Positions 1-64,000 of a stretch of DNA of 64,000 nucleotides are shown in pieces. Each line of letters begins with the position of its first letter. The first letter of the stretch is position 1. The stretch is taken from NCBI RefSeq assembly GCF_014874095.1, contig NZ_JADBEB010000001.1:4216001-4280000 (forward strand). Reading direction: 5' to 3'. The position numbers and the translations under genes were made by a program. The DNA is from Plantactinospora soyae (GTDB lineage Bacteria; Actinomycetota; Actinomycetes; Mycobacteriales; Micromonosporaceae). The notes beneath the pieces were generated by a model, which saw nothing but the letters and a program-made list of their open reading frames with translations, searched no databases and was not told the DNA's origin.

Positions 1-265
1 CCAGCGGCGCGTACTGGAGGTTGGTCAGTCCGGCGCCGTGCTCGGGGTCCGGCAGGAAGAGGTTCCACAGGCCACGCCGCCGGGCCTCGGCCTTGAGCTC
101 GTCCAGCACCGGAGGGCGGCTCCACGGGTCGGCCGGGGTCGACGGGTCGGCCGCGGCGGCGACCTGCTCCTCGTACACCGCCTCGGCCGGGTGGACGCGG
201 TCGAGCATGAAGTCGTGCAGCGCCTCGTGCAGTTCGGCGGTACGCGCGTCGAACCCGAAGTCCAT
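1..265 (-). CDS. Acyl-CoA dehydrogenase, N-terminal part (runs off the left edge)
   Basis: Only the first 88 codons are in the window. The protein begins MDFGFDARTAELHEALHDFM and continues with an EARRRGLWNLFLPDPEHGAG-like stretch, which is the usual N-terminal helical domain of FAD-dependent acyl-CoA dehydrogenases (long form, paired with a kinase-like protein). The ATG at 263-265 has a GAGGAG ribosome site just upstream. The phosphotransferase gene that ends at 330 lies upstream on the same strand, 64 bases away, so the two are probably co-transcribed. This pairing is common in actinobacterial fatty-acid catabolic loci. The catalytic glutamate and FAD-binding regions lie outside the window and could not be checked. 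Confidence 0.85.
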   Translation of the reverse strand, partial: MDFGFDARTAELHEALHDFMLDRVHPAEAVYEEQVAAAADPSTPADPWSRPPVLDELKAEARRRGLWNLFLPDPEHGAGLTNLQYAPL

Positions 266-329
266 CGCTACTCCTCGACAGTCAGCTTGGTGGCGGTGCA
301 CCGGGGAGCGGTGTCGCCCCGGCGGTGGG

Positions 330-1427
330 TCAACCCCGTCTGATCGCGGTCAGGCCGTGCTCGACCAGCGGGGCGACCAGGTCGCCGATCCGGTCGAATC
401 CCTCGCCCACGGTCTGGCCGAGCGAGTGGCGGTAGTGGATGCCCTCGCAGATGACGGCGAGCTTGAAACAGCCCAGGGCGATGTGCCAGTGCAGCGGACC
501 GACGTCGACGTCGCTGCGGCCGGCGTACCGGTCGATGAGTTCGGCGCCGGACGGGAAGCCGGCGCGCGGCCCCAGCCCGTCCGCGACCGCGTTGCCGTCC
601 GCCGCGTCGGAGTCGCCCAGCACCTCCCAGTACGTCAGCAGCAGGCCGAGGTCGGCGAGCGGATCGCCGAGGGTGGCCATCTCCCAGTCCAGCACCGCCC
701 GGATCGTCACCGGTCCGGACGCCGGGTCATCTGGACACCGCGCGATCAGGTTGTCGAGCCGGTAGTCGCCGTGCACGATCCGGCCCGCGTTGGCGCCGTC
801 GGGCGCGGTCGCGGCCAGTCGCTCGCGCAGCTCGTCGATGCCGGGCAGCGCCCGGCTCCGGGAGCGGTCGAGCTGGCCACCCCAGCGGCGTACCTGCCGG
901 CCGAGGAAGCCCTCCGGCCGGCCGAAGTCGGCCAACCCGACGGCCGCCGGATCGACGGTGTGCAGCGTGGCCAGCACGTCCATCATGACCAGCGCGAGTT
1001 CGCGGCGCTGGGCCGGTGCGAGCGGGTCGGTCTGGGTCCGGCTCCGGTAGACCACCCCGGATACCCGTTCCATCAGGTAGAACGGGGCACCGAGCACTGT
1101 CTCGTCGGCGCAGTGCAGCAGGGCGGCGGGCACCGGGACCTCGGTACCGGCCAGCGCGGAGATCACCCGGAACTCCCGGCCCATGTCGTGCGCGGTGGCC
1201 AGGACGTGCCCGAGCGGCGGCCGGCGCAGCACGAAGTCCTGGTCCCCGGTGCGGACGAGATAGGTCAGGTTCGACTTGCCGCCGGCGATGAGCGAGGCCT
1301 GGGGCGGGCCGGCCAGCAGGTCGGGCCGGTGCTCGGCGAGGTACCCGACCAGACGGTCGAGGTCGAGCCCGGACGGCGACCCGGAGGGCGGCTCCGGCCG
1401 GACGGCGGTGGCCGGCGGATCGGTCAT
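330..1427 (-). CDS. Phosphotransferase family protein (APH / acyl-CoA dehydrogenase-associated)
   Basis: A 365-residue soluble protein of the aminoglycoside-phosphotransferase/choline-kinase fold. The nucleotide-binding segment GGKSNLTYLV is at residues 49-58, the catalytic loop HGDYRLDN at 219-226 and the metal-binding LDWEMATLGDPLADL segment from about 246. Family members of this type sit beside FadE-like dehydrogenases; related proteins are thought to phosphorylate hydroxyacyl-CoA or act as acyl-CoA dehydrogenase partners, so a role in lipid catabolism is more likely than antibiotic resistance. I chose the ATG at 1425-1427 because upstream in-frame ATGs at 1445 and 1454 would give an atypical extension. 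It probably forms an operon with the acyl-CoA dehydrogenase downstream. Confidence 0.85.
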   Translation of the reverse strand: MTDPPATAVRPEPPSGSPSGLDLDRLVGYLAEHRPDLLAGPPQASLIAGGKSNLTYLVRTGDQDFVLRRPPLGHVLATAHDMGREFRVISALAGTEVPVPAALLHCADETVLGAPFYLMERVSGVVYRSRTQTDPLAPAQRRELALVMMDVLATLHTVDPAAVGLADFGRPEGFLGRQVRRWGGQLDRSRSRALPGIDELRERLAATAPDGANAGRIVHGDYRLDNLIARCPDDPASGPVTIRAVLDWEMATLGDPLADLGLLLTYWEVLGDSDAADGNAVADGLGPRAGFPSGAELIDRYAGRSDVDVGPLHWHIALGCFKLAVICEGIHYRHSLGQTVGEGFDRIGDLVAPLVEHGLTAIRRG

Positions 1428-1558
1428 CCGGACAGTTGATGGCATCTGGGCCATCGAGTCAAGTGCGGGACACGCCGGGCTAGAGTCGCCCGGGTATGCC
1501 GCCCACCGCCGGACGTACCAGCCGGGCCCGGTCGAGGGCCCGATCCAGGGGAGGATCC

Positions 1559-2062
1559 GTGGAAACGACGCCCGCCGCCGCGCCACCACTTCGACTGGTA
1601 CCGATGACCGACGAGGAGTACGCGCCCCGCCGCGCGGCGATGATCGAGGCACACGCGCAGGGGGTCGCGGCGGCCGGCGGGCTTCCGGTCGACGAGACCC
1701 GGCAGGCCTCCGAGCGGCAGAGCGACGAGTTGCTGCCGCAGGGCGTACAGACCCCGGACATGCTGCTGTTCCTCGGCATGGTCGCCGAGCAGTCGGTCGG
1801 CTGGCTCTGGATCGGGCTGCCCCGGACGCCGGACCGGCCGGAGATGGCCTGGATCTACTACGTCGCGGTCGATCCCGGGCACCGCGCCAAGGGGTACGGC
1901 CGGGCGCTCCTGCTCGCCGCCGAGCGGGAGCTGACCCGGCGCGGCGTGCCCCGGCTGGGACTGAACGTCTACGGGCACAACACGGTCGCGATCGGCCTCT
2001 ACCAGAGCCTCGGCTTCGAGGTCACCGCGCAGCAGATGGCCAAGCCGCTGCCGGAGGCGTAG
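1559..2062 (+). CDS. GNAT family N-acetyltransferase
   Basis: A 167-residue acetyltransferase. The acetyl-CoA pyrophosphate-binding signature RAKGYGRALL lies at residues 109-118, preceded by a beta strand WIYYVAVDPGH and followed by the typical NVYGHNTVAIGLYQSLGF segment (about 137-153) found in RimI-like enzymes. The GTG start at 1559 is preferred because GGGGAGG lies 5-10 bases upstream; an earlier ATG at 1496 would add an arginine-rich, disordered extension. It is divergent from the phosphotransferase. The substrate cannot be inferred. Confidence 0.85.
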   Translation: METTPAAAPPLRLVPMTDEEYAPRRAAMIEAHAQGVAAAGGLPVDETRQASERQSDELLPQGVQTPDMLLFLGMVAEQSVGWLWIGLPRTPDRPEMAWIYYVAVDPGHRAKGYGRALLLAAERELTRRGVPRLGLNVYGHNTVAIGLYQSLGFEVTAQQMAKPLPEA

Positions 2063-2250
2063 CCCACGGTCCCGCCGTCGAATCCCCTCGCCCCTCCTCG
2101 GAGCGGGTACGGCACCGTGCGTCTGCCGGCCGGACACGGGTTGTTGCGGTAGGGACATGCTGCGGCAACAGGGGCGAAATGGTCATCGGGCAACCTGGTG
2201 GACAGCTCGCCGGCGGTACGTGCGCCGGTCCGCCGACGGAGGGGACGGAC

Positions 2251-3213
2251 ATGTTGCTGAGGGTTCGGGTGACCCTGCCGGATCGACCCGGAACACTCGG
2301 TCAGGTCGCTCGCACGTTGGGCGTCGCGGGGGCCGACATCGTTCAGGTGGTGGTGCTGGAACGGCTGGGCGGCCGGGCCGTGGACGACTTCACGGTCGTC
2401 TGGCCCGGTGCGGCCCGGGTCGACCGGCTCTGCGCCGGACTCGGTGCGATTCCCGGCGTACGGGTCAACGGCATGTGGCGGGCGATCGGGGCGCCGAGCG
2501 GTGGCGGGCAGGACGCGGAGCTGTTGGCCCAGATCGCGGCGAACCCGGCCGACGGCGTCGCCACTCTGGTGGACGCGATGCCGAACCTACTCGCCGCGGG
2601 GTGGGCCGCGGCGGCCGTCGTACCGGCGGACTGGGCGGTCCGTACCGGCACCGGTGGCGGCTCGGTACGCGGCAGCGGCGCACCCGCCGTGGCGTACGCG
2701 AGCTGGCGGGCGCCGGCCCCGCTGGTACTGCCCGAGGTGACGCCGTTGCGGGCCCGGGCGATGGACGGGCCGGCGGGCGTGCACTACGCGGTCGCCCCGT
2801 TCGGGCGGGCGGGGCTGGTGCTGATGCTGACCCGGGCGGACGCCGACGGCCTCTCGGCGGCCGGTTTCCATGTCACCGAGGTCGACCGGATCGCGCAGTT
2901 GGTCCGGGCCGCCGCGACGATTCTCGGTGACCGGCTGGACCTGGTCAGTGCACCACCGCCGGACCCGACGACCGCAATCGCCGGTCCGGTGGCGACGTCC
3001 GTGGTCGGGCCGGCAGCGACGTCCGTGGTCGGGCCGGCAGCGATCTCCGCCGCCGCACCGACGGCGACGTCCGTGGTCGGGCCGGTGGCGCCCACCGCGG
3101 CCGGGCCGGTGACCAGGTCCGCGGCCGGGTCGGGGGTGACCTCCGGGGCGGCCGTGGCGCCGCTGCGCATCCCGGGCGTGCCAACCCCGGCGATCATGGC
3201 GCGTCACCGCTGA
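2251..3213 (+). CDS. ACT-domain regulatory protein
   Basis: A 320-residue protein. Residues 1-75 form a clear ACT domain (VTLPDRPGTLGQVARTLGVAGADI and a second strand pair), the module that binds amino acids. The middle part (about 85-230) has no obvious family but resembles a sensor-like alpha/beta domain. Residues about 235-305 are low-complexity, with degenerate repeats of the type TSVVGPA. The ATG follows GGAGGGGAC. The gene lies 52 bases upstream of an ACT-GNAT acetyltransferase on the same strand whose own ACT domain is similar, so the two may share a ligand or regulate the same process. I infer a regulatory role; no enzymatic motif is visible. Confidence 0.75.
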   Translation: MLLRVRVTLPDRPGTLGQVARTLGVAGADIVQVVVLERLGGRAVDDFTVVWPGAARVDRLCAGLGAIPGVRVNGMWRAIGAPSGGGQDAELLAQIAANPADGVATLVDAMPNLLAAGWAAAAVVPADWAVRTGTGGGSVRGSGAPAVAYASWRAPAPLVLPEVTPLRARAMDGPAGVHYAVAPFGRAGLVLMLTRADADGLSAAGFHVTEVDRIAQLVRAAATILGDRLDLVSAPPPDPTTAIAGPVATSVVGPAATSVVGPAAISAAAPTATSVVGPVAPTAAGPVTRSAAGSGVTSGAAVAPLRIPGVPTPAIMARHR

Positions 3214-3265
3214 GCGATCGGCGGGAGACAGGCAGCGGACCGGCTGGACTCGGGAAGGAGTTCAC

Positions 3266-4420
3266 ATGACGCTATGGCGGATCAGGGCGACGGTGGTCGA
3301 CCGGCCGGGATTCCTCTCCGTACTCACCGCGAGCCTCGCGTTGCGCGGGGTCAACATCCTCACCGTGCAGGTGCACACCACCGAGGCGGGCGCGGTCGAC
3401 GACTTCCTGGTCGACGCCCCGGCCGAGCTGACCGGGGCCGACCTGGTCGCGGCGGTGGAGCGGGGGCGGGGGCGGAACTGCTGGGTGGCCCGCAGCGAGG
3501 CGCAGGGCCTGGCCGACCAGCCGACCCGGGCACTCGGCCTGGCCAGCCGGCTGGTACGCGATCCGGACGCGTTGGGCGAGACGCTGCGTACGCTGCTCAG
3601 CGCCGACTCGGTCAGCTGGCGACCGCAGCCGGGCCAGGACGGTCCGGGGCACGGCGCCGAGACGATGCGGCTGCCCGACCCGGACGGCGGGTCGTTCGAG
3701 GTGCTCCGGTCCGCGCCCGGCTTCACCCCGGCCGAGTACGCCCGCGCCCAGGCGCTGGTGGACCTGGCCGGTGCCGTGGCGCGGCAGGTGGTCGACCGGG
3801 TGACCCTGGTGCTGCCCGACGGCGCCGAACTGGCGGTACGTCCGGCGGTGCCCGACGACCTGCCCGCGCTCCGGGCGATGCACGGGCGCTGCTCACCGCG
3901 GACCCTGCACCGGCGCTATCCCGAGGGAGCCGCGCCGGCCACCACGCGGTTGCGGCGGCTGCTCGCCCCGGCGCGCGGAGTGACCCTGCTGGCGGTGACG
4001 GGCGGTTCGGACGGGGTGCCGGAGCAGGTGGTGGCGGTGGCGAACCTGGTGGCCGAGGGGGTGCTCGCCGAGGTCGGACTGCTGGTCGAGGACGGCTGGC
4101 GGTGCCGGGGCGTCGGCACGGCGCTGCTGCGGCGCCTGGTCGCGCACGCCACCCGGGCCGGGTACGCGGCGCTGCTCGCGCACGTTCCGGCCGACAACGT
4201 GGCAATGCTGCGCATCCTGGACCGGCTGTACCGGCCCGGTGCGGTCGACCGCGACGGGAAGATGCTGACCCTGACCGTGCCGCTGACCGGTCGTCGGGCC
4301 GAGCCCGCGCCTGCCGGAACCGTGCCTGCCGGAACCGTGCCTGCCGGAACCGTGCCGGTCGAGCCCGTGCCGGTCGAGCCCGTGCCGGTCGGGAGGACTT
4401 CCGCCGCCGCCGACGGGTAG
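3266..4420 (+). CDS. Amino-acid-responsive protein acetyltransferase (ACT-GNAT fusion)
   Basis: A 384-residue protein with an N-terminal ACT domain (residues 1-75, starting MTLWRIRATVVDRPGFLSVL) and a C-terminal GNAT domain (about 190-345) with the acetyl-CoA motif CRGVGTALLRRL and a LHRRYPEG segment near its start. This architecture matches the actinobacterial lysine acetyltransferases first described in Micromonospora and Streptomyces, which acetylate acyl-CoA synthetases and are switched by amino acids bound to the ACT domain. The C-terminus carries PAGTV and PVEPV repeats, a low-complexity tail. The ATG follows GGAAGGAG. It probably shares a transcript with the ACT protein upstream, and a strong hairpin at 4495-4536 follows it. 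Confidence 0.88.
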   Translation: MTLWRIRATVVDRPGFLSVLTASLALRGVNILTVQVHTTEAGAVDDFLVDAPAELTGADLVAAVERGRGRNCWVARSEAQGLADQPTRALGLASRLVRDPDALGETLRTLLSADSVSWRPQPGQDGPGHGAETMRLPDPDGGSFEVLRSAPGFTPAEYARAQALVDLAGAVARQVVDRVTLVLPDGAELAVRPAVPDDLPALRAMHGRCSPRTLHRRYPEGAAPATTRLRRLLAPARGVTLLAVTGGSDGVPEQVVAVANLVAEGVLAEVGLLVEDGWRCRGVGTALLRRLVAHATRAGYAALLAHVPADNVAMLRILDRLYRPGAVDRDGKMLTLTVPLTGRRAEPAPAGTVPAGTVPAGTVPVEPVPVEPVPVGRTSAAADG

Positions 4421-4494
4421 CGGGGCGGGAACGACCCGGCGGTTCGGTCCCGGTTCGGGACCGGACCGCGGGAACCGCCTGATCGGGGCGAGAC

Positions 4495-4536
4495 GAGAGG
4501 GGTCCCTCCGGTAGGACGGCCGGAGGGGCCCCTCTC
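4495..4536. terminator. Bidirectional hairpin terminator
   Basis: Arms at 4495-4511 and 4520-4536 pair over 17 bp with one G-U pair around an 8-base loop. It lies between the converging ACT-GNAT gene and aldehyde dehydrogenase gene, so it can serve both. There is no long T run, as is usual in GC-rich actinobacteria. Confidence 0.8.
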
Positions 4537-4580
4537 GGCGATCACGTGTGGGACCAGGGTCCCGTCCCGAGCGCTCCGGC

Positions 4581-4643
4581 GCCCGCCAACGGTCGTCCGG
4601 TGCCCGCCAACGGTCGTCCGGTGCCCGCCAACGGTCTTCCGGC
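4581..4643. repeat. Three tandem copies of a 21-bp repeat
   Basis: The unit GCCCGCCAACGGTCGTCCGG plus one T occurs at 4581, 4602 and 4623; the third copy has diverged at a few positions (GGTCTTCC). The array sits directly past the aldehyde dehydrogenase stop and outside any gene I can support. Its function is unknown; slippage expansion is likely. Confidence 0.85.
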
Positions 4644-4657
4644 GCCCGGCTGCCGGC

Positions 4658-6235
4658 TCAGGTCGCGGGGTAGCTGCTGTAGTCCGGGAAGTTGCCGTAC
4701 AGCCGGTGGCCCGAGGGGTCGACGGTCACCGCGTGCACCAGCAGGTCGCCGCCGACGAAGGCGCCCTTCCAGGAGGCGCCCCGACCGCCGAACGGCTCGT
4801 CCCGGTCACCCCGGGAGCGGGGCCGGTTGATGCCCACCTTGAACGCCTGGAGGTCGACGGCGAGCTTGGCCGCCTCGTCCTCGTCGTCGCAGGCGAGGCT
4901 GGCCACCAGGGCGCCGTTGCTGGCGTTCATCGCAGCCAGCAACTCGTCCTGGGTGTCCACCACCACGATCGTGTCGACCGGTCCGAACGGCTCGGCGTGC
5001 ATCAGCCGGGACCGTCCGGGCGGGGCGAGCAGCACCGACGGGGCCACGTACGCCGAGGTGTCCTGGCCGTCGAGGAACGGTGCGCCGTCGAGCCGGCCCC
5101 GGTGCAGCGGTACGGCGCCGCCGCGTACCGCCTCGTCGACCTTGCGGCGCAGCTCGTCGGCCTTGGCGGCGCTGATCAGCGGGCCGAAGTCGAGTTCGGG
5201 CAGTGGATCACCCTCGGTCCAGGTGTCGTCGACGGCCAGCGGGTGTCCGAAGCGTACCGAGCGGACCACCGGCAGGTACATGTCGAGGAACTGGTCGACC
5301 AGGTCCCGCTGCACGACGAAACGCGGGTACGCGGTGCAGCGCTGCTTGCCGTACTCGAAGCCCTTCTTCAGGTGAGTGGCGAGGCTGTCCCACTGGGAGA
5401 ACTCCCAGATGCCCCAGGCGTTCAGCCCCTCCTGCTCGATGAAGTGCCGCTTGTCGGAGTCGAGCAGCGCGGCGGCCACCTTGCCGCCGTTGGAGCGCCC
5501 GCCGACGAACGCCACCGCACCGATCTCCGGCGCCCGGACCAGTACCTCGGAGAGTTCCTCGCCACCGCCGGAGACCAGCGTGGCCGGCAGCCCGGCGCGG
5601 CGCATCAACGCGTGCGCGACGGTGAGGCAGACCGCACCGCCCTGCGACGGGGTCTTGGCGATCACCGCGTTGCCGGCGAGCAGTTGCACCAGTTCGGCAT
5701 GGATCAGGACGCTCATCGGGTAGTTCCAGCTCGCGATGTTGCTGACCGGTCCGGGAAGCGGCTCGCGGCCGTCGGCCAGCATCCGGTCGATCTCCTCGAC
5801 GTACCACCGGACGCCGTCCAGGGCGCGGTCGACGTCGGCGCAGGCCAGTCGCCACGGCTTGCCGATCTCCCAGACCAGCAGCAGGGCGAGCAACTCGCGG
5901 TGCCGGGTCAGCTCGTCGAGTACGTCCACCACCCGGGCCTTGCGGTCGGCGAGCGGGGTGCCGGCCCAGTCGCGGTGCTCGGCGGCGGAGAACGCGACGG
6001 CGGCCCGGGCGGTCTCCGCGTCGAGCCGGGACAGGTTCACCAGGACGGTGTTGTCGACCGGGGTACGCACCGGGGTCGGGGTACCCACCGACCGCCAGGC
6101 GCCCTCCACCAGGTTGCGCAGGGTGGTGGTGTCACCGGGGCGGCCGGGGTCGAGGTCGAACGCCTCGGGGGTCGCCTCCACCGCCCGGGCGAAGGTCTCC
6201 CGCCAGGTGGTGCCGTCGGCAATGCGCAGTGTCAT
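4658..6235 (-). CDS. Aldehyde dehydrogenase family protein
   Basis: A 525-residue NAD(P)-dependent aldehyde dehydrogenase homologue. The substrate-channel and cofactor-binding segment SNIASWNYPMSVLIHAEL is followed by IAKTPSQGG; the general-base glutamate lies in FIEQEGLNAWG and the catalytic cysteine in YGKQRCTAYPRFVVQ. The sequence departs from canonical betaine or succinate-semialdehyde dehydrogenases: the usual GQ(I/V)C context reads KQRC. It belongs to a less characterised actinobacterial subgroup, so the substrate is not assigned. The ATG at 6235 has GAGGAG upstream. It is divergent from the GH9 cellulase, and its promoter must lie in the same 589-base gap. Confidence 0.85.
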   Translation of the reverse strand: MTLRIADGTTWRETFARAVEATPEAFDLDPGRPGDTTTLRNLVEGAWRSVGTPTPVRTPVDNTVLVNLSRLDAETARAAVAFSAAEHRDWAGTPLADRKARVVDVLDELTRHRELLALLLVWEIGKPWRLACADVDRALDGVRWYVEEIDRMLADGREPLPGPVSNIASWNYPMSVLIHAELVQLLAGNAVIAKTPSQGGAVCLTVAHALMRRAGLPATLVSGGGEELSEVLVRAPEIGAVAFVGGRSNGGKVAAALLDSDKRHFIEQEGLNAWGIWEFSQWDSLATHLKKGFEYGKQRCTAYPRFVVQRDLVDQFLDMYLPVVRSVRFGHPLAVDDTWTEGDPLPELDFGPLISAAKADELRRKVDEAVRGGAVPLHRGRLDGAPFLDGQDTSAYVAPSVLLAPPGRSRLMHAEPFGPVDTIVVVDTQDELLAAMNASNGALVASLACDDEDEAAKLAVDLQAFKVGINRPRSRGDRDEPFGGRGASWKGAFVGGDLLVHAVTVDPSGHRLYGNFPDYSSYPAT

Positions 6236-6494
6236 CGCGCTCTCCTCGGTTCGGCGGCCCGATCCGGCGGATGTCCGCAGGTAGGGGCCGTGAAGCAGCG
6301 CGGCAGCGTCGGTGGCACCGCTGATCTGGGCGTACTGTCTCCCGGCGCGAACACGGGCGGCAACCGTACGCCCGTATTCCAGGACGGAGAGTCCGCCAGG
6401 TGGCGGCCCGACGGACCGTACTGATCTGCCACTCAGGGGTGTTGAGCTGCGACAACGCGGCTTTTTCATTGACCAGTCTGGATGGTGTGAGTAG

Positions 6495-9590
<3,096 letters not shown>

Positions 9591-9613
9591 TTCCGTCCCT
9601 GAGCCGGTCCCCG

Positions 9614-9659
9614 CCGGGGCCGTCGGGCAGCACCCAGCAGGGCTGCCCGACGGCCCCGG
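9614..9659 (+). terminator. Terminator of the GH9 cellulase
   Basis: Perfect 18-bp arms at 9614-9631 and 9642-9659 enclose a 10-base loop, 23 bases after the stop codon. Confidence 0.85.
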
Positions 9660-9672
9660 TCCGCTTTTGACG

Positions 9673-9724
9673 GTTAGGAAGGGCCCCTTCTTCTACAAAA
9701 AACGATAGGAAGGGGCCCTTCCTT
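9673..9724. repeat. Hairpin repeat family, copy 1
   Basis: A 52-base element that begins GTTAGGAAGGG and ends GGGGCCCTTCCTT, with the loop TCTACAAAAAACGAT. The two arms pair over about 16 bp and each arm is itself nearly palindromic. Near-identical copies are at 17964-18015 and 41195-41246. This copy lies between converging genes and ends exactly one base before the SMI1 stop codon, so it probably terminates that gene as well as backing up the GH9 terminator. Confidence 0.9.
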
Positions 9725-10384
9725 TCATGCCGTCTCGGCGGCCTTGTCGAGCCAGTCGAGGTACCAGCGTTCGAAGCCGACCCGGTCGCCCCGGGCGTCG
9801 GTCAGCGGCTTGAGGCCGCCGTCGTCGGCGGTGTCGTCGGCCCACATCGCACCGCGCTCCGGGCCGCTCACCACCAGCAGCTGCCGGTACGCGCAGCCGA
9901 GGTGGCACAGGTAGATCGTGCCGACGGTGTGGCGCGGGTCGTGCGCCACCTTGTCGTGCAGTTCCTGGTAGGCCTCCTCGGCCGCGTCGAACTCCTCGGC
10001 TGAGGGGTGGTCGTCCTCGTCCGGGGGCTCGGGCAGGTCCGCTGCGGGATCGAAGAACCCGGTGTACGGGAACGGCTCGCCGAGCGTCGCCGGAACGGTC
10101 AGGTCCGCCCCGTCGCCCTCCCACCGCCACCGGCCGTCGACGCGGCGCAGCGGAAAGACTCCGTACGCCGGCCCCGCGCCACCCCGGCTCACTTCGAGGA
10201 GGAACGACCGGTACTCCTCGGGCAGCTGAACGCCGAGTTGCTCCTCCAACTCCACGAGTTCGTCCGGACTCAGCGGAGGATCGAGGAGGAATTGGTGGCT
10301 GGCGGCGCCGAACACGTCACTTCCGGGGCGGGCGGCCAGCTCGGCGACCCGCTCGCGTACGCCGGACCAGTCGATGCTTGTCAT
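9725..10384 (-). CDS. SMI1/KNR4 family protein
   Basis: A 219-residue cytoplasmic protein. The SMI1/KNR4 (SUKH) fold is recognisable in LSPDELVELEEQLGVQLPEEYRSFLLEVSRGG (about residues 33-64) followed by GPAYGVFPLR. Family members include immunity proteins of contact-dependent toxins and also solitary housekeeping regulators. No toxin gene is adjacent, so an immunity role is not supported by context. The start could also be the ATG at 10420, giving 12 more residues; neither has a strong ribosome site. Confidence 0.8.
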   Translation of the reverse strand: MTSIDWSGVRERVAELAARPGSDVFGAASHQFLLDPPLSPDELVELEEQLGVQLPEEYRSFLLEVSRGGAGPAYGVFPLRRVDGRWRWEGDGADLTVPATLGEPFPYTGFFDPAADLPEPPDEDDHPSAEEFDAAEEAYQELHDKVAHDPRHTVGTIYLCHLGCAYRQLLVVSGPERGAMWADDTADDGGLKPLTDARGDRVGFERWYLDWLDKAAETA

Positions 10385-10435
10385 GCGCGGCACGATAACC
10401 GGCCGGCCCGGCATCGGCATTCCGGAGGGGACGGG

Positions 10436-10741
10436 TCAGAGCCCGCGTCGCTCGGCCATCCGCTCGACCGCGTTCTTCGCGTCGCGCAGGCTCTCCCCGG
10501 TCGCCTCCCGGTACGCCTTGATCGCGGGGATCTTCCTGCCCTCCTTCAGGTGGCGTAGCACCTCCGGCAGGTCCGGCTCGGGTTCGACGATCCCGAGATG
10601 GTCGAGGACCAGTTGCAGTTTGCGCTCGATCCGGCCCAGCCGGACGGCGCTCTCCCGCTGGCGCCTGGCGGCCGACGACGACTCCGTCAGCAGGATCAGC
10701 AGAACGGGCAGGCCGACGATGAGAAGTACCCAGGCGTCCAT
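10436..10741 (-). CDS. Small membrane-anchored protein with ribosomal L7/L12-like C-terminal domain
   Basis: A 101-residue protein. Residues 1-20 are a hydrophobic helix (MDAWVLLIVGLPVLLILLTE), followed by a charged coiled segment and a C-terminal domain IKAYREATGESLRDAKNAVERMAE (about 72-97). That domain matches the core of the ribosomal L7/L12 C-terminal domain, which normally recruits translation factors. Similar TM plus L7/L12-like proteins are widespread in actinobacteria and uncharacterised. It probably shares a strand and possibly a transcript with the SMI1-family gene downstream. Confidence 0.7.
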   Translation of the reverse strand: MDAWVLLIVGLPVLLILLTESSSAARRQRESAVRLGRIERKLQLVLDHLGIVEPEPDLPEVLRHLKEGRKIPAIKAYREATGESLRDAKNAVERMAERRGL

Positions 10742-10775
10742 GAGGGAAATTTAAGCAGCATCCGTCAGATCAATG

Positions 10776-11297
10776 TCAGGAGCAGTCGATGACCGCGCCG
10801 GGGCGGCCGTCCGCGGGAAGTTGGAGCACGGTGATCTCGTCCACCCCGGGAAGCCGCCGTACCGGCGTCAACGCCTCGCAGTCGAACGTCTTCCCGGTGC
10901 TTCGGAGCCGGAACGACTCGGGCATCGACTCGGGCCGGGCGGCGTTCACCAGATCCGGTTGGTCCTTGAACTGCTCCTTGAACCTCTCCCAGGTCTCCTC
11001 GCGGCTCTGCAACCGGATGCCGTCCACCGGGCGCAGCGCGGTCAGCGCCGACTTGATCACGTCCTTCTGCTCGGCGGTGGCGTCGAGGTCCAGGAGCACG
11101 CCCACCTCGTACCGGTGCTGCGCCTGGCCGACCTGGACGACGACCAGCAGCACCGTTGTGGCGATGGCCGCTCCGACGAGCATCGCGACGGCGGCGACGC
11201 CCGCCAGCACCGCCCAGTGCCGCGCCGGGACGGATCGACCGGGGGTGGCGGGTGGCGGCGGGACCCCCGTCGACGGCGCAGGCGTTGGTTCGGACAT
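10776..11297 (-). CDS. FtsX extracellular-domain-like membrane protein
   Basis: A 173-residue protein with a proline-rich cytoplasmic N-terminus, one transmembrane helix (about residues 26-58) and an extracytoplasmic domain that reads like the FtsX ectodomain (VGVLLDLDATAEQKDVIKSAL, then SREETWERFKEQFKDQPDLV, ending with a short Cys-containing tail). True FtsX has four membrane segments and a permease core; here only the ectodomain and one anchor remain. It cannot be the FtsE partner, so a separate regulatory or envelope-sensing role is inferred. An alternative ATG at 11306 would add three residues. Confidence 0.75.
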   Translation of the reverse strand: MSEPTPAPSTGVPPPPATPGRSVPARHWAVLAGVAAVAMLVGAAIATTVLLVVVQVGQAQHRYEVGVLLDLDATAEQKDVIKSALTALRPVDGIRLQSREETWERFKEQFKDQPDLVNAARPESMPESFRLRSTGKTFDCEALTPVRRLPGVDEITVLQLPADGRPGAVIDCS

Positions 11298-11414
11298 GGC
11301 CACCATTCTTACTTACCGACGTCGATGAGCGCACGGGTTGTGGACCCTGTGCGAACGGTGTCGCCGCCGCCGGCACCCGGTCCCGGGGGTGCCGACGGCG
11401 GCGACGGAACTATG

Positions 11415-13415
11415 TCAGCGGGTACGCAGCCCGTACCCGTAGGGGAACAGCGGACGGTAGTTCCGGTCACCGACGTTGATCGGTACCTGTGCCTCGCTGC
11501 GCGGCCAGCTCATCGAGAGCTTGCCGGTGAACGGGCGCCTGCCGAACAGGACGTCGGCGACGCCGGCGCCCTCGCTGCCGGGCAGCCAGGATGCGACCAG
11601 CGCGTCCATCTGGCCGAGCTGGTCGGTGAGCACCTGCGGCCGGCCGGAGACGACGAGCACGACGCAGGTGTCGATCTCCCCGCAGACCTTGTCGATCACG
11701 GCCTGGTCGCCGGGCTGGAGGGAGAGCGACTTCGCCTCCTGCTGCGGCGTCGAGCACCAGGTGCACTCCGGCCCGCCGACGTCGCCGAATCCCTCGGTGT
11801 ACGGCGTCTCGCCGACCACCACGACCGCGACGTCCGAGCCGGCGGTCGGCGCGGACCCGTCGGCGCTGTACGTCACCGTGGCGCGCGGGGCCACCTCACG
11901 GATGCCCTCCAGGATGGTCGTACCCGGGATGGTGTCGCCGGAGACGCCCTGCCAGGTGATGGTCCAGCCACCGGCCTGGTTGCCGATGTCGTCGGCGTTG
12001 CGCCCGGCGACGTACACCTTGGCGTCCTTGCGCAGCGGCAGGGCCCGGTCGTCGTTCTTCAGCAGCACCTGCGACTGAGCGACGGCCCGGCGGGCGAGCG
12101 CGCGGTGCTCCGGGCTGCCGACCTCGTCGACGTTCTCCGCCGAGGCGTACGGACGCTCGAAGAGGCCGAGTTCGAACTTGGCCCGCAGGATCCGGCGTAC
12201 CGCGTCGTCGATCCGGGCCTGGCTGACCCGGCCCGCCCGGGCCTCGGCGATCAGCAGGTCGATGAAGAGTTTGGCGTTGTTCGGCGACATGGACATGTCG
12301 ATGCCGGCGTTCACCGCGGTCCGCACCTTGTAGGCGGTGAGCCCGGCGACGGTCGGCTCGTTCGGGTCGGGAATCTGGTGGATGCCCTCCCAATCGGAGA
12401 TGACGAACCCCTTGAACCGCTGCGCACCCTTGAGTACGTCGGTGAGCAGTTCCTTGTGGGCGTGCATCTTCAGCGGGTTGCCGACGCCGTCCTCGATCCA
12501 GTCCACACTGGAGAACGACGGCATCACGCTGTCGACGTCGTGCCGGCGCAGCGCGGTCCAGTAGGGGGCGAGGTTGATCCGGGCGAAGTCGGCCCGGCTG
12601 GTCACCGTGACGCCCTGGTCGATGACGTACTTCTGGGAACCGGGCGGCAGGCTCTCGTTGGCGTCGGCGGCGGCCTGGTCGTACTCGGTGTCGCCGTCAC
12701 CGGCGAAGTGCTTGATCGTGGCGAGTACGCCGGCGTCGCGCAGCCCGTCGATGTAGGTGCCCATCTCGCCGACCAACGCGGGGTCCTCGCTGAAGCTCTC
12801 GTACGTCCGGCCCCAGCGCTCGTCACGGGCGACGCAGAGGCAGGGGGCGAAGTTCCACGGTACGCCGGTGGCCTTCACTTCCTCACCGGTGGCCCGGCCG
12901 ATCTGCCGGACGAGTTCGGGATCACGGGTCGCGCCGAGTCCGATGTTGTGCGGGAAGACGGTGGCGCCGTACACGTTGGCGTGCCCGTGCACCGCATCGA
13001 CCCCGTAGATGATCGGGATGCCCAGCCGGGTGCTCATGGCCTGCCGCTGGAACTTGTTGACCATGGACACCCAGGCTTCGGGGGTGTTCGGGGTCGGGGT
13101 GGAGCCGCCACCGGAGAGCAGCGATCCCAGTTGCCACTGGGCGACCAGGGTCGGGTCGGCGTCCACCGCGATCCGCTCGGCCTGGGCCATCTGGCCGACC
13201 TTCTCCGCCAGGGTCATCCGGCCGAGCAGGTCACCGACCCGGCGGTCGATCGGCAGCTTGGCGTTCAGGTACGCGGGCTTGCCGGCGCCGTTGCCGTTGC
13301 CGGAGGCGGTCCCGGCGGGGGCCGCCGACACGGCGGCGGCGGGTAGCAACGAGGCGACCAGCAGGGCGGTGAGCAGGGATATCAGTGATGTTCGGGTTCG
13401 CGGGTGTGGACGCAT
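11415..13415 (-). CDS. Secreted GH3 beta-glucosidase / beta-glucan exo-hydrolase
   Basis: A 666-residue exported enzyme with a signal peptide (about 1-31, ending AVSAAPAG). The GH3 N-terminal barrel contains LGIPIIYGVDAVHGHANVYG, KHFAGDGDTEYDQAA, and the nucleophile Asp341 in GFVISDWEGIHQI; the C-terminal alpha/beta sandwich domain follows from about residue 430. The architecture is that of plant-type exo-beta-glucanases that act on beta-1,3/1,4-glucans and cello-oligosaccharides. The ATG has GGAGGG upstream. A CebR-like box at 13510-13523 and a promoter at 13456-13485 suggest co-regulation with the GH9 endoglucanase 1.8 kb away. Confidence 0.92.
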   Translation of the reverse strand: MRPHPRTRTSLISLLTALLVASLLPAAAVSAAPAGTASGNGNGAGKPAYLNAKLPIDRRVGDLLGRMTLAEKVGQMAQAERIAVDADPTLVAQWQLGSLLSGGGSTPTPNTPEAWVSMVNKFQRQAMSTRLGIPIIYGVDAVHGHANVYGATVFPHNIGLGATRDPELVRQIGRATGEEVKATGVPWNFAPCLCVARDERWGRTYESFSEDPALVGEMGTYIDGLRDAGVLATIKHFAGDGDTEYDQAAADANESLPPGSQKYVIDQGVTVTSRADFARINLAPYWTALRRHDVDSVMPSFSSVDWIEDGVGNPLKMHAHKELLTDVLKGAQRFKGFVISDWEGIHQIPDPNEPTVAGLTAYKVRTAVNAGIDMSMSPNNAKLFIDLLIAEARAGRVSQARIDDAVRRILRAKFELGLFERPYASAENVDEVGSPEHRALARRAVAQSQVLLKNDDRALPLRKDAKVYVAGRNADDIGNQAGGWTITWQGVSGDTIPGTTILEGIREVAPRATVTYSADGSAPTAGSDVAVVVVGETPYTEGFGDVGGPECTWCSTPQQEAKSLSLQPGDQAVIDKVCGEIDTCVVLVVSGRPQVLTDQLGQMDALVASWLPGSEGAGVADVLFGRRPFTGKLSMSWPRSEAQVPINVGDRNYRPLFPYGYGLRTR

Positions 13416-13455
13416 GTCGTGCCCTCCAAAACCAATCGGGTACGCGCCAGGACAG

Positions 13456-13485
13456 ATCTTTCCCAGGTCCATAAGACGACGTCAA
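13456..13485 (-). promoter_or_regulatory. Putative promoter of the GH3 gene
   Basis: Read on the minus strand, TTGACG (13480-13485) and AAAGAT (13456-13461) are 18 bases apart, about 40 bases before the start codon. Confidence 0.5.
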
Positions 13486-13509
13486 TGTTAAACCGTAAGG
13501 GTTCCTTCG

Positions 13510-13523
13510 TGAGAGCGCTCCCC
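13510..13523. promoter_or_regulatory. CebR-like operator upstream of the GH3 gene
   Basis: TGAGAGCGCTCCCC matches 12 of 14 positions of the CebR palindrome. It lies about 25 bases upstream of the -35 element proposed above, or would overlap the -35 of a second possible promoter with TAACAT as its -10. Confidence 0.7.
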
Positions 13524-13781
13524 CGCGGGCTATATGTCCGGCTATAGCCGTGATTTCTGGTTCCCGGAGTCGATCAAGCCACCGTGGACCATGCCGAAGA
13601 TCGACGCGGCCGTCAGGTCGACTGTCCTACTTGGACTTAGGGGAGACGCTACCTCGACCGAGGGGAGGCGCTGGCTCGCCAGGGGGGAGGCGCTGGCTCG
13701 CCAGAGGGAGGTGGTGCGGCGGCGGCGCGGGCATCGTGAACCTCCGGAACGCCCGGACGGGCGACGATCGAGGAGGACAGG
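13524..13781. other. Intergenic stretch with an inverted repeat and a tandem repeat
   Basis: GCTATA (13529-13534) and TATAGC (13543-13548) form an inverted repeat with an 8-base spacer next to the CebR-like box. The 18-base unit GAGGCGCTGGCTCGCCAG occurs at 13665-13682 and again at 13687-13704, about 80 bases before the next gene. No gene is visible. Confidence 0.6.
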
Positions 13782-14393
13782 ATGAAGGCAACGGTGTACC
13801 GGATCGGCGCGGCGGCGGTCGCGGCCGGCATGGTGTTGAGTGGATCGGTGGCGTCGGCGGCACCCGCTTCCCGCCCCGGACCGCTGGCCCGGGTGACGGG
13901 CTCGGCGGAGGTCCGGCTGACGTACTGGCCGGACAGTGACGTCCGGGCGTTCACGTTCGACGCCACGGCGGCGCCGTACAGCCGACCGTTTCCGGGGGCT
14001 CCCGACGGGCTGCCCACCGATGCGGTGGGGACCGTACGCATCTCACACCTGGTGGCCGACGCGGGCATCACCGTCCGGATGGTCGCGCGGGTCGACTGCC
14101 TGGCGACGGGACCCGGTGTGGCAACGCTGACGGCGGTCGTCACCGAGGCGGACGAGCCCGCGCAGGAGCAGGTCGGAAAGCGGCTCGGCTTCAGCGTGTC
14201 CGACACGGGGCGGCGCGGTACCGACCGGGTGGGCTTCTCCTGGTCCGTGGTGAACGCGGACCAGAACGAGGCGGGGGAGTGGGGCGAGGGGAGGATCGGT
14301 ACCTGCATGGGCCCCGGCCCGTTCGCCCCGGTGACGCGCGGCGACTACACGGTCCGGCACCAGGACCTGACGCCGGTGCCGACCCGGCGCTGA
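13782..14393 (+). CDS. Secreted protein of unknown function
   Basis: A 203-residue protein with a signal peptide (about 1-27, cleavage near VASAAPAS). The mature part is beta-rich, with segments AEVRLTYWPDSDVRAFTFDA, GTVRISHLVADAG and RVGFSWSVVNADQ, and two cysteines (near residues 107 and 180) that could form a disulfide. Proteins with this pattern are common in actinobacteria and are sometimes loosely annotated as repetin; no activity is known to me. The ATG has GAGGAGG upstream. A strong hairpin terminator follows at 14462. Confidence 0.8.
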   Translation: MKATVYRIGAAAVAAGMVLSGSVASAAPASRPGPLARVTGSAEVRLTYWPDSDVRAFTFDATAAPYSRPFPGAPDGLPTDAVGTVRISHLVADAGITVRMVARVDCLATGPGVATLTAVVTEADEPAQEQVGKRLGFSVSDTGRRGTDRVGFSWSVVNADQNEAGEWGEGRIGTCMGPGPFAPVTRGDYTVRHQDLTPVPTRR

Positions 14394-14461
14394 TCCGGCG
14401 AGGGAGGTCGGGTCGTCTCGGGCGACCGCCCCGGTGCCGTCCGGCACACCACGCGCATCGA

Positions 14462-14506
14462 GGTGGTCGTCCCGCGAGAATTCGCCGACCGTGCGGGACG
14501 ACCACC
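14462..14506. terminator. Hairpin terminator between converging genes
   Basis: Perfect 14-bp arms at 14462-14475 and 14493-14506 around a 17-base loop, between the secreted protein gene and the converging alpha/beta hydrolase gene. Confidence 0.75.
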
Positions 14507-14561
14507 CCGAGCGTCGGGGCGGTGCGGCCGGCTGCTACCCGGTCCGGCGCCTGGTGGGCGG

Positions 14562-15449
14562 CTACTCGTCGGCGTGGTCGGCGAGCGCGCGGATCTCCTT
14601 GGCGTAGGTGGGCCAAACGTCGCGGGAGATGAAGTGGCCGACGCCGGACAGAAGGCGTAGCCGGGCGGCGGGGACGGCGGCGGCGATGTCCCGTGGGGCC
14701 GTCGACCGCAGTAACGGGTCGCGATCGCCGTGCAGCACCAGGGTCGGTGCGGTGATCCGGGCGAGCGGGCCGCCGTGCCACTTCGCGCCGATCTGCCGGC
14801 TCTGCGCCTTGGCGTCACGCAGGCTGGTGACCTGGTGCGCGGCCTCCCTGTCCACGAACTCGCGTACGTCCCGCTCGTCGATCTGTTGGCCCGGCGCCAG
14901 GATCCGGGCGACGGCCACGGCCATGGCCAGGTGGCCCTGCGGGGTGTCGGGGGCGCGCAGCCGGGCGAAGTGGGCCACCGTTCCCAGGCGCAGGTAGCGC
15001 AGCACACCCAGGCCCTTCGCGTCGCTGGGCACGGCCGAGGAGGTGGTGACGGTCAGCACCCGCTCCGGATGGCGGATCGCGGTGCGCTGCGCCACGAGCC
15101 CGCCCATGGAATGGCCGAAGAGGTGGGCGCGTGGCCAGCCCAGGGCGTCCAGTACGGCAACCGCGTCGTCGGTCAAATCCTCGGCGCTGTACGCGGGGGC
15201 CGCGCGGCGCAGTAGGGCACGGATCGGCGAGCCGGTGCGCTGGTCGGGCAGGTGGGTGGACTCGCCCGCGTCGCGCTGGTCGTAGGCCACGACGTGGAAC
15301 CCGTGACGTACCAACTCGTCCACCAGCCCACCGGGCCACCAGAACCGTGAGGCGCCCAGTCCCATGACCAACAGCAGCGGGTCACCGCCCACGCCGCCCA
15401 GGTCCTCGAAGGCGAGCTGAATCTCGCCGTTGCGGGCAAAGCGTGTCAT
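14562..15449 (-). CDS. Alpha/beta hydrolase
   Basis: A 295-residue hydrolase. The nucleophile elbow is GHSMGG with Ser114; the acid and base are visible in LHGDRDPLL and GVGHFIS near the C-terminus, and the oxyanion segment MGLGASRFWWP lies near residue 29. The sequence resembles the esterase/aclacinomycin-methylesterase-like branch, but the substrate is unknown. The ATG has a GGAGGG site. It is divergent from a TetR regulator across 68 bases that contain a 28-bp inverted repeat, so it is probably the regulator's main target. Confidence 0.88.
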   Translation of the reverse strand: MTRFARNGEIQLAFEDLGGVGGDPLLLVMGLGASRFWWPGGLVDELVRHGFHVVAYDQRDAGESTHLPDQRTGSPIRALLRRAAPAYSAEDLTDDAVAVLDALGWPRAHLFGHSMGGLVAQRTAIRHPERVLTVTTSSAVPSDAKGLGVLRYLRLGTVAHFARLRAPDTPQGHLAMAVAVARILAPGQQIDERDVREFVDREAAHQVTSLRDAKAQSRQIGAKWHGGPLARITAPTLVLHGDRDPLLRSTAPRDIAAAVPAARLRLLSGVGHFISRDVWPTYAKEIRALADHADE

Positions 15450-15465
15450 GGCGCCCTCCTCTTTC

Positions 15466-15493
15466 GCGTACGGCGTTCGCGAACAGCGTACGC
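15466..15493. promoter_or_regulatory. 28-bp inverted repeat, probable TetR operator
   Basis: The half sites 15466-15479 (GCGTACGGCGTTCG) and 15480-15493 (CGAACAGCGTACGC) pair at 12 of 14 positions with no spacer. It is centred in the short gap between the divergent hydrolase and TetR genes, the classic layout of an autoregulated TetR repressor. Confidence 0.8.
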
Positions 15494-15517
15494 CAAGGGG
15501 TAGGCTGTCGCCAAGCG

Positions 15518-16204
15518 ATGGAGGAGCCCGTGCCGGAACAGCAGCAATCGATGATCTGGATGCGGCCGGAGCAGGCGCGGGTCGGGCGCCCGGCCGAGCG
15601 CAGCCGCGTCGAGATCACCACTGCCGCGCTGAAGGTGGCCGACCGGGAGGGTCTCGAGGCTGTCTCGATGCGTCGCGTCGCCGCCGCCCTGGGCACTGGC
15701 GCCGCTTCCCTCTATCGCTACGTGGCCACCCGCGACGACCTGCTCGACCTGATGACCGACAGCGTCGCGGGCGAGTACGACCTACCCGCCCCCAGCGGCG
15801 ACTGGCAGGCCGACCTGCTCGCGATCGCCCACCAGGCCCGCCGGATCATGCGACGCCACCCCTGGCTGCCGACCCTGGTCATCACCCGCCCCACCCTCGG
15901 CCCGCACGGGATCGGCCTGCTGGAGCAGGTGCTCGACGTACTCGCCGACCATCCGGCCGAACCCGCCCGGAAGCTTGAGGCATTCGCTCTGCTGAACGCG
16001 CTGACCGCACTGTTCGTCCAGAACGAACTCGCCGCCACCGGGCCCGACACCGGGCGGCAGTTCAGGTATCTGCAGCACGTGGCCAGCGCGGGGGACCACC
16101 CCCGGATCACCGCCCTGCTCGCCGCCATCCCGTCCGGCGACAAGCCCCGGGACCGGTTCGATGCCGTACTCGCCGGTGCCCTGACCAGCGTGCTCGGCGG
16201 GTGA
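15518..16204 (+). CDS. TetR/AcrR family transcriptional regulator
   Basis: A 228-residue regulator. The helix-turn-helix lies at about residues 30-78 (ITTAALKVADREGLEAVSMR, then LGTGAASLYRYVATRDDLL), with a TetR C-terminal ligand-binding domain of the TetR_C_1 type after it. The ATG at 15518 is assumed; an in-frame GTG at 15530 sits close behind GGAGGAG and could also be used. It faces the alpha/beta hydrolase and presumably represses both promoters through the 28-bp palindrome. Confidence 0.87.
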   Translation: MEEPVPEQQQSMIWMRPEQARVGRPAERSRVEITTAALKVADREGLEAVSMRRVAAALGTGAASLYRYVATRDDLLDLMTDSVAGEYDLPAPSGDWQADLLAIAHQARRIMRRHPWLPTLVITRPTLGPHGIGLLEQVLDVLADHPAEPARKLEAFALLNALTALFVQNELAATGPDTGRQFRYLQHVASAGDHPRITALLAAIPSGDKPRDRFDAVLAGALTSVLGG

Positions 16205-16313
16205 CACAACCTCCCGAGAACCGAGTGGGCGTACGGTGATGTCCACCGGTCGCCCCGGTCCGTTGTGCCGTCGCGGATCGCCACCGTCTCGGACATCCAC
16301 ACCGGACCGTCGG

Positions 16314-16493
16314 CTAGCCGAGGACGCCGGCGTATTCGCGGGCGGCGGCGGCACTGCCCTGGATGAGGGTCGCCGCTTCGGCCAGGCGTTGCTGACGCTG
16401 CTCGGCACGCTGGATCGCCTCCGCGATCCTGGCGTGGTTGGTGCCGGCTGCGACCGCCCGAAGACGGGCGAGGACCTGCTCCGTGTTCTCCAT
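16314..16493 (-). CDS. Short hypothetical helical protein (start uncertain)
   Basis: The 60 residues from the ATG at 16493 are almost entirely helical (ENTEQVLARLRAVAAGTNHA, then RIAEAIQRAEQRQQRLAEAA). The reading frame stays open to an ATG at 16586, which would give 90 residues, but that would place the PadR operator inside the gene. The helical character continues to about 16535. I do not recognise a family; it may be a remnant. The function is unknown. Confidence 0.35.
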   Translation of the reverse strand: MENTEQVLARLRAVAAGTNHARIAEAIQRAEQRQQRLAEAATLIQGSAAAAREYAGVLG

Positions 16494-16552
16494 GGCTGCG
16501 CGGATCTGATTGAGGGTGGTGTTGCCCTGGTCGGCGGCCTGCGCAGTCGTTG

Positions 16553-16581
16553 CTATATATATCGCAGCACGATATATATAG
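16553..16581. promoter_or_regulatory. PadR-type operator overlapping a leaderless promoter
   Basis: CTATATATATCG (16553-16564) and CGATATATATAG (16570-16581) are perfect 12-bp inverted arms with a 5-base spacer, a striking AT-rich island in this GC-rich DNA. The right arm contains a TATATA -10 element only a few bases before the PadR ATG, so that transcript would be leaderless and blocked by the bound regulator. Confidence 0.85.
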
Positions 16582-16584
16582 TGC

Positions 16585-16932
16585 ATGGAAATCAGTGAGC
16601 AGACGTTCCTGATCCTCTCCGCCCTCGCCGACCAACCCCGGCACGGCTACGGCGTGGTGACGGAGGTCGACGAGATGACCGACGGCAGGATCCGGTTACG
16701 CGCTGGCACCCTCTACGGGGCCCTCGACCGCCTGGTCACCCAGGGGCTCATCGCCCCCGACCACGACGAGGTGGAGAAGGGCCGGCTGCGGCGTTTCTAC
16801 CGACTGACCGACACCGGGGCGGACGCCATCCGCGCTGAGAGCCGGCGGATGGCCACCGCGGTCCGGCTCGCCGAGGAGCGCCTCGACAAGCGCGCCGCCC
16901 GCAACACCCCGCGCCTTGGGACCAGCGGATGA
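16585..16932 (+). CDS. PadR family transcriptional regulator
   Basis: A 115-residue regulator with the PadR winged helix (LILSALADQPRHGYGVVTEV, then RAGTLYGALDRLVTQGLI, then RRFYRLTDTG at about 70-79). The C-terminal dimerisation helix is short. The ATG is 4 bases after the operator arm, which indicates a leaderless transcript. The stop codon overlaps the start of the next gene (ATGA), so the membrane protein is translationally coupled. Confidence 0.9.
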   Translation: MEISEQTFLILSALADQPRHGYGVVTEVDEMTDGRIRLRAGTLYGALDRLVTQGLIAPDHDEVEKGRLRRFYRLTDTGADAIRAESRRMATAVRLAEERLDKRAARNTPRLGTSG

Positions 16933-17903
16933 ACCCGGACATGAGCCCCCTGGAGCGACGATACCGACGGCTGCTGCGCCTACTGCCAGCCACGCACCGC
17001 GCCGCCCGCGGCGAGGAACTGCTCGGACTGCTGCTGGACCTCGACCATGGCCGCCGACACCCGAGCCGGCACGAGACACTGCACATCATCGCCCTGGCGA
17101 TCCGGCTGCGACTCACGACGCCCGTCACCACGGCGGCCCTCACCACTGGACTCAGTGCCCTGCTCGTCGCCGCCGGTACCCAGCCCGCCGGTGACACCCT
17201 GGACCTGTTCACCGGCGCCGTCCTCGCCACCGACATGCCGGGCATCATCTCCAGTTGGCCGCAGATAGCCGTTCTCGGCCTGCTGCCCCTCGCGCCGCTG
17301 ATCGCCTGGCTGTGCGGCGCGACCCGGACCGCCCTCACCCTGCAAGCAATCTTCCTGACGGCCACCGTTGGTTGGTTCGTCATCGACGTACTCAACGGTG
17401 CCGGCATCGGAATCAACCCCGGCCAACAGCTCTTCGCGTACGCCGCACCGGTCTTGATCTTCGTCCTGCTCGCGATCGCTGACCGCGAGCGGTGGACCGC
17501 GCCCCGGCCGCGCCTGTTCTGGTGGGCCCTCGTCCCGCTCGGGATCCTCGCCTGGAAGGGCACCGGAGAATGGGGACGCCACGGCGTGTACGTTCCCGAC
17601 GCCGTGCCGACGGTCATCGGGATCCTCACCGCCGCCACCGCCGCTGTCGGAGCCGCCGTCGCGGTCCGCCGCCACCGGCCCGCCGTCATCATCGGCGTCG
17701 GACTCACCGGCTTCATCGCCGGATGGCTCATCCCCGACCCGCTGCTCTCCAACACGGCGATGCAGCACTTCGACCGTCAGCCGCTACCACTGGCAGTCCT
17801 CATCACGGTGATCGCTGCCACCATCACTGGCATCAGTCACCTCGCCGGTCGCCACAACCCCGAGGTGCGATCGCTACCACCCGATGAACCCGTGATGCGC
17901 TGA
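16929..17903 (+). CDS. Multi-pass membrane protein, PadR operon partner
   Basis: A 324-residue protein. A soluble N-terminal part (PLERRYRRLLRLLPATHRAARGEEL) is typical of proteins encoded after PadR regulators, and about eight hydrophobic segments follow from residue 55 onward. The N-terminal motif is shared with actinobacterial membrane proteins of the YrhK/permease-like group, but no transport motif is visible. It is coupled to padR by a 4-base overlap and is therefore the likely effector of that regulator, perhaps in envelope stress or drug response. Confidence 0.78.
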   Translation: MNPDMSPLERRYRRLLRLLPATHRAARGEELLGLLLDLDHGRRHPSRHETLHIIALAIRLRLTTPVTTAALTTGLSALLVAAGTQPAGDTLDLFTGAVLATDMPGIISSWPQIAVLGLLPLAPLIAWLCGATRTALTLQAIFLTATVGWFVIDVLNGAGIGINPGQQLFAYAAPVLIFVLLAIADRERWTAPRPRLFWWALVPLGILAWKGTGEWGRHGVYVPDAVPTVIGILTAATAAVGAAVAVRRHRPAVIIGVGLTGFIAGWLIPDPLLSNTAMQHFDRQPLPLAVLITVIAATITGISHLAGRHNPEVRSLPPDEPVMR

Positions 17904-17963
17904 ACACCAGTCTCGGGCCAGACAAGCGGCGACCGCAGGCCCTCCGTCGCGGGCCGGGGGGCG

Positions 17964-18015
17964 TTAGGAAGGGGCCCTTCTTCTACAGAAAACGATAGGA
18001 AGGGGCCCTTCCTTA
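17964..18015. repeat. Hairpin repeat family, copy 2
   Basis: The same 52-base hairpin as at 9673 and 41195, with GGGGCCC in place of GGGCCCC in the first arm and AGAAAA in place of AAAAAA in the loop. Here it lies after the PadR operon and just before the promoter of the next gene on the same strand, where it can only act as the upstream operon's terminator or as an insulator. Confidence 0.9.
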
Positions 18016-18026
18016 CCGCCCGGAGT

Positions 18027-18056
18027 TGACGATCCGAACGATCGTGCGGAAGATAG
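18027..18056 (+). promoter_or_regulatory. Promoter and operator of the second TetR gene
   Basis: TTGACG (18027-18032) and AAGATA (18051-18056) are 18 bases apart. GAACGATCGTGC at 18037-18048 lies between them and occurs in exact reverse complement at 18694-18705, so it is the likely site of the regulator. Confidence 0.7.
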
Positions 18057-18060
18057 GGGC

Positions 18061-18645
18061 GTGGGGAAGGGTGAGCTGACCAAGCAGACCGTGCTCGCGA
18101 CGGCGACCGAGATCGCCGGCCGGCTCGGGCTGGCCGGGCTCACCATCGGCTCCCTGGCCAGCCAGGTGGAGATGTCCAAGAGCGGGCTGTTCGGGCATTT
18201 CCGCTCGAAGGAGGCACTCCAGATGGAGGTCCTGGCGTACGCCCGGGAGAGCTTCATCGAAACGGTCATCCATCCGGCGCTGGCCGCGCCCCGGGGTGAG
18301 CGGCGGGTCCGGACGATGGTGGATCGCTGGCTCGAGTGCAGCCTGGAGCGGGAGCCGGGTTGTCTCTTCGTCTCCGCCGACACCGAGTTCGACGACCAGC
18401 CCGGACCGGTCCGGGACCAGCTCGTCCGGGACCACCGGGACCTGATGGAGTCGATCGCCCAGATGTTCCGGACCGGGATCAGCGAGGGCGAGTTCCGGCC
18501 CGACGCCGATCCCGAGCAGTTCGCCCACGACCTGTACGGCGTCATGCTCGGGTTCTTCCACGCGCACCGCCTGATGAACGATCCCGCAGCCGCGTCCCGG
18601 AGTCATCGGGCCGTCGACGCGCTGCTGGACAACGCCCGGATCTGA
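18061..18645 (+). CDS. TetR/AcrR family transcriptional regulator
   Basis: A 194-residue regulator with GTG start. The DNA-binding domain is VLATATEIAGRLGLAGLTIG, then SQVEMSKSGLFGHFRSKEAL (about residues 11-52); the C-terminal domain is of the TetR_C_6-like type. The start codon lies close to the -10 element, so the transcript has almost no leader. An alpha/beta hydrolase follows 23 bases downstream on the same strand and is the likely co-regulated gene. Confidence 0.87.
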   Translation: MGKGELTKQTVLATATEIAGRLGLAGLTIGSLASQVEMSKSGLFGHFRSKEALQMEVLAYARESFIETVIHPALAAPRGERRVRTMVDRWLECSLEREPGCLFVSADTEFDDQPGPVRDQLVRDHRDLMESIAQMFRTGISEGEFRPDADPEQFAHDLYGVMLGFFHAHRLMNDPAAASRSHRAVDALLDNARI

Positions 18646-18668
18646 CGAGCCCCTGAGGATGGAGCGAC

Positions 18669-19556
18669 ATGGCCGCTTGGCATAGTAAAAAAAGCACGAT
18701 CGTTCGTACTGCAATCATGGGTGGGCTTCGATTGACCTTCGGTGTCCTGGAGCGGGTGGCGCCCGGGCCGGGGGCGGTGCTGGCCGAGCGGATCTGGTGC
18801 ACCGTCCCGCGTGGCGCGGTACATCCACCCGAGGTGGCCGGGGAGCGCTTCACCGTTCCGGTGCACGGCCGTACGGTCGTCGCCGAGGCCTGGGGCGCCG
18901 GTCCGGTCGTGTACCTGATGCACGGCTGGGGCGGTTGGCGAGGCCAGTTCACGGGCTTCGTCGCCCCGCTCGTGGCGGCGGGACACCGGGTCATCGCCTT
19001 CGACGCCCCCAGCCACGGCGACTCGGCGCCCGGCGCGTACGGGCCACGGAGAGGGCTGCTGCCGGAGTTCGTCGACGCGCTGGAGGCGGTGGTCCGGATC
19101 GGTGGACCGGCGCACACCGTCATCGGACACTCCCTCGGCGGCGCCGCCACCGCGATCGCAGCCCTGGACGGCCTGCCCGCCGAGCGGCTGGTCCTGATCT
19201 CGGCGATGGCCGACCCGATCGCCTACACCTCGGACTTCGCCCGAGCGCTCGGCTTCGGTGAGCGGATCCGGACCGGCTTCCTCCACCGCCTCGAGCGGCG
19301 GGTCGGCCGGCGGATGCCGGAGTTCGACGTCCGGGCCCGGGTGGCGGGGCAGACGCAGCTGCCGCCGGTGTTCGTCGTACACGACCGTGCCGACAGGCAG
19401 GTCCGGTTCACCGACGGTGAGGCGCTGGCGGCGGCCTGGCCCGAGGCCGAACTGCTGGTGTCCGAGGGGCTCGGACACCGGCGCATCCTGCGCGATCCCG
19501 CCATCATCGCCAGCGTCGTCGACTACGTGGCCGGGGCGCGGGTCGGCCGGGGATGA
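18669..19556 (+). CDS. Alpha/beta hydrolase
   Basis: A 295-residue hydrolase with the lid and oxyanion segment YLMHGWGGWRGQF (about 82-94), nucleophile Ser155 in GHSLGGAAT, acid in VVHDRADRQV and histidine in LGHRRILRD. Two starts are possible: ATG at 18669 with AGGATGGAG upstream, or ATG at 18717, which lies after the TetR-type palindrome at 18694-18705 and a TTGGCA element at 18677. If the internal promoter is active, the shorter protein of 279 residues is made under TetR control. The substrate is unknown. Confidence 0.87.
   Translation: MAAWHSKKSTIVRTAIMGGLRLTFGVLERVAPGPGAVLAERIWCTVPRGAVHPPEVAGERFTVPVHGRTVVAEAWGAGPVVYLMHGWGGWRGQFTGFVAPLVAAGHRVIAFDAPSHGDSAPGAYGPRRGLLPEFVDALEAVVRIGGPAHTVIGHSLGGAATAIAALDGLPAERLVLISAMADPIAYTSDFARALGFGERIRTGFLHRLERRVGRRMPEFDVRARVAGQTQLPPVFVVHDRADRQVRFTDGEALAAAWPEAELLVSEGLGHRRILRDPAIIASVVDYVAGARVGRG
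18694..18705. promoter_or_regulatory. Second TetR half-palindrome inside the 5' end of the hydrolase gene
   Basis: GCACGATCGTTC is the exact reverse complement of the site in the TetR promoter at 18037-18048. It is embedded in an A-rich stretch (AAAAAAAG) unlike the surrounding coding sequence, so this segment is probably regulatory rather than purely coding. Confidence 0.65.
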
Positions 19557-19624
19557 ACCCCGTCCGGCCGTCGCCGACACCGCACTGTCGTACCGCCGTC
19601 CCGGCGTCGTGATCGTCGAGTTCT

Positions 19625-19645
19625 CCGCCCGGGGACGCCGGGCGG
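19625..19645 (+). terminator. Short hairpin after the hydrolase gene
   Basis: CCGCCCGG and CCGGGCGG form an 8-bp stem with a 5-base loop, 68 bases past the stop codon. It is a weak candidate terminator. Confidence 0.45.
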
Positions 19646-19751
19646 GAACCACTTCTGTCGATGGGGAATAGCTTCCCCGGGTCGAGGGAACTGAACAGCG
19701 ACGAGGAGCTTTCGGGACGACCGGGGGACGGGGTACGGAAGGGGCGGCTGG

Positions 19752-20201
19752 ATGAGAACGGATCAGGTGTGGGAGGCAACCCTTCCTCAGCGGTGCCGGT
19801 CCTGCGGCGGTCTTCAGTCCTGCCGGGCCTGGGAGGCGCTGGTCCAGGACCGGTTGCAGTGGACGATCCTCGGATCGTGTCCGGGCTGCGGGGACGGGGA
19901 AGAGGAGTTCGGCTGGGACGAGTCGCCACCCTCGGTGCGGTCCGCGCTGATCCGCCAGTGCGGGCTGTTCCGGCTGCGCCTCGCGCCGACCCCGGAACTG
20001 CCCCGGGTGAGCCTGATGGCCGCGCTCCGGAAGGACGGCGCCACGCTGGCCGACGTACCCGCGCTGGCCGAGCGTCTGGTTCGGACCGGGGTGACCGGGA
20101 CGGAGATCGAGATGCGGCTCCTGGAACTCCGGCTCAATGCCGTCGGCGCCCAGGCCACGGTGACCAGGGAGGACGGTGCCGGCGTCGCCGCCGTCAGTTG
20201 A
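19752..20201 (+). CDS. Hypothetical protein with two CxxC pairs and an L7/L12-like C-terminal domain
   Basis: A 149-residue protein. Cysteines in CRSCGGLQSC (about 15-24) and CPGCG (about 43-47) form a likely zinc ribbon at the N-terminus. The C-terminal part, MAALRKDGATLADVPALAER, then NAVGAQATVTRE (about 90-140), has the helix-helix-strand rhythm of the ribosomal L7/L12 C-terminal domain. The ATG has GGAAGGGG upstream. I do not recognise a named family and its function is unknown. Confidence 0.65.
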   Translation: MRTDQVWEATLPQRCRSCGGLQSCRAWEALVQDRLQWTILGSCPGCGDGEEEFGWDESPPSVRSALIRQCGLFRLRLAPTPELPRVSLMAALRKDGATLADVPALAERLVRTGVTGTEIEMRLLELRLNAVGAQATVTREDGAGVAAVS

Positions 20202-20626
20202 CCCGCGGGACGCCGGGCCGAGCCCCACCGGCCGGCCCTCGGTTGGCCCCGAGCGGCGGAAGCGGACGGTTCCGGTCCCGATCGGAACCGGCGGGTCTGC
20301 CCCGCAGCTACGCAGACCCGACGGCCCCGACCGGGACCGGCGATCCGGGTACGGCCACCACCATCCCGGGTACGGGCGAGAGCACTCGACCCCGCCTGTT
20401 CAACGGCGCTGCCCCGTCGGCGGGCACCGGTGCCCGATCCTCGGTGTTGCCGTGGACGCCGTCCTCGGGCAAGTGAACCCGAGCCGGACGGGGTAGGTCC
20501 GCGGGCGCCCGCGCAATGGCGCGAAGCCGGGAGGGGACTGCGGCCGTACCGGAATCGGCTGGCGCGTCGTACCCGCTCCTGCGACCATCGAGCCCGTCTG
20601 CGGTGGCATCCGGACAGGGGGCAGGG
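20202..20626. other. 425-bp region without a recognisable gene
   Basis: Several long frames are open here only because of the base composition; none has a ribosome site, a conserved motif or codon use that would support a gene. No clear promoter or hairpin stands out. Confidence 0.5.
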
Positions 20627-21034
20627 ATGAAGTCGAGACTGCGGAAGCTGTACGCCCACGACCGGCAGTTCGCGTGGAACGCGCGGATCGATCATGTCCG
20701 GACCGGGCAGGGGCTGCGCCGGTGTATCCGGCTCCGGGTCTGGGGCGCGGGAAAGAACAGCCGAATGTTGCAGGTCGATCTGCTGTCCCGGGCAGCACGG
20801 TCGGCCTGGGGTGACCCGGCGGCGACCGACGGGGCGTACCCGGAGCCGAAGGACGTCCGTGCGGTGATCGACTACGCCCTCGGCCAGGGCTGGCAGCCCG
20901 ACGAGATCGGTGGCAACTTTCCGCTGTCCGGAGCGCGGCATGCCCGGGAGTTGACGCTGTCCGACTTCGAGGTGACCGACCTCCTACAGCTTGCCGAGCG
21001 GTCGACATCCACCCGAGAGCCGGCGCCGTCCTGA
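20627..21034 (+). CDS. Hypothetical protein
   Basis: A 135-residue soluble protein that starts MKSRLRKLYAHDRQFAWNAR and contains RCIRLRVWGAGKNSRMLQVD (about 32-51) and a helical segment VRAVIDYALGQGWQPDEIGG (about 78-97). This combination recurs in actinobacterial small proteins that I cannot name with certainty. The ATG follows GGGGCAGGG. It has no obvious partner; the sigma factor gene starts 72 bases downstream. Confidence 0.65.
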   Translation: MKSRLRKLYAHDRQFAWNARIDHVRTGQGLRRCIRLRVWGAGKNSRMLQVDLLSRAARSAWGDPAATDGAYPEPKDVRAVIDYALGQGWQPDEIGGNFPLSGARHARELTLSDFEVTDLLQLAERSTSTREPAPS

Positions 21035-21106
21035 CCGTAGGGAAAGTTTCGGCGTACACCCACCCGAGCCGGCAACCCTGAGCGTGGTGATGGTCAGGAG
21101 GTGGGT

Positions 21107-21664
21107 GTGGATCCAGAGGAATCCTTCCGGGAGTACGTCTCGGGCCGGGTCGCGGCGCTGTCCCGCGCGGCGTACCTGTTGACCGGCGACCGACACCTGG
21201 CCGAGGACCTGGTGCAGCTCACCCTGGTACGGGTGGCGCGGCACTGGGAGCGGCTGGTTTCCCGGGGCGACCCCGACGCGTACGTCCGGCGGACCCTGTA
21301 CACCCAGCACGTCTCGATGTGGCGGCGCCGGTGGCGGGAGGTCGACCTGCGTGCCCAGCCGCCCGAGGTGGCGGCTCCGGACAGCACGGCGGGACTCGCG
21401 GGAACGCTGATGATCCGTGACGCGCTGCGGCGACTCGCCCCGAAACAGCGTGCCGTGCTGGTACTGCGCTACTTCGAGGACCTGACCGAGGCTGAGGCCG
21501 CCGACGCGCTCGGCTGCTCGGTGTCGACGGTCAAGAGCCAGACCCGGGACGCGCTGGCCCGACTGCGGACGCTCGCTCCCGAACTCGCCGACCTGGTCGG
21601 TCCGGGACCGGTCGCCAGTGGCCCGGCGTCGGCGCGGCCGACCATCGGGAAGGGGAAGCGGTGA
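21107..21664 (+). CDS. SigE-family ECF-like RNA polymerase sigma factor
   Basis: A 185-residue sigma factor. Region 2 is FREYVSGRVAALSRAAYLLT and HLAEDLVQLTLVRVARHWER (about 6-50); region 4 is LRRLAPKQRAVLVLRYFEDL followed by SVSTVKSQTRDALARLR (about 105-155). This is the SigE-family pattern abundant in Micromonosporaceae. The GTG at 21107 is chosen because GGAGG ends 5 bases upstream; the GTG at 21101 is too close to that site. Its stop overlaps the GTG of the next gene, so a membrane partner is made in step with it. Confidence 0.9.
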   Translation: MDPEESFREYVSGRVAALSRAAYLLTGDRHLAEDLVQLTLVRVARHWERLVSRGDPDAYVRRTLYTQHVSMWRRRWREVDLRAQPPEVAAPDSTAGLAGTLMIRDALRRLAPKQRAVLVLRYFEDLTEAEAADALGCSVSTVKSQTRDALARLRTLAPELADLVGPGPVASGPASARPTIGKGKR

Positions 21665-23115
21665 CGGAGAATCTACGGGCGGCGCTGGCGGAACTCGCCG
21701 ACCAGATGTCACCGCCACCGGTCGACGACGTGTGGCGGGCCGGGCGACGGATGCGTCGGCGCGACCGGTTGCGAACGGTGACCCGGCTGACCGCGGTGGT
21801 GGCGGTGGCGGTCTGCCTCACCCTGCCGGCGCCGTGGTACCGCCCACCGGCCCAACCGTTCGGGGGCGAGGCGGCCGTGCCGGCCAGGGTGTGGACCCCG
21901 TGGATGTGGCAGGCCAGCGTCGGACAGGATCCCCCCGGATCGGCGACGCTGCTGTTCAGCGGTGACGGATTGGGGTTACACGGCGCCGATCCCTTCGACC
22001 ACGAGGGCAAGGTGGCGGCGGTCGGCAGGGACGGTGCGTACCGGATGCTGCTGTACGGCGGCGGGGAAACCGTCGCCGGGGAGGGGGTTCTCATCTCGCC
22101 GGACGGCCGGTCGGTCGTCCAGCACTTCCTCCCCGGGGCCGCCGACGGCTGGTTGGTGGTCACCGACCTGACCACCGGGCAGAACCGTACGATCGCCGCC
22201 CCGGACGGAGGAACCTGCTGTGGCGAACCGGTTGCCTGGGCCCCGGACGGCGGCGCGGTGCTCGCCACCCACCGGCCGGCGCAGCCGATCGGGATCGACC
22301 CGGTCACCGGAGAGGGAATCACTCCCACCCGGCTGGTACTGCACGACCTGACCACCGGCGTCAACCGGGTGCTGGTCGACGGGTTGGAGAACCGGTCGGG
22401 GCTGCGGACCGCCTCACTGGCCGCCTTCTCCTCCGACAGCGCCCGGATCGCGGTCAGCCAGGGCAGCCGGGTGAGCCTGGTCGACCGAACCGGCACGGTG
22501 GCCTGGACCCGGGATCTCGGGCCGGGGCGGTATCTGGCCGGACTGGGAGCATTCAGCCCGGACGGCCGGCGGATCGCCACCGTGACCCTCGACGGCTGCC
22601 GGCACGAATGCGACACCACCGCGCTGGCCGCCCGGACCTGGCGGTTCGGTTACCTCGACTCGGCGAGTGGGCTTGACGCCGACGGCCCGACGTTCGGACC
22701 GGTCACCGCGCTGGCCGTCCGCGCACTCGGCTGGCGTCTCGGCACCGACCTGGTCGTGCTGACCTACCAGCCCGAGGCAGGCAGCTGGCAGACCGCGGAC
22801 GACGACGGCAGCACGGACACCTGGTGGGAGGTGGGTGACGCGACGCTGGTCGCGCTGCGTCCCGGCGGTGGCTCGGAGGTGCTGGTCGACTCGCCCGGCG
22901 AGGTGCTGGCGATGGACGTACCACGCGAGCTGCTGGAGTCGGGCCGGTTCGGCGGCCCGGCCCGCCAGCCGGCACCGTTTCCGGCCCGGCCGCTCATCCT
23001 GGTGCCGGCGATCCCGCTTGTCGTGGTGCTGAGCGGCATCGCCGTTCCGGTGGTTCTCTGGGCACGCCGTCGGCGTCGCCGGCTCGACGGGATCGACGGT
23101 CTCCGAGGAGGTTGA
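21661..23115 (+). CDS. Membrane-anchored beta-propeller-like protein, sigma factor partner
   Basis: A 484-residue protein with GTG start overlapping the sigma factor stop. An N-terminal cytoplasmic segment (LRAALAELADQMSPPPVDDV) resembles the short anti-sigma-like tails of these partners, followed by a membrane segment (about 40-58), a large extracytoplasmic domain with repeated WAPDGG, SPDGRS and FSSDSAR motifs typical of WD40/TolB-like propellers, and a second membrane helix near the C-terminus (about 444-468) with a positively charged tail. I infer that it senses an external signal and controls the sigma factor. Confidence 0.8.
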   Translation: MTENLRAALAELADQMSPPPVDDVWRAGRRMRRRDRLRTVTRLTAVVAVAVCLTLPAPWYRPPAQPFGGEAAVPARVWTPWMWQASVGQDPPGSATLLFSGDGLGLHGADPFDHEGKVAAVGRDGAYRMLLYGGGETVAGEGVLISPDGRSVVQHFLPGAADGWLVVTDLTTGQNRTIAAPDGGTCCGEPVAWAPDGGAVLATHRPAQPIGIDPVTGEGITPTRLVLHDLTTGVNRVLVDGLENRSGLRTASLAAFSSDSARIAVSQGSRVSLVDRTGTVAWTRDLGPGRYLAGLGAFSPDGRRIATVTLDGCRHECDTTALAARTWRFGYLDSASGLDADGPTFGPVTALAVRALGWRLGTDLVVLTYQPEAGSWQTADDDGSTDTWWEVGDATLVALRPGGGSEVLVDSPGEVLAMDVPRELLESGRFGGPARQPAPFPARPLILVPAIPLVVVLSGIAVPVVLWARRRRRRLDGIDGLRGG

Positions 23116-23345
23116 CCGGCCCGCAGGCGCGGCAGGAACTACTGATTGACGGAATCCGCCCGGCGTTCGGCGGGTGGCACCGGTCTCGGGCGAGGGGGAA
23201 GCTGATCGGCCTCGACCGATTCGTCACGGGCTGTGCATGGCGAGCCTCACAGTTCGTACCGAAGCGGTTCCGGGGTGCCACCGGCCGTGCAAGCATCGAC
23301 GAGAATTCACGTGGGCGCGGGGGGTGTCCACGGGGTCGGGGACTT

Positions 23346-25994
23346 GTGGTGGGGGGCGCGTCCTTGAACCAGGATCGACGTGACGAATTCGGGGTTCTAC
23401 TTCGGACTCTTCGGCGAGCGGACGGTCTGACCCAGGAGGATCTCGCCGAACGCTCCGGCTCCAGCGTCCGCAGCATCCGGGAGATGGAGCGGGGGCGGGT
23501 CCGTTCGCCGCAGCGGCGTACCGTCGCGCTCCTCGCGGACGCGCTCGGCCTCGACGGGTCCGAGCGCTCGCGCTTCCTCGGCCTGGCCCGTACCGTGCGG
23601 TTTCCGGCGACCCCGCCGGATGGCGAGGCCACGGTGCCCGGTCCCGAGCCGTCCACCCGGACCAATGCGGCAACCGCGCCGGCGCCGCCGACCGATGCCG
23701 TGGCCGGATCGTCGCCCGGATCGGCGGCCGGATCATCGCCCGGATCGGCGGCCGGCCCGGCCGTACCCGGTGAGCCGCTGGCCAGGGTCGGGCCCGGTGA
23801 ACTGCCCGCCGCGGTGCCGGACCTGGCCGGCCGGTTCGGCGAACTGGACGCCCTGCGCGCGTTGACCGCGGACATCACCGCGGGTCGCACCGACACCGCG
23901 TCGCTCGTGGTGCTGCACGGGCCACCGGGGATCGGCAAGACCAGTCTCACCGTGGCGGCGGGACACCGCCTGATCCCGAGTTTCACAGACGGCCAACTCT
24001 TCGTCGACCTGAGCGGTGCGGCGGCCGATTTCGCCGCGGCGGCGGCCGGCGCCGAGGCAGGCCCCGCCGACTCCGATGGTGCCCGGGGGCACGGGCGGGT
24101 CGATCCGGCCGACGCGTTGGCCGCGCTGCTGCGTTCCCTCGGCCTGCCCGACAGCCGCGTCCCGGTGTCGCTGGCCGAGCGCGCCGGCCTGTTCCGCACC
24201 CTGACCCGGGACCTCCGCCTGCTGGTGGTGCTGGACAATGCGACCGACGAGGCCCAGGTGCGTCCGCTGCTGCCGGCCGGGCGGCACTGTCTCGTCCTGG
24301 TCACCAGCCGGCGACCGTTGACGGGGCTGGCCGGCGCGGTACGGGTGGCGCTCGGGGTACTGGACCCGGCCGAGGGCCGGCAGATGCTCACCTCGATCGT
24401 CGGCACCGACCGGGTGGCCGCCGAGCCCACCGCCACCGAACAGCTCGTCCGGCTCTGCGGCCGGCTGCCGCTGGCCATCCGGATCGCCGGCAACCGGCTG
24501 GCCACCCGACCACAGTGGACGGTGGCGCATCTCGTCGCGCAGCTGCGGGACCAACGACGCCGACTGACCGTACTGACCGCGGGCGACCTCGGGGTCCGGG
24601 CGGCGTTCGAGGTCTCCTACCGCCAACTGGATTCGGGGACGGCGGCGGCGTTCCGGCGGGCCTCACTGATACCCGGCGCAGACTTCGACGCCGCCCTGGT
24701 TGCGGCCGCCGCCGGCAGCGACGGGGAATCGGCGGCCCAGGCCGCTGAGGACCTGGTCGACGCCGGACTGCTGCTGTCGCTCGGCGACCGCTACCGGTTC
24801 CATGACCTGGTACGGCTCTACGCGTACGAGCGGATGGGTGGTGACGAGACGCCGGAGCAGCGGACCGTGGCGCACGACCGCATGGTCGGCTGGCTGTTGC
24901 GCCGGACCGAGCACGCCGGTGCGATGTTCGAACCGGGTGGCGGCAGGTCAGCCGGCGCGCACACCGGATCGACGCGGACGGGCTCGCCGTTCGACGACCA
25001 TCGGGCGGCGGGAGCCTGGCTGGACCGCGAGTCCGGCAACTGGCCAGCGGCACTGCGCGACGCCGCCCGGCAGGGTCGGCACGCCGACGTCGTACGGGTG
25101 GCCCGGGCGTTGCACTGGTACTCCGACGCGACCAGCCACCGCCACTCGTGGGACGAGATCTTCTCGCTCGGGGTGACCGCCGCCCGCGCGCTCGGCAGTG
25201 CCCGCGACGAGGCGGTGCTGCTCAACTTCCTCGGCTGGGCGAGGTACTACTGCCGGGAGCGGAACTCCGACGGGCTGGCCGCCCTGGAGCACGCGCTGGA
25301 GCTGGCCCGGCGGATCGGGGATCGGCGGGAGGAGGCATGGGCGCTGACGTACTCGGCCTCGATCTTCGTCCGCTCCGGCCGCGCCGGGTACGCCGTCGAC
25401 TCCTCCCGGCAGGCGGTCGCGCTGTTCCGGCAGGTCGGGTACGAGCTCGGCGAGGCCTGCGCCGCCAACGTGCAGGGTACGGCGCTGGCCGCGCTCGGCC
25501 GGTACGCGGAAGCGGCGGATCTGCACCGCGACGTGCTGGAGTTCTACCGCCGGGGAAGCGGGTTGAGCAGCACGGGTGCGCTGATCGCCCAGGCCAGCAC
25601 GATGATGTGCCTCGGCGCGGACCTGGCCGGCGAGCGGCTGTGGCACGAGGCGGCCGGCGAGTACGCCCGGGCGCGGATGCTGTTCCAGCAGTGTGCCGCG
25701 ACGTTCGCCGAGGCCGGCGCCGCCTACCGGCACGGGGTGACGCTCCGGGCCCTGGGCGACGTCGAGGCAGCCACCGAACAGTTGCAACAGGCGCTGGCGC
25801 TGTTCGTCGGCGTACCCAGTCCGTGGTGGGAGGCCCGGACCCTGCACGTGCTCGCGGCCCTGGCCGGCGCGGACCCGGTCGGAGCGGCCGACGCGCGGCT
25901 GCTGCGGCGACGGGCGCTGGACCGGTGCGGCGAACTGGACGCCCCGGAGGCCCACAGCCTGCGGGCGACCCTGCTGCGCGAACTCGCCGAGTAA
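23346..25994 (+). CDS. Large XRE-NB-ARC-TPR transcriptional regulator
   Basis: About 882 residues. The N-terminal helix-turn-helix (FGVLLRTLRRADGLTQEDLA, then RSIREMERGRVRSPQRRT) is followed by a Ser/Gly/Pro-rich linker with repeats (GSSPGSAA), an NB-ARC ATPase with P-loop GPPGIGKTS at about 192-200 and RLCGRLPLAIRIAGNRLATR, and TPR-like repeats to the C-terminus. This is a signal-transducing ATPase (STAND) regulator like those that control secondary metabolism or development. Start choice is uncertain: GTG 23346, GTG 23349 and TTG 23364 are all in frame. It sits between two sigma factor operons and may be part of the same stress or developmental circuit. Confidence 0.85.
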   Translation: MVGGASLNQDRRDEFGVLLRTLRRADGLTQEDLAERSGSSVRSIREMERGRVRSPQRRTVALLADALGLDGSERSRFLGLARTVRFPATPPDGEATVPGPEPSTRTNAATAPAPPTDAVAGSSPGSAAGSSPGSAAGPAVPGEPLARVGPGELPAAVPDLAGRFGELDALRALTADITAGRTDTASLVVLHGPPGIGKTSLTVAAGHRLIPSFTDGQLFVDLSGAAADFAAAAAGAEAGPADSDGARGHGRVDPADALAALLRSLGLPDSRVPVSLAERAGLFRTLTRDLRLLVVLDNATDEAQVRPLLPAGRHCLVLVTSRRPLTGLAGAVRVALGVLDPAEGRQMLTSIVGTDRVAAEPTATEQLVRLCGRLPLAIRIAGNRLATRPQWTVAHLVAQLRDQRRRLTVLTAGDLGVRAAFEVSYRQLDSGTAAAFRRASLIPGADFDAALVAAAAGSDGESAAQAAEDLVDAGLLLSLGDRYRFHDLVRLYAYERMGGDETPEQRTVAHDRMVGWLLRRTEHAGAMFEPGGGRSAGAHTGSTRTGSPFDDHRAAGAWLDRESGNWPAALRDAARQGRHADVVRVARALHWYSDATSHRHSWDEIFSLGVTAARALGSARDEAVLLNFLGWARYYCRERNSDGLAALEHALELARRIGDRREEAWALTYSASIFVRSGRAGYAVDSSRQAVALFRQVGYELGEACAANVQGTALAALGRYAEAADLHRDVLEFYRRGSGLSSTGALIAQASTMMCLGADLAGERLWHEAAGEYARARMLFQQCAATFAEAGAAYRHGVTLRALGDVEAATEQLQQALALFVGVPSPWWEARTLHVLAALAGADPVGAADARLLRRRALDRCGELDAPEAHSLRATLLRELAE

Positions 25995-26041
25995 CCTCGG
26001 CGACGATGCCGGCCGTCCGGGCAGCAGGGTCTCCGGTCAGC

Positions 26042-27364
26042 TCATCTGCAACGCCAGAGGACCGCCTGCGGCTCGCCCTTGGCGTCCTCGCTCTGACCCG
26101 TGACGGTCCGTCCGTCGTCGCTCATCATCCAGCCGGTGTTGCCCGGCGCGGACTTGTGACTGTGCAACGGTGGCAGCACCAGCGGTCCGGCGTCGGTGAG
26201 CAGACCGGCCCGATCGCCGATGAAGCCCACCATCCAGCCCTGCGCGTTGCCGCTCTGCGGCCAGAACGAACTGCGGGGCACCTCGACGAACCGGCCGGTC
26301 GGCAGGTGCAGCCGGGCTGCCGTGCTGACCTCCTCACCCTTCCCGCCGTTGCCCGGACCGCCCCGGGTCGCGACCCCGGTCACCCAGCCGTCGCGGATCG
26401 ACTGCGGCCGGAAGGAGTCGGCGGGAGCGCCGGCCACGAGCGGGGTCGGCAGGCGCTGTGCCGTTCCGTCCGGGCGCCACAGGTACCCGAACTCATGCTG
26501 GCCCTCCCGGTCCAACAGGACCCCGAGCACCGTGCCGGCCTCGTCGATGTCCACCGCCTGGCCCCACGAGCCGTCGTCGGGGAGCGGAAGGTCGACTGCC
26601 GGAGTCGACGACCCGCGCCAGATCACCGGCTGGTCCCGCTGCGCTTCCCGGTACCCGACGATCTGGTTCGCCTCGTTGATCGCCAGAGCCTGCCCCGACG
26701 TCACGCCGGGCAGCTTGCTGACCTTCTTCCCCCGGTACAGGTAGGGGACCGGGCCGTTCGACGTCCAGCCGCTGCCGACGGCCACGCCGGCCGAGGTGAC
26801 ATCCGCCAGCCGCTGGTCGTCGCCGGGCAGGTTCACCCGCGCAGGCGTGCCGTTGTCCCAGATCAGTACCGGATAGGTGCCCCGGCTGCCGCTCGGGTAC
26901 GACCGGCCGAGGACGAACCTGCCGGTCGGATCCGCGCCGGTGACCAGGCTCTTCGGATCGCCGCCCGGAATGGCCAGCCGGTGCACCGTGCACCGGGTCG
27001 GCGGGGTCAGCGCCGACGCGGGCGGTGTCGGTGTCGGGCCGCCGGTCGGCGTCGCCACGCGGCTCGGGTCGATGCTGGCGCTCGGGTCGACGGTGCCGCT
27101 CGGATCCGCCGTCGCCGGCGCGCCGGTGCTGCGGTCCGCCGCCGGCCCCGGGGAGATCACCTGCAACGTCATCGGTACGGCGGCGACCGCGGCCACCGCG
27201 AGTACGGCCGCGCTGCTCGCCCCCGTCATCCGACGGGTCCGCCTACGGCGCCGCGCCTCGGCCACCGCCCCGACCAGATCGATCCGTCCCGGCCGGTCCG
27301 GTTCGGCGTCCAGCCGACGCAGCATCGTGATCATGTCTTCGTCGTCGTTTCGCACGTTCTTCAT
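26042..27364 (-). CDS. Membrane-anchored protein with extracytoplasmic repeat domain, sigma factor partner
   Basis: A 440-residue protein. A short cytoplasmic N-terminus (MITMLRRLDAEPDRPGRIDL) precedes one membrane helix (about 47-68), a Pro/Ser/Thr-rich linker and an extracytoplasmic domain with about six repeats of the type GWTSNGPVPYLYRGK and AVDIDEAGTVLG, characteristic of the HAF/extracellular-repeat propeller family. It overlaps the sigma factor stop (ATGA). The architecture parallels that of the 21661 gene, although the repeats are of a different family. Confidence 0.8.
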   Translation of the reverse strand: MKNVRNDDEDMITMLRRLDAEPDRPGRIDLVGAVAEARRRRRTRRMTGASSAAVLAVAAVAAVPMTLQVISPGPAADRSTGAPATADPSGTVDPSASIDPSRVATPTGGPTPTPPASALTPPTRCTVHRLAIPGGDPKSLVTGADPTGRFVLGRSYPSGSRGTYPVLIWDNGTPARVNLPGDDQRLADVTSAGVAVGSGWTSNGPVPYLYRGKKVSKLPGVTSGQALAINEANQIVGYREAQRDQPVIWRGSSTPAVDLPLPDDGSWGQAVDIDEAGTVLGVLLDREGQHEFGYLWRPDGTAQRLPTPLVAGAPADSFRPQSIRDGWVTGVATRGGPGNGGKGEEVSTAARLHLPTGRFVEVPRSSFWPQSGNAQGWMVGFIGDRAGLLTDAGPLVLPPLHSHKSAPGNTGWMMSDDGRTVTGQSEDAKGEPQAVLWRCR

Positions 27365-27873
27365 CGACCCTTCCCGATTTCCGCGTACTCGTGGTCGCCG
27401 AGCAGTCGCCGTAGTGCCTTCAGCCCGTGCGAGGTCTGGCTCTTGACCGTCCCGGCCGAGCAGCCGAGGACCTCGGCGACCTCGTTCACCGGCAGGTCGT
27501 GCAGGTAACGCAGCACCAGGACGGCCCGCTGCCGGGGCGGAATCCTGGCGAGGGCGTTCCGCAGCACCGTGCGCTCCGCCACGTCCTCGTCGACCGTGGG
27601 CCGTACGTCCGGCGTGGTGCCGAACAGCAGCACCCGCCACCACCCCTTGCGCTGGCTGTCCAGGAAGGTCCGCACCACGATCGCCCGTACGTAGGCCTCC
27701 AGGTGGGTGGCTCGGGCCGCCTTCGACCAGTTCAGGAAGAGCTTGGTGACGGCCTCCTGCACCACGTCGTCCGCCTGGTCGTCGTTCCCGCACAGCGAGT
27801 ACGCCAGCCGGCGCAGGCTCGGAAGCCGTGCCGTGACGTACTCGAGGTATTCCGCTTCGGGTTCGTCCCGCAT
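27361..27873 (-). CDS. SigE-family RNA polymerase sigma factor
   Basis: A 170-residue sigma factor with region 2 YLEYVTARLPSLRRLAYSLC and DDVVQEAVTKLFLNW, and region 4 ARIPPRQRAVLVLRYLHDLP and SAGTVKSQTSHGLKALRRLL. The ATG at 27873 follows GGAGGTT. It is the first gene of a two-gene operon with the repeat-domain membrane protein, mirrored by the operon at 21107-23115 on the other strand. Confidence 0.9.
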   Translation of the reverse strand: MRDEPEAEYLEYVTARLPSLRRLAYSLCGNDDQADDVVQEAVTKLFLNWSKAARATHLEAYVRAIVVRTFLDSQRKGWWRVLLFGTTPDVRPTVDEDVAERTVLRNALARIPPRQRAVLVLRYLHDLPVNEVAEVLGCSAGTVKSQTSHGLKALRRLLGDHEYAEIGKGR

Positions 27874-28054
27874 TCGCCAACCTCCGTTGGGATCCCACCT
27901 ACAGACGGGAACCGCTCCGGATCGGTTGTACGACGGCGCCACCGGATTGGCGAGGGCTGCCGCAGGCCGATCCCGCGCGGCGGTCGGCCGACCGGCCGCA
28001 GGGCCCCGGAATTCTCTCGCGTCGGGGGTCGCGGCGCCGATCGGGGCCGAGGAC

Positions 28055-28091
28055 GATCGGGCCCTGCCGCTCGTGGCGGTAGGGCCCGATC
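28055..28091 (-). terminator. Terminator of the S1 protease gene
   Basis: Arms at 28055-28070 and 28076-28091 pair over 16 bp with one G-U pair and a 5-base loop. It lies 47 bases past the protease stop codon and about 180 bases before the start of the sigma factor gene on the same strand. Confidence 0.75.
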
Positions 28092-28137
28092 CGGGGAGGC
28101 CGGTCCGACTCGTGGCGGCGCGGTCCGGGGGAGTCGA

Positions 28138-29646
28138 TCAGCTACAGGCGGCACCGTTCAGGGTGAAGGGCGTGGGCGTGGTCGGTGAGCCGCTGGCGGT
28201 GAAGCCCAGGTTGATCGAGCCACCGGCCGGGATCAGCGCGTTGTGCGCCTCGTTGGTGACCGTCACCTTGGCGCCGGTCTGCTGGAACTGTCCGTGCCAG
28301 TGACCCTGGACGACCTGGTTGCCGGGGAAGGACCAGCCCAGCGACCAGCCGCTGACGGCCGATCCACTGTTCTGCACCGTGACGCTGGCGGCGAAACCGC
28401 CGCTCCAGGAGTCGGTCACCAGATAGGAGACCCGGCAGGTGGTGGACGCGGTGCCGGTCACCGGCACGATGGCGCCGAAGTCGTCCCGGGCGGTGGCGAA
28501 GTCCTGGAAGCCGAGGCCCGCGCCGCCGGACCGGGTGACCGTGCCGGCCGCCAACACGGTGCCGTCGGACTGGACCGCGTAGACCGGTCCGCCGCTGTCG
28601 CCGCTGCGCGCCGCCTCCTCGCCGTCGAGCTGGGTGGCCTCGACGAGGTCCTCCCGGTCGTCGTAGTGGAAGTCGACCCGGAAGTTGCAGACCGGCCGGG
28701 CGAGTTCCCCGGCGGTGGTCGAGCCGGACTGGCAGAGGAACTGACCGGGGAAGACCTCGGTCCAGCCGGTCACCCGGACCCGGGTCTCGTCGTTCGACCC
28801 ACCGGTGTAGACATCGCCACCGGCCGTGGCCGTCGAGATCAGCATCGTGTCGTGGTCCTGGTTCTTGTGCGTGGCCGGTCCGATCGGCGTACCGGTGCCG
28901 TCCCGCCACTCTTCGCCGACCTCGCTGCAGTGCCCGGCGGTGAGCAGGTAGTTGGCCCCGGAACCGGCGTCCCGGACCCCGAAGCCCGAGGTGCAGCCGT
29001 AGCTGGCCCAGATCCGGGCTCCGCCGTTCCACGGGGCGGCGTCGTCCTCCCGGGAGCGCGGGACCATCGGCTGCCGCGCCACGACAGTGGTCCGTACGCC
29101 GGTGGCCGGCAGCTTCGGGAGCGTGGCGTTCGGCGTACCCGTGACGGCGATCTCCAGGCCGCTACCGTCGGTCCGGAGCTTCACCGCGTGTGCGGCGTCC
29201 TTCGGGTTCGCCCGGACCGCCGGGTCGAGCCTGGCGGCGGCCGCCTTCAGCTCGACCTGCGAGTACGTCGCGTCGACCACCTCGACCGGTGCGGTCCGGC
29301 GGGCACTTTCCACCGTCGTGGCGACGCTGGCCGGAAGCTGTCCCTTCCACCACAGGGTGACGTGGTCGTCGACCAGGCCGATGCCGGCGTAGCCGGTGGA
29401 GTTCCCGGTCTCGATCGCGGTGCGGATGATGCTCGCGGCATCGATCAGGGGGATCTGTGCGGTCATCCGGTCACTGGTGGCGGCCGGCAGCAGGTCGAGC
29501 ACGGAGGCGCCCGCGTTCGCCACCCGGAGCGGCTGTAGGGGTGCGGTCGAGGCGGCGACCCCGGGTGCGGGGCCGGCCAGGGCGGCGGCGCCGATGAGTC
29601 CACCGGCGAGAACGGTGCGAGCGATGGCATTCCATGTTCGCGTCAT
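28138..29646 (-). CDS. Secreted S1-family serine protease with CBM2
   Basis: A 502-residue protein with signal peptide (about 1-32), a pro-region (about 33-195), a chymotrypsin-like catalytic domain and a C-terminal CBM2 (about 402-502). The catalytic His239 is in LLTAGHCSE, the Asp in QDHDTMLIS and Ser351 in RSGDSGGPV. Streptogrisin/alpha-lytic-type proteases have such pro-regions. A carbohydrate-binding tail on a protease suggests action at plant cell wall material or at other cellulases. Ribosome site is weak. A decayed copy of part of its pro-region (around residue 160-175) lies at 31599-31660. Confidence 0.92.
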   Translation of the reverse strand: MTRTWNAIARTVLAGGLIGAAALAGPAPGVAASTAPLQPLRVANAGASVLDLLPAATSDRMTAQIPLIDAASIIRTAIETGNSTGYAGIGLVDDHVTLWWKGQLPASVATTVESARRTAPVEVVDATYSQVELKAAAARLDPAVRANPKDAAHAVKLRTDGSGLEIAVTGTPNATLPKLPATGVRTTVVARQPMVPRSREDDAAPWNGGARIWASYGCTSGFGVRDAGSGANYLLTAGHCSEVGEEWRDGTGTPIGPATHKNQDHDTMLISTATAGGDVYTGGSNDETRVRVTGWTEVFPGQFLCQSGSTTAGELARPVCNFRVDFHYDDREDLVEATQLDGEEAARSGDSGGPVYAVQSDGTVLAAGTVTRSGGAGLGFQDFATARDDFGAIVPVTGTASTTCRVSYLVTDSWSGGFAASVTVQNSGSAVSGWSLGWSFPGNQVVQGHWHGQFQQTGAKVTVTNEAHNALIPAGGSINLGFTASGSPTTPTPFTLNGAACS

Positions 29647-29686
29647 GCGGCAAAGTCAAGCAACGCCGGCTGGCCGGAGACAGGAG

Positions 29687-29830
29687 GGAAACCCGGCAGG
29701 ACTCCTCCTGCCGGGCTTCCTGCCGGGCGTGCGATCCGGGGCGTGGTTCCGGTCAGGCCGCGCCGGGATGGTGCAGTTCTGGTTGGCGGCGCCGGTGCGG
29801 TTCCAGGGCCGCGTCCGGACCCCGTTCGCG
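29687..29830 (-). pseudogene. Remnant of a ricin-type lectin tail plus its terminator
   Basis: Read on the minus strand, 29757-29831 encodes NGVRTRPWNRTGAANQNCT, which matches the end of the GH30 lectin domain (NGARTQLWSCTGAANQRWT) but has lost the conserved Cys and Trp and runs out of frame before the stop. The following hairpin at 29687-29720 resembles the GH30 terminator at 31665-31695. The whole stretch of about 140 bases is similar to 31665-31800. It looks like the decayed 3' end of a GH30-lectin-type gene. Confidence 0.75.
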
Positions 29831-29831
29831 A

Positions 29832-30608
29832 TCAGGCGACCGTGGAGTAGCCGCGGGTGGCGATCCAGTTGGTCATGTCGATCGTGCTCATCCAGTAGGT
29901 GCTGGGGCCGTACATGCCGGAGCCGTCGGCGATCTTGACGGTCCGACCGTTGTCGCCGTAGCCGATGATCGTGACGTAGTGGCCACCCGGGAAGTCGTGC
30001 CAGACCCCGTCGGCGTCGGTCGCGCCGCCGATGATGTTGGCCACGACGGCATAGCCGCTGCCGATCGCGTGTACGGCGTCAGCCTGCAACTGATCCATCT
30101 GAGCGGGTGTGGCGTCCTCGTCCGAGATCTCCCGCGTCTGGTACACCTGGCTGCCGATGGCGCCGTTGAGCATCCGGGTGGTGTCGAAGGCGGACGCGGT
30201 GCCGTGGACCGTGGTGCCCAGCCCGTTGGCGAGATCCTGCTGGCTGACGTCGATGCCGCGTGCGGTCAACGCGTTGTGCACGGCGGCCGGGCCGCAGTAG
30301 TAGAAGTTGATCTGGTACTCGAACGAGGTGTCCAGGGTCTTTTCGGCGGGGCCCGCCGGAACGGCGGGTCGGGTGGGCTTTGCGGCCGTGTCCCGGTCGG
30401 CCACCGCAGCACCCATGACCAGCGAATCCGAGGTGACGGCCGGGCCGGGAGCGGTGGCCCCCGGCAGCAGGGCGCCGGCCGTGGCGGCCGTCGCCGCGGT
30501 CAGCAGCGCCGCCGACAGCAGCGCCATCTTCTGGCCTCGGCGCGGCGCGGTGGGTCCGAACAGGCCGCGAATTCGGTGCACATCGGGACCGGGGAGACGC
30601 ACGTGCAT
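29832..30608 (-). CDS. Secreted C39-like cysteine peptidase
   Basis: A 258-residue exported protein with a basic N-terminus and hydrophobic signal segment (about 28-52), then a papain-like C39 domain. The catalytic cysteine is Cys105 in FYYCGPAAVHNAL, the histidine His210 in GGHYVTIIGYGD and the acid Asp228 in IADGSG. It is probably a cell-wall or bacteriocin-type peptidase acting outside the cell. The ATG has GGAAGGAG. A c-di-AMP riboswitch lies in its leader, which in actinobacteria typically controls cell-wall hydrolases and related secreted peptidases. Confidence 0.88.
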   Translation of the reverse strand: MHVRLPGPDVHRIRGLFGPTAPRRGQKMALLSAALLTAATAATAGALLPGATAPGPAVTSDSLVMGAAVADRDTAAKPTRPAVPAGPAEKTLDTSFEYQINFYYCGPAAVHNALTARGIDVSQQDLANGLGTTVHGTASAFDTTRMLNGAIGSQVYQTREISDEDATPAQMDQLQADAVHAIGSGYAVVANIIGGATDADGVWHDFPGGHYVTIIGYGDNGRTVKIADGSGMYGPSTYWMSTIDMTNWIATRGYSTVA

Positions 30609-30614
30609 TTCTCC

Positions 30615-30755
30615 TTCCGCTGCCGCCTACCGGGTTAGCTGACGGGTTCGGGCGGGAAAGATGCGCCCTTCCGCGGTCGCCTGAAGCGTCCTACGGATTC
30701 ACCCCAAGGTGTGGAATGGGTCCCCGGCTCGCAACGATCTGCGATTGAGCGGTCC
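30615..30755 (-). ncRNA. c-di-AMP riboswitch (ydaO-yuaA class)
   Basis: On the minus strand the leader contains GAGCCGGGGACCCA (30717-30730), GGGTGAATCCG (30694-30704) and AACCCGTCAGCTAACC (30633-30648), in the order and spacing of the ydaO-yuaA RNA, followed by GTAGGCG and the ribosome site. The riboswitch binds c-di-AMP and usually shuts off genes for cell-wall peptidases and potassium transport. Here it directly precedes the C39-type peptidase. Confidence 0.9.
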
Positions 30756-31113
30756 GGCCCGGTGTCATCACGGTTTGATGACTGATGACCGAGCCCGGAT
30801 ATGCGAGGCTACGGTCCGACTTCTCGACCACCAAGCCCCGCATCAGGGATGTGATCGATTGCATTCGCCGTCAGGCGGATAGCAGGCGTCGCCTTCCAGA
30901 AGAGACAGCCATTCCGGAACGCGACACCGGGCGCCGAGTGGCATCGCCGGCAGGAATTGGGGGTCGCCGAGGCAGGCAACCGGGAACCGCCGTACGAAAT
31001 GGGACACGGTTGGTCGATCTGGTCGACGTGTCACCGTTCCTGGCGGTTTCCGGGCGGGCGCCCCGGGTAGGCGGCCTGGCACCGGACGTTATGTCAGCGG
31101 AGGAGGAACTACT
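30756..31113. other. Divergent promoter region between riboswitch and msrB
   Basis: About 360 bases that hold the promoters of the peptidase (minus) and MsrB (plus). I see no convincing gene or hairpin. GATGAC-type short repeats near 30765-30790 (TCATCACGGTTTGATGACTGATGA) could be part of a promoter or operator. Confidence 0.45.
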
Positions 31114-31572
31114 GTGCCGCGCGAATATCGTAAGGACCCGGACGTCATCTCCCGGTTGTCGCCGGAACAGTATCAGGTCACCCAGGAGAACGGAACGGAG
31201 CGAGCCTTCGGCAATGTCTATTGGGACAACAAGGAGCCGGGAATCTACGTCGACGTGGTTTCCGGTGAACCATTGTTCGCCTCTGTCGACAAATATGACA
31301 GCGGTACCGGCTGGCCGAGTTTCACCGCCCCGATCGTACCGGAGAACGTGGTCATGATCCGCGACACGAGTCACGGCATGGCGCGTACCGAGGCCCGGTC
31401 GGCGCACGGCGACAGTCATCTCGGCCACGTGTTCGACGACGGCCCGGCAGAGCAGGGCGGCCTTCGTTACTGCATGAACTCCGCCGCGCTCCACTTCATC
31501 GCATTGGCCGACCTTGAGCGTGAGGGCTACGGCGAGTACCGCAGGCTGTTCGAGTCGGAGACGCCCGACTGA
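31114..31572 (+). CDS. msrB: Peptide-methionine (R)-S-oxide reductase
   Basis: A 152-residue MsrB that reduces the R-form of methionine sulfoxide. The signature GTGWPSF is at 64-70, the catalytic Cys120 is in [12 protein letters not shown], and the [15 protein letters not shown] block at 96-109 is intact. The position that holds the resolving cysteine in many MsrBs is Thr65, and the four zinc-binding cysteines are absent. So this is the zinc-free, one-cysteine type. The GTG start follows GGAGGAGG. The gene stands alone. It is likely used against oxidative damage. Confidence 0.92.
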
Positions 31573-31598
31573 GGCCGCCCTGATCAACTCCGATCGCA

Positions 31599-31660
31599 GG
31601 CGTGGCCCTCGGCGTACCGGTGACGGCGATCTCCGGGCCGCTGCCGTCGGTATGGAGCCA
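31599..31660 (-). pseudogene. Fragment of the S1 protease pro-region
   Basis: Sixty-two bases match 29120-29181 at 52 positions. On the minus strand they encode TDGSGPEIAVTGTP, corresponding to TDGSGLEIAVTGTP in the S1 protease. The fragment has no start or ribosome site and runs into the GH30 terminator. It is a gene relic. Confidence 0.8.
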
Positions 31661-31664
31661 AGAA

Positions 31665-31695
31665 GGAAGCCCGGCAGGAGTCCTGCCGGGCTTCC
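31665..31695. terminator. Hairpin terminator between msrB and the GH30 gene
   Basis: GGAAGCCCGGCAGGA and its complement form a perfect stem of 31 bases in total at 31665-31695, with almost no loop. It serves the converging msrB and GH30 genes. Confidence 0.75.
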
Positions 31696-31723
31696 TGCCG
31701 GGTCGTCCCGGCGGACCCACCGG

Positions 31724-33655
31724 TCAGGCCGCCGGGACGGTCCACTTCTGGTTGGCGGCGCCGGTGCAGGTCCAGAGCTGGGCCGGCGTGCCGTTGGCCG
31801 GGTTGTTGTCCACCACGTCGAGACACTTGCTCGCGCTGGCACTGGTCAGGTCACGGCCCGCCGTGGCGGTCCAGCGCTGGTTGGCGGCCCCGGTGCAGCT
31901 CCAGAGCTGGGTCCGGGCCCCGTTCGCCACGGAGTTGTCCCGGACGTCCAGGCACTTGCCGAGAGCTCGGACGGTGCCGTCGGTGCCGAGGGTCCACTGC
32001 TGGGCGGCGGAGCCGTTGCAGTCGTAGATCTGGACCGCGGTGCCGTCGAGGCTGCTCGCTCCGGCGACGTCCAGGCACTTCCCGCCGAGGCCGACGATCG
32101 TCCCGGTCCGGCCACCGCCGCCCCCGCCACCGGACTGGGTACCCGACCAGGTGAAGGTCGCCGTGGTCCGGGCCGGCAGGGTGTACGTGAACGACTGTCC
32201 GCCCCAGACCACCCGAACCGACTGTGCGCCGGTGCCGCCGTTGTGCGCGATCAGCGCCTTGGAGCCGTCCGGGTTGATCCAGGCGACGTTCTGCACCGTG
32301 CCGTTGGCGGTCGAGTCGATCCGGTACGCGCCCGGCTTGACGAACTTGGTGAGGTGTCCGGTGGTGTAGTACTCGATGGTGTTGTCGACCTGACCGGCGC
32401 GCGCGCCGCCCTCCTGCACCGTGACCAGGCCGGTGCAGACGTCGCAGCCACCGTTGTGCGGGCCCATGCTCTGGTTCAGCGCCAGGCTCCACTTGACGAC
32501 GCTGCCGCTCCAGTTCCTGGTGTAGTTGACGATGTCGGCCAGATCCTCGTTGTGCTGGTTGCCGATCCAGGTGCCGCCGGAGTGTTCGGTGCTGAACTGC
32601 CGTACCGACGGGTACTGGTCGTGCACCTGGGTACCGACGCTCGGGCTGCCGCCGTAGCCGTGCCAGGCGATGCCGCCGAACAGCGGATCGTTGCGCAGCG
32701 CGGCGTCCGAGACGATGCCGGCGCCGATCTGGCCCCAGTCGCCGTAGTTCCAGTCGTGGATCATCACCTTGGTGGTGATCCCGGCACCCCGGAAGGCCGG
32801 CAGCAGGTGGTTCTTGGTGAACTCCAGCAGCCCGGACGAGTTCCAGCTCATCCCCGGGTAGTTCATCGCGGTCGGGTTGCCGGCCTGGCAGCAGTTCGGC
32901 TCGTTCTGCACCGAGACGTAGTTCACCGGGATCCCGGCGGCCTGGTACGACTGGACGTACCTCACGAAGTACTGGGCGTACATCGGGTAGTACTCCGACC
33001 TCAGCCAGCCCATCTGGTCCATCCGGCCGTTGTCCTTCATCCACCCCGGCGCGCTCCACGGCACGCCCTTGACCCGCAGGGCCGGGTTGAGCTGTCTGGC
33101 CTGCGCGGTCAGCAGCCGGACGTTGGTGTCGTAGCCGTTCGCCCCGAAGTCGCCCAGGTTGCAGCAGGTGTCGTCGAGCGACACGTTGCCGGGCCGGGAC
33201 AGGTCGGAGGCGCCGATCGGGTTGCGTACGAAGGAGAGCCCGATGCCGTCGGTCGGATGGAACAGCCGACGCATCACCGCGTCCCGGGTCGCCGCGCTGA
33301 TCGGACCGCCCCGCAGCAGGTACGCGGTGGTGTCGGTGATCGACGCTCCGCCGCCCTCGAACTGCTGGTAGCGGGTGTTCTCGTTGACCGTGACGGTGTG
33401 GATCGCCCCCGGACTGGTGGCGGCGAAACTGACCGGCGTCTGCTGTTGCAGGCCACGGGTCACCGTACGGCCGCCGGAGTCGGAGGTACTGGTCAGCCAG
33501 ACGTTCACCGGCTCGTTGGCCGCGTACGCCGGTGGTGGCGGCCCGGCGATCGCACCACCGGCGGCGGCCAGGCAGAGCGCGAGCAGTCCGGTCGGCACCC
33601 GGCGACGGCGCAACGGTGTCCGGCGGCTCGTGGCCGCCGTACGGATGGAGGACAT
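31724..33655 (-). CDS. Secreted GH30 glycosidase with C-terminal ricin-type lectin domain
   Basis: A 643-residue exported enzyme with an arginine-rich signal peptide (about 1-46). The GH30 barrel contains GVPWSAPGWMKDNG; the acid/base Glu252 is in VSVQNEPNCC and the nucleophile Glu357 in FSTEHSGGTW. A Gly-rich linker (about 500-508) leads to a ricin B-type beta-trefoil (CBM13, about 509-643) with three QxW-like repeats. GH30 enzymes of this kind cleave beta-1,6-glucan, glucosylceramide or related glycans; which one is not decided by sequence. The ATG has GGGAGA upstream. Confidence 0.9.
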   Translation of the reverse strand: MSSIRTAATSRRTPLRRRRVPTGLLALCLAAAGGAIAGPPPPAYAANEPVNVWLTSTSDSGGRTVTRGLQQQTPVSFAATSPGAIHTVTVNENTRYQQFEGGGASITDTTAYLLRGGPISAATRDAVMRRLFHPTDGIGLSFVRNPIGASDLSRPGNVSLDDTCCNLGDFGANGYDTNVRLLTAQARQLNPALRVKGVPWSAPGWMKDNGRMDQMGWLRSEYYPMYAQYFVRYVQSYQAAGIPVNYVSVQNEPNCCQAGNPTAMNYPGMSWNSSGLLEFTKNHLLPAFRGAGITTKVMIHDWNYGDWGQIGAGIVSDAALRNDPLFGGIAWHGYGGSPSVGTQVHDQYPSVRQFSTEHSGGTWIGNQHNEDLADIVNYTRNWSGSVVKWSLALNQSMGPHNGGCDVCTGLVTVQEGGARAGQVDNTIEYYTTGHLTKFVKPGAYRIDSTANGTVQNVAWINPDGSKALIAHNGGTGAQSVRVVWGGQSFTYTLPARTTATFTWSGTQSGGGGGGGRTGTIVGLGGKCLDVAGASSLDGTAVQIYDCNGSAAQQWTLGTDGTVRALGKCLDVRDNSVANGARTQLWSCTGAANQRWTATAGRDLTSASASKCLDVVDNNPANGTPAQLWTCTGAANQKWTVPAA

Positions 33656-33714
33656 GCGGGGGTCTCCCTCTTTCGACAGGGATCCAAGGGGGTGAGCGGC
33701 CGGCCGGCAACCAA

Positions 33715-33744
33715 TAGGTAACACTCTTTAATAATCAGTGTCAA
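33715..33744 (-). promoter_or_regulatory. Promoter of the GH30 gene
   Basis: On the minus strand TTGACA (33739-33744) and TACCTA (33715-33720) are separated by 18 bases. The spacer is AT-rich and contains an ACACT...AGTGT inverted repeat that could be an operator. Confidence 0.6.
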
Positions 33745-33811
33745 TGCGCCGCTGCCGCTGGCACCCCTGTTGCCGCTGCCACCGCTCTCCCTGCCACCGC
33801 AGGTCCGGGCG

Positions 33812-34015
33812 TCAGCCCCGGGCCGTACCGTGCTCGACGCAGGTCGCCGACCAGCCCGTCGGCAGCACCTGCACCTTCATCCGTCGCCGACAGCGCGGAC
33901 AGAACCGGGGTGGCTCCAGCTGCCGGGCCGCCTGGCAGCCCGGATGGCCGGCGTCGTCGGCCGGCTCGCCACAGCGGTCGCACCACAGCCCGGTCGGGCT
34001 CGTCGCGTTCGTCAT
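33812..34015 (-). CDS. bsaP: Biotin synthase auxiliary protein BsaP
   Basis: A 67-residue protein with two pairs of cysteines (CDRCG at 12-16 and CPRC at 39-42), additional Cys27 and Cys59, and the conserved [20 protein letters not shown] run. This matches the actinobacterial BsaP proteins encoded after bioB, which were shown to be needed for biotin synthase activity, probably by helping its iron-sulfur cluster. It lies 32 bases downstream of bioB on the same strand. Confidence 0.88.
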
Positions 34016-34047
34016 GCTCCGGGTGGTCCCCGTCAGGTCGTGGTCGT

Positions 34048-35043
34048 CTACAGCGTCGCGGAGAGGGCCTTGACCGGCATCTTCAGCTCGTCGAGCAGGG
34101 CCAGGTCCTCGTTCGCCGGACGACCGAGGGTGGTCAGGTAGTTGCCCACGATGACGGCGTTGATCCCGCCGAGCAGGCCGTCCCGGGTACCGAGGTCGCC
34201 GAGGGTGATCTCGCGACCACCGGCGTACCGGAGGATGGTCCGGGGCATCGCGAGCCGGAAGGCGGCGATGGCGCGCAACGCGTCACGCGGCTCGACCACC
34301 GGCTGGTCGCCCATCGGGGTGCCAGGCCGGGGGTTGAGGAAGTTCAGCGGCACCTCGTGTGGATTCAGCTCGGCGAGCTGTGCGGCGAACTCGGCCCGCT
34401 GCTCGATCGTCTCGCCGAGGCCGAGGATGCCGCCGCAGCACACCTCCATGCCGGACTCGCGGACCATCGTCAGCGTCTCCCAGCGCTCCTCGAAGGAGTG
34501 CGTGGTGACCACGTTCGGGAAGTACGACCGGCAGGTCTCCAGGTTGTGGTTGTAGCGGTGCACACCCATCTCGACCAGCTCGTCGACCTGCGCCTGGGTC
34601 AGCATCCCGAGCGAGGCGGCGACCTGGATGTCCACCTCGGCCCGGATCGCGGCCACGCCCTCGCGCATCTGCTTCATCAGCCGGTCGTCCGGGCCACGGA
34701 CGGCGGCCACGATGCAGAACTCGGTGGCACCGGTGGCGGCGGTCTGCCGGGCCGCCTCGACCAGCGACGGGATGTCCAGCCAGACCGAGCGGACCGGCGA
34801 GGCGAAGAGGCCGGACTGGGAGCAGAAGTGACAATCCTCCGGGCAGCCGCCGGTCTTCAGCGAGACGATCCCCTCGACCTCGACCTCCGGGCCGCACCAG
34901 CGCATCCGTACCTCGTGGGCGAGCTGGAGGGCGGCGGGCAGCTGCTCGTCGGGCAGGCGCAGCACCGCGAGCACCCCGGCCTCGTCGAGTCCGACACCGC
35001 CGTCGAGGACCTGGGTTCGTGCCCGGTCGAGGATGTCTGGCAT
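34048..35043 (-). CDS. bioB: Biotin synthase
   Basis: A 331-residue radical-SAM enzyme that inserts sulfur into dethiobiotin. The radical-SAM cluster cysteines are Cys67, Cys71 and Cys74 (CPEDCHFC); the second-cluster cysteines and [22 protein letters not shown] and LNPRPGTP segments are also present. The length is close to the family norm. The ribosome site is weak. It is divergent from bioF-bioD across a 367-base gap. Together with bsaP it makes an operon; no BirA/BioQ-type box was recognised. Confidence 0.96.
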
Positions 35044-35411
35044 GGGTCGTACCCTACAAGGCGGACGGCGCGTCGATGTGGGCCGGACCGACCCACCAGG
35101 CAGGCCGGCCCGCCCGCCCTGCGACCGGGCCCGAACCACCAGCCCGGCGCCGTGCGACCGGGCACGAACCACCGGCCCGGCGCTCGGTCCGGCCCGGCGG
35201 CGGGTGGTATTTTCGCCGGTCGGGGCCGTCGTGCGGACGACGCGGACGCGTCCGTCCGAGCCCGGCGCGGTGCCGGTGGTGGGGCCGTGCTCGGCGCGGT
35301 GCCGGCGGCGGATCATGGTCGACGCCGGGGTTGACGTCCCGCCGGACGGACCGGCGATCGTGTTTCCGACACCGCCGGGAACGTGGATGCGGACCAACGT
35401 GGGGAGTGACG
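35044..35411. other. bioB-bioF divergent intergenic region with a 33-bp tandem repeat
   Basis: Two adjacent copies of a 33-base unit (35121-35153 and 35154-35186), beginning GCGACCGGGC and containing GAACCACC, differ at a few positions. I see no BioQ-like palindrome. Promoters for bioB and bioF must lie here, but I could not place them with confidence. Confidence 0.6.
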
Positions 35412-36548
35412 GTGCCGAGCTGGCTGGAGGTTCTGGACCGACGGGCACGGCTGCGCGCGAAAGCCGGCCTCAGCCGTCGGTTGCGACCGAGGGACGCGAC
35501 CGAGGATCTGCTCGACCTCGCCGGCAACGACTACCTGGGACTGTCCCGGCACCCCGAGGTGACGGCCGCCGCGGCCGAGGCGTTGACCGGGTACGGCCTG
35601 GGCGCCACCGGCTCCCGACTGGTACGCGGCTCCACCGAACCGCACCACGCCCTGGAGGCGACCCTGGCGCAGTGGCTGGGCGCCGGGCGGGCACTGGTCT
35701 TCTCCTCCGGCTACCTGGCCAACCTCGGTGCGGTACGCGCCCTGGTCCAGCCCCGTACCCTGCTCGTCTCCGACGCGCACAACCACGCCTCGCTGATCGA
35801 CGGTTGCCGGCTGTCCGGCGCGGAGACGGTGGTCACGCCGCACCTCGACGTCGCCGCCGTCGAGGCGGCCCTGGCCGGGGCGCCGGGCCGGCCGGCGGTG
35901 GTGGTCACCGAATCCGTCTTCTCGGTGGACGGCGACCTGGCGCCGCTCGCCGAGCTGCACGCGGTGGCCCGCCGGCACGGCGCGCTGCTGCTCGTCGACG
36001 ACGCACACGCGCTGGGGGTGCTCGGCCCGGACGGCGCGGGCGCGGTCGCCGCCGCCGGGCTCGGCGGAGCCTCGGACGTCGTGGTGACCGCGACCCTGTC
36101 CAAGGCGCTCGGCGGAGCCGGCGGAGTGGTGGCCGGACCGGCCGAGCTGGCCCGGCACCTGATCGACACCGGCCGGACCTTCATCTACGACACCGCGCTT
36201 CCGCCGGCGGTGGCCGCGGGCGTGCTCGCCGCCACCAGGCTGGCCCGGACCGGGGCCGGGCTGCGGGCCGAGCTGGCCGAGCGGGCCGCCGCCGTGACCC
36301 GCCGGCTCGGCGCGGCGGGCCTGGAGGTCTCCACCCCGACCGCCGGTGTGGTGTCGGTGACCGCGCCCGGCCCGGAGACGGCGGTGGCCTGGGCGGCCGA
36401 CTGCCGGGACCGGGGGGTCGCGGTGGGCTGCTTCCGGCCGCCGTCGACCCCCGACAGCCGTTCCCGGCTCCGCCTGACCATCAACGTGGGACTCGACCGG
36501 CGCGACTTCGACCGGGCGCTCGACGTGATCGTGGAGTGTGCCCCGTGA
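35412..36548 (+). CDS. bioF: 8-amino-7-oxononanoate synthase
   Basis: A 378-residue PLP enzyme that condenses pimeloyl-ACP/CoA with alanine, the first dedicated step of the biotin ring pathway. The PLP lysine is Lys231 in [43 protein letters not shown] and [11 protein letters not shown] are typical. The GTG at 35412 with GGGGAG upstream is preferred over the GTG at 35406. The stop overlaps bioD (GTGA). Confidence 0.94.
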
Positions 36549-37276
36549 CCAACGTGGCGTGGCGTGGTCCGATCCTGGTCACCGGGACCGACACCGACGT
36601 GGGCAAGACGATCGTCACCGCCGCGATCACCGCGGCCGCCCAGGCCGCCGGCCTGCGGGTCGCCGTGCTCAAACCGGGCCAGACCGGTACGGCCACCGGC
36701 GCCGTTCCGGACATCGACACCGTGAACCGGCTGGCCGCCCCGATGACCGCCCGCACCCTGGCCAGCTACCCCGAGCCGCTGGCCCCGCTCGCGGCGGCCC
36801 GGGTCGCCGAGGCGGAGCCCCTGGAGCTGTACGCCGTGGCCGACGAGATCCGGGCCGAGGCGGACAAGCACGACCTGGTGCTGATCGAGGGTGCCGGCGG
36901 ACTGCTGGTCCCGATGGGGCTGCGCCCGTCCGGCGAGGCGTGGACGTTCGCCGACCTGGCGGTGTCGATCGGTGCCCCGGCCGTGGTGGTCACCCGGGCG
37001 GGCCTGGGCACGCTCAACCACACCGCGCTCACCCTGGAGGCGCTGGACCGGCGGGCGGTGCCGGCCGGTGTGGTCCTCGGCGCCTGGCCGGCCGAACCCG
37101 AGCTGGTGCACTGGGCCAACCTCACCGAACTGGTACCGAACATGGTCGGCGCGCTGCCGGACGGCGCCGGAACGATGGAACCGGGTGTGTTCCGCCGCTC
37201 CGCGCCGGGCTGGCTCACCCCGGCCCTGTACGGCGTACTGGACGACTGGCGGACCTGGGCCGAAGACGTCAGCTGA
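36545..37276 (+). CDS. bioD: Dethiobiotin synthetase
   Basis: A 243-residue ATP-dependent enzyme that closes the ureido ring. The P-loop GTDTDVGKT is at 14-22; the ATP-grip segments LKPGQTG (about 43) and EGAGGLLVPMG (about 117) are intact. The GTG start overlaps the bioF stop by 4 bases, so translation is coupled. bioA is not in the window. Confidence 0.94.
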   Translation: MTNVAWRGPILVTGTDTDVGKTIVTAAITAAAQAAGLRVAVLKPGQTGTATGAVPDIDTVNRLAAPMTARTLASYPEPLAPLAAARVAEAEPLELYAVADEIRAEADKHDLVLIEGAGGLLVPMGLRPSGEAWTFADLAVSIGAPAVVVTRAGLGTLNHTALTLEALDRRAVPAGVVLGAWPAEPELVHWANLTELVPNMVGALPDGAGTMEPGVFRRSAPGWLTPALYGVLDDWRTWAEDVS

Positions 37277-37311
37277 ACCTCCGGCGGCGGGTGAACGTGA
37301 GTGGAACCGCG

Positions 37312-38301
37312 CTAGAGGTGGGTAGCCGCCGAGACGTCGGGTTTCGTCTCGACCAGGCCGTACCGCAGCATCCGGTCGGCGAAGAACTCCAGGGACTCGA
37401 CGTCGACCCGGGTGCCCCAGACCGGGATGTTCACCTTCGGGGCGAGGTCCGCCCGCACGTTCGCCACGGCGGGCAGCGCGGTCCGGTACTCCTGCGGGTT
37501 GGCGGTGATGTGCGCGGCGGTCCGGGCGGCGGCGTCCTGGAACGCCCGCACGATCCCCGGATTGGCCCTGATGTAGCTCTCGGACGCCGAGTACGTGCCG
37601 ACGGCGAGGTTCGGCCTCGCCTCGACGTACGGCCGGAAGACCACCCGGGTCCCCTGGCTGGCGGCGATGGTGGCGAAGGGCTCGATCACCAGGGCCGCGT
37701 CCACCCGACGCTGGGTGATCGCCGGCAGCATCTCCGGAAAGCCCAACTCCAGGAACTTGACCGACCCGGGGTCGGCACCCGCCTTCTCCAGGGACGCCTT
37801 CAGCACGATCTCGCTGACGTTGGTGAGCGTGTTGACCGCCACCGTCCGACCCGCCAGGTCGGCGACGGACCGGATCGGCGAGTCCTCGGTGACGATGACC
37901 GCCGAGAAGTCCTTCGCCGGATCCGCGCCGACCGAGGTACCCGGGGCGATGATCTGCACGGGTACGCCCCGGCTGCGCGCCAGCAGCATCGAGACCGCGT
38001 TCGAACCGCCGACCGCCAACTCGCCGGAGACGAGTCCGGGGACGATCGCGGCGCCGCCCTGTTGCCGGACGAGTTCGACGTTGAGGCCACGCTCGGCGAA
38101 GAAGCCCTTCTGGATCCCGAACGCCAGGAACGACGCCGGTGCCCCCTCGATGTCGCCGACCTTGATGCTGACCGGCTTCTCCCGGCTCGGTCCGTCGGCC
38201 GAAGCCGGGGTGGCCGGACCGGAGTCGCCGCAGCCGGCCGACGACACGGCCAGGACGAGGACGGCGCCGTACCAGATGATTCTGCTGACGATCCTGTGCA
38301 T
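37312..38301 (-). CDS. ABC transporter substrate-binding lipoprotein (NMT1/SsuA-like)
   Basis: A 329-residue lipoprotein with signal peptide and lipobox ending at Cys24 (VSSAGCG). The fold is of the nitrate/sulfonate/taurine or thiamine-precursor binding type: IQKGFFAERGLNVELV, GGSNAVSMLLARSRG, SVADLAGRTVAVNT, then EMLPAITQRRVDAALVIEPF. No permease or ATPase gene is nearby, so it is an orphan in this window. It converges on bioD. The ligand is unknown; placement next to biotin genes is suggestive but not evidence of biotin-precursor uptake. Confidence 0.85.
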   Translation of the reverse strand: MHRIVSRIIWYGAVLVLAVSSAGCGDSGPATPASADGPSREKPVSIKVGDIEGAPASFLAFGIQKGFFAERGLNVELVRQQGGAAIVPGLVSGELAVGGSNAVSMLLARSRGVPVQIIAPGTSVGADPAKDFSAVIVTEDSPIRSVADLAGRTVAVNTLTNVSEIVLKASLEKAGADPGSVKFLELGFPEMLPAITQRRVDAALVIEPFATIAASQGTRVVFRPYVEARPNLAVGTYSASESYIRANPGIVRAFQDAAARTAAHITANPQEYRTALPAVANVRADLAPKVNIPVWGTRVDVESLEFFADRMLRYGLVETKPDVSAATHL

Positions 38302-38694
38302 CGGAGCCTCCGCTCGGGCTTGGAGGTCGGAAACCCGGCGGGCGTACCGCTGCGCGGGGACGCGGCACCGGAGGAGTCGATCGTGCGGCACAGGGCACGC
38401 CGTCGGCGCGGTCACCTGCTTGGCGGTCGTCGAGTTGCGGGGGCTGCGGGTGCCAGCGGGAGCGGTGGCCCCTCGCCGGTACGGAGCGGAACGTCCGGAA
38501 TATCTATCGGCGTTCCTGAATCTTAACAGCAGAACGGGAGGCTCAATACCTCCCTTTCGGGGCGCGGAGCCCCGGGGCGTACCGGAACGCCGGTCGGCGC
38601 CCACCCCCGACCGGCTCCGTCGCCGTGCCGGCTCCCGGGAACCTCTGACTTTCGGCAGTAACGCGCAGGTGGCGAGGCTTGTAGCCTGGGCCGG
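38302..38694. other. 393-bp divergent intergenic region
   Basis: Two small hairpins (GGGAGG...CCTCCC near 38537 and GGGGC...GCCCC near 38560) and an AT-richer segment near 38500-38525 with a TAAGAT-like -10 on the minus strand are visible. No gene and no riboswitch that I recognise. Confidence 0.4.
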
Positions 38695-40458
38695 ATGACG
38701 GACTGGGCGCTCGCGACGCTGCGGCGGGGCGGGTCTTTCGACTCGGTGCTCAGCCATCGGGACCGGGTCCGCGACGTGCTGCTCTGGGCGGTGCTCTCCG
38801 CGCCGGTCGCCCTGGCGTTGGTGACCCCGCCGCACGCGCCGTGGTACGCCGTCCGGCTGGCCGGTTCGGTGCTGCTGCTCGCGGTCGCGGTGCTGGCGAG
38901 CCGGTGGGCGCCGCTGCTCTCCCTCGTGCTGGTCGTGCTTCCGACCGCGTTCGACGGCAACTTCATGTTCGCCATTCCGGTCTTCAGCTATCTGGTGGGG
39001 CTGCGCGAGCGCCGGGCCGGACCGGTGGGGCTGACCTTCGCCGTGATCGCGATCGGCGGCACGGTACTGAACTTCGGCCTGCTCGGCACCGCCGCCGAGG
39101 TCTGGTTCCTGCTGGCCAGCACGCTGCTCGTCGGCGGGGTGTTCCCCTGGCTCGTCGGCCGGTACCACCGGCAGCACCGGACGCTGGTACTGGCCGGCTG
39201 GGAGCACGCCGGGCTGCTGGAACGGGAGCAGCAGGGCGCCGCCGAGCGCGTCCGGATGCGGGAGCGGGCCCGGATCGCCCAGGACATGCACGACTCGCTG
39301 GGACACGACCTGAGCCTCATCGCGCTGCGGGCCGGCGCCCTGGAGGTGGCGCCCGAACTCGACGAGCGGCACCGCCGGGCAGCCGGTGAACTCCGGGTCA
39401 GCGTCGCCCTGGCGACCGATCGGCTGCGGCAGGTCATCGGGGTGCTCCGGGATGACGCCGAGCCGGCGCCGGTCCGGCCGGCCGGGGAGAGCGTCGACGA
39501 CCTGGTGGAGCGCGCCCGGTCCGCCGGAATGTCGGTACGCCTGCTCACCGACCGCAAGCCCGCGCCGGCGCCCGCCGAGCGGCGCCCCGGATCGGTGCGG
39601 GACGACGCGGATGGTGTCGGTGTGGTGCCGGCGATGGTCGGGCGGGCGATCTGCCGGGTGGTACAGGAGGCGTTGACCAACGCGACCCGGCACGCCCCGG
39701 GGGCCGCGGTGACGGTTTCGTTGACCCACCGCGCCGACCGGACCTCCGTACGGGTGGTGAACGATCCGCCACCGGCCGGGCCGCTGCCCGGGGCCCGGAC
39801 GGCCGGGTCCGGCCTGGTCGGGCTGCGCGAGCGGGTACGGCTGGCCGGTGGCACCCTGCGGGCCGGACCCCGCGAACGTGGCTTCGAGGTACTGGCCGAA
39901 CTGCCCCACGCCACGGAGTCGGCGTACCCGGCCGAGTCGGTGTACCCGGCCGAACCGGCGTGTTCGGCTCGGCCGGGCGGGGGCGGGGGCGCAGGCCTGG
40001 TGTTCCGGTCGCCCGGATCATCGGACGCCGACGGGCGGGTGGTGCCGGGGCCGGGGCCGGTGCCGGGGCCGGGGCCGGGGCCGGAACAGCTCGGCACGGC
40101 GGCCCAGCGGCTGCGTCACGCCCGGCAGCGGGTCCGGCGCAGCCTGGTGGCGGCGGTGACCGTACCGGCCGCGATCGGGGTGATGCTGGTGCTCGCGTAC
40201 TACCCGATCGCGTCCTTCAACGCGGTGCTGGACTCCGAGCGGTACGACCGGATGCGGGTCGGGCAGGACCGCGCCGAACTGCGTGACCTGCTGCCGGAGC
40301 GGCAGGTCGCCGAACCGGAGGACGCGCCCGATCGTCCGGTGCCGACCGGGGCCGCCTGCGAGTTCTACTCCGACGGCGGTTTCCCGCCGGGGCAGACCGT
40401 CTACCAGCTCTGTTTCCTGGACGGGCAACTCGTGGTCAAGCACCGCCTCGCCGGCTGA
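38695..40458 (+). CDS. NarL-type sensor histidine kinase with an extra C-terminal membrane-anchored domain
   Basis: A 587-residue kinase. Residues 28-155 contain about five membrane segments; the HisKA_3 phosphoacceptor is His199 in AQDMHDSLGHDLS, and the ATPase domain is at about 320-400 (EALTNATRHAPG, GSGLVGLRERVRL). After that comes a Gly/Pro-rich linker (PGPGPVPGPGPGPG), another membrane helix (about 482-506) and an 80-residue extracytoplasmic tail with RVGQDRAELRDLLPERQ and a Cys...Cys pair. That tail resembles the SmpA/BamE-like fold by its (M)RVGQ...LLP...YQLCFLDG pattern. Kinases of this class normally end with the ATPase domain. It is followed 81 bases on by its response regulator. 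Confidence 0.85.
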   Translation: MTDWALATLRRGGSFDSVLSHRDRVRDVLLWAVLSAPVALALVTPPHAPWYAVRLAGSVLLLAVAVLASRWAPLLSLVLVVLPTAFDGNFMFAIPVFSYLVGLRERRAGPVGLTFAVIAIGGTVLNFGLLGTAAEVWFLLASTLLVGGVFPWLVGRYHRQHRTLVLAGWEHAGLLEREQQGAAERVRMRERARIAQDMHDSLGHDLSLIALRAGALEVAPELDERHRRAAGELRVSVALATDRLRQVIGVLRDDAEPAPVRPAGESVDDLVERARSAGMSVRLLTDRKPAPAPAERRPGSVRDDADGVGVVPAMVGRAICRVVQEALTNATRHAPGAAVTVSLTHRADRTSVRVVNDPPPAGPLPGARTAGSGLVGLRERVRLAGGTLRAGPRERGFEVLAELPHATESAYPAESVYPAEPACSARPGGGGGAGLVFRSPGSSDADGRVVPGPGPVPGPGPGPEQLGTAAQRLRHARQRVRRSLVAAVTVPAAIGVMLVLAYYPIASFNAVLDSERYDRMRVGQDRAELRDLLPERQVAEPEDAPDRPVPTGAACEFYSDGGFPPGQTVYQLCFLDGQLVVKHRLAG

Positions 40459-40539
40459 GTCGCCCGGCCCGCCCGGCACCGTCGGGGGCCGGGCGACGTA
40501 CCCGGATCGACGATTTTCCCGTGACGACAAGGAGTTCGA

Positions 40540-41187
40540 GTGATTCCCGTCCTGCTGGCCGACGACGAAACGATGATCCGGGCCGGGGTCCGGGCCATCC
40601 TGGCCACCGACCCGGAGATCGAGGTGGTGGCCGAGGCCGCCGACGGGCGCAGCGCGGTGGAACTGGCCCGGGCGCACCGGCCCCGGGTGGCCCTGCTGGA
40701 CATCCGGATGCCCCGGCTCGACGGGCTCGCCGCCGGAGCGCAGATCCGCCAGTTGGTCCCGGAGACGGCGGTGATCATGCTGACCACCTTCGGCGAGGAC
40801 GACTACATCGCCCGGGCGCTCGGCGAGGGGATGAGCGGCTTCCTGCTCAAGTCCGGCGACCCCCGGGAGTTGATCGCCGGGGTACGGGCGGTGGCGGACG
40901 GCGCGGCGTACCTGTCGCCGGAGGTCGCCCGGCGGGTCATCGAACTCGGCGGTGGACTGCTGGCCCGGGGCCCGGCCGCCCGGGACCGGATCGAGACGCT
41001 CACCGAGCGGGAGCGGGAGGTACTGGCCCTGGTCGGTGCCGGGCTCTCCAACGCCGAGATCGCCCGTCACCTCTTCCTGGTGGAGGGCACCGTGAAGAGC
41101 TACCTGAGCAGCATCTTCATCCGGTTGGGCGTACGGAACCGGGTACAGGCGGCGATCGTCGCGTACGAAGCCGGCCTGACGACCTGA
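40540..41187 (+). CDS. NarL/LuxR-family response regulator
   Basis: A 215-residue DNA-binding response regulator. The receiver domain contains the phosphoacceptor Asp54 (ALLDIRMPRLDG), the DD pair near residue 8-9 and the Lys109 region; the LuxR HTH is LTEREREVLALVGAGLSNAE (about 151-170). The GTG start follows AAGGAG. It pairs with the histidine kinase upstream, and the ABC exporter on the other strand behind copy 3 of the hairpin repeat is a possible target. Confidence 0.92.
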   Translation: MIPVLLADDETMIRAGVRAILATDPEIEVVAEAADGRSAVELARAHRPRVALLDIRMPRLDGLAAGAQIRQLVPETAVIMLTTFGEDDYIARALGEGMSGFLLKSGDPRELIAGVRAVADGAAYLSPEVARRVIELGGGLLARGPAARDRIETLTEREREVLALVGAGLSNAEIARHLFLVEGTVKSYLSSIFIRLGVRNRVQAAIVAYEAGLTT

Positions 41188-41194
41188 CGAGGGT

Positions 41195-41246
41195 GTTAGG
41201 AAGGGCCCCTTCTTCTACAAAAAACGATAGGAAGGGGCCCTTCCTT
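41195..41246. repeat. Hairpin repeat family, copy 3
   Basis: Identical over 52 bases to copy 1 at 9673-9724 as far as I can compare (arms, loop TCTACAAAAAACGAT). It lies between the converging response regulator and ABC permease genes, 7 bases after the regulator's stop codon, where it can terminate both. Confidence 0.9.
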
Positions 41247-41263
41247 GCACCTTGGTTGCACTT

Positions 41264-42082
41264 TCAGGCGTCGCGGCGGCGGAGCACGGTGTGGCCGGCG
41301 AGCAGGGCCGCCAGCGCCCAGCCGAGGAGTAGCAGCAGGCCCACGGCGGGCGGGTAGGGATCGGGGTCGGCGCGGAGGAAGTGCAGGCCGGCGCTGCCGG
41401 GTAGGGCGTCGGCGATGCTGTTGAGGGCTGCCAGGTCGGGCAGGCGGAGCGTGGTCGGGACGATCACCAGGACCAGGAAGACCGTGACCAGGGTGCCGAC
41501 CGCCCCGCGCAGCGCGGCCCCGAGGCCCAGGGTGAAGACGCTGATCAGCGCCAGGTACGCGCCGAGCCCGACCACGTCGCCGAGGGTCCGGGCGGCGTCG
41601 AACCGCCCCCACTGCCCGAGTACGGGCGCCGCGACGGCGGCACCGAGCCCGCCGAGCAGGACGCCGAGGCAGAAGGTGACCCCGGCTACCACGCTGGTCT
41701 TGGCCAGCAGCAGACGCCAACGCGACGGGGTCCACTGCAGGGTCGGCCGGATCGTTCCGGTGCTGTACTCGGCGGTGATGACGAGCAGGGCGAGCGCGAT
41801 CACGGCGAACTGGGTCAGCTCGACGGCGTCGATCGCGATCCGTCCGACGGCCACCACACCCTGCTCGTCGCCGGGTTCGTCGTTGGTGTTGCCGTTCTCG
41901 ACGTAGATGGCCAGTTGCCCGGCGGTGGCGGCCATCAGCAGCACGCTGGCCAGCAGGCTCCACCAGACCGAGCGCACCGACCAGAGCTTGGTCCACTCGC
42001 TGGCGATCGTCCCGGGGAGCCCGCCGCCGGAGTGCGGGTGTCGGGTCGTACGGGCCGGCGTGGGGGAGACGATGCTGCTCAT
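41264..42082 (-). CDS. ABC transporter permease
   Basis: A 272-residue protein with six hydrophobic segments (from about 37, 88, 131, 172, 195 and 244). N-terminal ASEWTKLWSVRSVWWSLL is the usual beginning of ABC-2 type exporter permeases. Its start overlaps the ATPase stop (ATGA). Together they form an exporter, perhaps for a lipid, peptide or drug; substrate unknown. Confidence 0.85.
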   Translation of the reverse strand: MSSIVSPTPARTTRHPHSGGGLPGTIASEWTKLWSVRSVWWSLLASVLLMAATAGQLAIYVENGNTNDEPGDEQGVVAVGRIAIDAVELTQFAVIALALLVITAEYSTGTIRPTLQWTPSRWRLLLAKTSVVAGVTFCLGVLLGGLGAAVAAPVLGQWGRFDAARTLGDVVGLGAYLALISVFTLGLGAALRGAVGTLVTVFLVLVIVPTTLRLPDLAALNSIADALPGSAGLHFLRADPDPYPPAVGLLLLLGWALAALLAGHTVLRRRDA

Positions 42083-43032
42083 CGGGCCTCGATTCGGGCG
42101 TGGGCGGTCGGGTGGGCGGCGGTCGTACCGACGAACTCCAGGCTGCCGCCGGTGAGTTCGAGGTACGCCTGCTCCAGGGACGCCTCCCGGGCGCTCAACT
42201 CGTGCAGCCGTACGCCGAGTTCGTGGGCCAGGTCGCCGACCTCGACCACCGTCGTACCGGTGATCACCAGTTCGTCGTCGCCGACCGGCTCGATCGCGAG
42301 CTGCCGGTCGGCCAGCCGGTTCCGGAGCCGGAGCAGCGCGGCCGGCTCGGGGCTGCGGACGCGTACCGCCGTCAGCGAACTGCCCGCGATCACCTCGCCG
42401 ATCGGCGCGTCGGCGATGAGCCGGCCCCGGCCGATCACCACGAGTTGGTCGGCGGTGAGCTGCACCTCGCTCATCAGGTGGCTGGAGACGAAGACGGTAC
42501 GTCCCTCGGCGGCCAGCGACCGCATCAGCTCGCGGATCCAGCGCACTCCGTCGGGGTCGAGCCCGTTCACCGGCTCGTCGAACATCAGCACTCCGGGATC
42601 GCCGAGCAGTGCTCCGGCGATCCCCAGCCGCTGTCCCATGCCGAGGGAGAAGGCGCCGGCTCGCTTGCCGGCCACCTCGGTCAGGCCCACCGTGGCGAGT
42701 ACCTCGTCCACCCGCCGGGACGGGATGCCGTTGCTGCGGGCCATCGCCAGCAGGTGGGCCCGGGGCGTCCGGCCCGGATGTACGGCTCGGGCGTCGAGCA
42801 GCGCGCCGACGGCCCGGAGCGGGTGCCGCAGTGTCGCGTACGGCCGGCCGTCGACTAGCGCGGTTCCGGCGTCGGGCCGGTCCAGGCCGAGGATCATCCG
42901 CATCGTGGTGGACTTGCCGGCGCCGTTCGGGCCGAGGAAGCCGGTGACCCGACCGGCGGCGATGGTCAGCGAGAGGTTGTCGACCGCCGTCGTGGTGCCG
43001 AAGCGCTTGGTCAGTTCGGTTAACGTGATCAT
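42079..43032 (-). CDS. ABC transporter ATP-binding protein
   Basis: A 317-residue ATPase with Walker A GPNGAGKST (34-42), the signature FSLGMGQRLGIAGALL, Walker B VLMFDEPVNGLDP and the H-loop SSHLMSEV. The extended C-terminus is common in daunorubicin/bacitracin-type exporters (DrrA/BcrA-like). The ATG has GGAAGGA upstream. It is the first gene of a two-gene operon. Confidence 0.9.
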   Translation of the reverse strand: MITLTELTKRFGTTTAVDNLSLTIAAGRVTGFLGPNGAGKSTTMRMILGLDRPDAGTALVDGRPYATLRHPLRAVGALLDARAVHPGRTPRAHLLAMARSNGIPSRRVDEVLATVGLTEVAGKRAGAFSLGMGQRLGIAGALLGDPGVLMFDEPVNGLDPDGVRWIRELMRSLAAEGRTVFVSSHLMSEVQLTADQLVVIGRGRLIADAPIGEVIAGSSLTAVRVRSPEPAALLRLRNRLADRQLAIEPVGDDELVITGTTVVEVGDLAHELGVRLHELSAREASLEQAYLELTGGSLEFVGTTAAHPTAHARIEAR

Positions 43033-43461
43033 GGATCCTTCCGGTGTTTCGCGACTCGCCGATCCGGGACACGGTCCGACTCGTGCACAGACGCTAGGGA
43101 TCCGGGTGGGGCTGGCGCAGCGGACGATCGACGGCCACCGACCCTGACTTTCGTCAACTCCGGCCGGGCCCGGCGGCGATCTTCCTGAGCTGGCCGATGC
43201 CTCGCACGACGTCGGCTACCACCGCATTCCCGGCTGGAGGTGGCGGTCGCCTTCGTCACGTCCGGGGGCCGGCGGCCGGCGGGGCCGAAACGGTACGAGA
43301 ACCCGCCCCGACGGTCCACGACCATCGCGAACGGGGCCTGGGCGGGCCGGCGTACCCGAGCCGGATCGGCCCGCCCGACGGGTCCGGTTTCGGGCCACCG
43401 CGTCGGCGGGGTCGTAGGCTAGGTCCGTCCGGGGAGCGGCGGGTGCTGGAGGTCGTCTGTC
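43033..43461. other. 429-bp divergent intergenic region
   Basis: No credible gene; open frames here lack ribosome sites and motifs. TAGGCTAGGT near 43414 may contain a -10 element for lspA. Nothing else stands out. Confidence 0.4.
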
Positions 43462-44001
43462 ATGCAGCAGGTCGAGGTGGATTCGCCCGTGCCGGAGGCG
43501 GACGGTGCGACCGGACGGACCCGGTGGTATCCCCGGGTTCTCACCCTGGCCCTGGTGATCCTCGTGGTGGACCAGCTCACCAAGTTCTGGGCCACCTCCG
43601 CGCTCACCGGCCGTGGCCCCGTCCCGGTGCTCGGTGACCTGATCAGCCTGCGGCTGCTCTACAACCCGGGCGCGGCGTTCTCGATCGGTACCGGGTTCAC
43701 CTGGATCTTCACGATCATCGCCGCCATCGCCGTCGTCGCGATCACCCGGGCGGCCTGGAAGGTGCGGACCGGCGCCTGGGCGCTCGCCCTCGGGCTGGTG
43801 CTGGGCGGCGCCACGACCCACCTGCTCGACCGGCTGTTCCGGGAGCCCGGATTCGCCCGGGGGCACGTGGTCGACTTCATCGACTACGCCGGCTTCTTCG
43901 TCGGCAACGTCGCCGACATCAGCCTCGTCGTCGGCGGCGCGCTGATCGTCGTGCTATATCTGCGGGGCGTCGGCCTCGACGGCCGGCGCGGCGACGGGTA
44001 G
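43462..44001 (+). CDS. lspA: Signal peptidase II (lipoprotein signal peptidase)
   Basis: A 179-residue inner-membrane aspartyl protease with four membrane segments. YNPGAAFSIG and the C-terminal block VDFIDYAGFFVGNVADISLV are typical, and both catalytic aspartates (in LLDRLF and NVADIS) are present. The usual GNxxDR motif before the first aspartate reads THLLDR, so the conserved Gly-Asn pair is replaced by Thr-His. It probably still folds but activity is uncertain; a standard lspA near ileS may exist elsewhere. Its 3' end overlaps the converging MFS gene by 48 bases. Confidence 0.85.
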   Translation: MQQVEVDSPVPEADGATGRTRWYPRVLTLALVILVVDQLTKFWATSALTGRGPVPVLGDLISLRLLYNPGAAFSIGTGFTWIFTIIAAIAVVAITRAAWKVRTGAWALALGLVLGGATTHLLDRLFREPGFARGHVVDFIDYAGFFVGNVADISLVVGGALIVVLYLRGVGLDGRRGDG

Positions 44002-45168
44002 CCCGGTCCGGCGGACCCGGGCGAGCCCGATCACGGTACCGAGCCCGGCGACGGCAAGGATGATCATCGCCCAGGCGATCGCGGCCGGTCCGAACCCGTT
44101 GACGGCCAGTCCGATGGCCGGCGGCAGCGCGATACCGCCGACCATCGACAGCGCGACGACGGTAGGGGTCAGCGCGGGGCGGTGCTGGGCCAGCCAGGCC
44201 AAGCCGGTGGGAAAGAGCGGGCCGACCGCGACGCCCAGCAGCGCGTAGGCGATCGGGGCCAACCCGTCGAGCAGGGTGGCGGTCGCGGCGAGCACGGTCA
44301 GCCCGGTGCAGGCGATCACGATCGCCCGTGCCGAGTAGTGGCGGCAGAGCGGCACGACCGCGAAGCGCGAGGCGGTGAACGCCAGCCAGAAGCCCGAGGT
44401 GGCGGTAGCGGCGGTGGACTCCGAGAGCCCGGTGGCGATCAGATGAGTCGTCTCCCAGCCGGCCGCGCCGGTCTCCAGCCCGACATGCAGCATGAAGAAG
44501 AGCAGGAACCCCAGCGACACCATCCCGCCGAGCGAACCGAGCCGGCGTCGGGCCGCCAGCGGTGCCGGTGGAGTGCCCGCCGCCGTCGTCGGTGCGGACC
44601 GGGCCCCGGACGCGGTACGCAGCGCCGGCACGGCCAGCAGGGCGAGCAGGGCACAGCCGACGAACGACCAGCCGTACCCGGGCAGCAGCCCGATCGCGAT
44701 CGGTCCGGCGACGGCACCGACGCCGAAGCAGCCGTGCAGCAGGTTGAGCATCCCGTGGCCGCCCTCGGCGTACACCTCGGTGAAGATCTGGTTGACGCCG
44801 CCGTCGAGGCCACCGAAGCCGACCCCCGCGACGAAGGCGGCGAGCAGGGCCAGTGGCCAGCCCGGGGCGAGCGGGAAGGCCAGACAACCCACCGCGACCC
44901 CGACGAGTGACCAGCTCATGAAGCGGCCGTCGGGGACGCCGAACCGCCGGGCGAGGGGCATCGCCAGGACACCGAGGATCGCGCCGGCGAAGTGCACGCT
45001 CAGGGCGGCGGCCGCCCCGGCGGCGGTGATCCCGTGTTCCGCCCGCAACTGTGGGATCGCCGGACCGTACAGCGCCTGCTGTAGGCCGATCATCGCGAAC
45101 GCGGTGACCGCGCCGTACACCGCCAGCGGACGCAGTCGGGGCGGCGCAGGACGTACTCCGACGCTCAC
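43954..45168 (-). CDS. MFS transporter
   Basis: A 404-residue major-facilitator protein with 12 predicted hydrophobic segments. It resembles the fucose/glucose-permease-like and YbjJ-type group (GFGGLDGGVNQIFTEVYAEG and NLLHGCFGVGAVAGPI), which moves sugars or exports metabolites. The GTG start overlaps the DeoR stop. The pair suggests that a DeoR repressor controls a sugar transporter. Confidence 0.87.
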   Translation of the reverse strand: MSVGVRPAPPRLRPLAVYGAVTAFAMIGLQQALYGPAIPQLRAEHGITAAGAAAALSVHFAGAILGVLAMPLARRFGVPDGRFMSWSLVGVAVGCLAFPLAPGWPLALLAAFVAGVGFGGLDGGVNQIFTEVYAEGGHGMLNLLHGCFGVGAVAGPIAIGLLPGYGWSFVGCALLALLAVPALRTASGARSAPTTAAGTPPAPLAARRRLGSLGGMVSLGFLLFFMLHVGLETGAAGWETTHLIATGLSESTAATATSGFWLAFTASRFAVVPLCRHYSARAIVIACTGLTVLAATATLLDGLAPIAYALLGVAVGPLFPTGLAWLAQHRPALTPTVVALSMVGGIALPPAIGLAVNGFGPAAIAWAMIILAVAGLGTVIGLARVRRTGLPVAAPAVEADAPQI

Positions 45169-45926
45169 GCGAGCACGACCTGGACACCGGCGTCGCGCAG
45201 CGCGGCCACCTGCTCGGTGTCCGCGCCGTCGTCGGTGACGAGTACGTCGGCGAGCCGCACCGGCCCGATCCGGGCGAAGGTGACCCGACCGAGCTTGGTC
45301 GAGTCGGCCACCACCACCCGGCGGCGGGACGCGGCGATGGCGGCCCGTTTCACCCGTACGTCGTCGGGGTTGAAGTCGCTGATCCCGGTGCTGCTGTCGA
45401 CACCCCCGACCGACATCACGAAGGTGTCGAAGCGCAGCTCGTCGAAGATCCGTTCGGCGAGTGGCCCGACGAAGCACTGCTCGCCGGGGCGTACGTCCCC
45501 GCCGGCGGCGATGAGCCGGATCCCGGACTCGTCGGCGAGTTCCGTGGTGGCCGGAACGCTCAACGCGCAGACGGTCAGTTGCCGCCGCCCGCGTAGCGCC
45601 CGTGCGGTGGCCAGTGCGGTCGTGCCGGCGTCCAGCACCACTGTCTCGTTGGCGCCGATCAGCGCCGCCGCGGCGACTCCGATCCGGGCCTTGAGGTCCG
45701 CCCGCTGGTGGCTGCGTACGGCGAACGGCGGCTCGTAACTGCCCGACACCGTACTCACCGCGCCGCCGTGCACCCGCTGGAGCAGTCCGTCCCGTTCGAG
45801 CAGTTCCAGGTCGCGGCGGGTGGTCATCTCCGATACGCCGGCTCGGGCGCTCAGCTCGGCGACCGTCACCCGGCCATGGGTCAGCAACAGCTCCACGATC
45901 GCCTGGTGCCGCTCTTGAACAGACAT
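45165..45926 (-). CDS. DeoR family transcriptional regulator
   Basis: A 253-residue repressor with the DeoR helix-turn-helix (ERHQAIVELLLTHGRVTVAE, then VSEMTTRRDLELLERDGLLQ) and sugar-phosphate-binding domain (VVLDAGTTALATARAL, VMSVGGVDSSTGISDF). The ATG at 45926 is 17 bases from the P450 stop. It overlaps the MFS gene it precedes by four bases and is probably its regulator. Confidence 0.9.
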   Translation of the reverse strand: MSVQERHQAIVELLLTHGRVTVAELSARAGVSEMTTRRDLELLERDGLLQRVHGGAVSTVSGSYEPPFAVRSHQRADLKARIGVAAAALIGANETVVLDAGTTALATARALRGRRQLTVCALSVPATTELADESGIRLIAAGGDVRPGEQCFVGPLAERIFDELRFDTFVMSVGGVDSSTGISDFNPDDVRVKRAAIAASRRRVVVADSTKLGRVTFARIGPVRLADVLVTDDGADTEQVAALRDAGVQVVLA

Positions 45927-45942
45927 GTGTGCGATTAAAACA

Positions 45943-47151
45943 CTAAAACTGTTCGGATACCAAGATTTTTTGTTCGGATCGGCTCGGTCCGCTCCGGGCG
46001 ACGACGAACGCGTCGGGCATCCGGAACGAGAGGTTGTCCGGGCACCAGGGCGCCCGGAGCACCGTGACGTCGGAGAGCAGCGGGGCCGTCTCGGCCACCA
46101 CCACCGCGGCCTCCATCCGGGAGAGCTGGGCACCGACGCAGCGGTGTGCGCCGGCACCGAACGCGAGGTGGCGCCGGGAACCCCGCTGGCCGGGGGAGAA
46201 CCGCTCCGGCTCGGCGACCACCTCCGGATCGCGACCGGCCCGGGCCAGCCAGAGTACGACGCTGGTCCCCTCCGGTACGGCGGTGCCGGCCAGCTCGGTG
46301 TCCCGGGCGGCCACCCGGCGCCAGGTGACGATCGGCGGCTCCAGGCGCAGGCCCTCCTCCACCACGTCGTCGACGTCGACCGTCCCGGCGCCCAGCCCGG
46401 CGAGCACCTCAGGCGCTCCGGTCAGCCGGTGCAGCAGCAGGGTGAGGAACTGCGACGTCGTCTCCTGCCCGGCGACCAGCAGGAAGAACAGCGCCCCGAC
46501 CACGACCTCCGGCGGGTGCCCGGCGGCCCGGAGTTGGCCGACCAGCCCGGCACCGGTACCGGCGAACTCCCGCAGTACGGCGTGGAACCGGCCGACGACG
46601 TCAGCCAGGACGCGCTGCCGCACGGGGTCGACCGGGGCCCAGAACAGCTCCAGGGCGGCCCGGGTGAACTCCTTCACCACCTCGGCCGGCGCCGCCGGCA
46701 GGTCGACGAGCCGGGCCAGGACCAGCAGCGGCAGGTCGGCCGCGAGGTCGGCGTACAGGTCGACGGGTTGACCCGCGTCGAGCGCGGCGCCGAGCCGGCC
46801 GACCCGCTCCCGCACGACGGCGGTCAGCCAGGGCCGCTGTTCGGCGACGCGTCGCGGATGAAGGGCGTCGGCCACGATGCCCCGGATCGCCGGATGGCTG
46901 GGCCCACCGTTGTTGGCCAGCGTGGCGGGCAGCCGGAAACCGTGCCCGGCGAGCACCCGGAGCGCGGCGACCGGGATCGGGGTCATCGCGTCCAGCGCGT
47001 TGTCCGGACGGAACGTCCCGGGATCGGCGAGCACCTGGCGGACCAGGGCGTGCCGGGTCACCACCAGATGGTCGACCCCGACGTGGTCGGGCAGCACCAC
47101 GACGTCCGGCCACGATCGCTCGACCGACTCCTGCCAACTGCGGAACAGCAC
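45943..47151 (-). CDS. Cytochrome P450
   Basis: A 402-residue bacterial P450. The I-helix motif is AGQETT (about 230), ExxR is in EEGLRLEP (about 268), and the heme loop is FGAGAHRCVGAQLSRME with Cys338. The sequence resembles the CYP107-like branch. GTG start, 9 bases from the stop of the methyltransferase gene, which suggests coupling. The usual electron partners (ferredoxin) are not adjacent. The substrate is unknown; context does not show a biosynthetic cluster. Confidence 0.92.
   Translation of the reverse strand: MLFRSWQESVERSWPDVVVLPDHVGVDHLVVTRHALVRQVLADPGTFRPDNALDAMTPIPVAALRVLAGHGFRLPATLANNGGPSHPAIRGIVADALHPRRVAEQRPWLTAVVRERVGRLGAALDAGQPVDLYADLAADLPLLVLARLVDLPAAPAEVVKEFTRAALELFWAPVDPVRQRVLADVVGRFHAVLREFAGTGAGLVGQLRAAGHPPEVVVGALFFLLVAGQETTSQFLTLLLHRLTGAPEVLAGLGAGTVDVDDVVEEGLRLEPPIVTWRRVAARDTELAGTAVPEGTSVVLWLARAGRDPEVVAEPERFSPGQRGSRRHLAFGAGAHRCVGAQLSRMEAAVVVAETAPLLSDVTVLRAPWCPDNLSFRMPDAFVVARSGPSRSEQKILVSEQF
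45950..45979. promoter_or_regulatory. Direct repeat at the P450/DeoR junction
   Basis: TGTTCGGAT occurs at 45950-45958 and 45971-45979, 21 bases apart, i.e. two helical turns. The repeat is in the 3' end of the P450 gene and in front of deoR, so it may be a DeoR operator. The nearby AAAACACTAAAAC segment is AT-rich. Confidence 0.4.
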
Positions 47152-47160
47152 CGGACCACG

Positions 47161-47853
47161 CTAACCAGCGCGGTGCTCGCGACCGGCACCGCCCGTTCCG
47201 GAGGTGATCTGGGTCAGCTCCCAGACCCGGCTGTGCTTCATCCGCACGCTCTCCAGCGCGGGCGACACCGGTATGTCGTATCCGGCCAGCGGCTGGAACC
47301 GGTCCCGGGGCAGGTACGCCCGGTCCGGGTCGCCGACCAGCACCCGGGCGCCGCCGCGCACCGCCCGGATCAGGAACCGGAGTACCCGGTTGGCCATCGC
47401 CTTGCTGTAGAAGACGTCGCCGGCCAGTACGACCTGCGCGTCGCCGGCATCGCCGTCGAGGATGTCGCCGGTCTCGCCCTCGACGACCACCCCGTTGGCC
47501 CCGGCGTTCACCTCGACGGCCGCGATTGCCATCCGGTCGGTGTCGACGGCCCGGACCCGGCTGGCGCCGGCCCTGGCGGCGGCGACCGCCACCAGCCCGG
47601 ATCCGGAGGCCAGGTCGAGTACGCGCATTCCGGCCACCGTCTCCGGATGGTCCAGGACGTAGCGGGCCAGCGCCTGCCCGCCGGCCCAGGCGAAGGCCCA
47701 GAACGGCGGTGGCTGCTCGCTGCGGAACTCGCCCTCGGTCAGTTCCCAGAGGCCGATCGGCTCGGCGGCCTGGTGCAGTCGGATCTCCGGCACCGAGGCG
47801 ACTGGGCTCAGCTGGGCATAGGTTCGGACGAACTCCGCCGGGGTCTCGGACAC
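47161..47853 (-). CDS. Class I SAM-dependent methyltransferase (protein lysine / small-molecule type)
   Basis: A 230-residue methyltransferase. The SAM-binding site VLDLASGSGLVAVAAARAG is at about 80-98, with PPPFWAFAWAGGQALARYVL before it. That combination is typical of the ETFB lysine methyltransferase/nicotinamide methyltransferase-like group (PrmA-related). GTG start. It lies directly upstream of the P450 on the same strand with a 9-base gap, so they are likely to be one operon and may modify the same metabolite or protein. Confidence 0.85.
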   Translation of the reverse strand: MSETPAEFVRTYAQLSPVASVPEIRLHQAAEPIGLWELTEGEFRSEQPPPFWAFAWAGGQALARYVLDHPETVAGMRVLDLASGSGLVAVAAARAGASRVRAVDTDRMAIAAVEVNAGANGVVVEGETGDILDGDAGDAQVVLAGDVFYSKAMANRVLRFLIRAVRGGARVLVGDPDRAYLPRDRFQPLAGYDIPVSPALESVRMKHSRVWELTQITSGTGGAGREHRAG

Positions 47854-47972
47854 AATCGCGCATTCTGCCCGGTCACCGGCGTGGGCCGCGGGGCGCCCCG
47901 GGCGACCTGAGCGTGGCCGGGCAGGTTTGGCTGGGCCCCGGTCGGCACCTCGGGTGCGGGCTCCGGGCGCCG

Positions 47973-48770
47973 CTACGGCTTCCGGGCCACCCCGCAGTAC
48001 TGGTTGACGTCGATGTCGGGATCGTTCGGCCCCGGCCGCCAGCGGGAACAGGAGACGACTCCGGGCGGCAGCAGGTCCAGCCCGTCGAAGAAGCGGGCGA
48101 TCTCGGCCGAGCTGCGGTAGACGATCTTCGGTGTGCCGTGCTCGTTCCAGAAGGAGACGATGTTGTCGGCCTCCACCCGGTTGATGTCGTGGCATCCGTG
48201 CGCGATGGCGAGATAGCTGCCCGACGGCACCGCCGCGACGAGTTCCCGGACGACCTCCCGGGCCCGCTCGTCGTCGAGGATGAAGTGCATGATGCCGAGC
48301 AGGGTGATCGCGACGGGCTGGTCGAAGTCCAGTGTGCGCCGTGCCTCGCGCAGGATCGCCTCGGGATCGTTCAGGTCGGCCTGGACGTAGTTCGTGGCGC
48401 CCTCGGGGCTGCTGGCGAGCAGGGCGCGGGCGTGCACCAGCACCAGCGGATCGTTGTCGACGTAGACGATCCGGGACTCCGGGGCGACCGACTGGGCGAC
48501 CTGGTGGGTGTTGTCCGCGCTGGGCAGCCCGGTGCCGATGTCGAGAATCTGCCGGATGCCCTCGTCCGCGACGAGGTGCCGGACCATCCGTCCCAGGAAG
48601 GCCCGGTCCGCGACGGCCAGGTCGATGATCGACGGCAGCTGCCGGGCGATCTCGTCGCCGGCCGCCCGGTCCGGGGCGAAGTTGTCCTTGCCGCCGAGCC
48701 AGTAGTTCCACAACCGCGCCGAGTGCGGCACCGTCGTGTCCAATGTGGGCCGAGCCGGGTTGTCTGTCAC
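47973..48770 (-). CDS. SAM-dependent methyltransferase (PF04672 / DUF574 type)
   Basis: A 265-residue protein of the actinobacterial S-adenosyl methyltransferase family. SARLWNYWLGGKDNFAPDR near the N-terminus, QILDIGTGLPSADNTHQVAQ for SAM binding and ITLLGIMHFILDDERARE are all typical. The GTG start follows GGAGAC. It is 119 bases upstream of the other methyltransferase on the same strand. Members are numerous in actinomycetes and their substrates are unknown. Confidence 0.9.
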   Translation of the reverse strand: MTDNPARPTLDTTVPHSARLWNYWLGGKDNFAPDRAAGDEIARQLPSIIDLAVADRAFLGRMVRHLVADEGIRQILDIGTGLPSADNTHQVAQSVAPESRIVYVDNDPLVLVHARALLASSPEGATNYVQADLNDPEAILREARRTLDFDQPVAITLLGIMHFILDDERAREVVRELVAAVPSGSYLAIAHGCHDINRVEADNIVSFWNEHGTPKIVYRSSAEIARFFDGLDLLPPGVVSCSRWRPGPNDPDIDVNQYCGVARKP

Positions 48771-49043
48771 GGGCGCCGTCTCCCTGTTCCACCAACGGGT
48801 CTGTGGCCCCGAATCCTCGCACACGTTGACAGCTGCCAACTCCGGGCACGAGGCGGACGGGACCGCGCCGACCCGGCGTGTCGGCGGTACCGGGTAACCG
48901 GTTCACCACTGCGCGTCAAAAGCACCCCCTTCATTACAGGAAGGTGCTGATACGCCACTCTTCCGTTCGGCCGAGGTCGCCCCTAGCGTCGATCCTGCGC
49001 GCATTTTCAGGGCGCGATCATGGACAGAGGCGGCGGCGGAGAG

Positions 49044-49967
49044 ATGGTGGTGACGGTGCTGCGGTTCGCGATCCGGCTCGGAGCCGTGCTGGTGTGCGCG
49101 ACGGGCTGGGCCGCCCTGCCGCCCGCACCGGCCAGCGCCGCGCCGGGGTTCAACACCGAGATCACGCAACTGCCCGGCCGGTTCGTCGCCGGTCGTGGCG
49201 CCGAGACCGTCACGGCGGTGGTCTCCACGAGCCTGAACGGGAACTGCCAGAAGGTGCGCTGGTCGCTGGTGCTGCGACTACAGGGCGTACGGCCGAACCA
49301 GATCGAGGTGGACCGGGTCGAGAACGGGTCGTTCCCGGTCGAGGTGCGGGCCGAGGGGAACGGCGCCCGGCTCACCGACCGGCAGTTGGACCCGGGGTCG
49401 CTGTGCCGGGGCCGGACCGTCACCGCCCAGTACCGGATCGCAGTCGACGACGCCGCGTCGAACGGCCGGATCACCCTCAGCGTCGAGGCGTTGGACGCCG
49501 GAGGGCGGCTGCTCGACCGGGGCAGCGCCACCCGGGACGTGACCGGGTCGGCGCGGGACCGGCGGCGTACGCCCACCCCGAAGCCGTCCCGGTCGAGCCC
49601 GACCCCGGCGACGCCGACCGAGTCGGTGGAGACCGAGCCGGCGGAGGACGAGTCCCCGGTGCTGGCCGAGGTGCCGAGCGACGGTGAGGGCGGCGGTGCC
49701 GACTCGGCGACCGACCGGTCCAACGCCGCGGCCAAGGGCAACGGCATCGGGCTGACCCAGGTCGGGTTCATCGGCGGCGGGGTGCTGCTCTTCCTCGGTG
49801 TCGGCCTGTTGTTCCGGCTCCGCAGCCGGGACCGCGCGGCGGATCTCGCGACCGCACCCGCCGGTCCGGTCCGACGCGGTCGACCCCGCTACCCGGCCAG
49901 CTACCAGACACCGGCCAGCGCGGGGAACCGCCGGACGCGGGACGTCCGGAGTTCGCCCGACTGGTGA
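49044..49967 (+). CDS. Surface-exposed single-pass membrane protein of unknown function
   Basis: A 307-residue protein with signal peptide (about 1-33), a beta-rich extracellular domain with two cysteines (about 70 and 129), a Pro/Thr/Ser linker (TPTPKPSRSSPTPATPT), then a C-terminal membrane helix (about 245-265) and a basic tail. The layout resembles type I anchored surface proteins; no LPXTG is present. The ATG at 49044 has GGCGGAGAG upstream. Function unknown. Confidence 0.75.
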   Translation: MVVTVLRFAIRLGAVLVCATGWAALPPAPASAAPGFNTEITQLPGRFVAGRGAETVTAVVSTSLNGNCQKVRWSLVLRLQGVRPNQIEVDRVENGSFPVEVRAEGNGARLTDRQLDPGSLCRGRTVTAQYRIAVDDAASNGRITLSVEALDAGGRLLDRGSATRDVTGSARDRRRTPTPKPSRSSPTPATPTESVETEPAEDESPVLAEVPSDGEGGGADSATDRSNAAAKGNGIGLTQVGFIGGGVLLFLGVGLLFRLRSRDRAADLATAPAGPVRRGRPRYPASYQTPASAGNRRTRDVRSSPDW

Positions 49968-49987
49968 CGGCGGGCGTACCACGAAAA

Positions 49988-50027
49988 CCGCCGCCCGGTC
50001 CGGGGATGATCCCGGGCCGGGCGGCGG
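49988..50027. terminator. Bidirectional hairpin terminator
   Basis: Arms at 49988-50004 and 50011-50027 pair over 17 bp with one G-U pair around a 6-base loop, between the converging surface protein and M36 protease genes. Confidence 0.85.
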
Positions 50028-50051
50028 CGGTCGTACCTGCCGGTCCGGCGG

Positions 50052-53012
50052 TTAGCTGCCGAACACCTGGAACTCCGCGATCCGGACCTGGTCACGGGCC
50101 GGGCTGGCGGTGCTGCAGTCGGTGGTCGTCGCCGGGTCGTTGTCCTGCTCACCGGCGTAGTGCGGGCCGCCGGTGCACTGGCTGCTGCGCACCTGGAGTC
50201 GCAGGTGCGTGGCGACCGTCCTGGGGATGTCGAACGACCGGAGGTTGAGGTCCCGGGAGTACGCCCGGTACGCCCCGCCCGGGAACGCGTCCGACCGGCT
50301 GGTGTAGACCCGCCGGTAGTTCGCGTCGACCGTGCAGTCCACCCTGGTCGCGTCGCAGGCCAGTACGGCGAACGACCGCAGCGCGGACAGCGCGTTCTGG
50401 CTGGTCGGGTCCGGGTCCGTGGTGATCGTCGGCCGGAGGAACGCGCTGACGTTCACCCGCCGTACGGTCTGCGGCCGGTCCCCGGCCAGGTCGACGGTGA
50501 CCTGCTTGCCGGCCACCCCGTCCAGGGACGCCCAGTTGGTCGCCTCGGTGTCGTCGACGACCCGCTCGGTGTTGACGCCGTCCCCGGAGACCGCCGCGCC
50601 CGAGGCGGACGAGGCGAGGTTGCGGTCGAGTTCCAGCTCCAGCGTCTGCGGCTTGTCGCCGCCCCGGCCCCAGCCGGACCTGAACTCCTTGCTGAACCGG
50701 GTGTGCCCGAACCCGGGTGCGACGGCCACGAACGAGAACTTCGTGTTCGGCACCACCTCGAAGGTGTCCGGCAGCGGGGTGGCCGGATCGGTGTCCGCCA
50801 CCGGTACGGCTCGGGCCTCGTACTCGCCGAGGTAGAGCCGGATCGGCGCGGTCCGGCTCTCGCCGTCGGCCCGGAGCGTCACGGTGACGTTGCGGGCGTG
50901 CGGCGACGCGAAGCTCGGGGTCGGGTCGGTGTCCGCGGCACCGTTGGTGACGGCGTCACGGCCGAGGCCGGAGGTGGCGAAGGCGTTCCAGATGATGTCC
51001 TGGTTGGCCCCGCCGAACCGGAGCTGATCGGCGGCGAGCATGTTGTCCCGCATGTCGATCATGCTGACCGAGCTGGCGGCCTGGAGCAGGTACGAGTCGA
51101 AGACGAGCTGCGTCCAGCGCCGGTTGCCGGGGCACTTGTCGACCGCGACCTTGCCGTTCGCGCAGTCGAGCTGACGGGACGGCGAGCCCTGGCCGTACCG
51201 CTTGACCAGGGCGGACCGGACCCGGAAGTTGGTCGCGCCCCAGATCTCGCCGTCGGCGTGCACCGCCGGGCCGGCGACGTTGTAGCCGATGTCGGAGTAG
51301 TTCAGCGGGCTACGGCTCAGGTCGTAGTTCCGGATTCCGCTCTCGGTGTTGCCGGTGACGTACGCACCGGTGATGAACGGCGTCTTGCCCGGGTTCCGCA
51401 GGTTGTGCTGGTAGAGGTACTCCGCCCCCATCAGGTCGCCCCAGGACTCGCCCATCGCGCCGCCCTGGTGCCCGCTGATGCCGCTGTTCGGACCGCCGAT
51501 CATGCGGTTGGTGACGGCGTGCATGTACTCGTGCCCGATCACCGTCATGTCGTAGTCGCCGTCCACGCAGGGCGGGTACGGACCACCGGCGGCGGGCTGC
51601 CACAGGTACATGTTGGTGCTCGGCGGAAGGCCGTCGCGCGGGGTGCTCTGGTTCGCGTTGTTCCGGTTGCCGCTGAGCGCGCCCTGCTGGGCCCGACCCT
51701 GCTCGGCGTCGCCACCGAGGCCGTCCGGGCTGAGGTTGACCGCCTGGAGGTTCCAGGCCGCCTCGTCGAAGCCGAGCCGGTAGGTCCAGTCGTGCATCCG
51801 GTTGTGCATGGCGAACAGGTTGGCGATCGCCGCGTCGGCGTCGTTGTCGGTCTCGCCGGCGAAGACGGCCGGGTCGCACTTCGAGGTGCGCCACGGGTCG
51901 CTGAACGGGTAGACGTAGTCCCGGGTCGGGCTGGCGGTCATCGGTACGGCGGGAGTGCCCCCGCCCCAGGAGACGACGGTGTTGGCCGCGTTGCCCTGGG
52001 CGGTGTACGTCGGTTCCCCGGTGGCGAGGTCGACGTCCCAGGCCTGACCGCTGTTCGGGTCGCGGACCGTACGCTCGCAGCCGCGTTCCCAGGTCAGGCA
52101 CCAGATCACCCGGGCGTCCCGACCGGGCTTGGTCGAGCTGGGCGGGGTGGCCGGGAAGACGGCCCAGTTCGGGTTCTCCGAGTCGAAGTCGACCAGGTCC
52201 TCGCGGACCAGCACCTCGCTGCGGATCCCGTCCACGAAGGTGGTGAACGCGGTCGGGTGCTCGGTGTCGCTGGAGATCAGGGTGACCTCCCAGGCGGCCC
52301 GGGGAGCGGCGTCCGGCACGGGCACCGCGACCTGGCGGATGTCCCGGCTGGCCACCTTGTCGGCGGTCAGGCCGGCGTCGGCGAGCGCGACCGCGTACGC
52401 CTGGTCGGCGGAGATGGCGGCCGGCTGTGGCGTACCGGTGTTCCGGGAGAGCGAGGAGCTGACGTTGACCACGTTCCCGTTGGAGACCGCGATGCTGACC
52501 AGTCCGTCATAGCCGGCGGGCAGGTCACCGAAGCGCTGCCGCAGGGTCACCACGGCGCCGGATCCGATCGACTTGACCAGCAGCCGCTCCAGGCCGGCGA
52601 CGGCGGCCTCGTCGAGCCCGAAGAGTTCCTGGTTGCGGACCAGGTACTGCCGGGCGGCCGTCTCCGGGTCGGCGTCCAGGCCGCTGGCGAGCGGGCCGTC
52701 GGTGGCCGTGAGCGCGTGCGGGGTGCCCAGGGCGTTCCAGCGGACCGCGCCGTCGACCTTCCCCGCCAGGCTGCGCTGGCGGGCGTTCGGGGCGGCGGCG
52801 CCACCCCGGTTGTCCAGGTCGCGGGGGGCGTGGCTGCCCCCGAACGACTCCGGGTGCGCACCCGGCTGGGTCTGGCCGCCGGCGGCGTCGGCGGGCGCCG
52901 CGCTGGCGGTGGTGGCGCCGGGCAGCAGAGCGGCGGCCACCACGGCCGCCATCAGCACGGGTACGCCACGCCGTCGGGTCCGGCTCGTGGGTCTCGATCC
53001 GGGTTCTGGCAA
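50052..53012 (-). CDS. Secreted M36 (fungalysin-type) metalloprotease with C-terminal discoidin-like domain
   Basis: A protein of about 986 residues. Signal peptide with twin arginines (about 15-37), fungalysin/thermolysin propeptide (about 60-300), catalytic domain with zinc motif HEYMH (His494, Glu495, His498) and the third ligand Glu in GAMGESWGDLMGAEY, then a domain of about 100 residues (VTLRADGESRTAP) and a C-terminal F5/8 type C-like segment. I prefer the TTG start at 53012, which has AAGGAGG 5 bases upstream; the ATG at 53096 would add 28 residues before the signal peptide and lacks a ribosome site. It is a secreted protease for nutrient release. Confidence 0.9.
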   Translation of the reverse strand: MPEPGSRPTSRTRRRGVPVLMAAVVAAALLPGATTASAAPADAAGGQTQPGAHPESFGGSHAPRDLDNRGGAAAPNARQRSLAGKVDGAVRWNALGTPHALTATDGPLASGLDADPETAARQYLVRNQELFGLDEAAVAGLERLLVKSIGSGAVVTLRQRFGDLPAGYDGLVSIAVSNGNVVNVSSSLSRNTGTPQPAAISADQAYAVALADAGLTADKVASRDIRQVAVPVPDAAPRAAWEVTLISSDTEHPTAFTTFVDGIRSEVLVREDLVDFDSENPNWAVFPATPPSSTKPGRDARVIWCLTWERGCERTVRDPNSGQAWDVDLATGEPTYTAQGNAANTVVSWGGGTPAVPMTASPTRDYVYPFSDPWRTSKCDPAVFAGETDNDADAAIANLFAMHNRMHDWTYRLGFDEAAWNLQAVNLSPDGLGGDAEQGRAQQGALSGNRNNANQSTPRDGLPPSTNMYLWQPAAGGPYPPCVDGDYDMTVIGHEYMHAVTNRMIGGPNSGISGHQGGAMGESWGDLMGAEYLYQHNLRNPGKTPFITGAYVTGNTESGIRNYDLSRSPLNYSDIGYNVAGPAVHADGEIWGATNFRVRSALVKRYGQGSPSRQLDCANGKVAVDKCPGNRRWTQLVFDSYLLQAASSVSMIDMRDNMLAADQLRFGGANQDIIWNAFATSGLGRDAVTNGAADTDPTPSFASPHARNVTVTLRADGESRTAPIRLYLGEYEARAVPVADTDPATPLPDTFEVVPNTKFSFVAVAPGFGHTRFSKEFRSGWGRGGDKPQTLELELDRNLASSASGAAVSGDGVNTERVVDDTEATNWASLDGVAGKQVTVDLAGDRPQTVRRVNVSAFLRPTITTDPDPTSQNALSALRSFAVLACDATRVDCTVDANYRRVYTSRSDAFPGGAYRAYSRDLNLRSFDIPRTVATHLRLQVRSSQCTGGPHYAGEQDNDPATTTDCSTASPARDQVRIAEFQVFGS

Positions 53013-53046
53013 GGGGTCCTCCTTGGACGGGTACGGAAGTGCGCGA

Positions 53047-53073
53047 CGAGGCCGACCGGTCTGGTCGGCCTCG
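53047..53073 (-). promoter_or_regulatory. Leader hairpin before the M36 protease
   Basis: CGAGGCCGACC and GGTCGGCCTCG are perfect 11-bp arms with a 5-base loop, about 35 bases upstream of the chosen TTG start on the minus strand. Confidence 0.55.
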
Positions 53074-53258
53074 CTCGGATGGGAAACTTGGATCATGAGC
53101 ACTTGTAGATACGTGGATATCAGCGGGGGGAACCGAAGGCAAGGATTCGTCGGGTACAGACGGCCGGGCAGGTTCCGTTCGTATAACGGTTCGCTCCGCT
53201 CCGCCGCGCTCGGCAGCGTTGTGGCAGGTCCGAGTGGTTCTGATTGCCGGCCGGTCTC

Positions 53259-53288
53259 TTGACAAGCGGCCCGCGTCACACCTAGCGT
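53259..53288 (+). promoter_or_regulatory. Promoter of the sugar-binding lipoprotein gene
   Basis: TTGACA (53259-53264) and TAGCGT (53283-53288) are separated by 18 bases. TGAAACGA on the opposite strand at 53303-53310 falls just after the predicted transcription start and also occurs in the palindrome before the lyase gene. Confidence 0.65.
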
Positions 53289-53485
53289 CCGGTTCTGTTG
53301 GATCGTTTCAGTAGCTGTTCATCCGCACCACCACCACTGCCATTACCGCCCCGCGACCTGGTCCACGTCGAGGTCGGAAGCCCGCCCCGCCACCATGGGT
53401 GCCATCCGCCCAGTCAGGCAAGCGGTTTCCTGCCGGACTCCAGCGCCAATTGGACGCCAGGCGCCATCGGAAAGGGAGATTGTCC

Positions 53486-54784
53486 ATGGTGTACACCCGG
53501 CGCCTACGCCGAACGGCGAGGTTCGCCACCCTCGCTGCGGCAGCGCTGCTTGTCCTGCCGTTGGCCGCCTGCGGCGGTGACGACGACGCATCGGGAGGTC
53601 CGGTCACCCTCGACTTCACCTGGTGGGGAAACGAGGACCGGGCCAAGGTGACCGAGCAGGCGATCGACCTGTTCGAGAAGAAGTACCCGGACATCAAGGT
53701 CAACACCTCGTTCGGCGCGTTCGACGCGTACTTCCAGAAGCTCTCCACCCAGATCGCCGGTGGAGACGCACCCGACGTGGTGCAGATGGACCGCGCCTAC
53801 CTGCGGGAGTACGCCGACCGCAACGCGCTGCGCGACCTCACGGAGTACGTCGAGGACGGCACCCTCTCGGTCGCCGACCTCACCCAGACGCTGGTGCCGG
53901 CCGGCAAGGTCGGTAACGCGACGTACGCGGTCCCGATCGCCCAGAACACCCAGGGGGTCTTCTACGACCCGGCGCTCTGGTCCAAGGCCGGCGTGACCGC
54001 GCCGACGCCGGAGTGGACCTGGCAGGACATGGCCACCGCGGGGCAGAAGCTGGGCCAGGCCGGCGGCGGCAAGGTGGCCGGCTTCGGTGACTTCGGCTTC
54101 GCGATCGACTGGTTCGACATCTGGCTCCGCCAGCGGGACAAGGCGATCTACACCGACGACGGCAAGCTCGGCTTCACCGAGGCGGAGCTGACCGAGTTCT
54201 GGACGATGACCGGTGCCATGCGGGCGACCGGCGCCCTGGCGCCCCCGGCGCTGACCACCCAGCTCGACGGCTCGGTGCAGAACTCGTCGCTGATCAAGAA
54301 GGGCGTCACCGCCGAGGTCAACTACGACTCCGGCTTCACCGGCATGGTCAGCGCCTACGGTGCGCCGCTGGCGATCGCACCGATGCCGAGCGACACCCCC
54401 AAGCGCGGGATGATCGCCGCGATGTCCATGGCCTACAGCGTGGCGCAGCGCAGCGAGCACCCGAAGGAGGCCGCGATGCTGGTCAACTTCCTGATCAACG
54501 ACATCGAGGCCGGCAAGGTGCTGGCGGTGTCCCGGGGCATGCCGGCGAACGCCAAGGTCCGGGACGCGATCGCGCCGAGCCTGGCCGAGAACGACAAGAA
54601 GGTCTACGAGTTCGAGAACTCGGTCGTGGACAAGCTGCTGCCGACGCCTCCGCCCCAGCCCAAGGGCGGCGGTGCGGTGAAGGCCGAGTTCCAGCGGATC
54701 TACGACGAGGTCATCTTCAACCGGATTCCGGTGGCCGAGGGCGCCAAGCGCGTGATCACCGAGGCGAAGAGCCAACTCGGCTGA
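53486..54784 (+). CDS. Sugar ABC transporter substrate-binding lipoprotein
   Basis: A 432-residue family 1 extracellular solute-binding protein with lipobox Cys29 (LPLAACGG). LDFTWWGNEDRAKVTEQAID, FQKLSTQIAGGDAPDVVQMD and GVTAEVNYDSGFTGM are typical of sugar-binding members. The ATG follows AAAGGGAG. No permeases are next to it. The GH29 and lyase genes lie on the opposite strand downstream, so I infer that it captures sugars released from pectin or plant glycans and uses a permease encoded elsewhere. Confidence 0.9.
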   Translation: MVYTRRLRRTARFATLAAAALLVLPLAACGGDDDASGGPVTLDFTWWGNEDRAKVTEQAIDLFEKKYPDIKVNTSFGAFDAYFQKLSTQIAGGDAPDVVQMDRAYLREYADRNALRDLTEYVEDGTLSVADLTQTLVPAGKVGNATYAVPIAQNTQGVFYDPALWSKAGVTAPTPEWTWQDMATAGQKLGQAGGGKVAGFGDFGFAIDWFDIWLRQRDKAIYTDDGKLGFTEAELTEFWTMTGAMRATGALAPPALTTQLDGSVQNSSLIKKGVTAEVNYDSGFTGMVSAYGAPLAIAPMPSDTPKRGMIAAMSMAYSVAQRSEHPKEAAMLVNFLINDIEAGKVLAVSRGMPANAKVRDAIAPSLAENDKKVYEFENSVVDKLLPTPPPQPKGGGAVKAEFQRIYDEVIFNRIPVAEGAKRVITEAKSQLG

Positions 54785-54829
54785 GTCCGACCCCGGCGGA
54801 ACGCACCTCCGCCATCTCGCACCATCCGA

Positions 54830-54858
54830 CGTGCCCCGTCCGATCCGGACGGGGCACG
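54830..54858. terminator. Hairpin terminator between sugar-binding and GH29 genes
   Basis: CGTGCCCCGTCCG and its complement at 54846-54858 form 13-bp arms with a 3-base loop, 45 bases after the lipoprotein stop and 30 bases before the end of the converging GH29 gene. Confidence 0.75.
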
Positions 54859-54888
54859 CCGCTTTCCGATCCGGCGGGGGCAGGATCG

Positions 54889-56232
54889 TCAGCGCGGACC
54901 GCTCGGCGCGGGCCGTACCGCGAAGACGTGCGCCGGAGCCGGCGGCAGGTGGCCGACCGTCAGCACCGAGCCGTCCGGCCCGGGGCGGACCGGCACCGTG
55001 CGTCCGGCGGCCGGGCCGAGAAGTCGGACCTGCGCGTCGGGTTCGAGGACGAGGCCGGGAACGCGCAGTTCCGGCCCGGGATCGCCGAGCACGATGCCGT
55101 AGAGGTGATCGTCCCGGCGGGTGAACCGGACCGGTACGCCGCCGTCGGTCACCGCCTCCGCCGTGTGCCAGGGCCGGGTGCCGTAGATCGCCTCGCCGTA
55201 CCCGGCCAGCCACCGGCCGACCTCGCCGAGCACGGCAACCTGCTCCCCGGGCACGACTCCCCGGTCGTCCGGGGTGACGCCGAGCAGCAGGTTGCCATTC
55301 TTGCTCACCACGTCGGCGAGCAGCCGCACCACCTCGGCGGCGGGAAGCAGATGATCCGATGTTTCCTGCCGGTTCCAGCCGAATGACAGCCCGAGTGCCC
55401 GGACCGTCTCCCAGCTCTCCGGGTCGATACCGGCCCGCCGGGCGTACTCCGGGGTGTGCACGTCGCACTCGTCGACCTGGAACCGGTCGTTGACCACCCC
55501 GTCCGGAACGGCCGCGCGGTAGGCCGCGATCAGCCGGTGCGGGTCGCCGGCCGCCGGGTAGCCGATGTCGTTCCAGAGCACGCTGGGCCGGTACCGGTCG
55601 ATCAGCTCCTGCCAGTGCGCGTCGACGTACCGGGCGTACTCGACCGAGTCCGGGACGCTGGCCGGGATGTCGACCATGCGCCGGATCGGCAGCTTGCCGA
55701 AGGTCCAGTCCAGCCCGCCGGAGTAGTAGAGCCCGTACCGCAGCCCACGTTCGCGCACCGCCGCACCGAGTTCACCGATCACGTCCCGCCCGGTCTGCCA
55801 GTGCGGCAGGTACGGGTTCGGCCGGGCGGACGGCCACAGCAGGTAGCCGTCGTGGTGCTTGGTGGTCGGTACGACGTACCGGGCCCCGGCGTCCGCGCAC
55901 AACCCGGCCCACGGCTCCGGGTCCCACCGCCGTACCGCCGCGTCGAACTCGTGCCGGAAGTCGGCGTACGGCCGGTCGCCGTACCTCCGGCGGTGGTACG
56001 CCCGGGTCGGGCCGTCCAGCAGGTAGCTGTTCTGGTACCACTCGGCGTACGAGTGCCGGGCCAGCGGGTCGACCGGGGACGGCTCGACCGGTTCCGCCAG
56101 GCCGGCGCCGAGCAGGCGTACCACCTCGTCGTCGAGGGGTGCCCAGCCGGGAACCGAGTAGAGGCCCCAATGGATCATGATGCCGAACTTGGCGTCCCGG
56201 TACCAGGTCGGCGTGTCGGCTGCGGGTCGCAT
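54889..56232 (-). CDS. GH29 alpha-L-fucosidase
   Basis: A 447-residue enzyme without a signal peptide, so probably cytoplasmic. WYRDAKFGIMIHWGLYSVPG is the GH29 N-terminal signature; VVPTTKHHDGYLLWPS and the nucleophile segment SVLWNDIGYP (Asp222) follow, and SKNGNLLLGVTPDDRG closes the barrel. A beta-sandwich completes the C-terminus. It starts 2 bases after the lyase stop codon, so the two genes form a coupled operon that removes fucose from pectic or plant glycans. Confidence 0.9.
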   Translation of the reverse strand: MRPAADTPTWYRDAKFGIMIHWGLYSVPGWAPLDDEVVRLLGAGLAEPVEPSPVDPLARHSYAEWYQNSYLLDGPTRAYHRRRYGDRPYADFRHEFDAAVRRWDPEPWAGLCADAGARYVVPTTKHHDGYLLWPSARPNPYLPHWQTGRDVIGELGAAVRERGLRYGLYYSGGLDWTFGKLPIRRMVDIPASVPDSVEYARYVDAHWQELIDRYRPSVLWNDIGYPAAGDPHRLIAAYRAAVPDGVVNDRFQVDECDVHTPEYARRAGIDPESWETVRALGLSFGWNRQETSDHLLPAAEVVRLLADVVSKNGNLLLGVTPDDRGVVPGEQVAVLGEVGRWLAGYGEAIYGTRPWHTAEAVTDGGVPVRFTRRDDHLYGIVLGDPGPELRVPGLVLEPDAQVRLLGPAAGRTVPVRPGPDGSVLTVGHLPPAPAHVFAVRPAPSGPR

Positions 56233-56234
56233 GG

Positions 56235-58166
56235 TCAGTCGATCTCCAGCCGGATCGCGTCGTACGCCGCCTCGTTGCCCAGCTCCGGCGGGGTGTCCTC
56301 GTTGATGGCCAGGACGATCTCGTTGCCGGTCCGCCGCAGCACCCCGGCGTCGAACCGGAACACCCGCCGGTAGTGCCGCCCCGCACAGGCGCTGCGGTAG
56401 GTGGCGCCCCGGGCGTCGTCGGGTTCGAAGGTCCAGACCAGCCGGGTGCCGTTGACCCCGATCGTGAGGTTGCTCGGCAGCGGCGGTACGTCCCGGGCGG
56501 TGTCCATCGCCCAGGCGGCGAGCGCGATGGTCAGCGTCGCGGTCGCCCGGGGCCGGACCGGCCGGTCGAGGTCGAAACGGATCCGCCAGGGCGCCACCGG
56601 CTGGCCGTCGACCCGCTGGAACTGGAGGTAGTTCCAGTCGTCGTCGCCGCTGCGGCCGACCGTGTAGACCACCCCGTCGGGGAAGTCCGCCGCGAAGAAG
56701 CGGGAGGTGCCCCACTGGCGGAACTCGGTGCCCCGCCGGAACTCGGCGCAGGTGCGGTCCGGGGTGCCGAGCTGGAAGACGGTCCGGCCGTTGCGGACCG
56801 GCCGCCAGTGCAGCCCTCCGAGGTCGACGGGGTCGCCCCCGGACACCACGACGTCGTCGCGGACGAACTCGTCCCAGCTGCCGGGGCGGTAGACGGTGAG
56901 CCGGTAGGTGCCCGGACGCACGTCGTCGAGCCGGAAGCCGCCACCGGGGTTGACGTCGGCCCAGTAGGCGTAGCCGAGGGCGGTGCGCTGGAAGTCCAGC
57001 CGGTTGTCCGACAGCACCGCGACCGCGCCGCGCGGGTACGGCTCGCCCGGCACCCGGATCCGGCCGGTCACCGTGGACCGGTCCGGCGTCGGCGTCCAGC
57101 CCGGCAGCGCCAGCCGGTCGTAGAACTCCCGGTGGGCGTCGAACCGCGCGTAGCGCAGCGCCTCCACCCGCATCTGCGCCGGGTCGTCGCCCTGGCACAG
57201 GTACACGAAGTACGGCCCGTACGTCTTCTCCCAGGCCTGTCCGGCGGCGACCCGTACCGGTGGCGAGCCGTAGTGCGTCGCCTGCGGCTCGACCAGCAGC
57301 ACCGGCCGGCTGGTCGTCTGGTGCAGCGTCAGGTCCTGCCGCACCGGGCCGCCGTTGAACGCCTCCCGGTTGGGCTGTACGGCCCAGATGCCGTACCCGT
57401 TGCCGTAGAGGCCGTGCACCACGTGGTCCTTGACGTAGGTGGCCCAGTCGTACTTGGTGTAGTAGCGCCGGGGGTACGCCGAGCCGAGGCCGGCCAGGTC
57501 GTGCGTGGCGTCCATGATCATCGGGGCGGCGGTCAGCTCCGCCGGGGTCGGCATCTGGGCCGCTCCGGCCCGCCAGGCCGCGCCGATGGGGTCGTCCTCG
57601 ACATCGACCCGGGTGAACAGTTCGGGATCCAGGTAGAAGACGTAGCGGTGCTGGTCGGAGCGGAAGCCGTGCAGCTCGGGCGGGTGCCGGAAGACAGTGG
57701 CCAGATGGATGCCGGGCTCACCGGCCCGGATGACGTGGTGGCGCTCCAGCCAGAACGGTCCACCGTTGGTGGGGCTGTACCGGAAGACGATGTCGACGAA
57801 GTCCGTACCGCGCCGGATCTCGTAGCTGTTGGCGGCCGGCGGGAGCGGCAGTGCGTCGCCCTCCTGGGCGTTGTTCATGTCGTAGTTGCCGCGCCCGCCC
57901 GCGCCGAGCAGTTCCTGGCCGTGCAGCCGAAGCGAGGTGAGCCGGCTCGCGCTGGTCTTGCTGACGGTGATCCGTACCGGGCCGTTGTCGACCACGATCT
58001 CGGTCTCCGTCTCGACCACCTCGCAACTGGCCGCGTGCGGCCCGGGGTCCGCTCCAGCGCGGGGCGGTACGGCTCCGAGGGCCGAGGCGGCGCCGCCGAT
58101 CCCGCCGCTGAGGGCGCCGACGGCAGATGCCGCACCGAGCCGGTGGAAGTCTCTGCGCGCGATCAC
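56235..58166 (-). CDS. PL4-type rhamnogalacturonan endolyase
   Basis: A 643-residue exported protein. The N-terminus has an RRDFHRLGAAS Tat-like signal. The N-terminal beta-sandwich catalytic part (YDMNNAQEGDAL, GFRSDQHRYVFYLDPEL, YDWATYVKDHVVHGLYGNGY) is followed by the FnIII-like polysaccharide lyase domain (VPGEPYPRGAVAVLSD, GTYRLTVYRPG) and a CBM-like C-terminal domain, the three-domain layout of rhamnogalacturonan lyase family 4. The GTG at 58166 follows AGGAGG. It cleaves rhamnogalacturonan I backbones; GH29 downstream would then take fucose side groups. Confidence 0.88.
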   Translation of the reverse strand: MIARRDFHRLGAASAVGALSGGIGGAASALGAVPPRAGADPGPHAASCEVVETETEIVVDNGPVRITVSKTSASRLTSLRLHGQELLGAGGRGNYDMNNAQEGDALPLPPAANSYEIRRGTDFVDIVFRYSPTNGGPFWLERHHVIRAGEPGIHLATVFRHPPELHGFRSDQHRYVFYLDPELFTRVDVEDDPIGAAWRAGAAQMPTPAELTAAPMIMDATHDLAGLGSAYPRRYYTKYDWATYVKDHVVHGLYGNGYGIWAVQPNREAFNGGPVRQDLTLHQTTSRPVLLVEPQATHYGSPPVRVAAGQAWEKTYGPYFVYLCQGDDPAQMRVEALRYARFDAHREFYDRLALPGWTPTPDRSTVTGRIRVPGEPYPRGAVAVLSDNRLDFQRTALGYAYWADVNPGGGFRLDDVRPGTYRLTVYRPGSWDEFVRDDVVVSGGDPVDLGGLHWRPVRNGRTVFQLGTPDRTCAEFRRGTEFRQWGTSRFFAADFPDGVVYTVGRSGDDDWNYLQFQRVDGQPVAPWRIRFDLDRPVRPRATATLTIALAAWAMDTARDVPPLPSNLTIGVNGTRLVWTFEPDDARGATYRSACAGRHYRRVFRFDAGVLRRTGNEIVLAINEDTPPELGNEAAYDAIRLEID

Positions 58167-58226
58167 GAATCCTCCTGGTGAAACTGCGTCGGGGACGGTA
58201 CGCGGGGTCGATGCAGGGGACGACTT

Positions 58227-58245
58227 GAAACGAATCAATCGCTTC
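58227..58245. promoter_or_regulatory. LacI-like palindrome upstream of the lyase operon
   Basis: GAAACG (58227-58232) and CGCTTC (58240-58245) form an inverted repeat with a 7-base spacer, typical of LacI/GalR-family operators. It lies about 60-80 bases upstream of the lyase start. The element TGAAACGA is shared with the sugar-binding lipoprotein promoter. Confidence 0.6.
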
Positions 58246-58405
58246 CCGACGCTATGGCGGCACGCCGATGCCTGTCAAGGGATCCGAGGCTCAGACATCC
58301 GATGTCTGATCATCCTGGCCCGTCGCCGGGGTGTAGCCCGCTCCACCCGGAACCGGCCGCCGCGTACCCGTGTGCCGGGCCGGCCGGTTCCGGTTCGCTG
58401 GACGG

Positions 58406-59140
58406 ATGGATCTGGTTCAGCTCACCGGGGTGCACCGGCGGTACGGGTCGGGCGGCAATGCCGTACTGGCGTTGGACGGCGTGACGATCGGCTTTCCGGC
58501 CGGCAGCTTCACCGCCGTGATGGGGCCGTCCGGCTCGGGCAAGAGCACGCTGTTGCAGTGCGCCGCCGGCCTCGACCGCCCCACGTCCGGCTCGGTACGC
58601 CTGGCCGGTACGGAACTGACCGAACTCTCCGAGACCGGGCTGACCCTGCTGCGCCGGGACCGGATCGGCTTCGTCTTCCAGGCGTTCAACCTGCTTCCCG
58701 CGCTGACCGCCGAGCAGAACGTGGAGCTGCCGCTCCGGTTGGCCGGTCGCCGGCCCGGCTCCGGCGAGGTACGGGCGATGCTGGCCGCGGTCGGGTTGGC
58801 CGACCGGCGCCGGAACCGTCCGGCGGAACTCTCCGGCGGCCAGCAGCAGCGGGTGGCGATCGCCCGGGCCCTGGTCACCCGGCCGGAGGTGCTGTTCGCC
58901 GACGAGCCGACCGGCGCCCTCGACTCGACCACCGGCCGGGAGGTGCTCGGTCTGCTGCGCGGCCTGGCCGACCGGCACGGCCAGACGATCGTCATGGTCA
59001 CCCACGATCCGGTCGCCGCCGCCCACGCCGACCGGGTGGTGTTCCTCGCCGACGGCCGCCCGGTCGATGAACTGGCCCGGCCCACGGCCCGGTCGGTGGC
59101 CGCACGGATGACCGGGCTGGAAGCGGTACGGCCGTGCTGA
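58406..59140 (+). CDS. ABC transporter ATP-binding protein (MacB/LolD type)
   Basis: A 244-residue ATPase with Walker A GPSGSGKST (40-48), Q-loop FVFQAFNLLPALTA, signature LSGGQQQRVAIARALV, Walker B VLFADEPTGALD and H-loop THDP. This subgroup pairs with FtsX-like permeases and does not import solutes. The gene overlaps the permease by 7 bases. Such systems export or resist peptide antibiotics or take part in envelope mechanics, and are often next to two-component systems as here. Confidence 0.92.
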   Translation: MDLVQLTGVHRRYGSGGNAVLALDGVTIGFPAGSFTAVMGPSGSGKSTLLQCAAGLDRPTSGSVRLAGTELTELSETGLTLLRRDRIGFVFQAFNLLPALTAEQNVELPLRLAGRRPGSGEVRAMLAAVGLADRRRNRPAELSGGQQQRVAIARALVTRPEVLFADEPTGALDSTTGREVLGLLRGLADRHGQTIVMVTHDPVAAAHADRVVFLADGRPVDELARPTARSVAARMTGLEAVRPC

Positions 59141-61839
59141 GCCTGTCCTGGCGGACTCTCCGGGCCCGATGGTCGGCGTTCGTCGGCACCTTCGTCGCGC
59201 TCGGCCTCGGGGTCTGTCTACTGGCGACCACCGGACTGACCCTCGCCGGAACCAGCGGCGACCCCCACCCACCGATCTGGTACGCCGATGCCGACCTCGT
59301 CGTCGTCGGCCCCGACCGACTCACCGTCACCGTCGACCCGGAGCAGGCTGCGGGGACCGAGTCGGATCCGGGGACAGAGTCGGGGTCGGGGACGAGGCGG
59401 GAGCCGGGGACGGAGTCGAATCCGGGGACAGCGCCGGAGTCGGAGCCGGAGCCGAAGACGGAGCAGCGGAACCTTCGCCGACCGGGGCCGGTGCCGGCCG
59501 ACGTACCGGCCCGGCTGGCCCGGGTGCCCGGGGTCGCCGAGGTCGTGCCGGACCGCTGGGTACCGGTCGACCTCGACGGGGCCAACCTGGCCCGCCCCTG
59601 GTCGAGCGCCGCGCTGCGGCCGTACCCGCTGGTCGAGGGTGCGGCGCCGACCGCGGCCGACCAGGTGGTGCTGACCGCGCCGACGACCCGCCGACCCGGT
59701 GACCGTGTCGTCGCGCAGACCCCGGTCGGGCCGCGCGAACTGACCGTGTCCGGAGTGGTGGCGACCGGGCCGCCCGCCGTCTACCTCGGCGACGCCGTAC
59801 TGGCCGACTGGGCGGGCGGCCGGATCGACGCGGTCGGGCTGCGCCTCGCCGGTGCCGCGTCCGGCCATCCGGCGATCGAGGACCGGGTCCGCGCCAGCGC
59901 CGCCGGGCTGCGGGTGCTGGCCGGGAACCAGCGGGGAGCCGCCGAGCCCGATCCGGACGCGGCACCGCTCGCCGACGCCGTCTCCCTGCTGGGCATGACG
60001 GCCACCGTCGCCGTGTTCGTCTCGATCTTCGTGGTCGCCGGGACGTTCTCCTTCGCGGTGGCGCAGCGTCGACGGGAGTTCGCATTGCTGCGTACCACCG
60101 GCGCGACCCCGCGACAGGTGCGTCGCCTGGTACTCGGCGAGGCGCTGGCGGTCGGCGTACTGGCCGCGCTGGCCGGCTGCCTGCTGAGCGCCGTCACCGC
60201 TCCGCCGTTCGCGTCCTGGCTGGTCCGGGCCGGGTTCGCGCCCGAGGGCTTCACCGCCCGGTTCAGCCCGTGGCCGCTGCTCGGCGCGGCCGGCGCCGGC
60301 GTCCTGGTCGCGCTGCTCGGGGTCTGGGTGGCCGCGCGCCGGGCGGCCCGGGTCCGGCCGGTCGAGGCGCTCCGCGAGGCGTCGGTGGACTCCCGGATCA
60401 TGACGGCCGGCCGTTGGGTGTCCGGTCTGATCTTCCTGGCCGGCGCCGGAGCGGTGCTGGCCGCCGTGCCGGCCGTCGGATCGGCGGACGGCCTCGCGTT
60501 GACGCTGATGGTCGCCCTGCTGGCGCTCGTCGCCACGACCCTGCTCGCCCCGGTGGTCGTGCCGGTGCTGATCCGGCTCCTCGGCTGGCCGTTGCGGGGC
60601 ACCAGCGGAGAACTCGCCCGGTCCTCCGCGCTGCGGGCGGTACGGCGCTCGACCGCGACGGCGGCGCCGATCCTGATCACCGTCGGCATCGCGGCCACCG
60701 TGCTCGCGGCCACCGCGACGTTGCGGGAGAACGAGCGGCGGGCCGTCCAGGACCGGATCACCGCCTCGGCGCTGGCCTCGGCGTCCGGCCCGGTCGGGCT
60801 CGCCGACGAGACCGTGGCGGCACTGCGCCGGACGCCGGGGGTCCGGGCTGCCGTGCCGGTCCGGAACACCGAGTTGTACGTCGGCTCGGGAGACTCGCTG
60901 GGGGAGCACCCGGCCCGGTACGTCGGCACCGGGATCGAGCAGGTACTCCGGTTGCCGGTGCTGTCGGGTTCACTGGCCGACCTGACCCTCGACGTCACCC
61001 GGCCCGATGGCGGTACCGGCCCCGCCTCCCGTACCGGCCCCGACACCAGTCCCGGCCCCGACACCAGTCCCGGTCCCGACACCAGGTCCGGTCCCGACAC
61101 CAGTCCCGGCCCCGGTGCCGAAATCGGTGTCGCCACTGTGGCGGTGAGCCGGTCGACCGGCTGGCGGGTCGGTACCGAACTGCCGGCCTGGCTCGCCGAC
61201 GGCACCCCGGTACGGCTCCGGGTCGCCGCCGTACTCGCCGACTCGCTCGACCTCGACGGAAGCCTGCTGCTGCCCTGGGAGTTGGCGGCCCGGGACGGCC
61301 CCCGGCGGGGCGCCGACGCCGTCTACCTGGCCGGTGGTGCCCTAGCGGACCTGGCCCCGGTCGTGGCGGCCGGCGGCGGTCACGTGGTCGGCATCGGCGA
61401 GCACCTGGCGGCGACCACCGCCGAGCAGGACCGGGGAAATCGGCTCGCCCTGTTCGCGGTGCTCGGCATGGCCCTGCTCTACACCGGAGTCTCGATCGCG
61501 AACACGCTGTTCATGGCGACCGCCGACCGGGTACGCGAGTTCGCCGTACTGCGGTTGGCCGGCGCGACGCCCCGACAGGTGCTCCGGATGGTCGGGGCGG
61601 AGTCGTTCCTGGTCGGCCTGCTGGGCGTCACACTGGCGGCGGTGGTGACCGTGGCCATGCTGGCCGGACTGCGGGCCGGCCTGGCCGACCTGGTCACCTC
61701 GCCCCGGATCGTCGTCCCCTGGTTGCCGCTCGGCGCGATCGCCATCTGCTGCGTGACGGTCGCCATCTCGGCGGGCCTCGCCTCGGCAGCGCTCGCGCTG
61801 CGTACCCCGGCGGTGCGACTGGCCGCCGTCAGGGAGTGA
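59134..61839 (+). CDS. FtsX-like ABC transporter permease
   Basis: A 901-residue permease with two FtsX domains: membrane segments near 15-35, 285-310, 335-360, 380-405, 425-450, 455-485, 520-540, 770-800, 820-845 and 855-885. The EFALLRTTGATPRQVRRLVL and EFAVLRLAGATPRQVLRMVG segments are the cytoplasmic coupling helices. Two low-complexity insertions (about 73-112 with GTESDP-type units and about 629-662 with PGPDTS units) lie in extracytoplasmic loops. GTG start inside the ATPase gene. The substrate is unknown; the NarL system at 61916-63837 probably regulates it. Confidence 0.9.
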   Translation: MLSLSWRTLRARWSAFVGTFVALGLGVCLLATTGLTLAGTSGDPHPPIWYADADLVVVGPDRLTVTVDPEQAAGTESDPGTESGSGTRREPGTESNPGTAPESEPEPKTEQRNLRRPGPVPADVPARLARVPGVAEVVPDRWVPVDLDGANLARPWSSAALRPYPLVEGAAPTAADQVVLTAPTTRRPGDRVVAQTPVGPRELTVSGVVATGPPAVYLGDAVLADWAGGRIDAVGLRLAGAASGHPAIEDRVRASAAGLRVLAGNQRGAAEPDPDAAPLADAVSLLGMTATVAVFVSIFVVAGTFSFAVAQRRREFALLRTTGATPRQVRRLVLGEALAVGVLAALAGCLLSAVTAPPFASWLVRAGFAPEGFTARFSPWPLLGAAGAGVLVALLGVWVAARRAARVRPVEALREASVDSRIMTAGRWVSGLIFLAGAGAVLAAVPAVGSADGLALTLMVALLALVATTLLAPVVVPVLIRLLGWPLRGTSGELARSSALRAVRRSTATAAPILITVGIAATVLAATATLRENERRAVQDRITASALASASGPVGLADETVAALRRTPGVRAAVPVRNTELYVGSGDSLGEHPARYVGTGIEQVLRLPVLSGSLADLTLDVTRPDGGTGPASRTGPDTSPGPDTSPGPDTRSGPDTSPGPGAEIGVATVAVSRSTGWRVGTELPAWLADGTPVRLRVAAVLADSLDLDGSLLLPWELAARDGPRRGADAVYLAGGALADLAPVVAAGGGHVVGIGEHLAATTAEQDRGNRLALFAVLGMALLYTGVSIANTLFMATADRVREFAVLRLAGATPRQVLRMVGAESFLVGLLGVTLAAVVTVAMLAGLRAGLADLVTSPRIVVPWLPLGAIAICCVTVAISAGLASAALALRTPAVRLAAVRE
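59349..59463 (+). repeat. Degenerate tandem repeat in the first extracytoplasmic loop of the permease
   Basis: Imperfect units based on GGGGACNGAGTCG encode Gly-Thr-Glu-Ser runs (about residues 73-110). Confidence 0.7.
61018..61120 (+). repeat. Degenerate tandem repeat in the second extracytoplasmic loop of the permease
   Basis: About five units based on CCCGACACCAGTCCCGG encode Pro-Gly-Pro-Asp-Thr-Ser (about residues 629-660). Confidence 0.7.
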
Positions 61840-61877
61840 CCGGGCCGGCGTGGTGGGGGAGATGTACCGGCTGTTAC

Positions 61878-61917
61878 GACCCGCCGCCGGGGGCGTGACT
61901 TCCCCGGCGGTCGGGTC
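61878..61917. terminator. Imperfect hairpin between converging permease and regulator genes
   Basis: GACCCGCCGCCGGGG and CCCCGGCGGTCGGGTC pair with one internal mismatch and a loop of about 9 bases, just past the permease stop and overlapping the end of the response regulator gene. Confidence 0.6.
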
Positions 61918-62563
61918 AGCCGGTACCCGCGTTGAGGTAGGTGAGAACGGCGGTGACCCGGCGATGGCCGCTGTCGGTCGGCGGCAGGTCCAGCTTGCTG
62001 AAGATGTTGCCGATGTGCTTGCTGACCGCGCGTTCGGTGACGACGAGCCGTCGCGCGATCGTGGTGTTGGCCTGCCCCTCGGCCATCAGGGCCAGCACCT
62101 CCCGCTCGCGCGGGCTGAGCCGGTCCAGCGGGTTGCGGCCGGCGGTGACCAGTTGCGCCACGACCTGCGGATCCATCGCGGTACCACCGGCGGCGACCCG
62201 GCGCAGCGCGTCGAGGAACTCGTCGACCCGGGACACCCGGTCCTTGAGCAGGTAACCGACCGCGCCCTGGCCGCTGGCGACCAGTTCGGCGGCGTAGGTG
62301 CGTTCGACGTACTGGGACAGCACCAGCACCGGCAGGCCGGGAAACTGGCGCCGGGCGGTCAGCGCGGCGCGCAGGCCCTCGTCCCGGAAGGTCGGTGGCA
62401 GCCGGACGTCCACCACCGCGATGTCCGGCTGCCGCTGATCGATCGCGGCGAGGAAGTCGTCGGCCGTACCGACCGCGGCGGTCACCTCGAATCCGGAGGT
62501 GGACAGCAGCAGGCTGAGCCCCTCCTGGAGCAGCACGTTGTCCTCGACGATCACGACGCGCAC
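61916..62563 (-). CDS. NarL/LuxR-family response regulator
   Basis: A 215-residue regulator with receiver aspartate Asp52 (IAVVDVRLP), acidic pair ED near residue 7-8 and LuxR HTH (LSPREREVLALMAEGQANTT, then VSKHIGNIFSKL). The GTG start lies inside the kinase gene (13-base overlap), so the two are translated together. The divergent-end location next to the ABC exporter suggests that this pair controls it. Confidence 0.92.
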   Translation of the reverse strand: MRVVIVEDNVLLQEGLSLLLSTSGFEVTAAVGTADDFLAAIDQRQPDIAVVDVRLPPTFRDEGLRAALTARRQFPGLPVLVLSQYVERTYAAELVASGQGAVGYLLKDRVSRVDEFLDALRRVAAGGTAMDPQVVAQLVTAGRNPLDRLSPREREVLALMAEGQANTTIARRLVVTERAVSKHIGNIFSKLDLPPTDSGHRRVTAVLTYLNAGTG

Positions 62564-63837
62564 GGCAACTCCACCCGCAGTTCGGTAGGCCCGCTGGGCG
62601 GGCTGGACACGTCCGCGTACCCGTCCAGCGCGGCGGCCCGCCGCCGGATGCCCGCGAGGCCGGTTCCTCTGCTCTCGTCGGCACCACCGACACCGTTATC
62701 GGTGATCCGTACGACCAGCCGGTCGTTCTCGTGCGTCAACCAGAGCCCGGCCCGGCTCGCCGCACTGTGTTTCGCGATGTTGGTCAGCGCCTCGGCGATC
62801 ACGAAGTACGCCGCAGTCTCCACCGCTGCCGGCAGCCTGTCCAGCGGAGCGATCCGGGCGGTGAGGGGTACCGGGCAGGCGGCGGCGAGCGCGTGGATCG
62901 CCCCGGGCAGGCCACGGTCGGCGAGGATCGGTGGGTAGACGCTCCGGACCACCTCGTGCAGCTCGGCGAGGGCATCCTCGACACCCGCCCGGGCCTTCTC
63001 GACGAGCTGGTCGGCGATCTGCGGCGCGGCGTCGCGCTGCCGCTGCGCGACGGCGAGCTGGATGGCGATCGCGACCAGCCGGGCCTGGGCGCCGTCGTGC
63101 AGGTCGCGTTCGATCCGGCGCAGCTCCGCCGCGTGCGCGTCGAGGGCACCGGCCCGGGTCGCGGTCAGTTCCGCCACCCGGGCGGACAGCCGACTCCGCA
63201 CGGACGGTGTGAGCAGTGCGTGGTACGCCCGGGCCACCGCGACGCCGGCGACCGGAACCGCCCACCGGAGCGCGGCCAGCGAGACGATCGCGACCAGCGG
63301 TGCCAGGGTCAGCGCCCGTGGCCAGTCCGTGATCGGTACCACGAAGGTCATCGGCGCCTCGGCCGGCGGGATCCACCAGACCAGTGGCGTCACCAGTCCG
63401 GCGACGGCGAACAGTCCCAGGGCCAGACAGCAGGCGGCGGCTGGCAGCCCGGTCGTACCGTGCAGCGCGAGCCAGAGCAGGTCACGACAGGTCCCCGGAT
63501 CGCGCAGCACCATCCCCAGCCGCGGCCGTCCGGTGCGGTCGCGGTCCGGTGCCCACCGCCGCTCGAAGCCGACAGGGTCGGACGGTTCCCGACCCGAGCC
63601 GACAGGGTCGAACGGTTGCCGACCGGAGTTGGCGGGACCGAGCAGTCGGGTGGCCCGGCGCTGCTCGGCACCGGCCAGCGACCGGACTCCGGACAGTGCC
63701 CAGGACAGCAGCGGGATGCCGATGCCGACGAGGCTGAGCACCGCGGACGTGGCCACCGCGAGCAGCGCCAGCAGCGCGGCGATCGCGGTGGGTCCACCGC
63801 CGAGGAGGTACCGGATCGCCCGCGTCGCCGTCCGCAC
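62551..63837 (-). CDS. NarL-type sensor histidine kinase
   Basis: A 428-residue membrane kinase. The first half has about four to six membrane segments with a long cytoplasmic or loop insertion that contains DPVGSGREPSDPVG-like repeats (about 75-95). The phosphoacceptor is His247 in RRIERDLHDGAQARLV; the ATPase domain has AEALTNIAKHSAASRAGL and TGLAGIRRRAAALDG. GTG at 63837 is my choice of start; the ribosome site is weak. It is coupled to the response regulator. Confidence 0.9.
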   Translation of the reverse strand: MRTATRAIRYLLGGGPTAIAALLALLAVATSAVLSLVGIGIPLLSWALSGVRSLAGAEQRRATRLLGPANSGRQPFDPVGSGREPSDPVGFERRWAPDRDRTGRPRLGMVLRDPGTCRDLLWLALHGTTGLPAAACCLALGLFAVAGLVTPLVWWIPPAEAPMTFVVPITDWPRALTLAPLVAIVSLAALRWAVPVAGVAVARAYHALLTPSVRSRLSARVAELTATRAGALDAHAAELRRIERDLHDGAQARLVAIAIQLAVAQRQRDAAPQIADQLVEKARAGVEDALAELHEVVRSVYPPILADRGLPGAIHALAAACPVPLTARIAPLDRLPAAVETAAYFVIAEALTNIAKHSAASRAGLWLTHENDRLVVRITDNGVGGADESRGTGLAGIRRRAAALDGYADVSSPPSGPTELRVELPCAS

Positions 63838-63957
63838 CCTGCCATTGTGGCGCCGCCACCGCCGATCGTCGGTGTAGCGGGCTACACCTTCGGTCGGGGG
63901 CGGGAGATCGGGGACGGCCGCGCGGACCGGTACCCGGCGAACCGCTAACCTGACCAA

Positions 63958-64000
63958 CGGCGAGGGCCGGACCAGCTGCTTTCTGGTCCGGCCCTCGCCG
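63958..64000. terminator. Strong hairpin at the right edge
   Basis: Perfect 18-bp arms at 63958-63975 and 63983-64000 with a 7-base loop. It must terminate a gene beyond the right edge on the minus strand, since the nearest gene to the left is transcribed away from it. Confidence 0.8.

Follow-up and report, generated by a model that had tools for sequence, protein, structure and literature searches.

We consider it fairly probable (about 0.6) that three hairpins in a 64,000-nucleotide stretch of the Plantactinospora soyae genome (the window, i.e. the whole stretch of DNA that was analysed) belong to a single 54-nt element, interspersed in genomes of the Micromonosporaceae, whose role is that of a portable gene end. 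The original prediction described three near-identical hairpins, and these are indeed present: over 55 nt, copy 1 has 93% identity to copy 2 and 98% to copy 3, and the folds are stable (on the + strand −27.5 to −31.9 kcal/mol; 0-1 of 200 shuffles did as well). All three proposed sites proved real, the unit being 54 nt instead of 52 nt and copy 2 beginning one base earlier than proposed. Each copy holds the full unit and is read on the + strand. Copy 1 (9673..9726) lies between convergent genes, one for a glycoside hydrolase of family 9 with cellulose-binding domains (6984..9590, +, start approximate) and one for an SMI1/KNR4 (SUKH) domain protein (9725..10420, −), whose stop codon (TCA, 9725-9727) it overlaps. 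Copy 2 (17963..18016), which has a G-G mismatch at the stem centre, is flanked by two genes of the same direction: the stop of a gene without Pfam match (16929..17903, +) lies 59 nt before it, and the called start of the next gene, for a TetR-type regulator (18061..18645, +), follows after 44 nt. Copy 3 (41195..41248) is again placed between convergent genes, for a LuxR-type response regulator (40540..41187, +) and an ABC-2-like membrane protein (41264..42082, −, Pfam score under the cut-off), with the two stops at 7 nt and 15 nt. The proposal that all copies lie just after a stop codon thus holds for copy 3 and for the minus-strand gene at copy 1, but not for copy 2 or for the plus-strand gene at copy 1, whose stop is 82 nt away.

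In copy 1, the left arm (9676..9692, +) is a near-palindrome around AAGGGCCCCTT, and the right arm (9707..9723, +), 31 bp from it, is near-palindromic as well. With a limit of 3 mismatches, the arm motif occurs 13 times in the window (0.14 expected), and 12 of these occurrences are arms of the three copies, both strands counted. To characterize the family, we aligned 105 copies from the same genome, taken from 60 stretches of 20 kb, 30 short loci and the window (1.33 Mb in total); the stretches were chosen for near-consensus copies, so that diverged copies are under-represented among the 105. The consensus is GTTAGGAAGGGSCCCTTCTTCTACARAAARCGATARGAAGGGGCCCTTCCTTAC, and the element ends in GTTAGG/CCTTAC. 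Stem pairs follow i+j=55 and most are formed in 99-105 of the 105 copies; pairing is less frequent at columns 3/52 (5 copies), 21/34 (14), 2/53 (90) and the stem centre 12/43 (51), where 54 of the 105 copies have a G-G mismatch. Both arms are near-palindromic in themselves, with centres 31 bp apart, and none of 376 exact arm matches in the loci from this genome was a solitary arm. A U-tract after the stem is absent: columns 51-60 are mostly TT(A/G)CACC-like in the 105 copies. We also considered the outer flank GGT/ACC as an extension of the stem, but its match frequency was near expectation and we do not count it as paired structure.

Compensatory changes in the arms, proposed as a check in the original prediction, were found. 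In 54 diverse copies from several genera (set A4; alignments A3 and A4 omit 53- or 55-nt copies such as L186, L195, L314, L327, L335 and L338), 14 of the 20 pairs of the long hairpin showed two-sided changes. The number of covarying cells was 64, as compared with 17.9 in shuffles, and none of 500 shuffles reached 64; when the partner was slid along as a control, 2-11 cells remained. For the palindromes of the separate arms, two-sided changes were seen at 5 of 12 pairs, a value reached by 36 of 500 shuffles, with 17 changed cells, reached in 0 of 500. In genome G119, most copies read have the arms AGGAACGGNCCGTTCCT on both sides, and some copies in genome G073 have the arms CAAGGGNCCCTTG; despite these different arms, the loop (TATGCGGAAAGCG and near variants) is retained in both, and it is largely conserved across the copies of the family. 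Taken together with the pair statistics, these arm changes indicate that the arms may vary if their symmetry is kept, while the loop varies little. At one site (L035:16411-16464 and its orthologues in L102 and L104), the left arm of a subfamily, CCCCCGCTACAACA, is retained in three species; the right arm pairs with it in G004, and G000 and G002 have the common right-arm sequence.

When as many as 3 mismatches are allowed, a core of 32 nt has 160 matches in the P. soyae genome (9,715,930 bases, ~9.7 Mb), 84 forward and 76 reverse, and the reversed-pattern control gave 0. This confirms the high-copy family that had been predicted from the three copies and disposes of the possibility that the genome has only those three. 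Copies with 0-1 mismatch are unevenly spread, 67 lying below and 16 above 5.2 Mb, and the G+C skew of the sampled stretches switches near 2 Mb and near 6.9 Mb, suggesting that the copies concentrate in the half of the genome around the likely origin. In the Micromonosporaceae, 104 of 300 genomes and 14 of 44 genera had a match at E 1e-6, and copy-rich and copy-free species occur within one genus. Named hosts among the matches listed, 80 of at least 120 stretches, include Plantactinospora, Catellatospora and Micromonospora; match counts per genome in the surveys of the family and of relatives are lower bounds for copy-rich genomes, and both strands of one hairpin may count twice. In a sample of 396 genomes of the phylum, searched at E 1e-7 with stricter filters, the 1 match was the P. 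soyae genome itself, and 5 of 16 genomes of the same order from other families had weak matches (1-3 each, E 1e-3). Plasmid and phage collections gave no family match at E 1e-3. Three pattern matches in viral contigs had no hairpin partner by eye and were taken as chance. A literature search at the level of titles and abstracts, with subscription journals mostly outside its range, revealed no published description of the 54-nt family.

The position of the copies was related to genes called by a simple codon-usage caller, which gives approximate starts and exact stops. Among the 105 copies, 45 were convergent, 42 co-directional and 7 divergent in context, 10 were inside called genes and 1 was at an edge. 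Convergent gaps thus held 45 of the 94 intergenic copies, as compared with 12.8 expected by length (p = 1.5e-15), and divergent gaps held only 7, with 34.0 expected (p = 1.9e-10). Of the 87 convergent or co-directional copies, 79 had a stop no more than 10 nt away (median 3 nt), and the element overlapped the stop codon in 35. The tie to gene ends that had been claimed is therefore real, and placement without regard to gene ends does not agree with the convergent excess. The element is moreover polar: among the stops within 40 nt of its 3′ end, 71 of 72 fell into the range −4 to +8 nt, most often at −4 (25) and +3 (20), whereas the 52 stops within 40 nt of the 5′ end were dispersed from −5 to 36 nt. 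Stops beyond 40 nt numbered 2 on the 3′ side and 6 on the 5′ side of the element. Co-directional copies pointed their 3′ end toward the upstream stop in 29 of 42 cases (p = 0.02). The 3′ end of the element usually supplies a TAA, and for this reason 27 of the 72 genes that face it stop with TAA, as compared with 56 of 993 genes in the loci sampled. In convergent pairs with a copy, the spacer left besides the element had a median of 12 nt (32 pairs), as compared with 74.5 nt in pairs without a copy (160 pairs).

Four of the six reading frames are closed by a stop within the element in 96-103 of the 105 copies, and the remaining two are open in 103 and 87 copies. Among the 10 copies inside called genes, only three (694699, 2290338 and 3059781) were in frame with coding signal on both sides, and at 3059781 the signal was weak (0.24) on one side; in the other seven, the frame ends in or just after the element, the called frame is tiny, or the coding signal is lost after the element. 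In-frame insertion within genes is a property of the Rickettsia palindromic elements (RPE). The copy at 2290338 (L051:10339-10392) is inside a frame that by eye is P-type-ATPase-like and reads GTGAGG in place of GTTAGG; the TAG at the 5′ end is thereby gone and the reading frame stays open, and the same is seen in G002.

The presence or absence of the element at orthologous sites agrees with the mobile-like behaviour that had been suggested. We queried 24 sites and counted those for which both flanks were recovered. The nearest relative, G002, which is probably Plantactinospora alkalitolerans S1510, had the element at 14 of 14 recovered sites; the congener G003 had it at 0 of 15, and G004 at 1 of 13, although the latter genome has at least 139 matches (both strands may count). 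Three sites of L035, one of which is also in the set of 24, were all filled in G002; one was filled in G004, and none was found filled in G001, G003 and G006. In G016, which belongs to another genus, a copy aligned at the orthologous end of site 449750, with the right flank not recovered, and three congeners had no copy there. Loss in some congeners is thus possible, and presence and absence may be partly due to loss. The conserved gene at 694699, by eye metallo-beta-lactamase-fold-like, has the in-frame copy in G000 and G002 and lacks it in four congeners (G001, G003, G004 and G006), the filled site being 57 nt longer, i.e. 54+3. The gene at 2290338 has the copy in G000, G002 and G004 but not in G001, G003 and G006, and the gene at 3059781 has it in G000 and G004 but not in G001, G003 and G006 (G002 not recovered).

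We also looked at what stands at gene ends that have no copy. Hairpin energy was useless as a test for terminator replacement, since shuffled spacers score alike at this G+C content: element-less convergent gaps were barely above shuffled sequence (121 vs 114 of 134). We therefore used counts of perfect stems instead. Of 27 orthologous ends that lack the element, with gaps of 29-461 nt, 6 had a perfect stem of 10 bp or longer and of unrelated sequence, as compared with 0.1 in shuffles, and 21 did not. The G004 orthologue of window copy 3, for example, has an unrelated perfect stem of 13 bp instead of the element.

Copies within one species appear to evolve in concert. Orthologous copies of G000 and G002 were 92.6% identical, only slightly more than cross pairs that are not orthologous, at 90.9% (permutation 0.0015; the means are over 16 rows, as one of the 15 unique pairs is included twice). 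The flanks of the orthologous copies (up to 390 nt per side) were 84-96% identical between these genomes, and the 15 nt adjoining the element had 58% ungapped identity. For copies picked by an exact pattern that leaves the compared columns free, column 36 was A in 38 of 38 sampled P. alkalitolerans copies, and in the P. soyae genome it was A in 50 and G in 47 of 98. Other species have letters of their own: Catellatospora tritici has G at column 25 in 16 of 16 copies and M. echinofusca has C at column 19 in 15 of 15. At column 36, 9 of 15 orthologous copies differ in the same sense (by eye), which can hardly be explained by point mutation alone. Homogenisation or repeated replacement would account for these differences, directional selection being a possible alternative.

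A search for one transposase family and an inspection of genes between close copies brought no mobilising enzyme to light. RAYT, the Y1 HUH transposase (PF01797) suggested by the original prediction as a partner, had 0 matches in the P. soyae genome. Altogether, PF01797 gave no match in 12 of 16 copy-rich genomes (P. soyae and 11 of the 15 others), and the remaining 4 of 15 matched, as did 5 of 14 control genomes. RAYT is thus an unlikely mobiliser. Terminal inverted repeats, as in MITEs, are present, and the target-site duplication that MITE-type mobility would leave was not found convincingly in the 105 copies with all cut offsets and k=2-9: the best excess (10 vs 4.1 at k=2, z 2.8) is unconvincing because so many offsets were tried. 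Genes between close pairs of copies (by eye, the first three genes per pair) resemble unrelated host genes, and no partner gene stood out among those inspected that would indicate an autonomous parent element. The element may have been spread by a transposase acting in trans, or by recombination or gene conversion that swaps gene-end spacers between copies.

The 54-nt family resembles REP or MITE hairpins that serve as terminators, yet it fails the RAYT and tag tests and is without clear target duplication. REPINs consist of two palindromic units at fixed spacing, and so does the 54-nt element. Some elements in G073 stand as head-to-head pairs 18-28 nt apart (L320, L323), reminiscent of REPIN clusters. 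REP elements with RAYT transposases are, in the passages of PMC3733652 that concern them, short palindromes of high copy number tagged with GTAG or CGTC, mostly extragenic (94 of 105 here) and rarely inside genes. Unlike them, the 54-nt family is not accompanied by a Y1/RAYT-type gene in 12 of the 16 genomes rich in copies, has no single units (0 of 376 arm matches) and does not conserve the tag: GTAG beside one arm (minus strand) is common here and is replaced, e.g. by GCAT, in other members. With the bacterial MITEs RUP, Correia/NEMIS and CIR, as portrayed in parts of PMC2229807, the element shares inverted ends, interspersed positions, high uniformity and an RNA stem-loop, but it is about half as long, it has no clear target-site duplication, and a limited search found no parent insertion sequence. 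RPE are likewise palindromic and able to sit inside genes, but they are 105-146 bp long according to the same parts of PMC2229807, whereas our element has 54 nt and is mainly at stop codons. For Streptomyces clavuligerus, the sections of PMC8269248 on transcript ends report G+C-rich 3′ ends without U-tract ('HS-U-lack'), compared there with I-shaped terminators, and bidirectional ends. The stable G+C-rich stem is a common feature, found there at transcript ends, while here termination is deduced. These sections do not describe the ends as one repeated family, whereas here arms and loop are common to copies throughout the genome.

How would such an element act? Placed at a stop codon, it would supply ribosomes with stops in four of six frames, and RNA polymerase coming from either side would make nearly the same stable G+C-rich hairpin of about 17 bp. 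This hairpin, as a terminator without U-tract, would most likely end transcription from either direction; at the least, it would fix and protect the mRNA 3′ ends of the genes facing the element. The bias toward convergent genes agrees with the bidirectional terminator envisaged in the original prediction, and we infer that the element terminates transcription. The missing U-tract, the G-G at the stem centre in 54 of 105 copies, the 21 of 27 element-less ends without a 10-bp stem and the near-shuffled hairpin energies of element-less convergent gaps are points against this reading. A hairpin a few nucleotides from a stop codon would, moreover, sit under the terminating ribosome, and this is unusual for a plain terminator. 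The position within 10 nt of a stop in 79 of 87 copies could instead point to an element of translation or mRNA stability, like the stop-proximal REPs of E. coli, that halts the last ribosome or keeps 3′ exonucleases out while transcription ends elsewhere (Rho). This position agrees with the effect of E. coli REPs on translation, which they can down-regulate when less than 16 nt from the stop codon, as stated in the relevant portion of PMC12306157. We nevertheless regard this explanation as unlikely, as the convergent bias and the scarcity in divergent gaps suit transcription ends better, and at 45 of the 105 copies a gene ends on either side of one and the same element.

The conserved loop and the arms, which stay near-palindromic when their sequence changes (AGGAAGGGNCCCTTCCT-like here and different in most G119 copies read), would also fit a site in DNA at which a dimeric protein, an organiser of the nucleoid or its domains, binds two palindromic operators with a spacing of 31 bp (about three helical turns), gene ends being the places of least harm. 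The stem-centre mismatch in half of the copies, which leaves each arm palindromic, is in line with this. A DNA-bound protein, however, would not need placement fixed to within a few nucleotides by the stop codon, and two-sided changes are wider for the long hairpin (14/20) than for the separate arms (5/12, reached by 36/500 shuffles); such a site is in our opinion quite unlikely. A plain selfish MITE or REP doublet without host function, which would be found at gene ends because insertions survive there, would account for the patchy distribution within genera, for presence and absence at orthologous sites and for the three copies among 105 that lie in phase within a reading frame and are flanked on both sides by coding signal (weak on one side in one case). 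But random insertion into spacers with a median of 74.5 nt would scatter the distances, whereas those on one side peak at −4 and +3. The copies were also retained at 14 of 14 sites while the adjoining 15 nt kept only 58% ungapped identity, and neither a clear target duplication nor a RAYT was found, making a purely selfish element distinctly improbable. As for the portable gene end, we can offer a fuller version of it only tentatively and think it rather doubtful in its entirety: a mobile cassette with stop codons as its target, which replaces spacer and terminator and supplies both a translation stop and a bidirectional transcription stop, would be rewritten in concert throughout the genome and independently of RAYT, with each species standardising its gene ends.

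If the portable gene end is real, a module shared genome-wide can provide terminators, which usually count as local and fast-evolving, and a short element can occupy stop codons without disrupting genes. The family would then provide markers that separate insertion from conversion, in a bacterial family with well-known antibiotic producers, as well as compact bidirectional stop and terminator parts for the engineering of actinomycetes. It also raises the question of how a 54-nt palindrome is moved or homogenised where RAYT genes are absent.

At the gathering threshold of Rfam, the hairpins of the 64-kb window match no family, and the sole hit is a c-di-AMP (ydaO/yuaA) riboswitch elsewhere (30609-30761, −, 85.7 bits), upstream of the called minus-strand gene 29832-30527. 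The window also contains short tandem repeats at 2955-3170 (24 nt), 4575-4648 (21 nt) and 60998-61105 (18 nt). Outside the window, near genome position 2441222 (L053), an ordinary terminator-like hairpin followed by TTTT stands directly beside a copy of the family, showing that both types can coexist.
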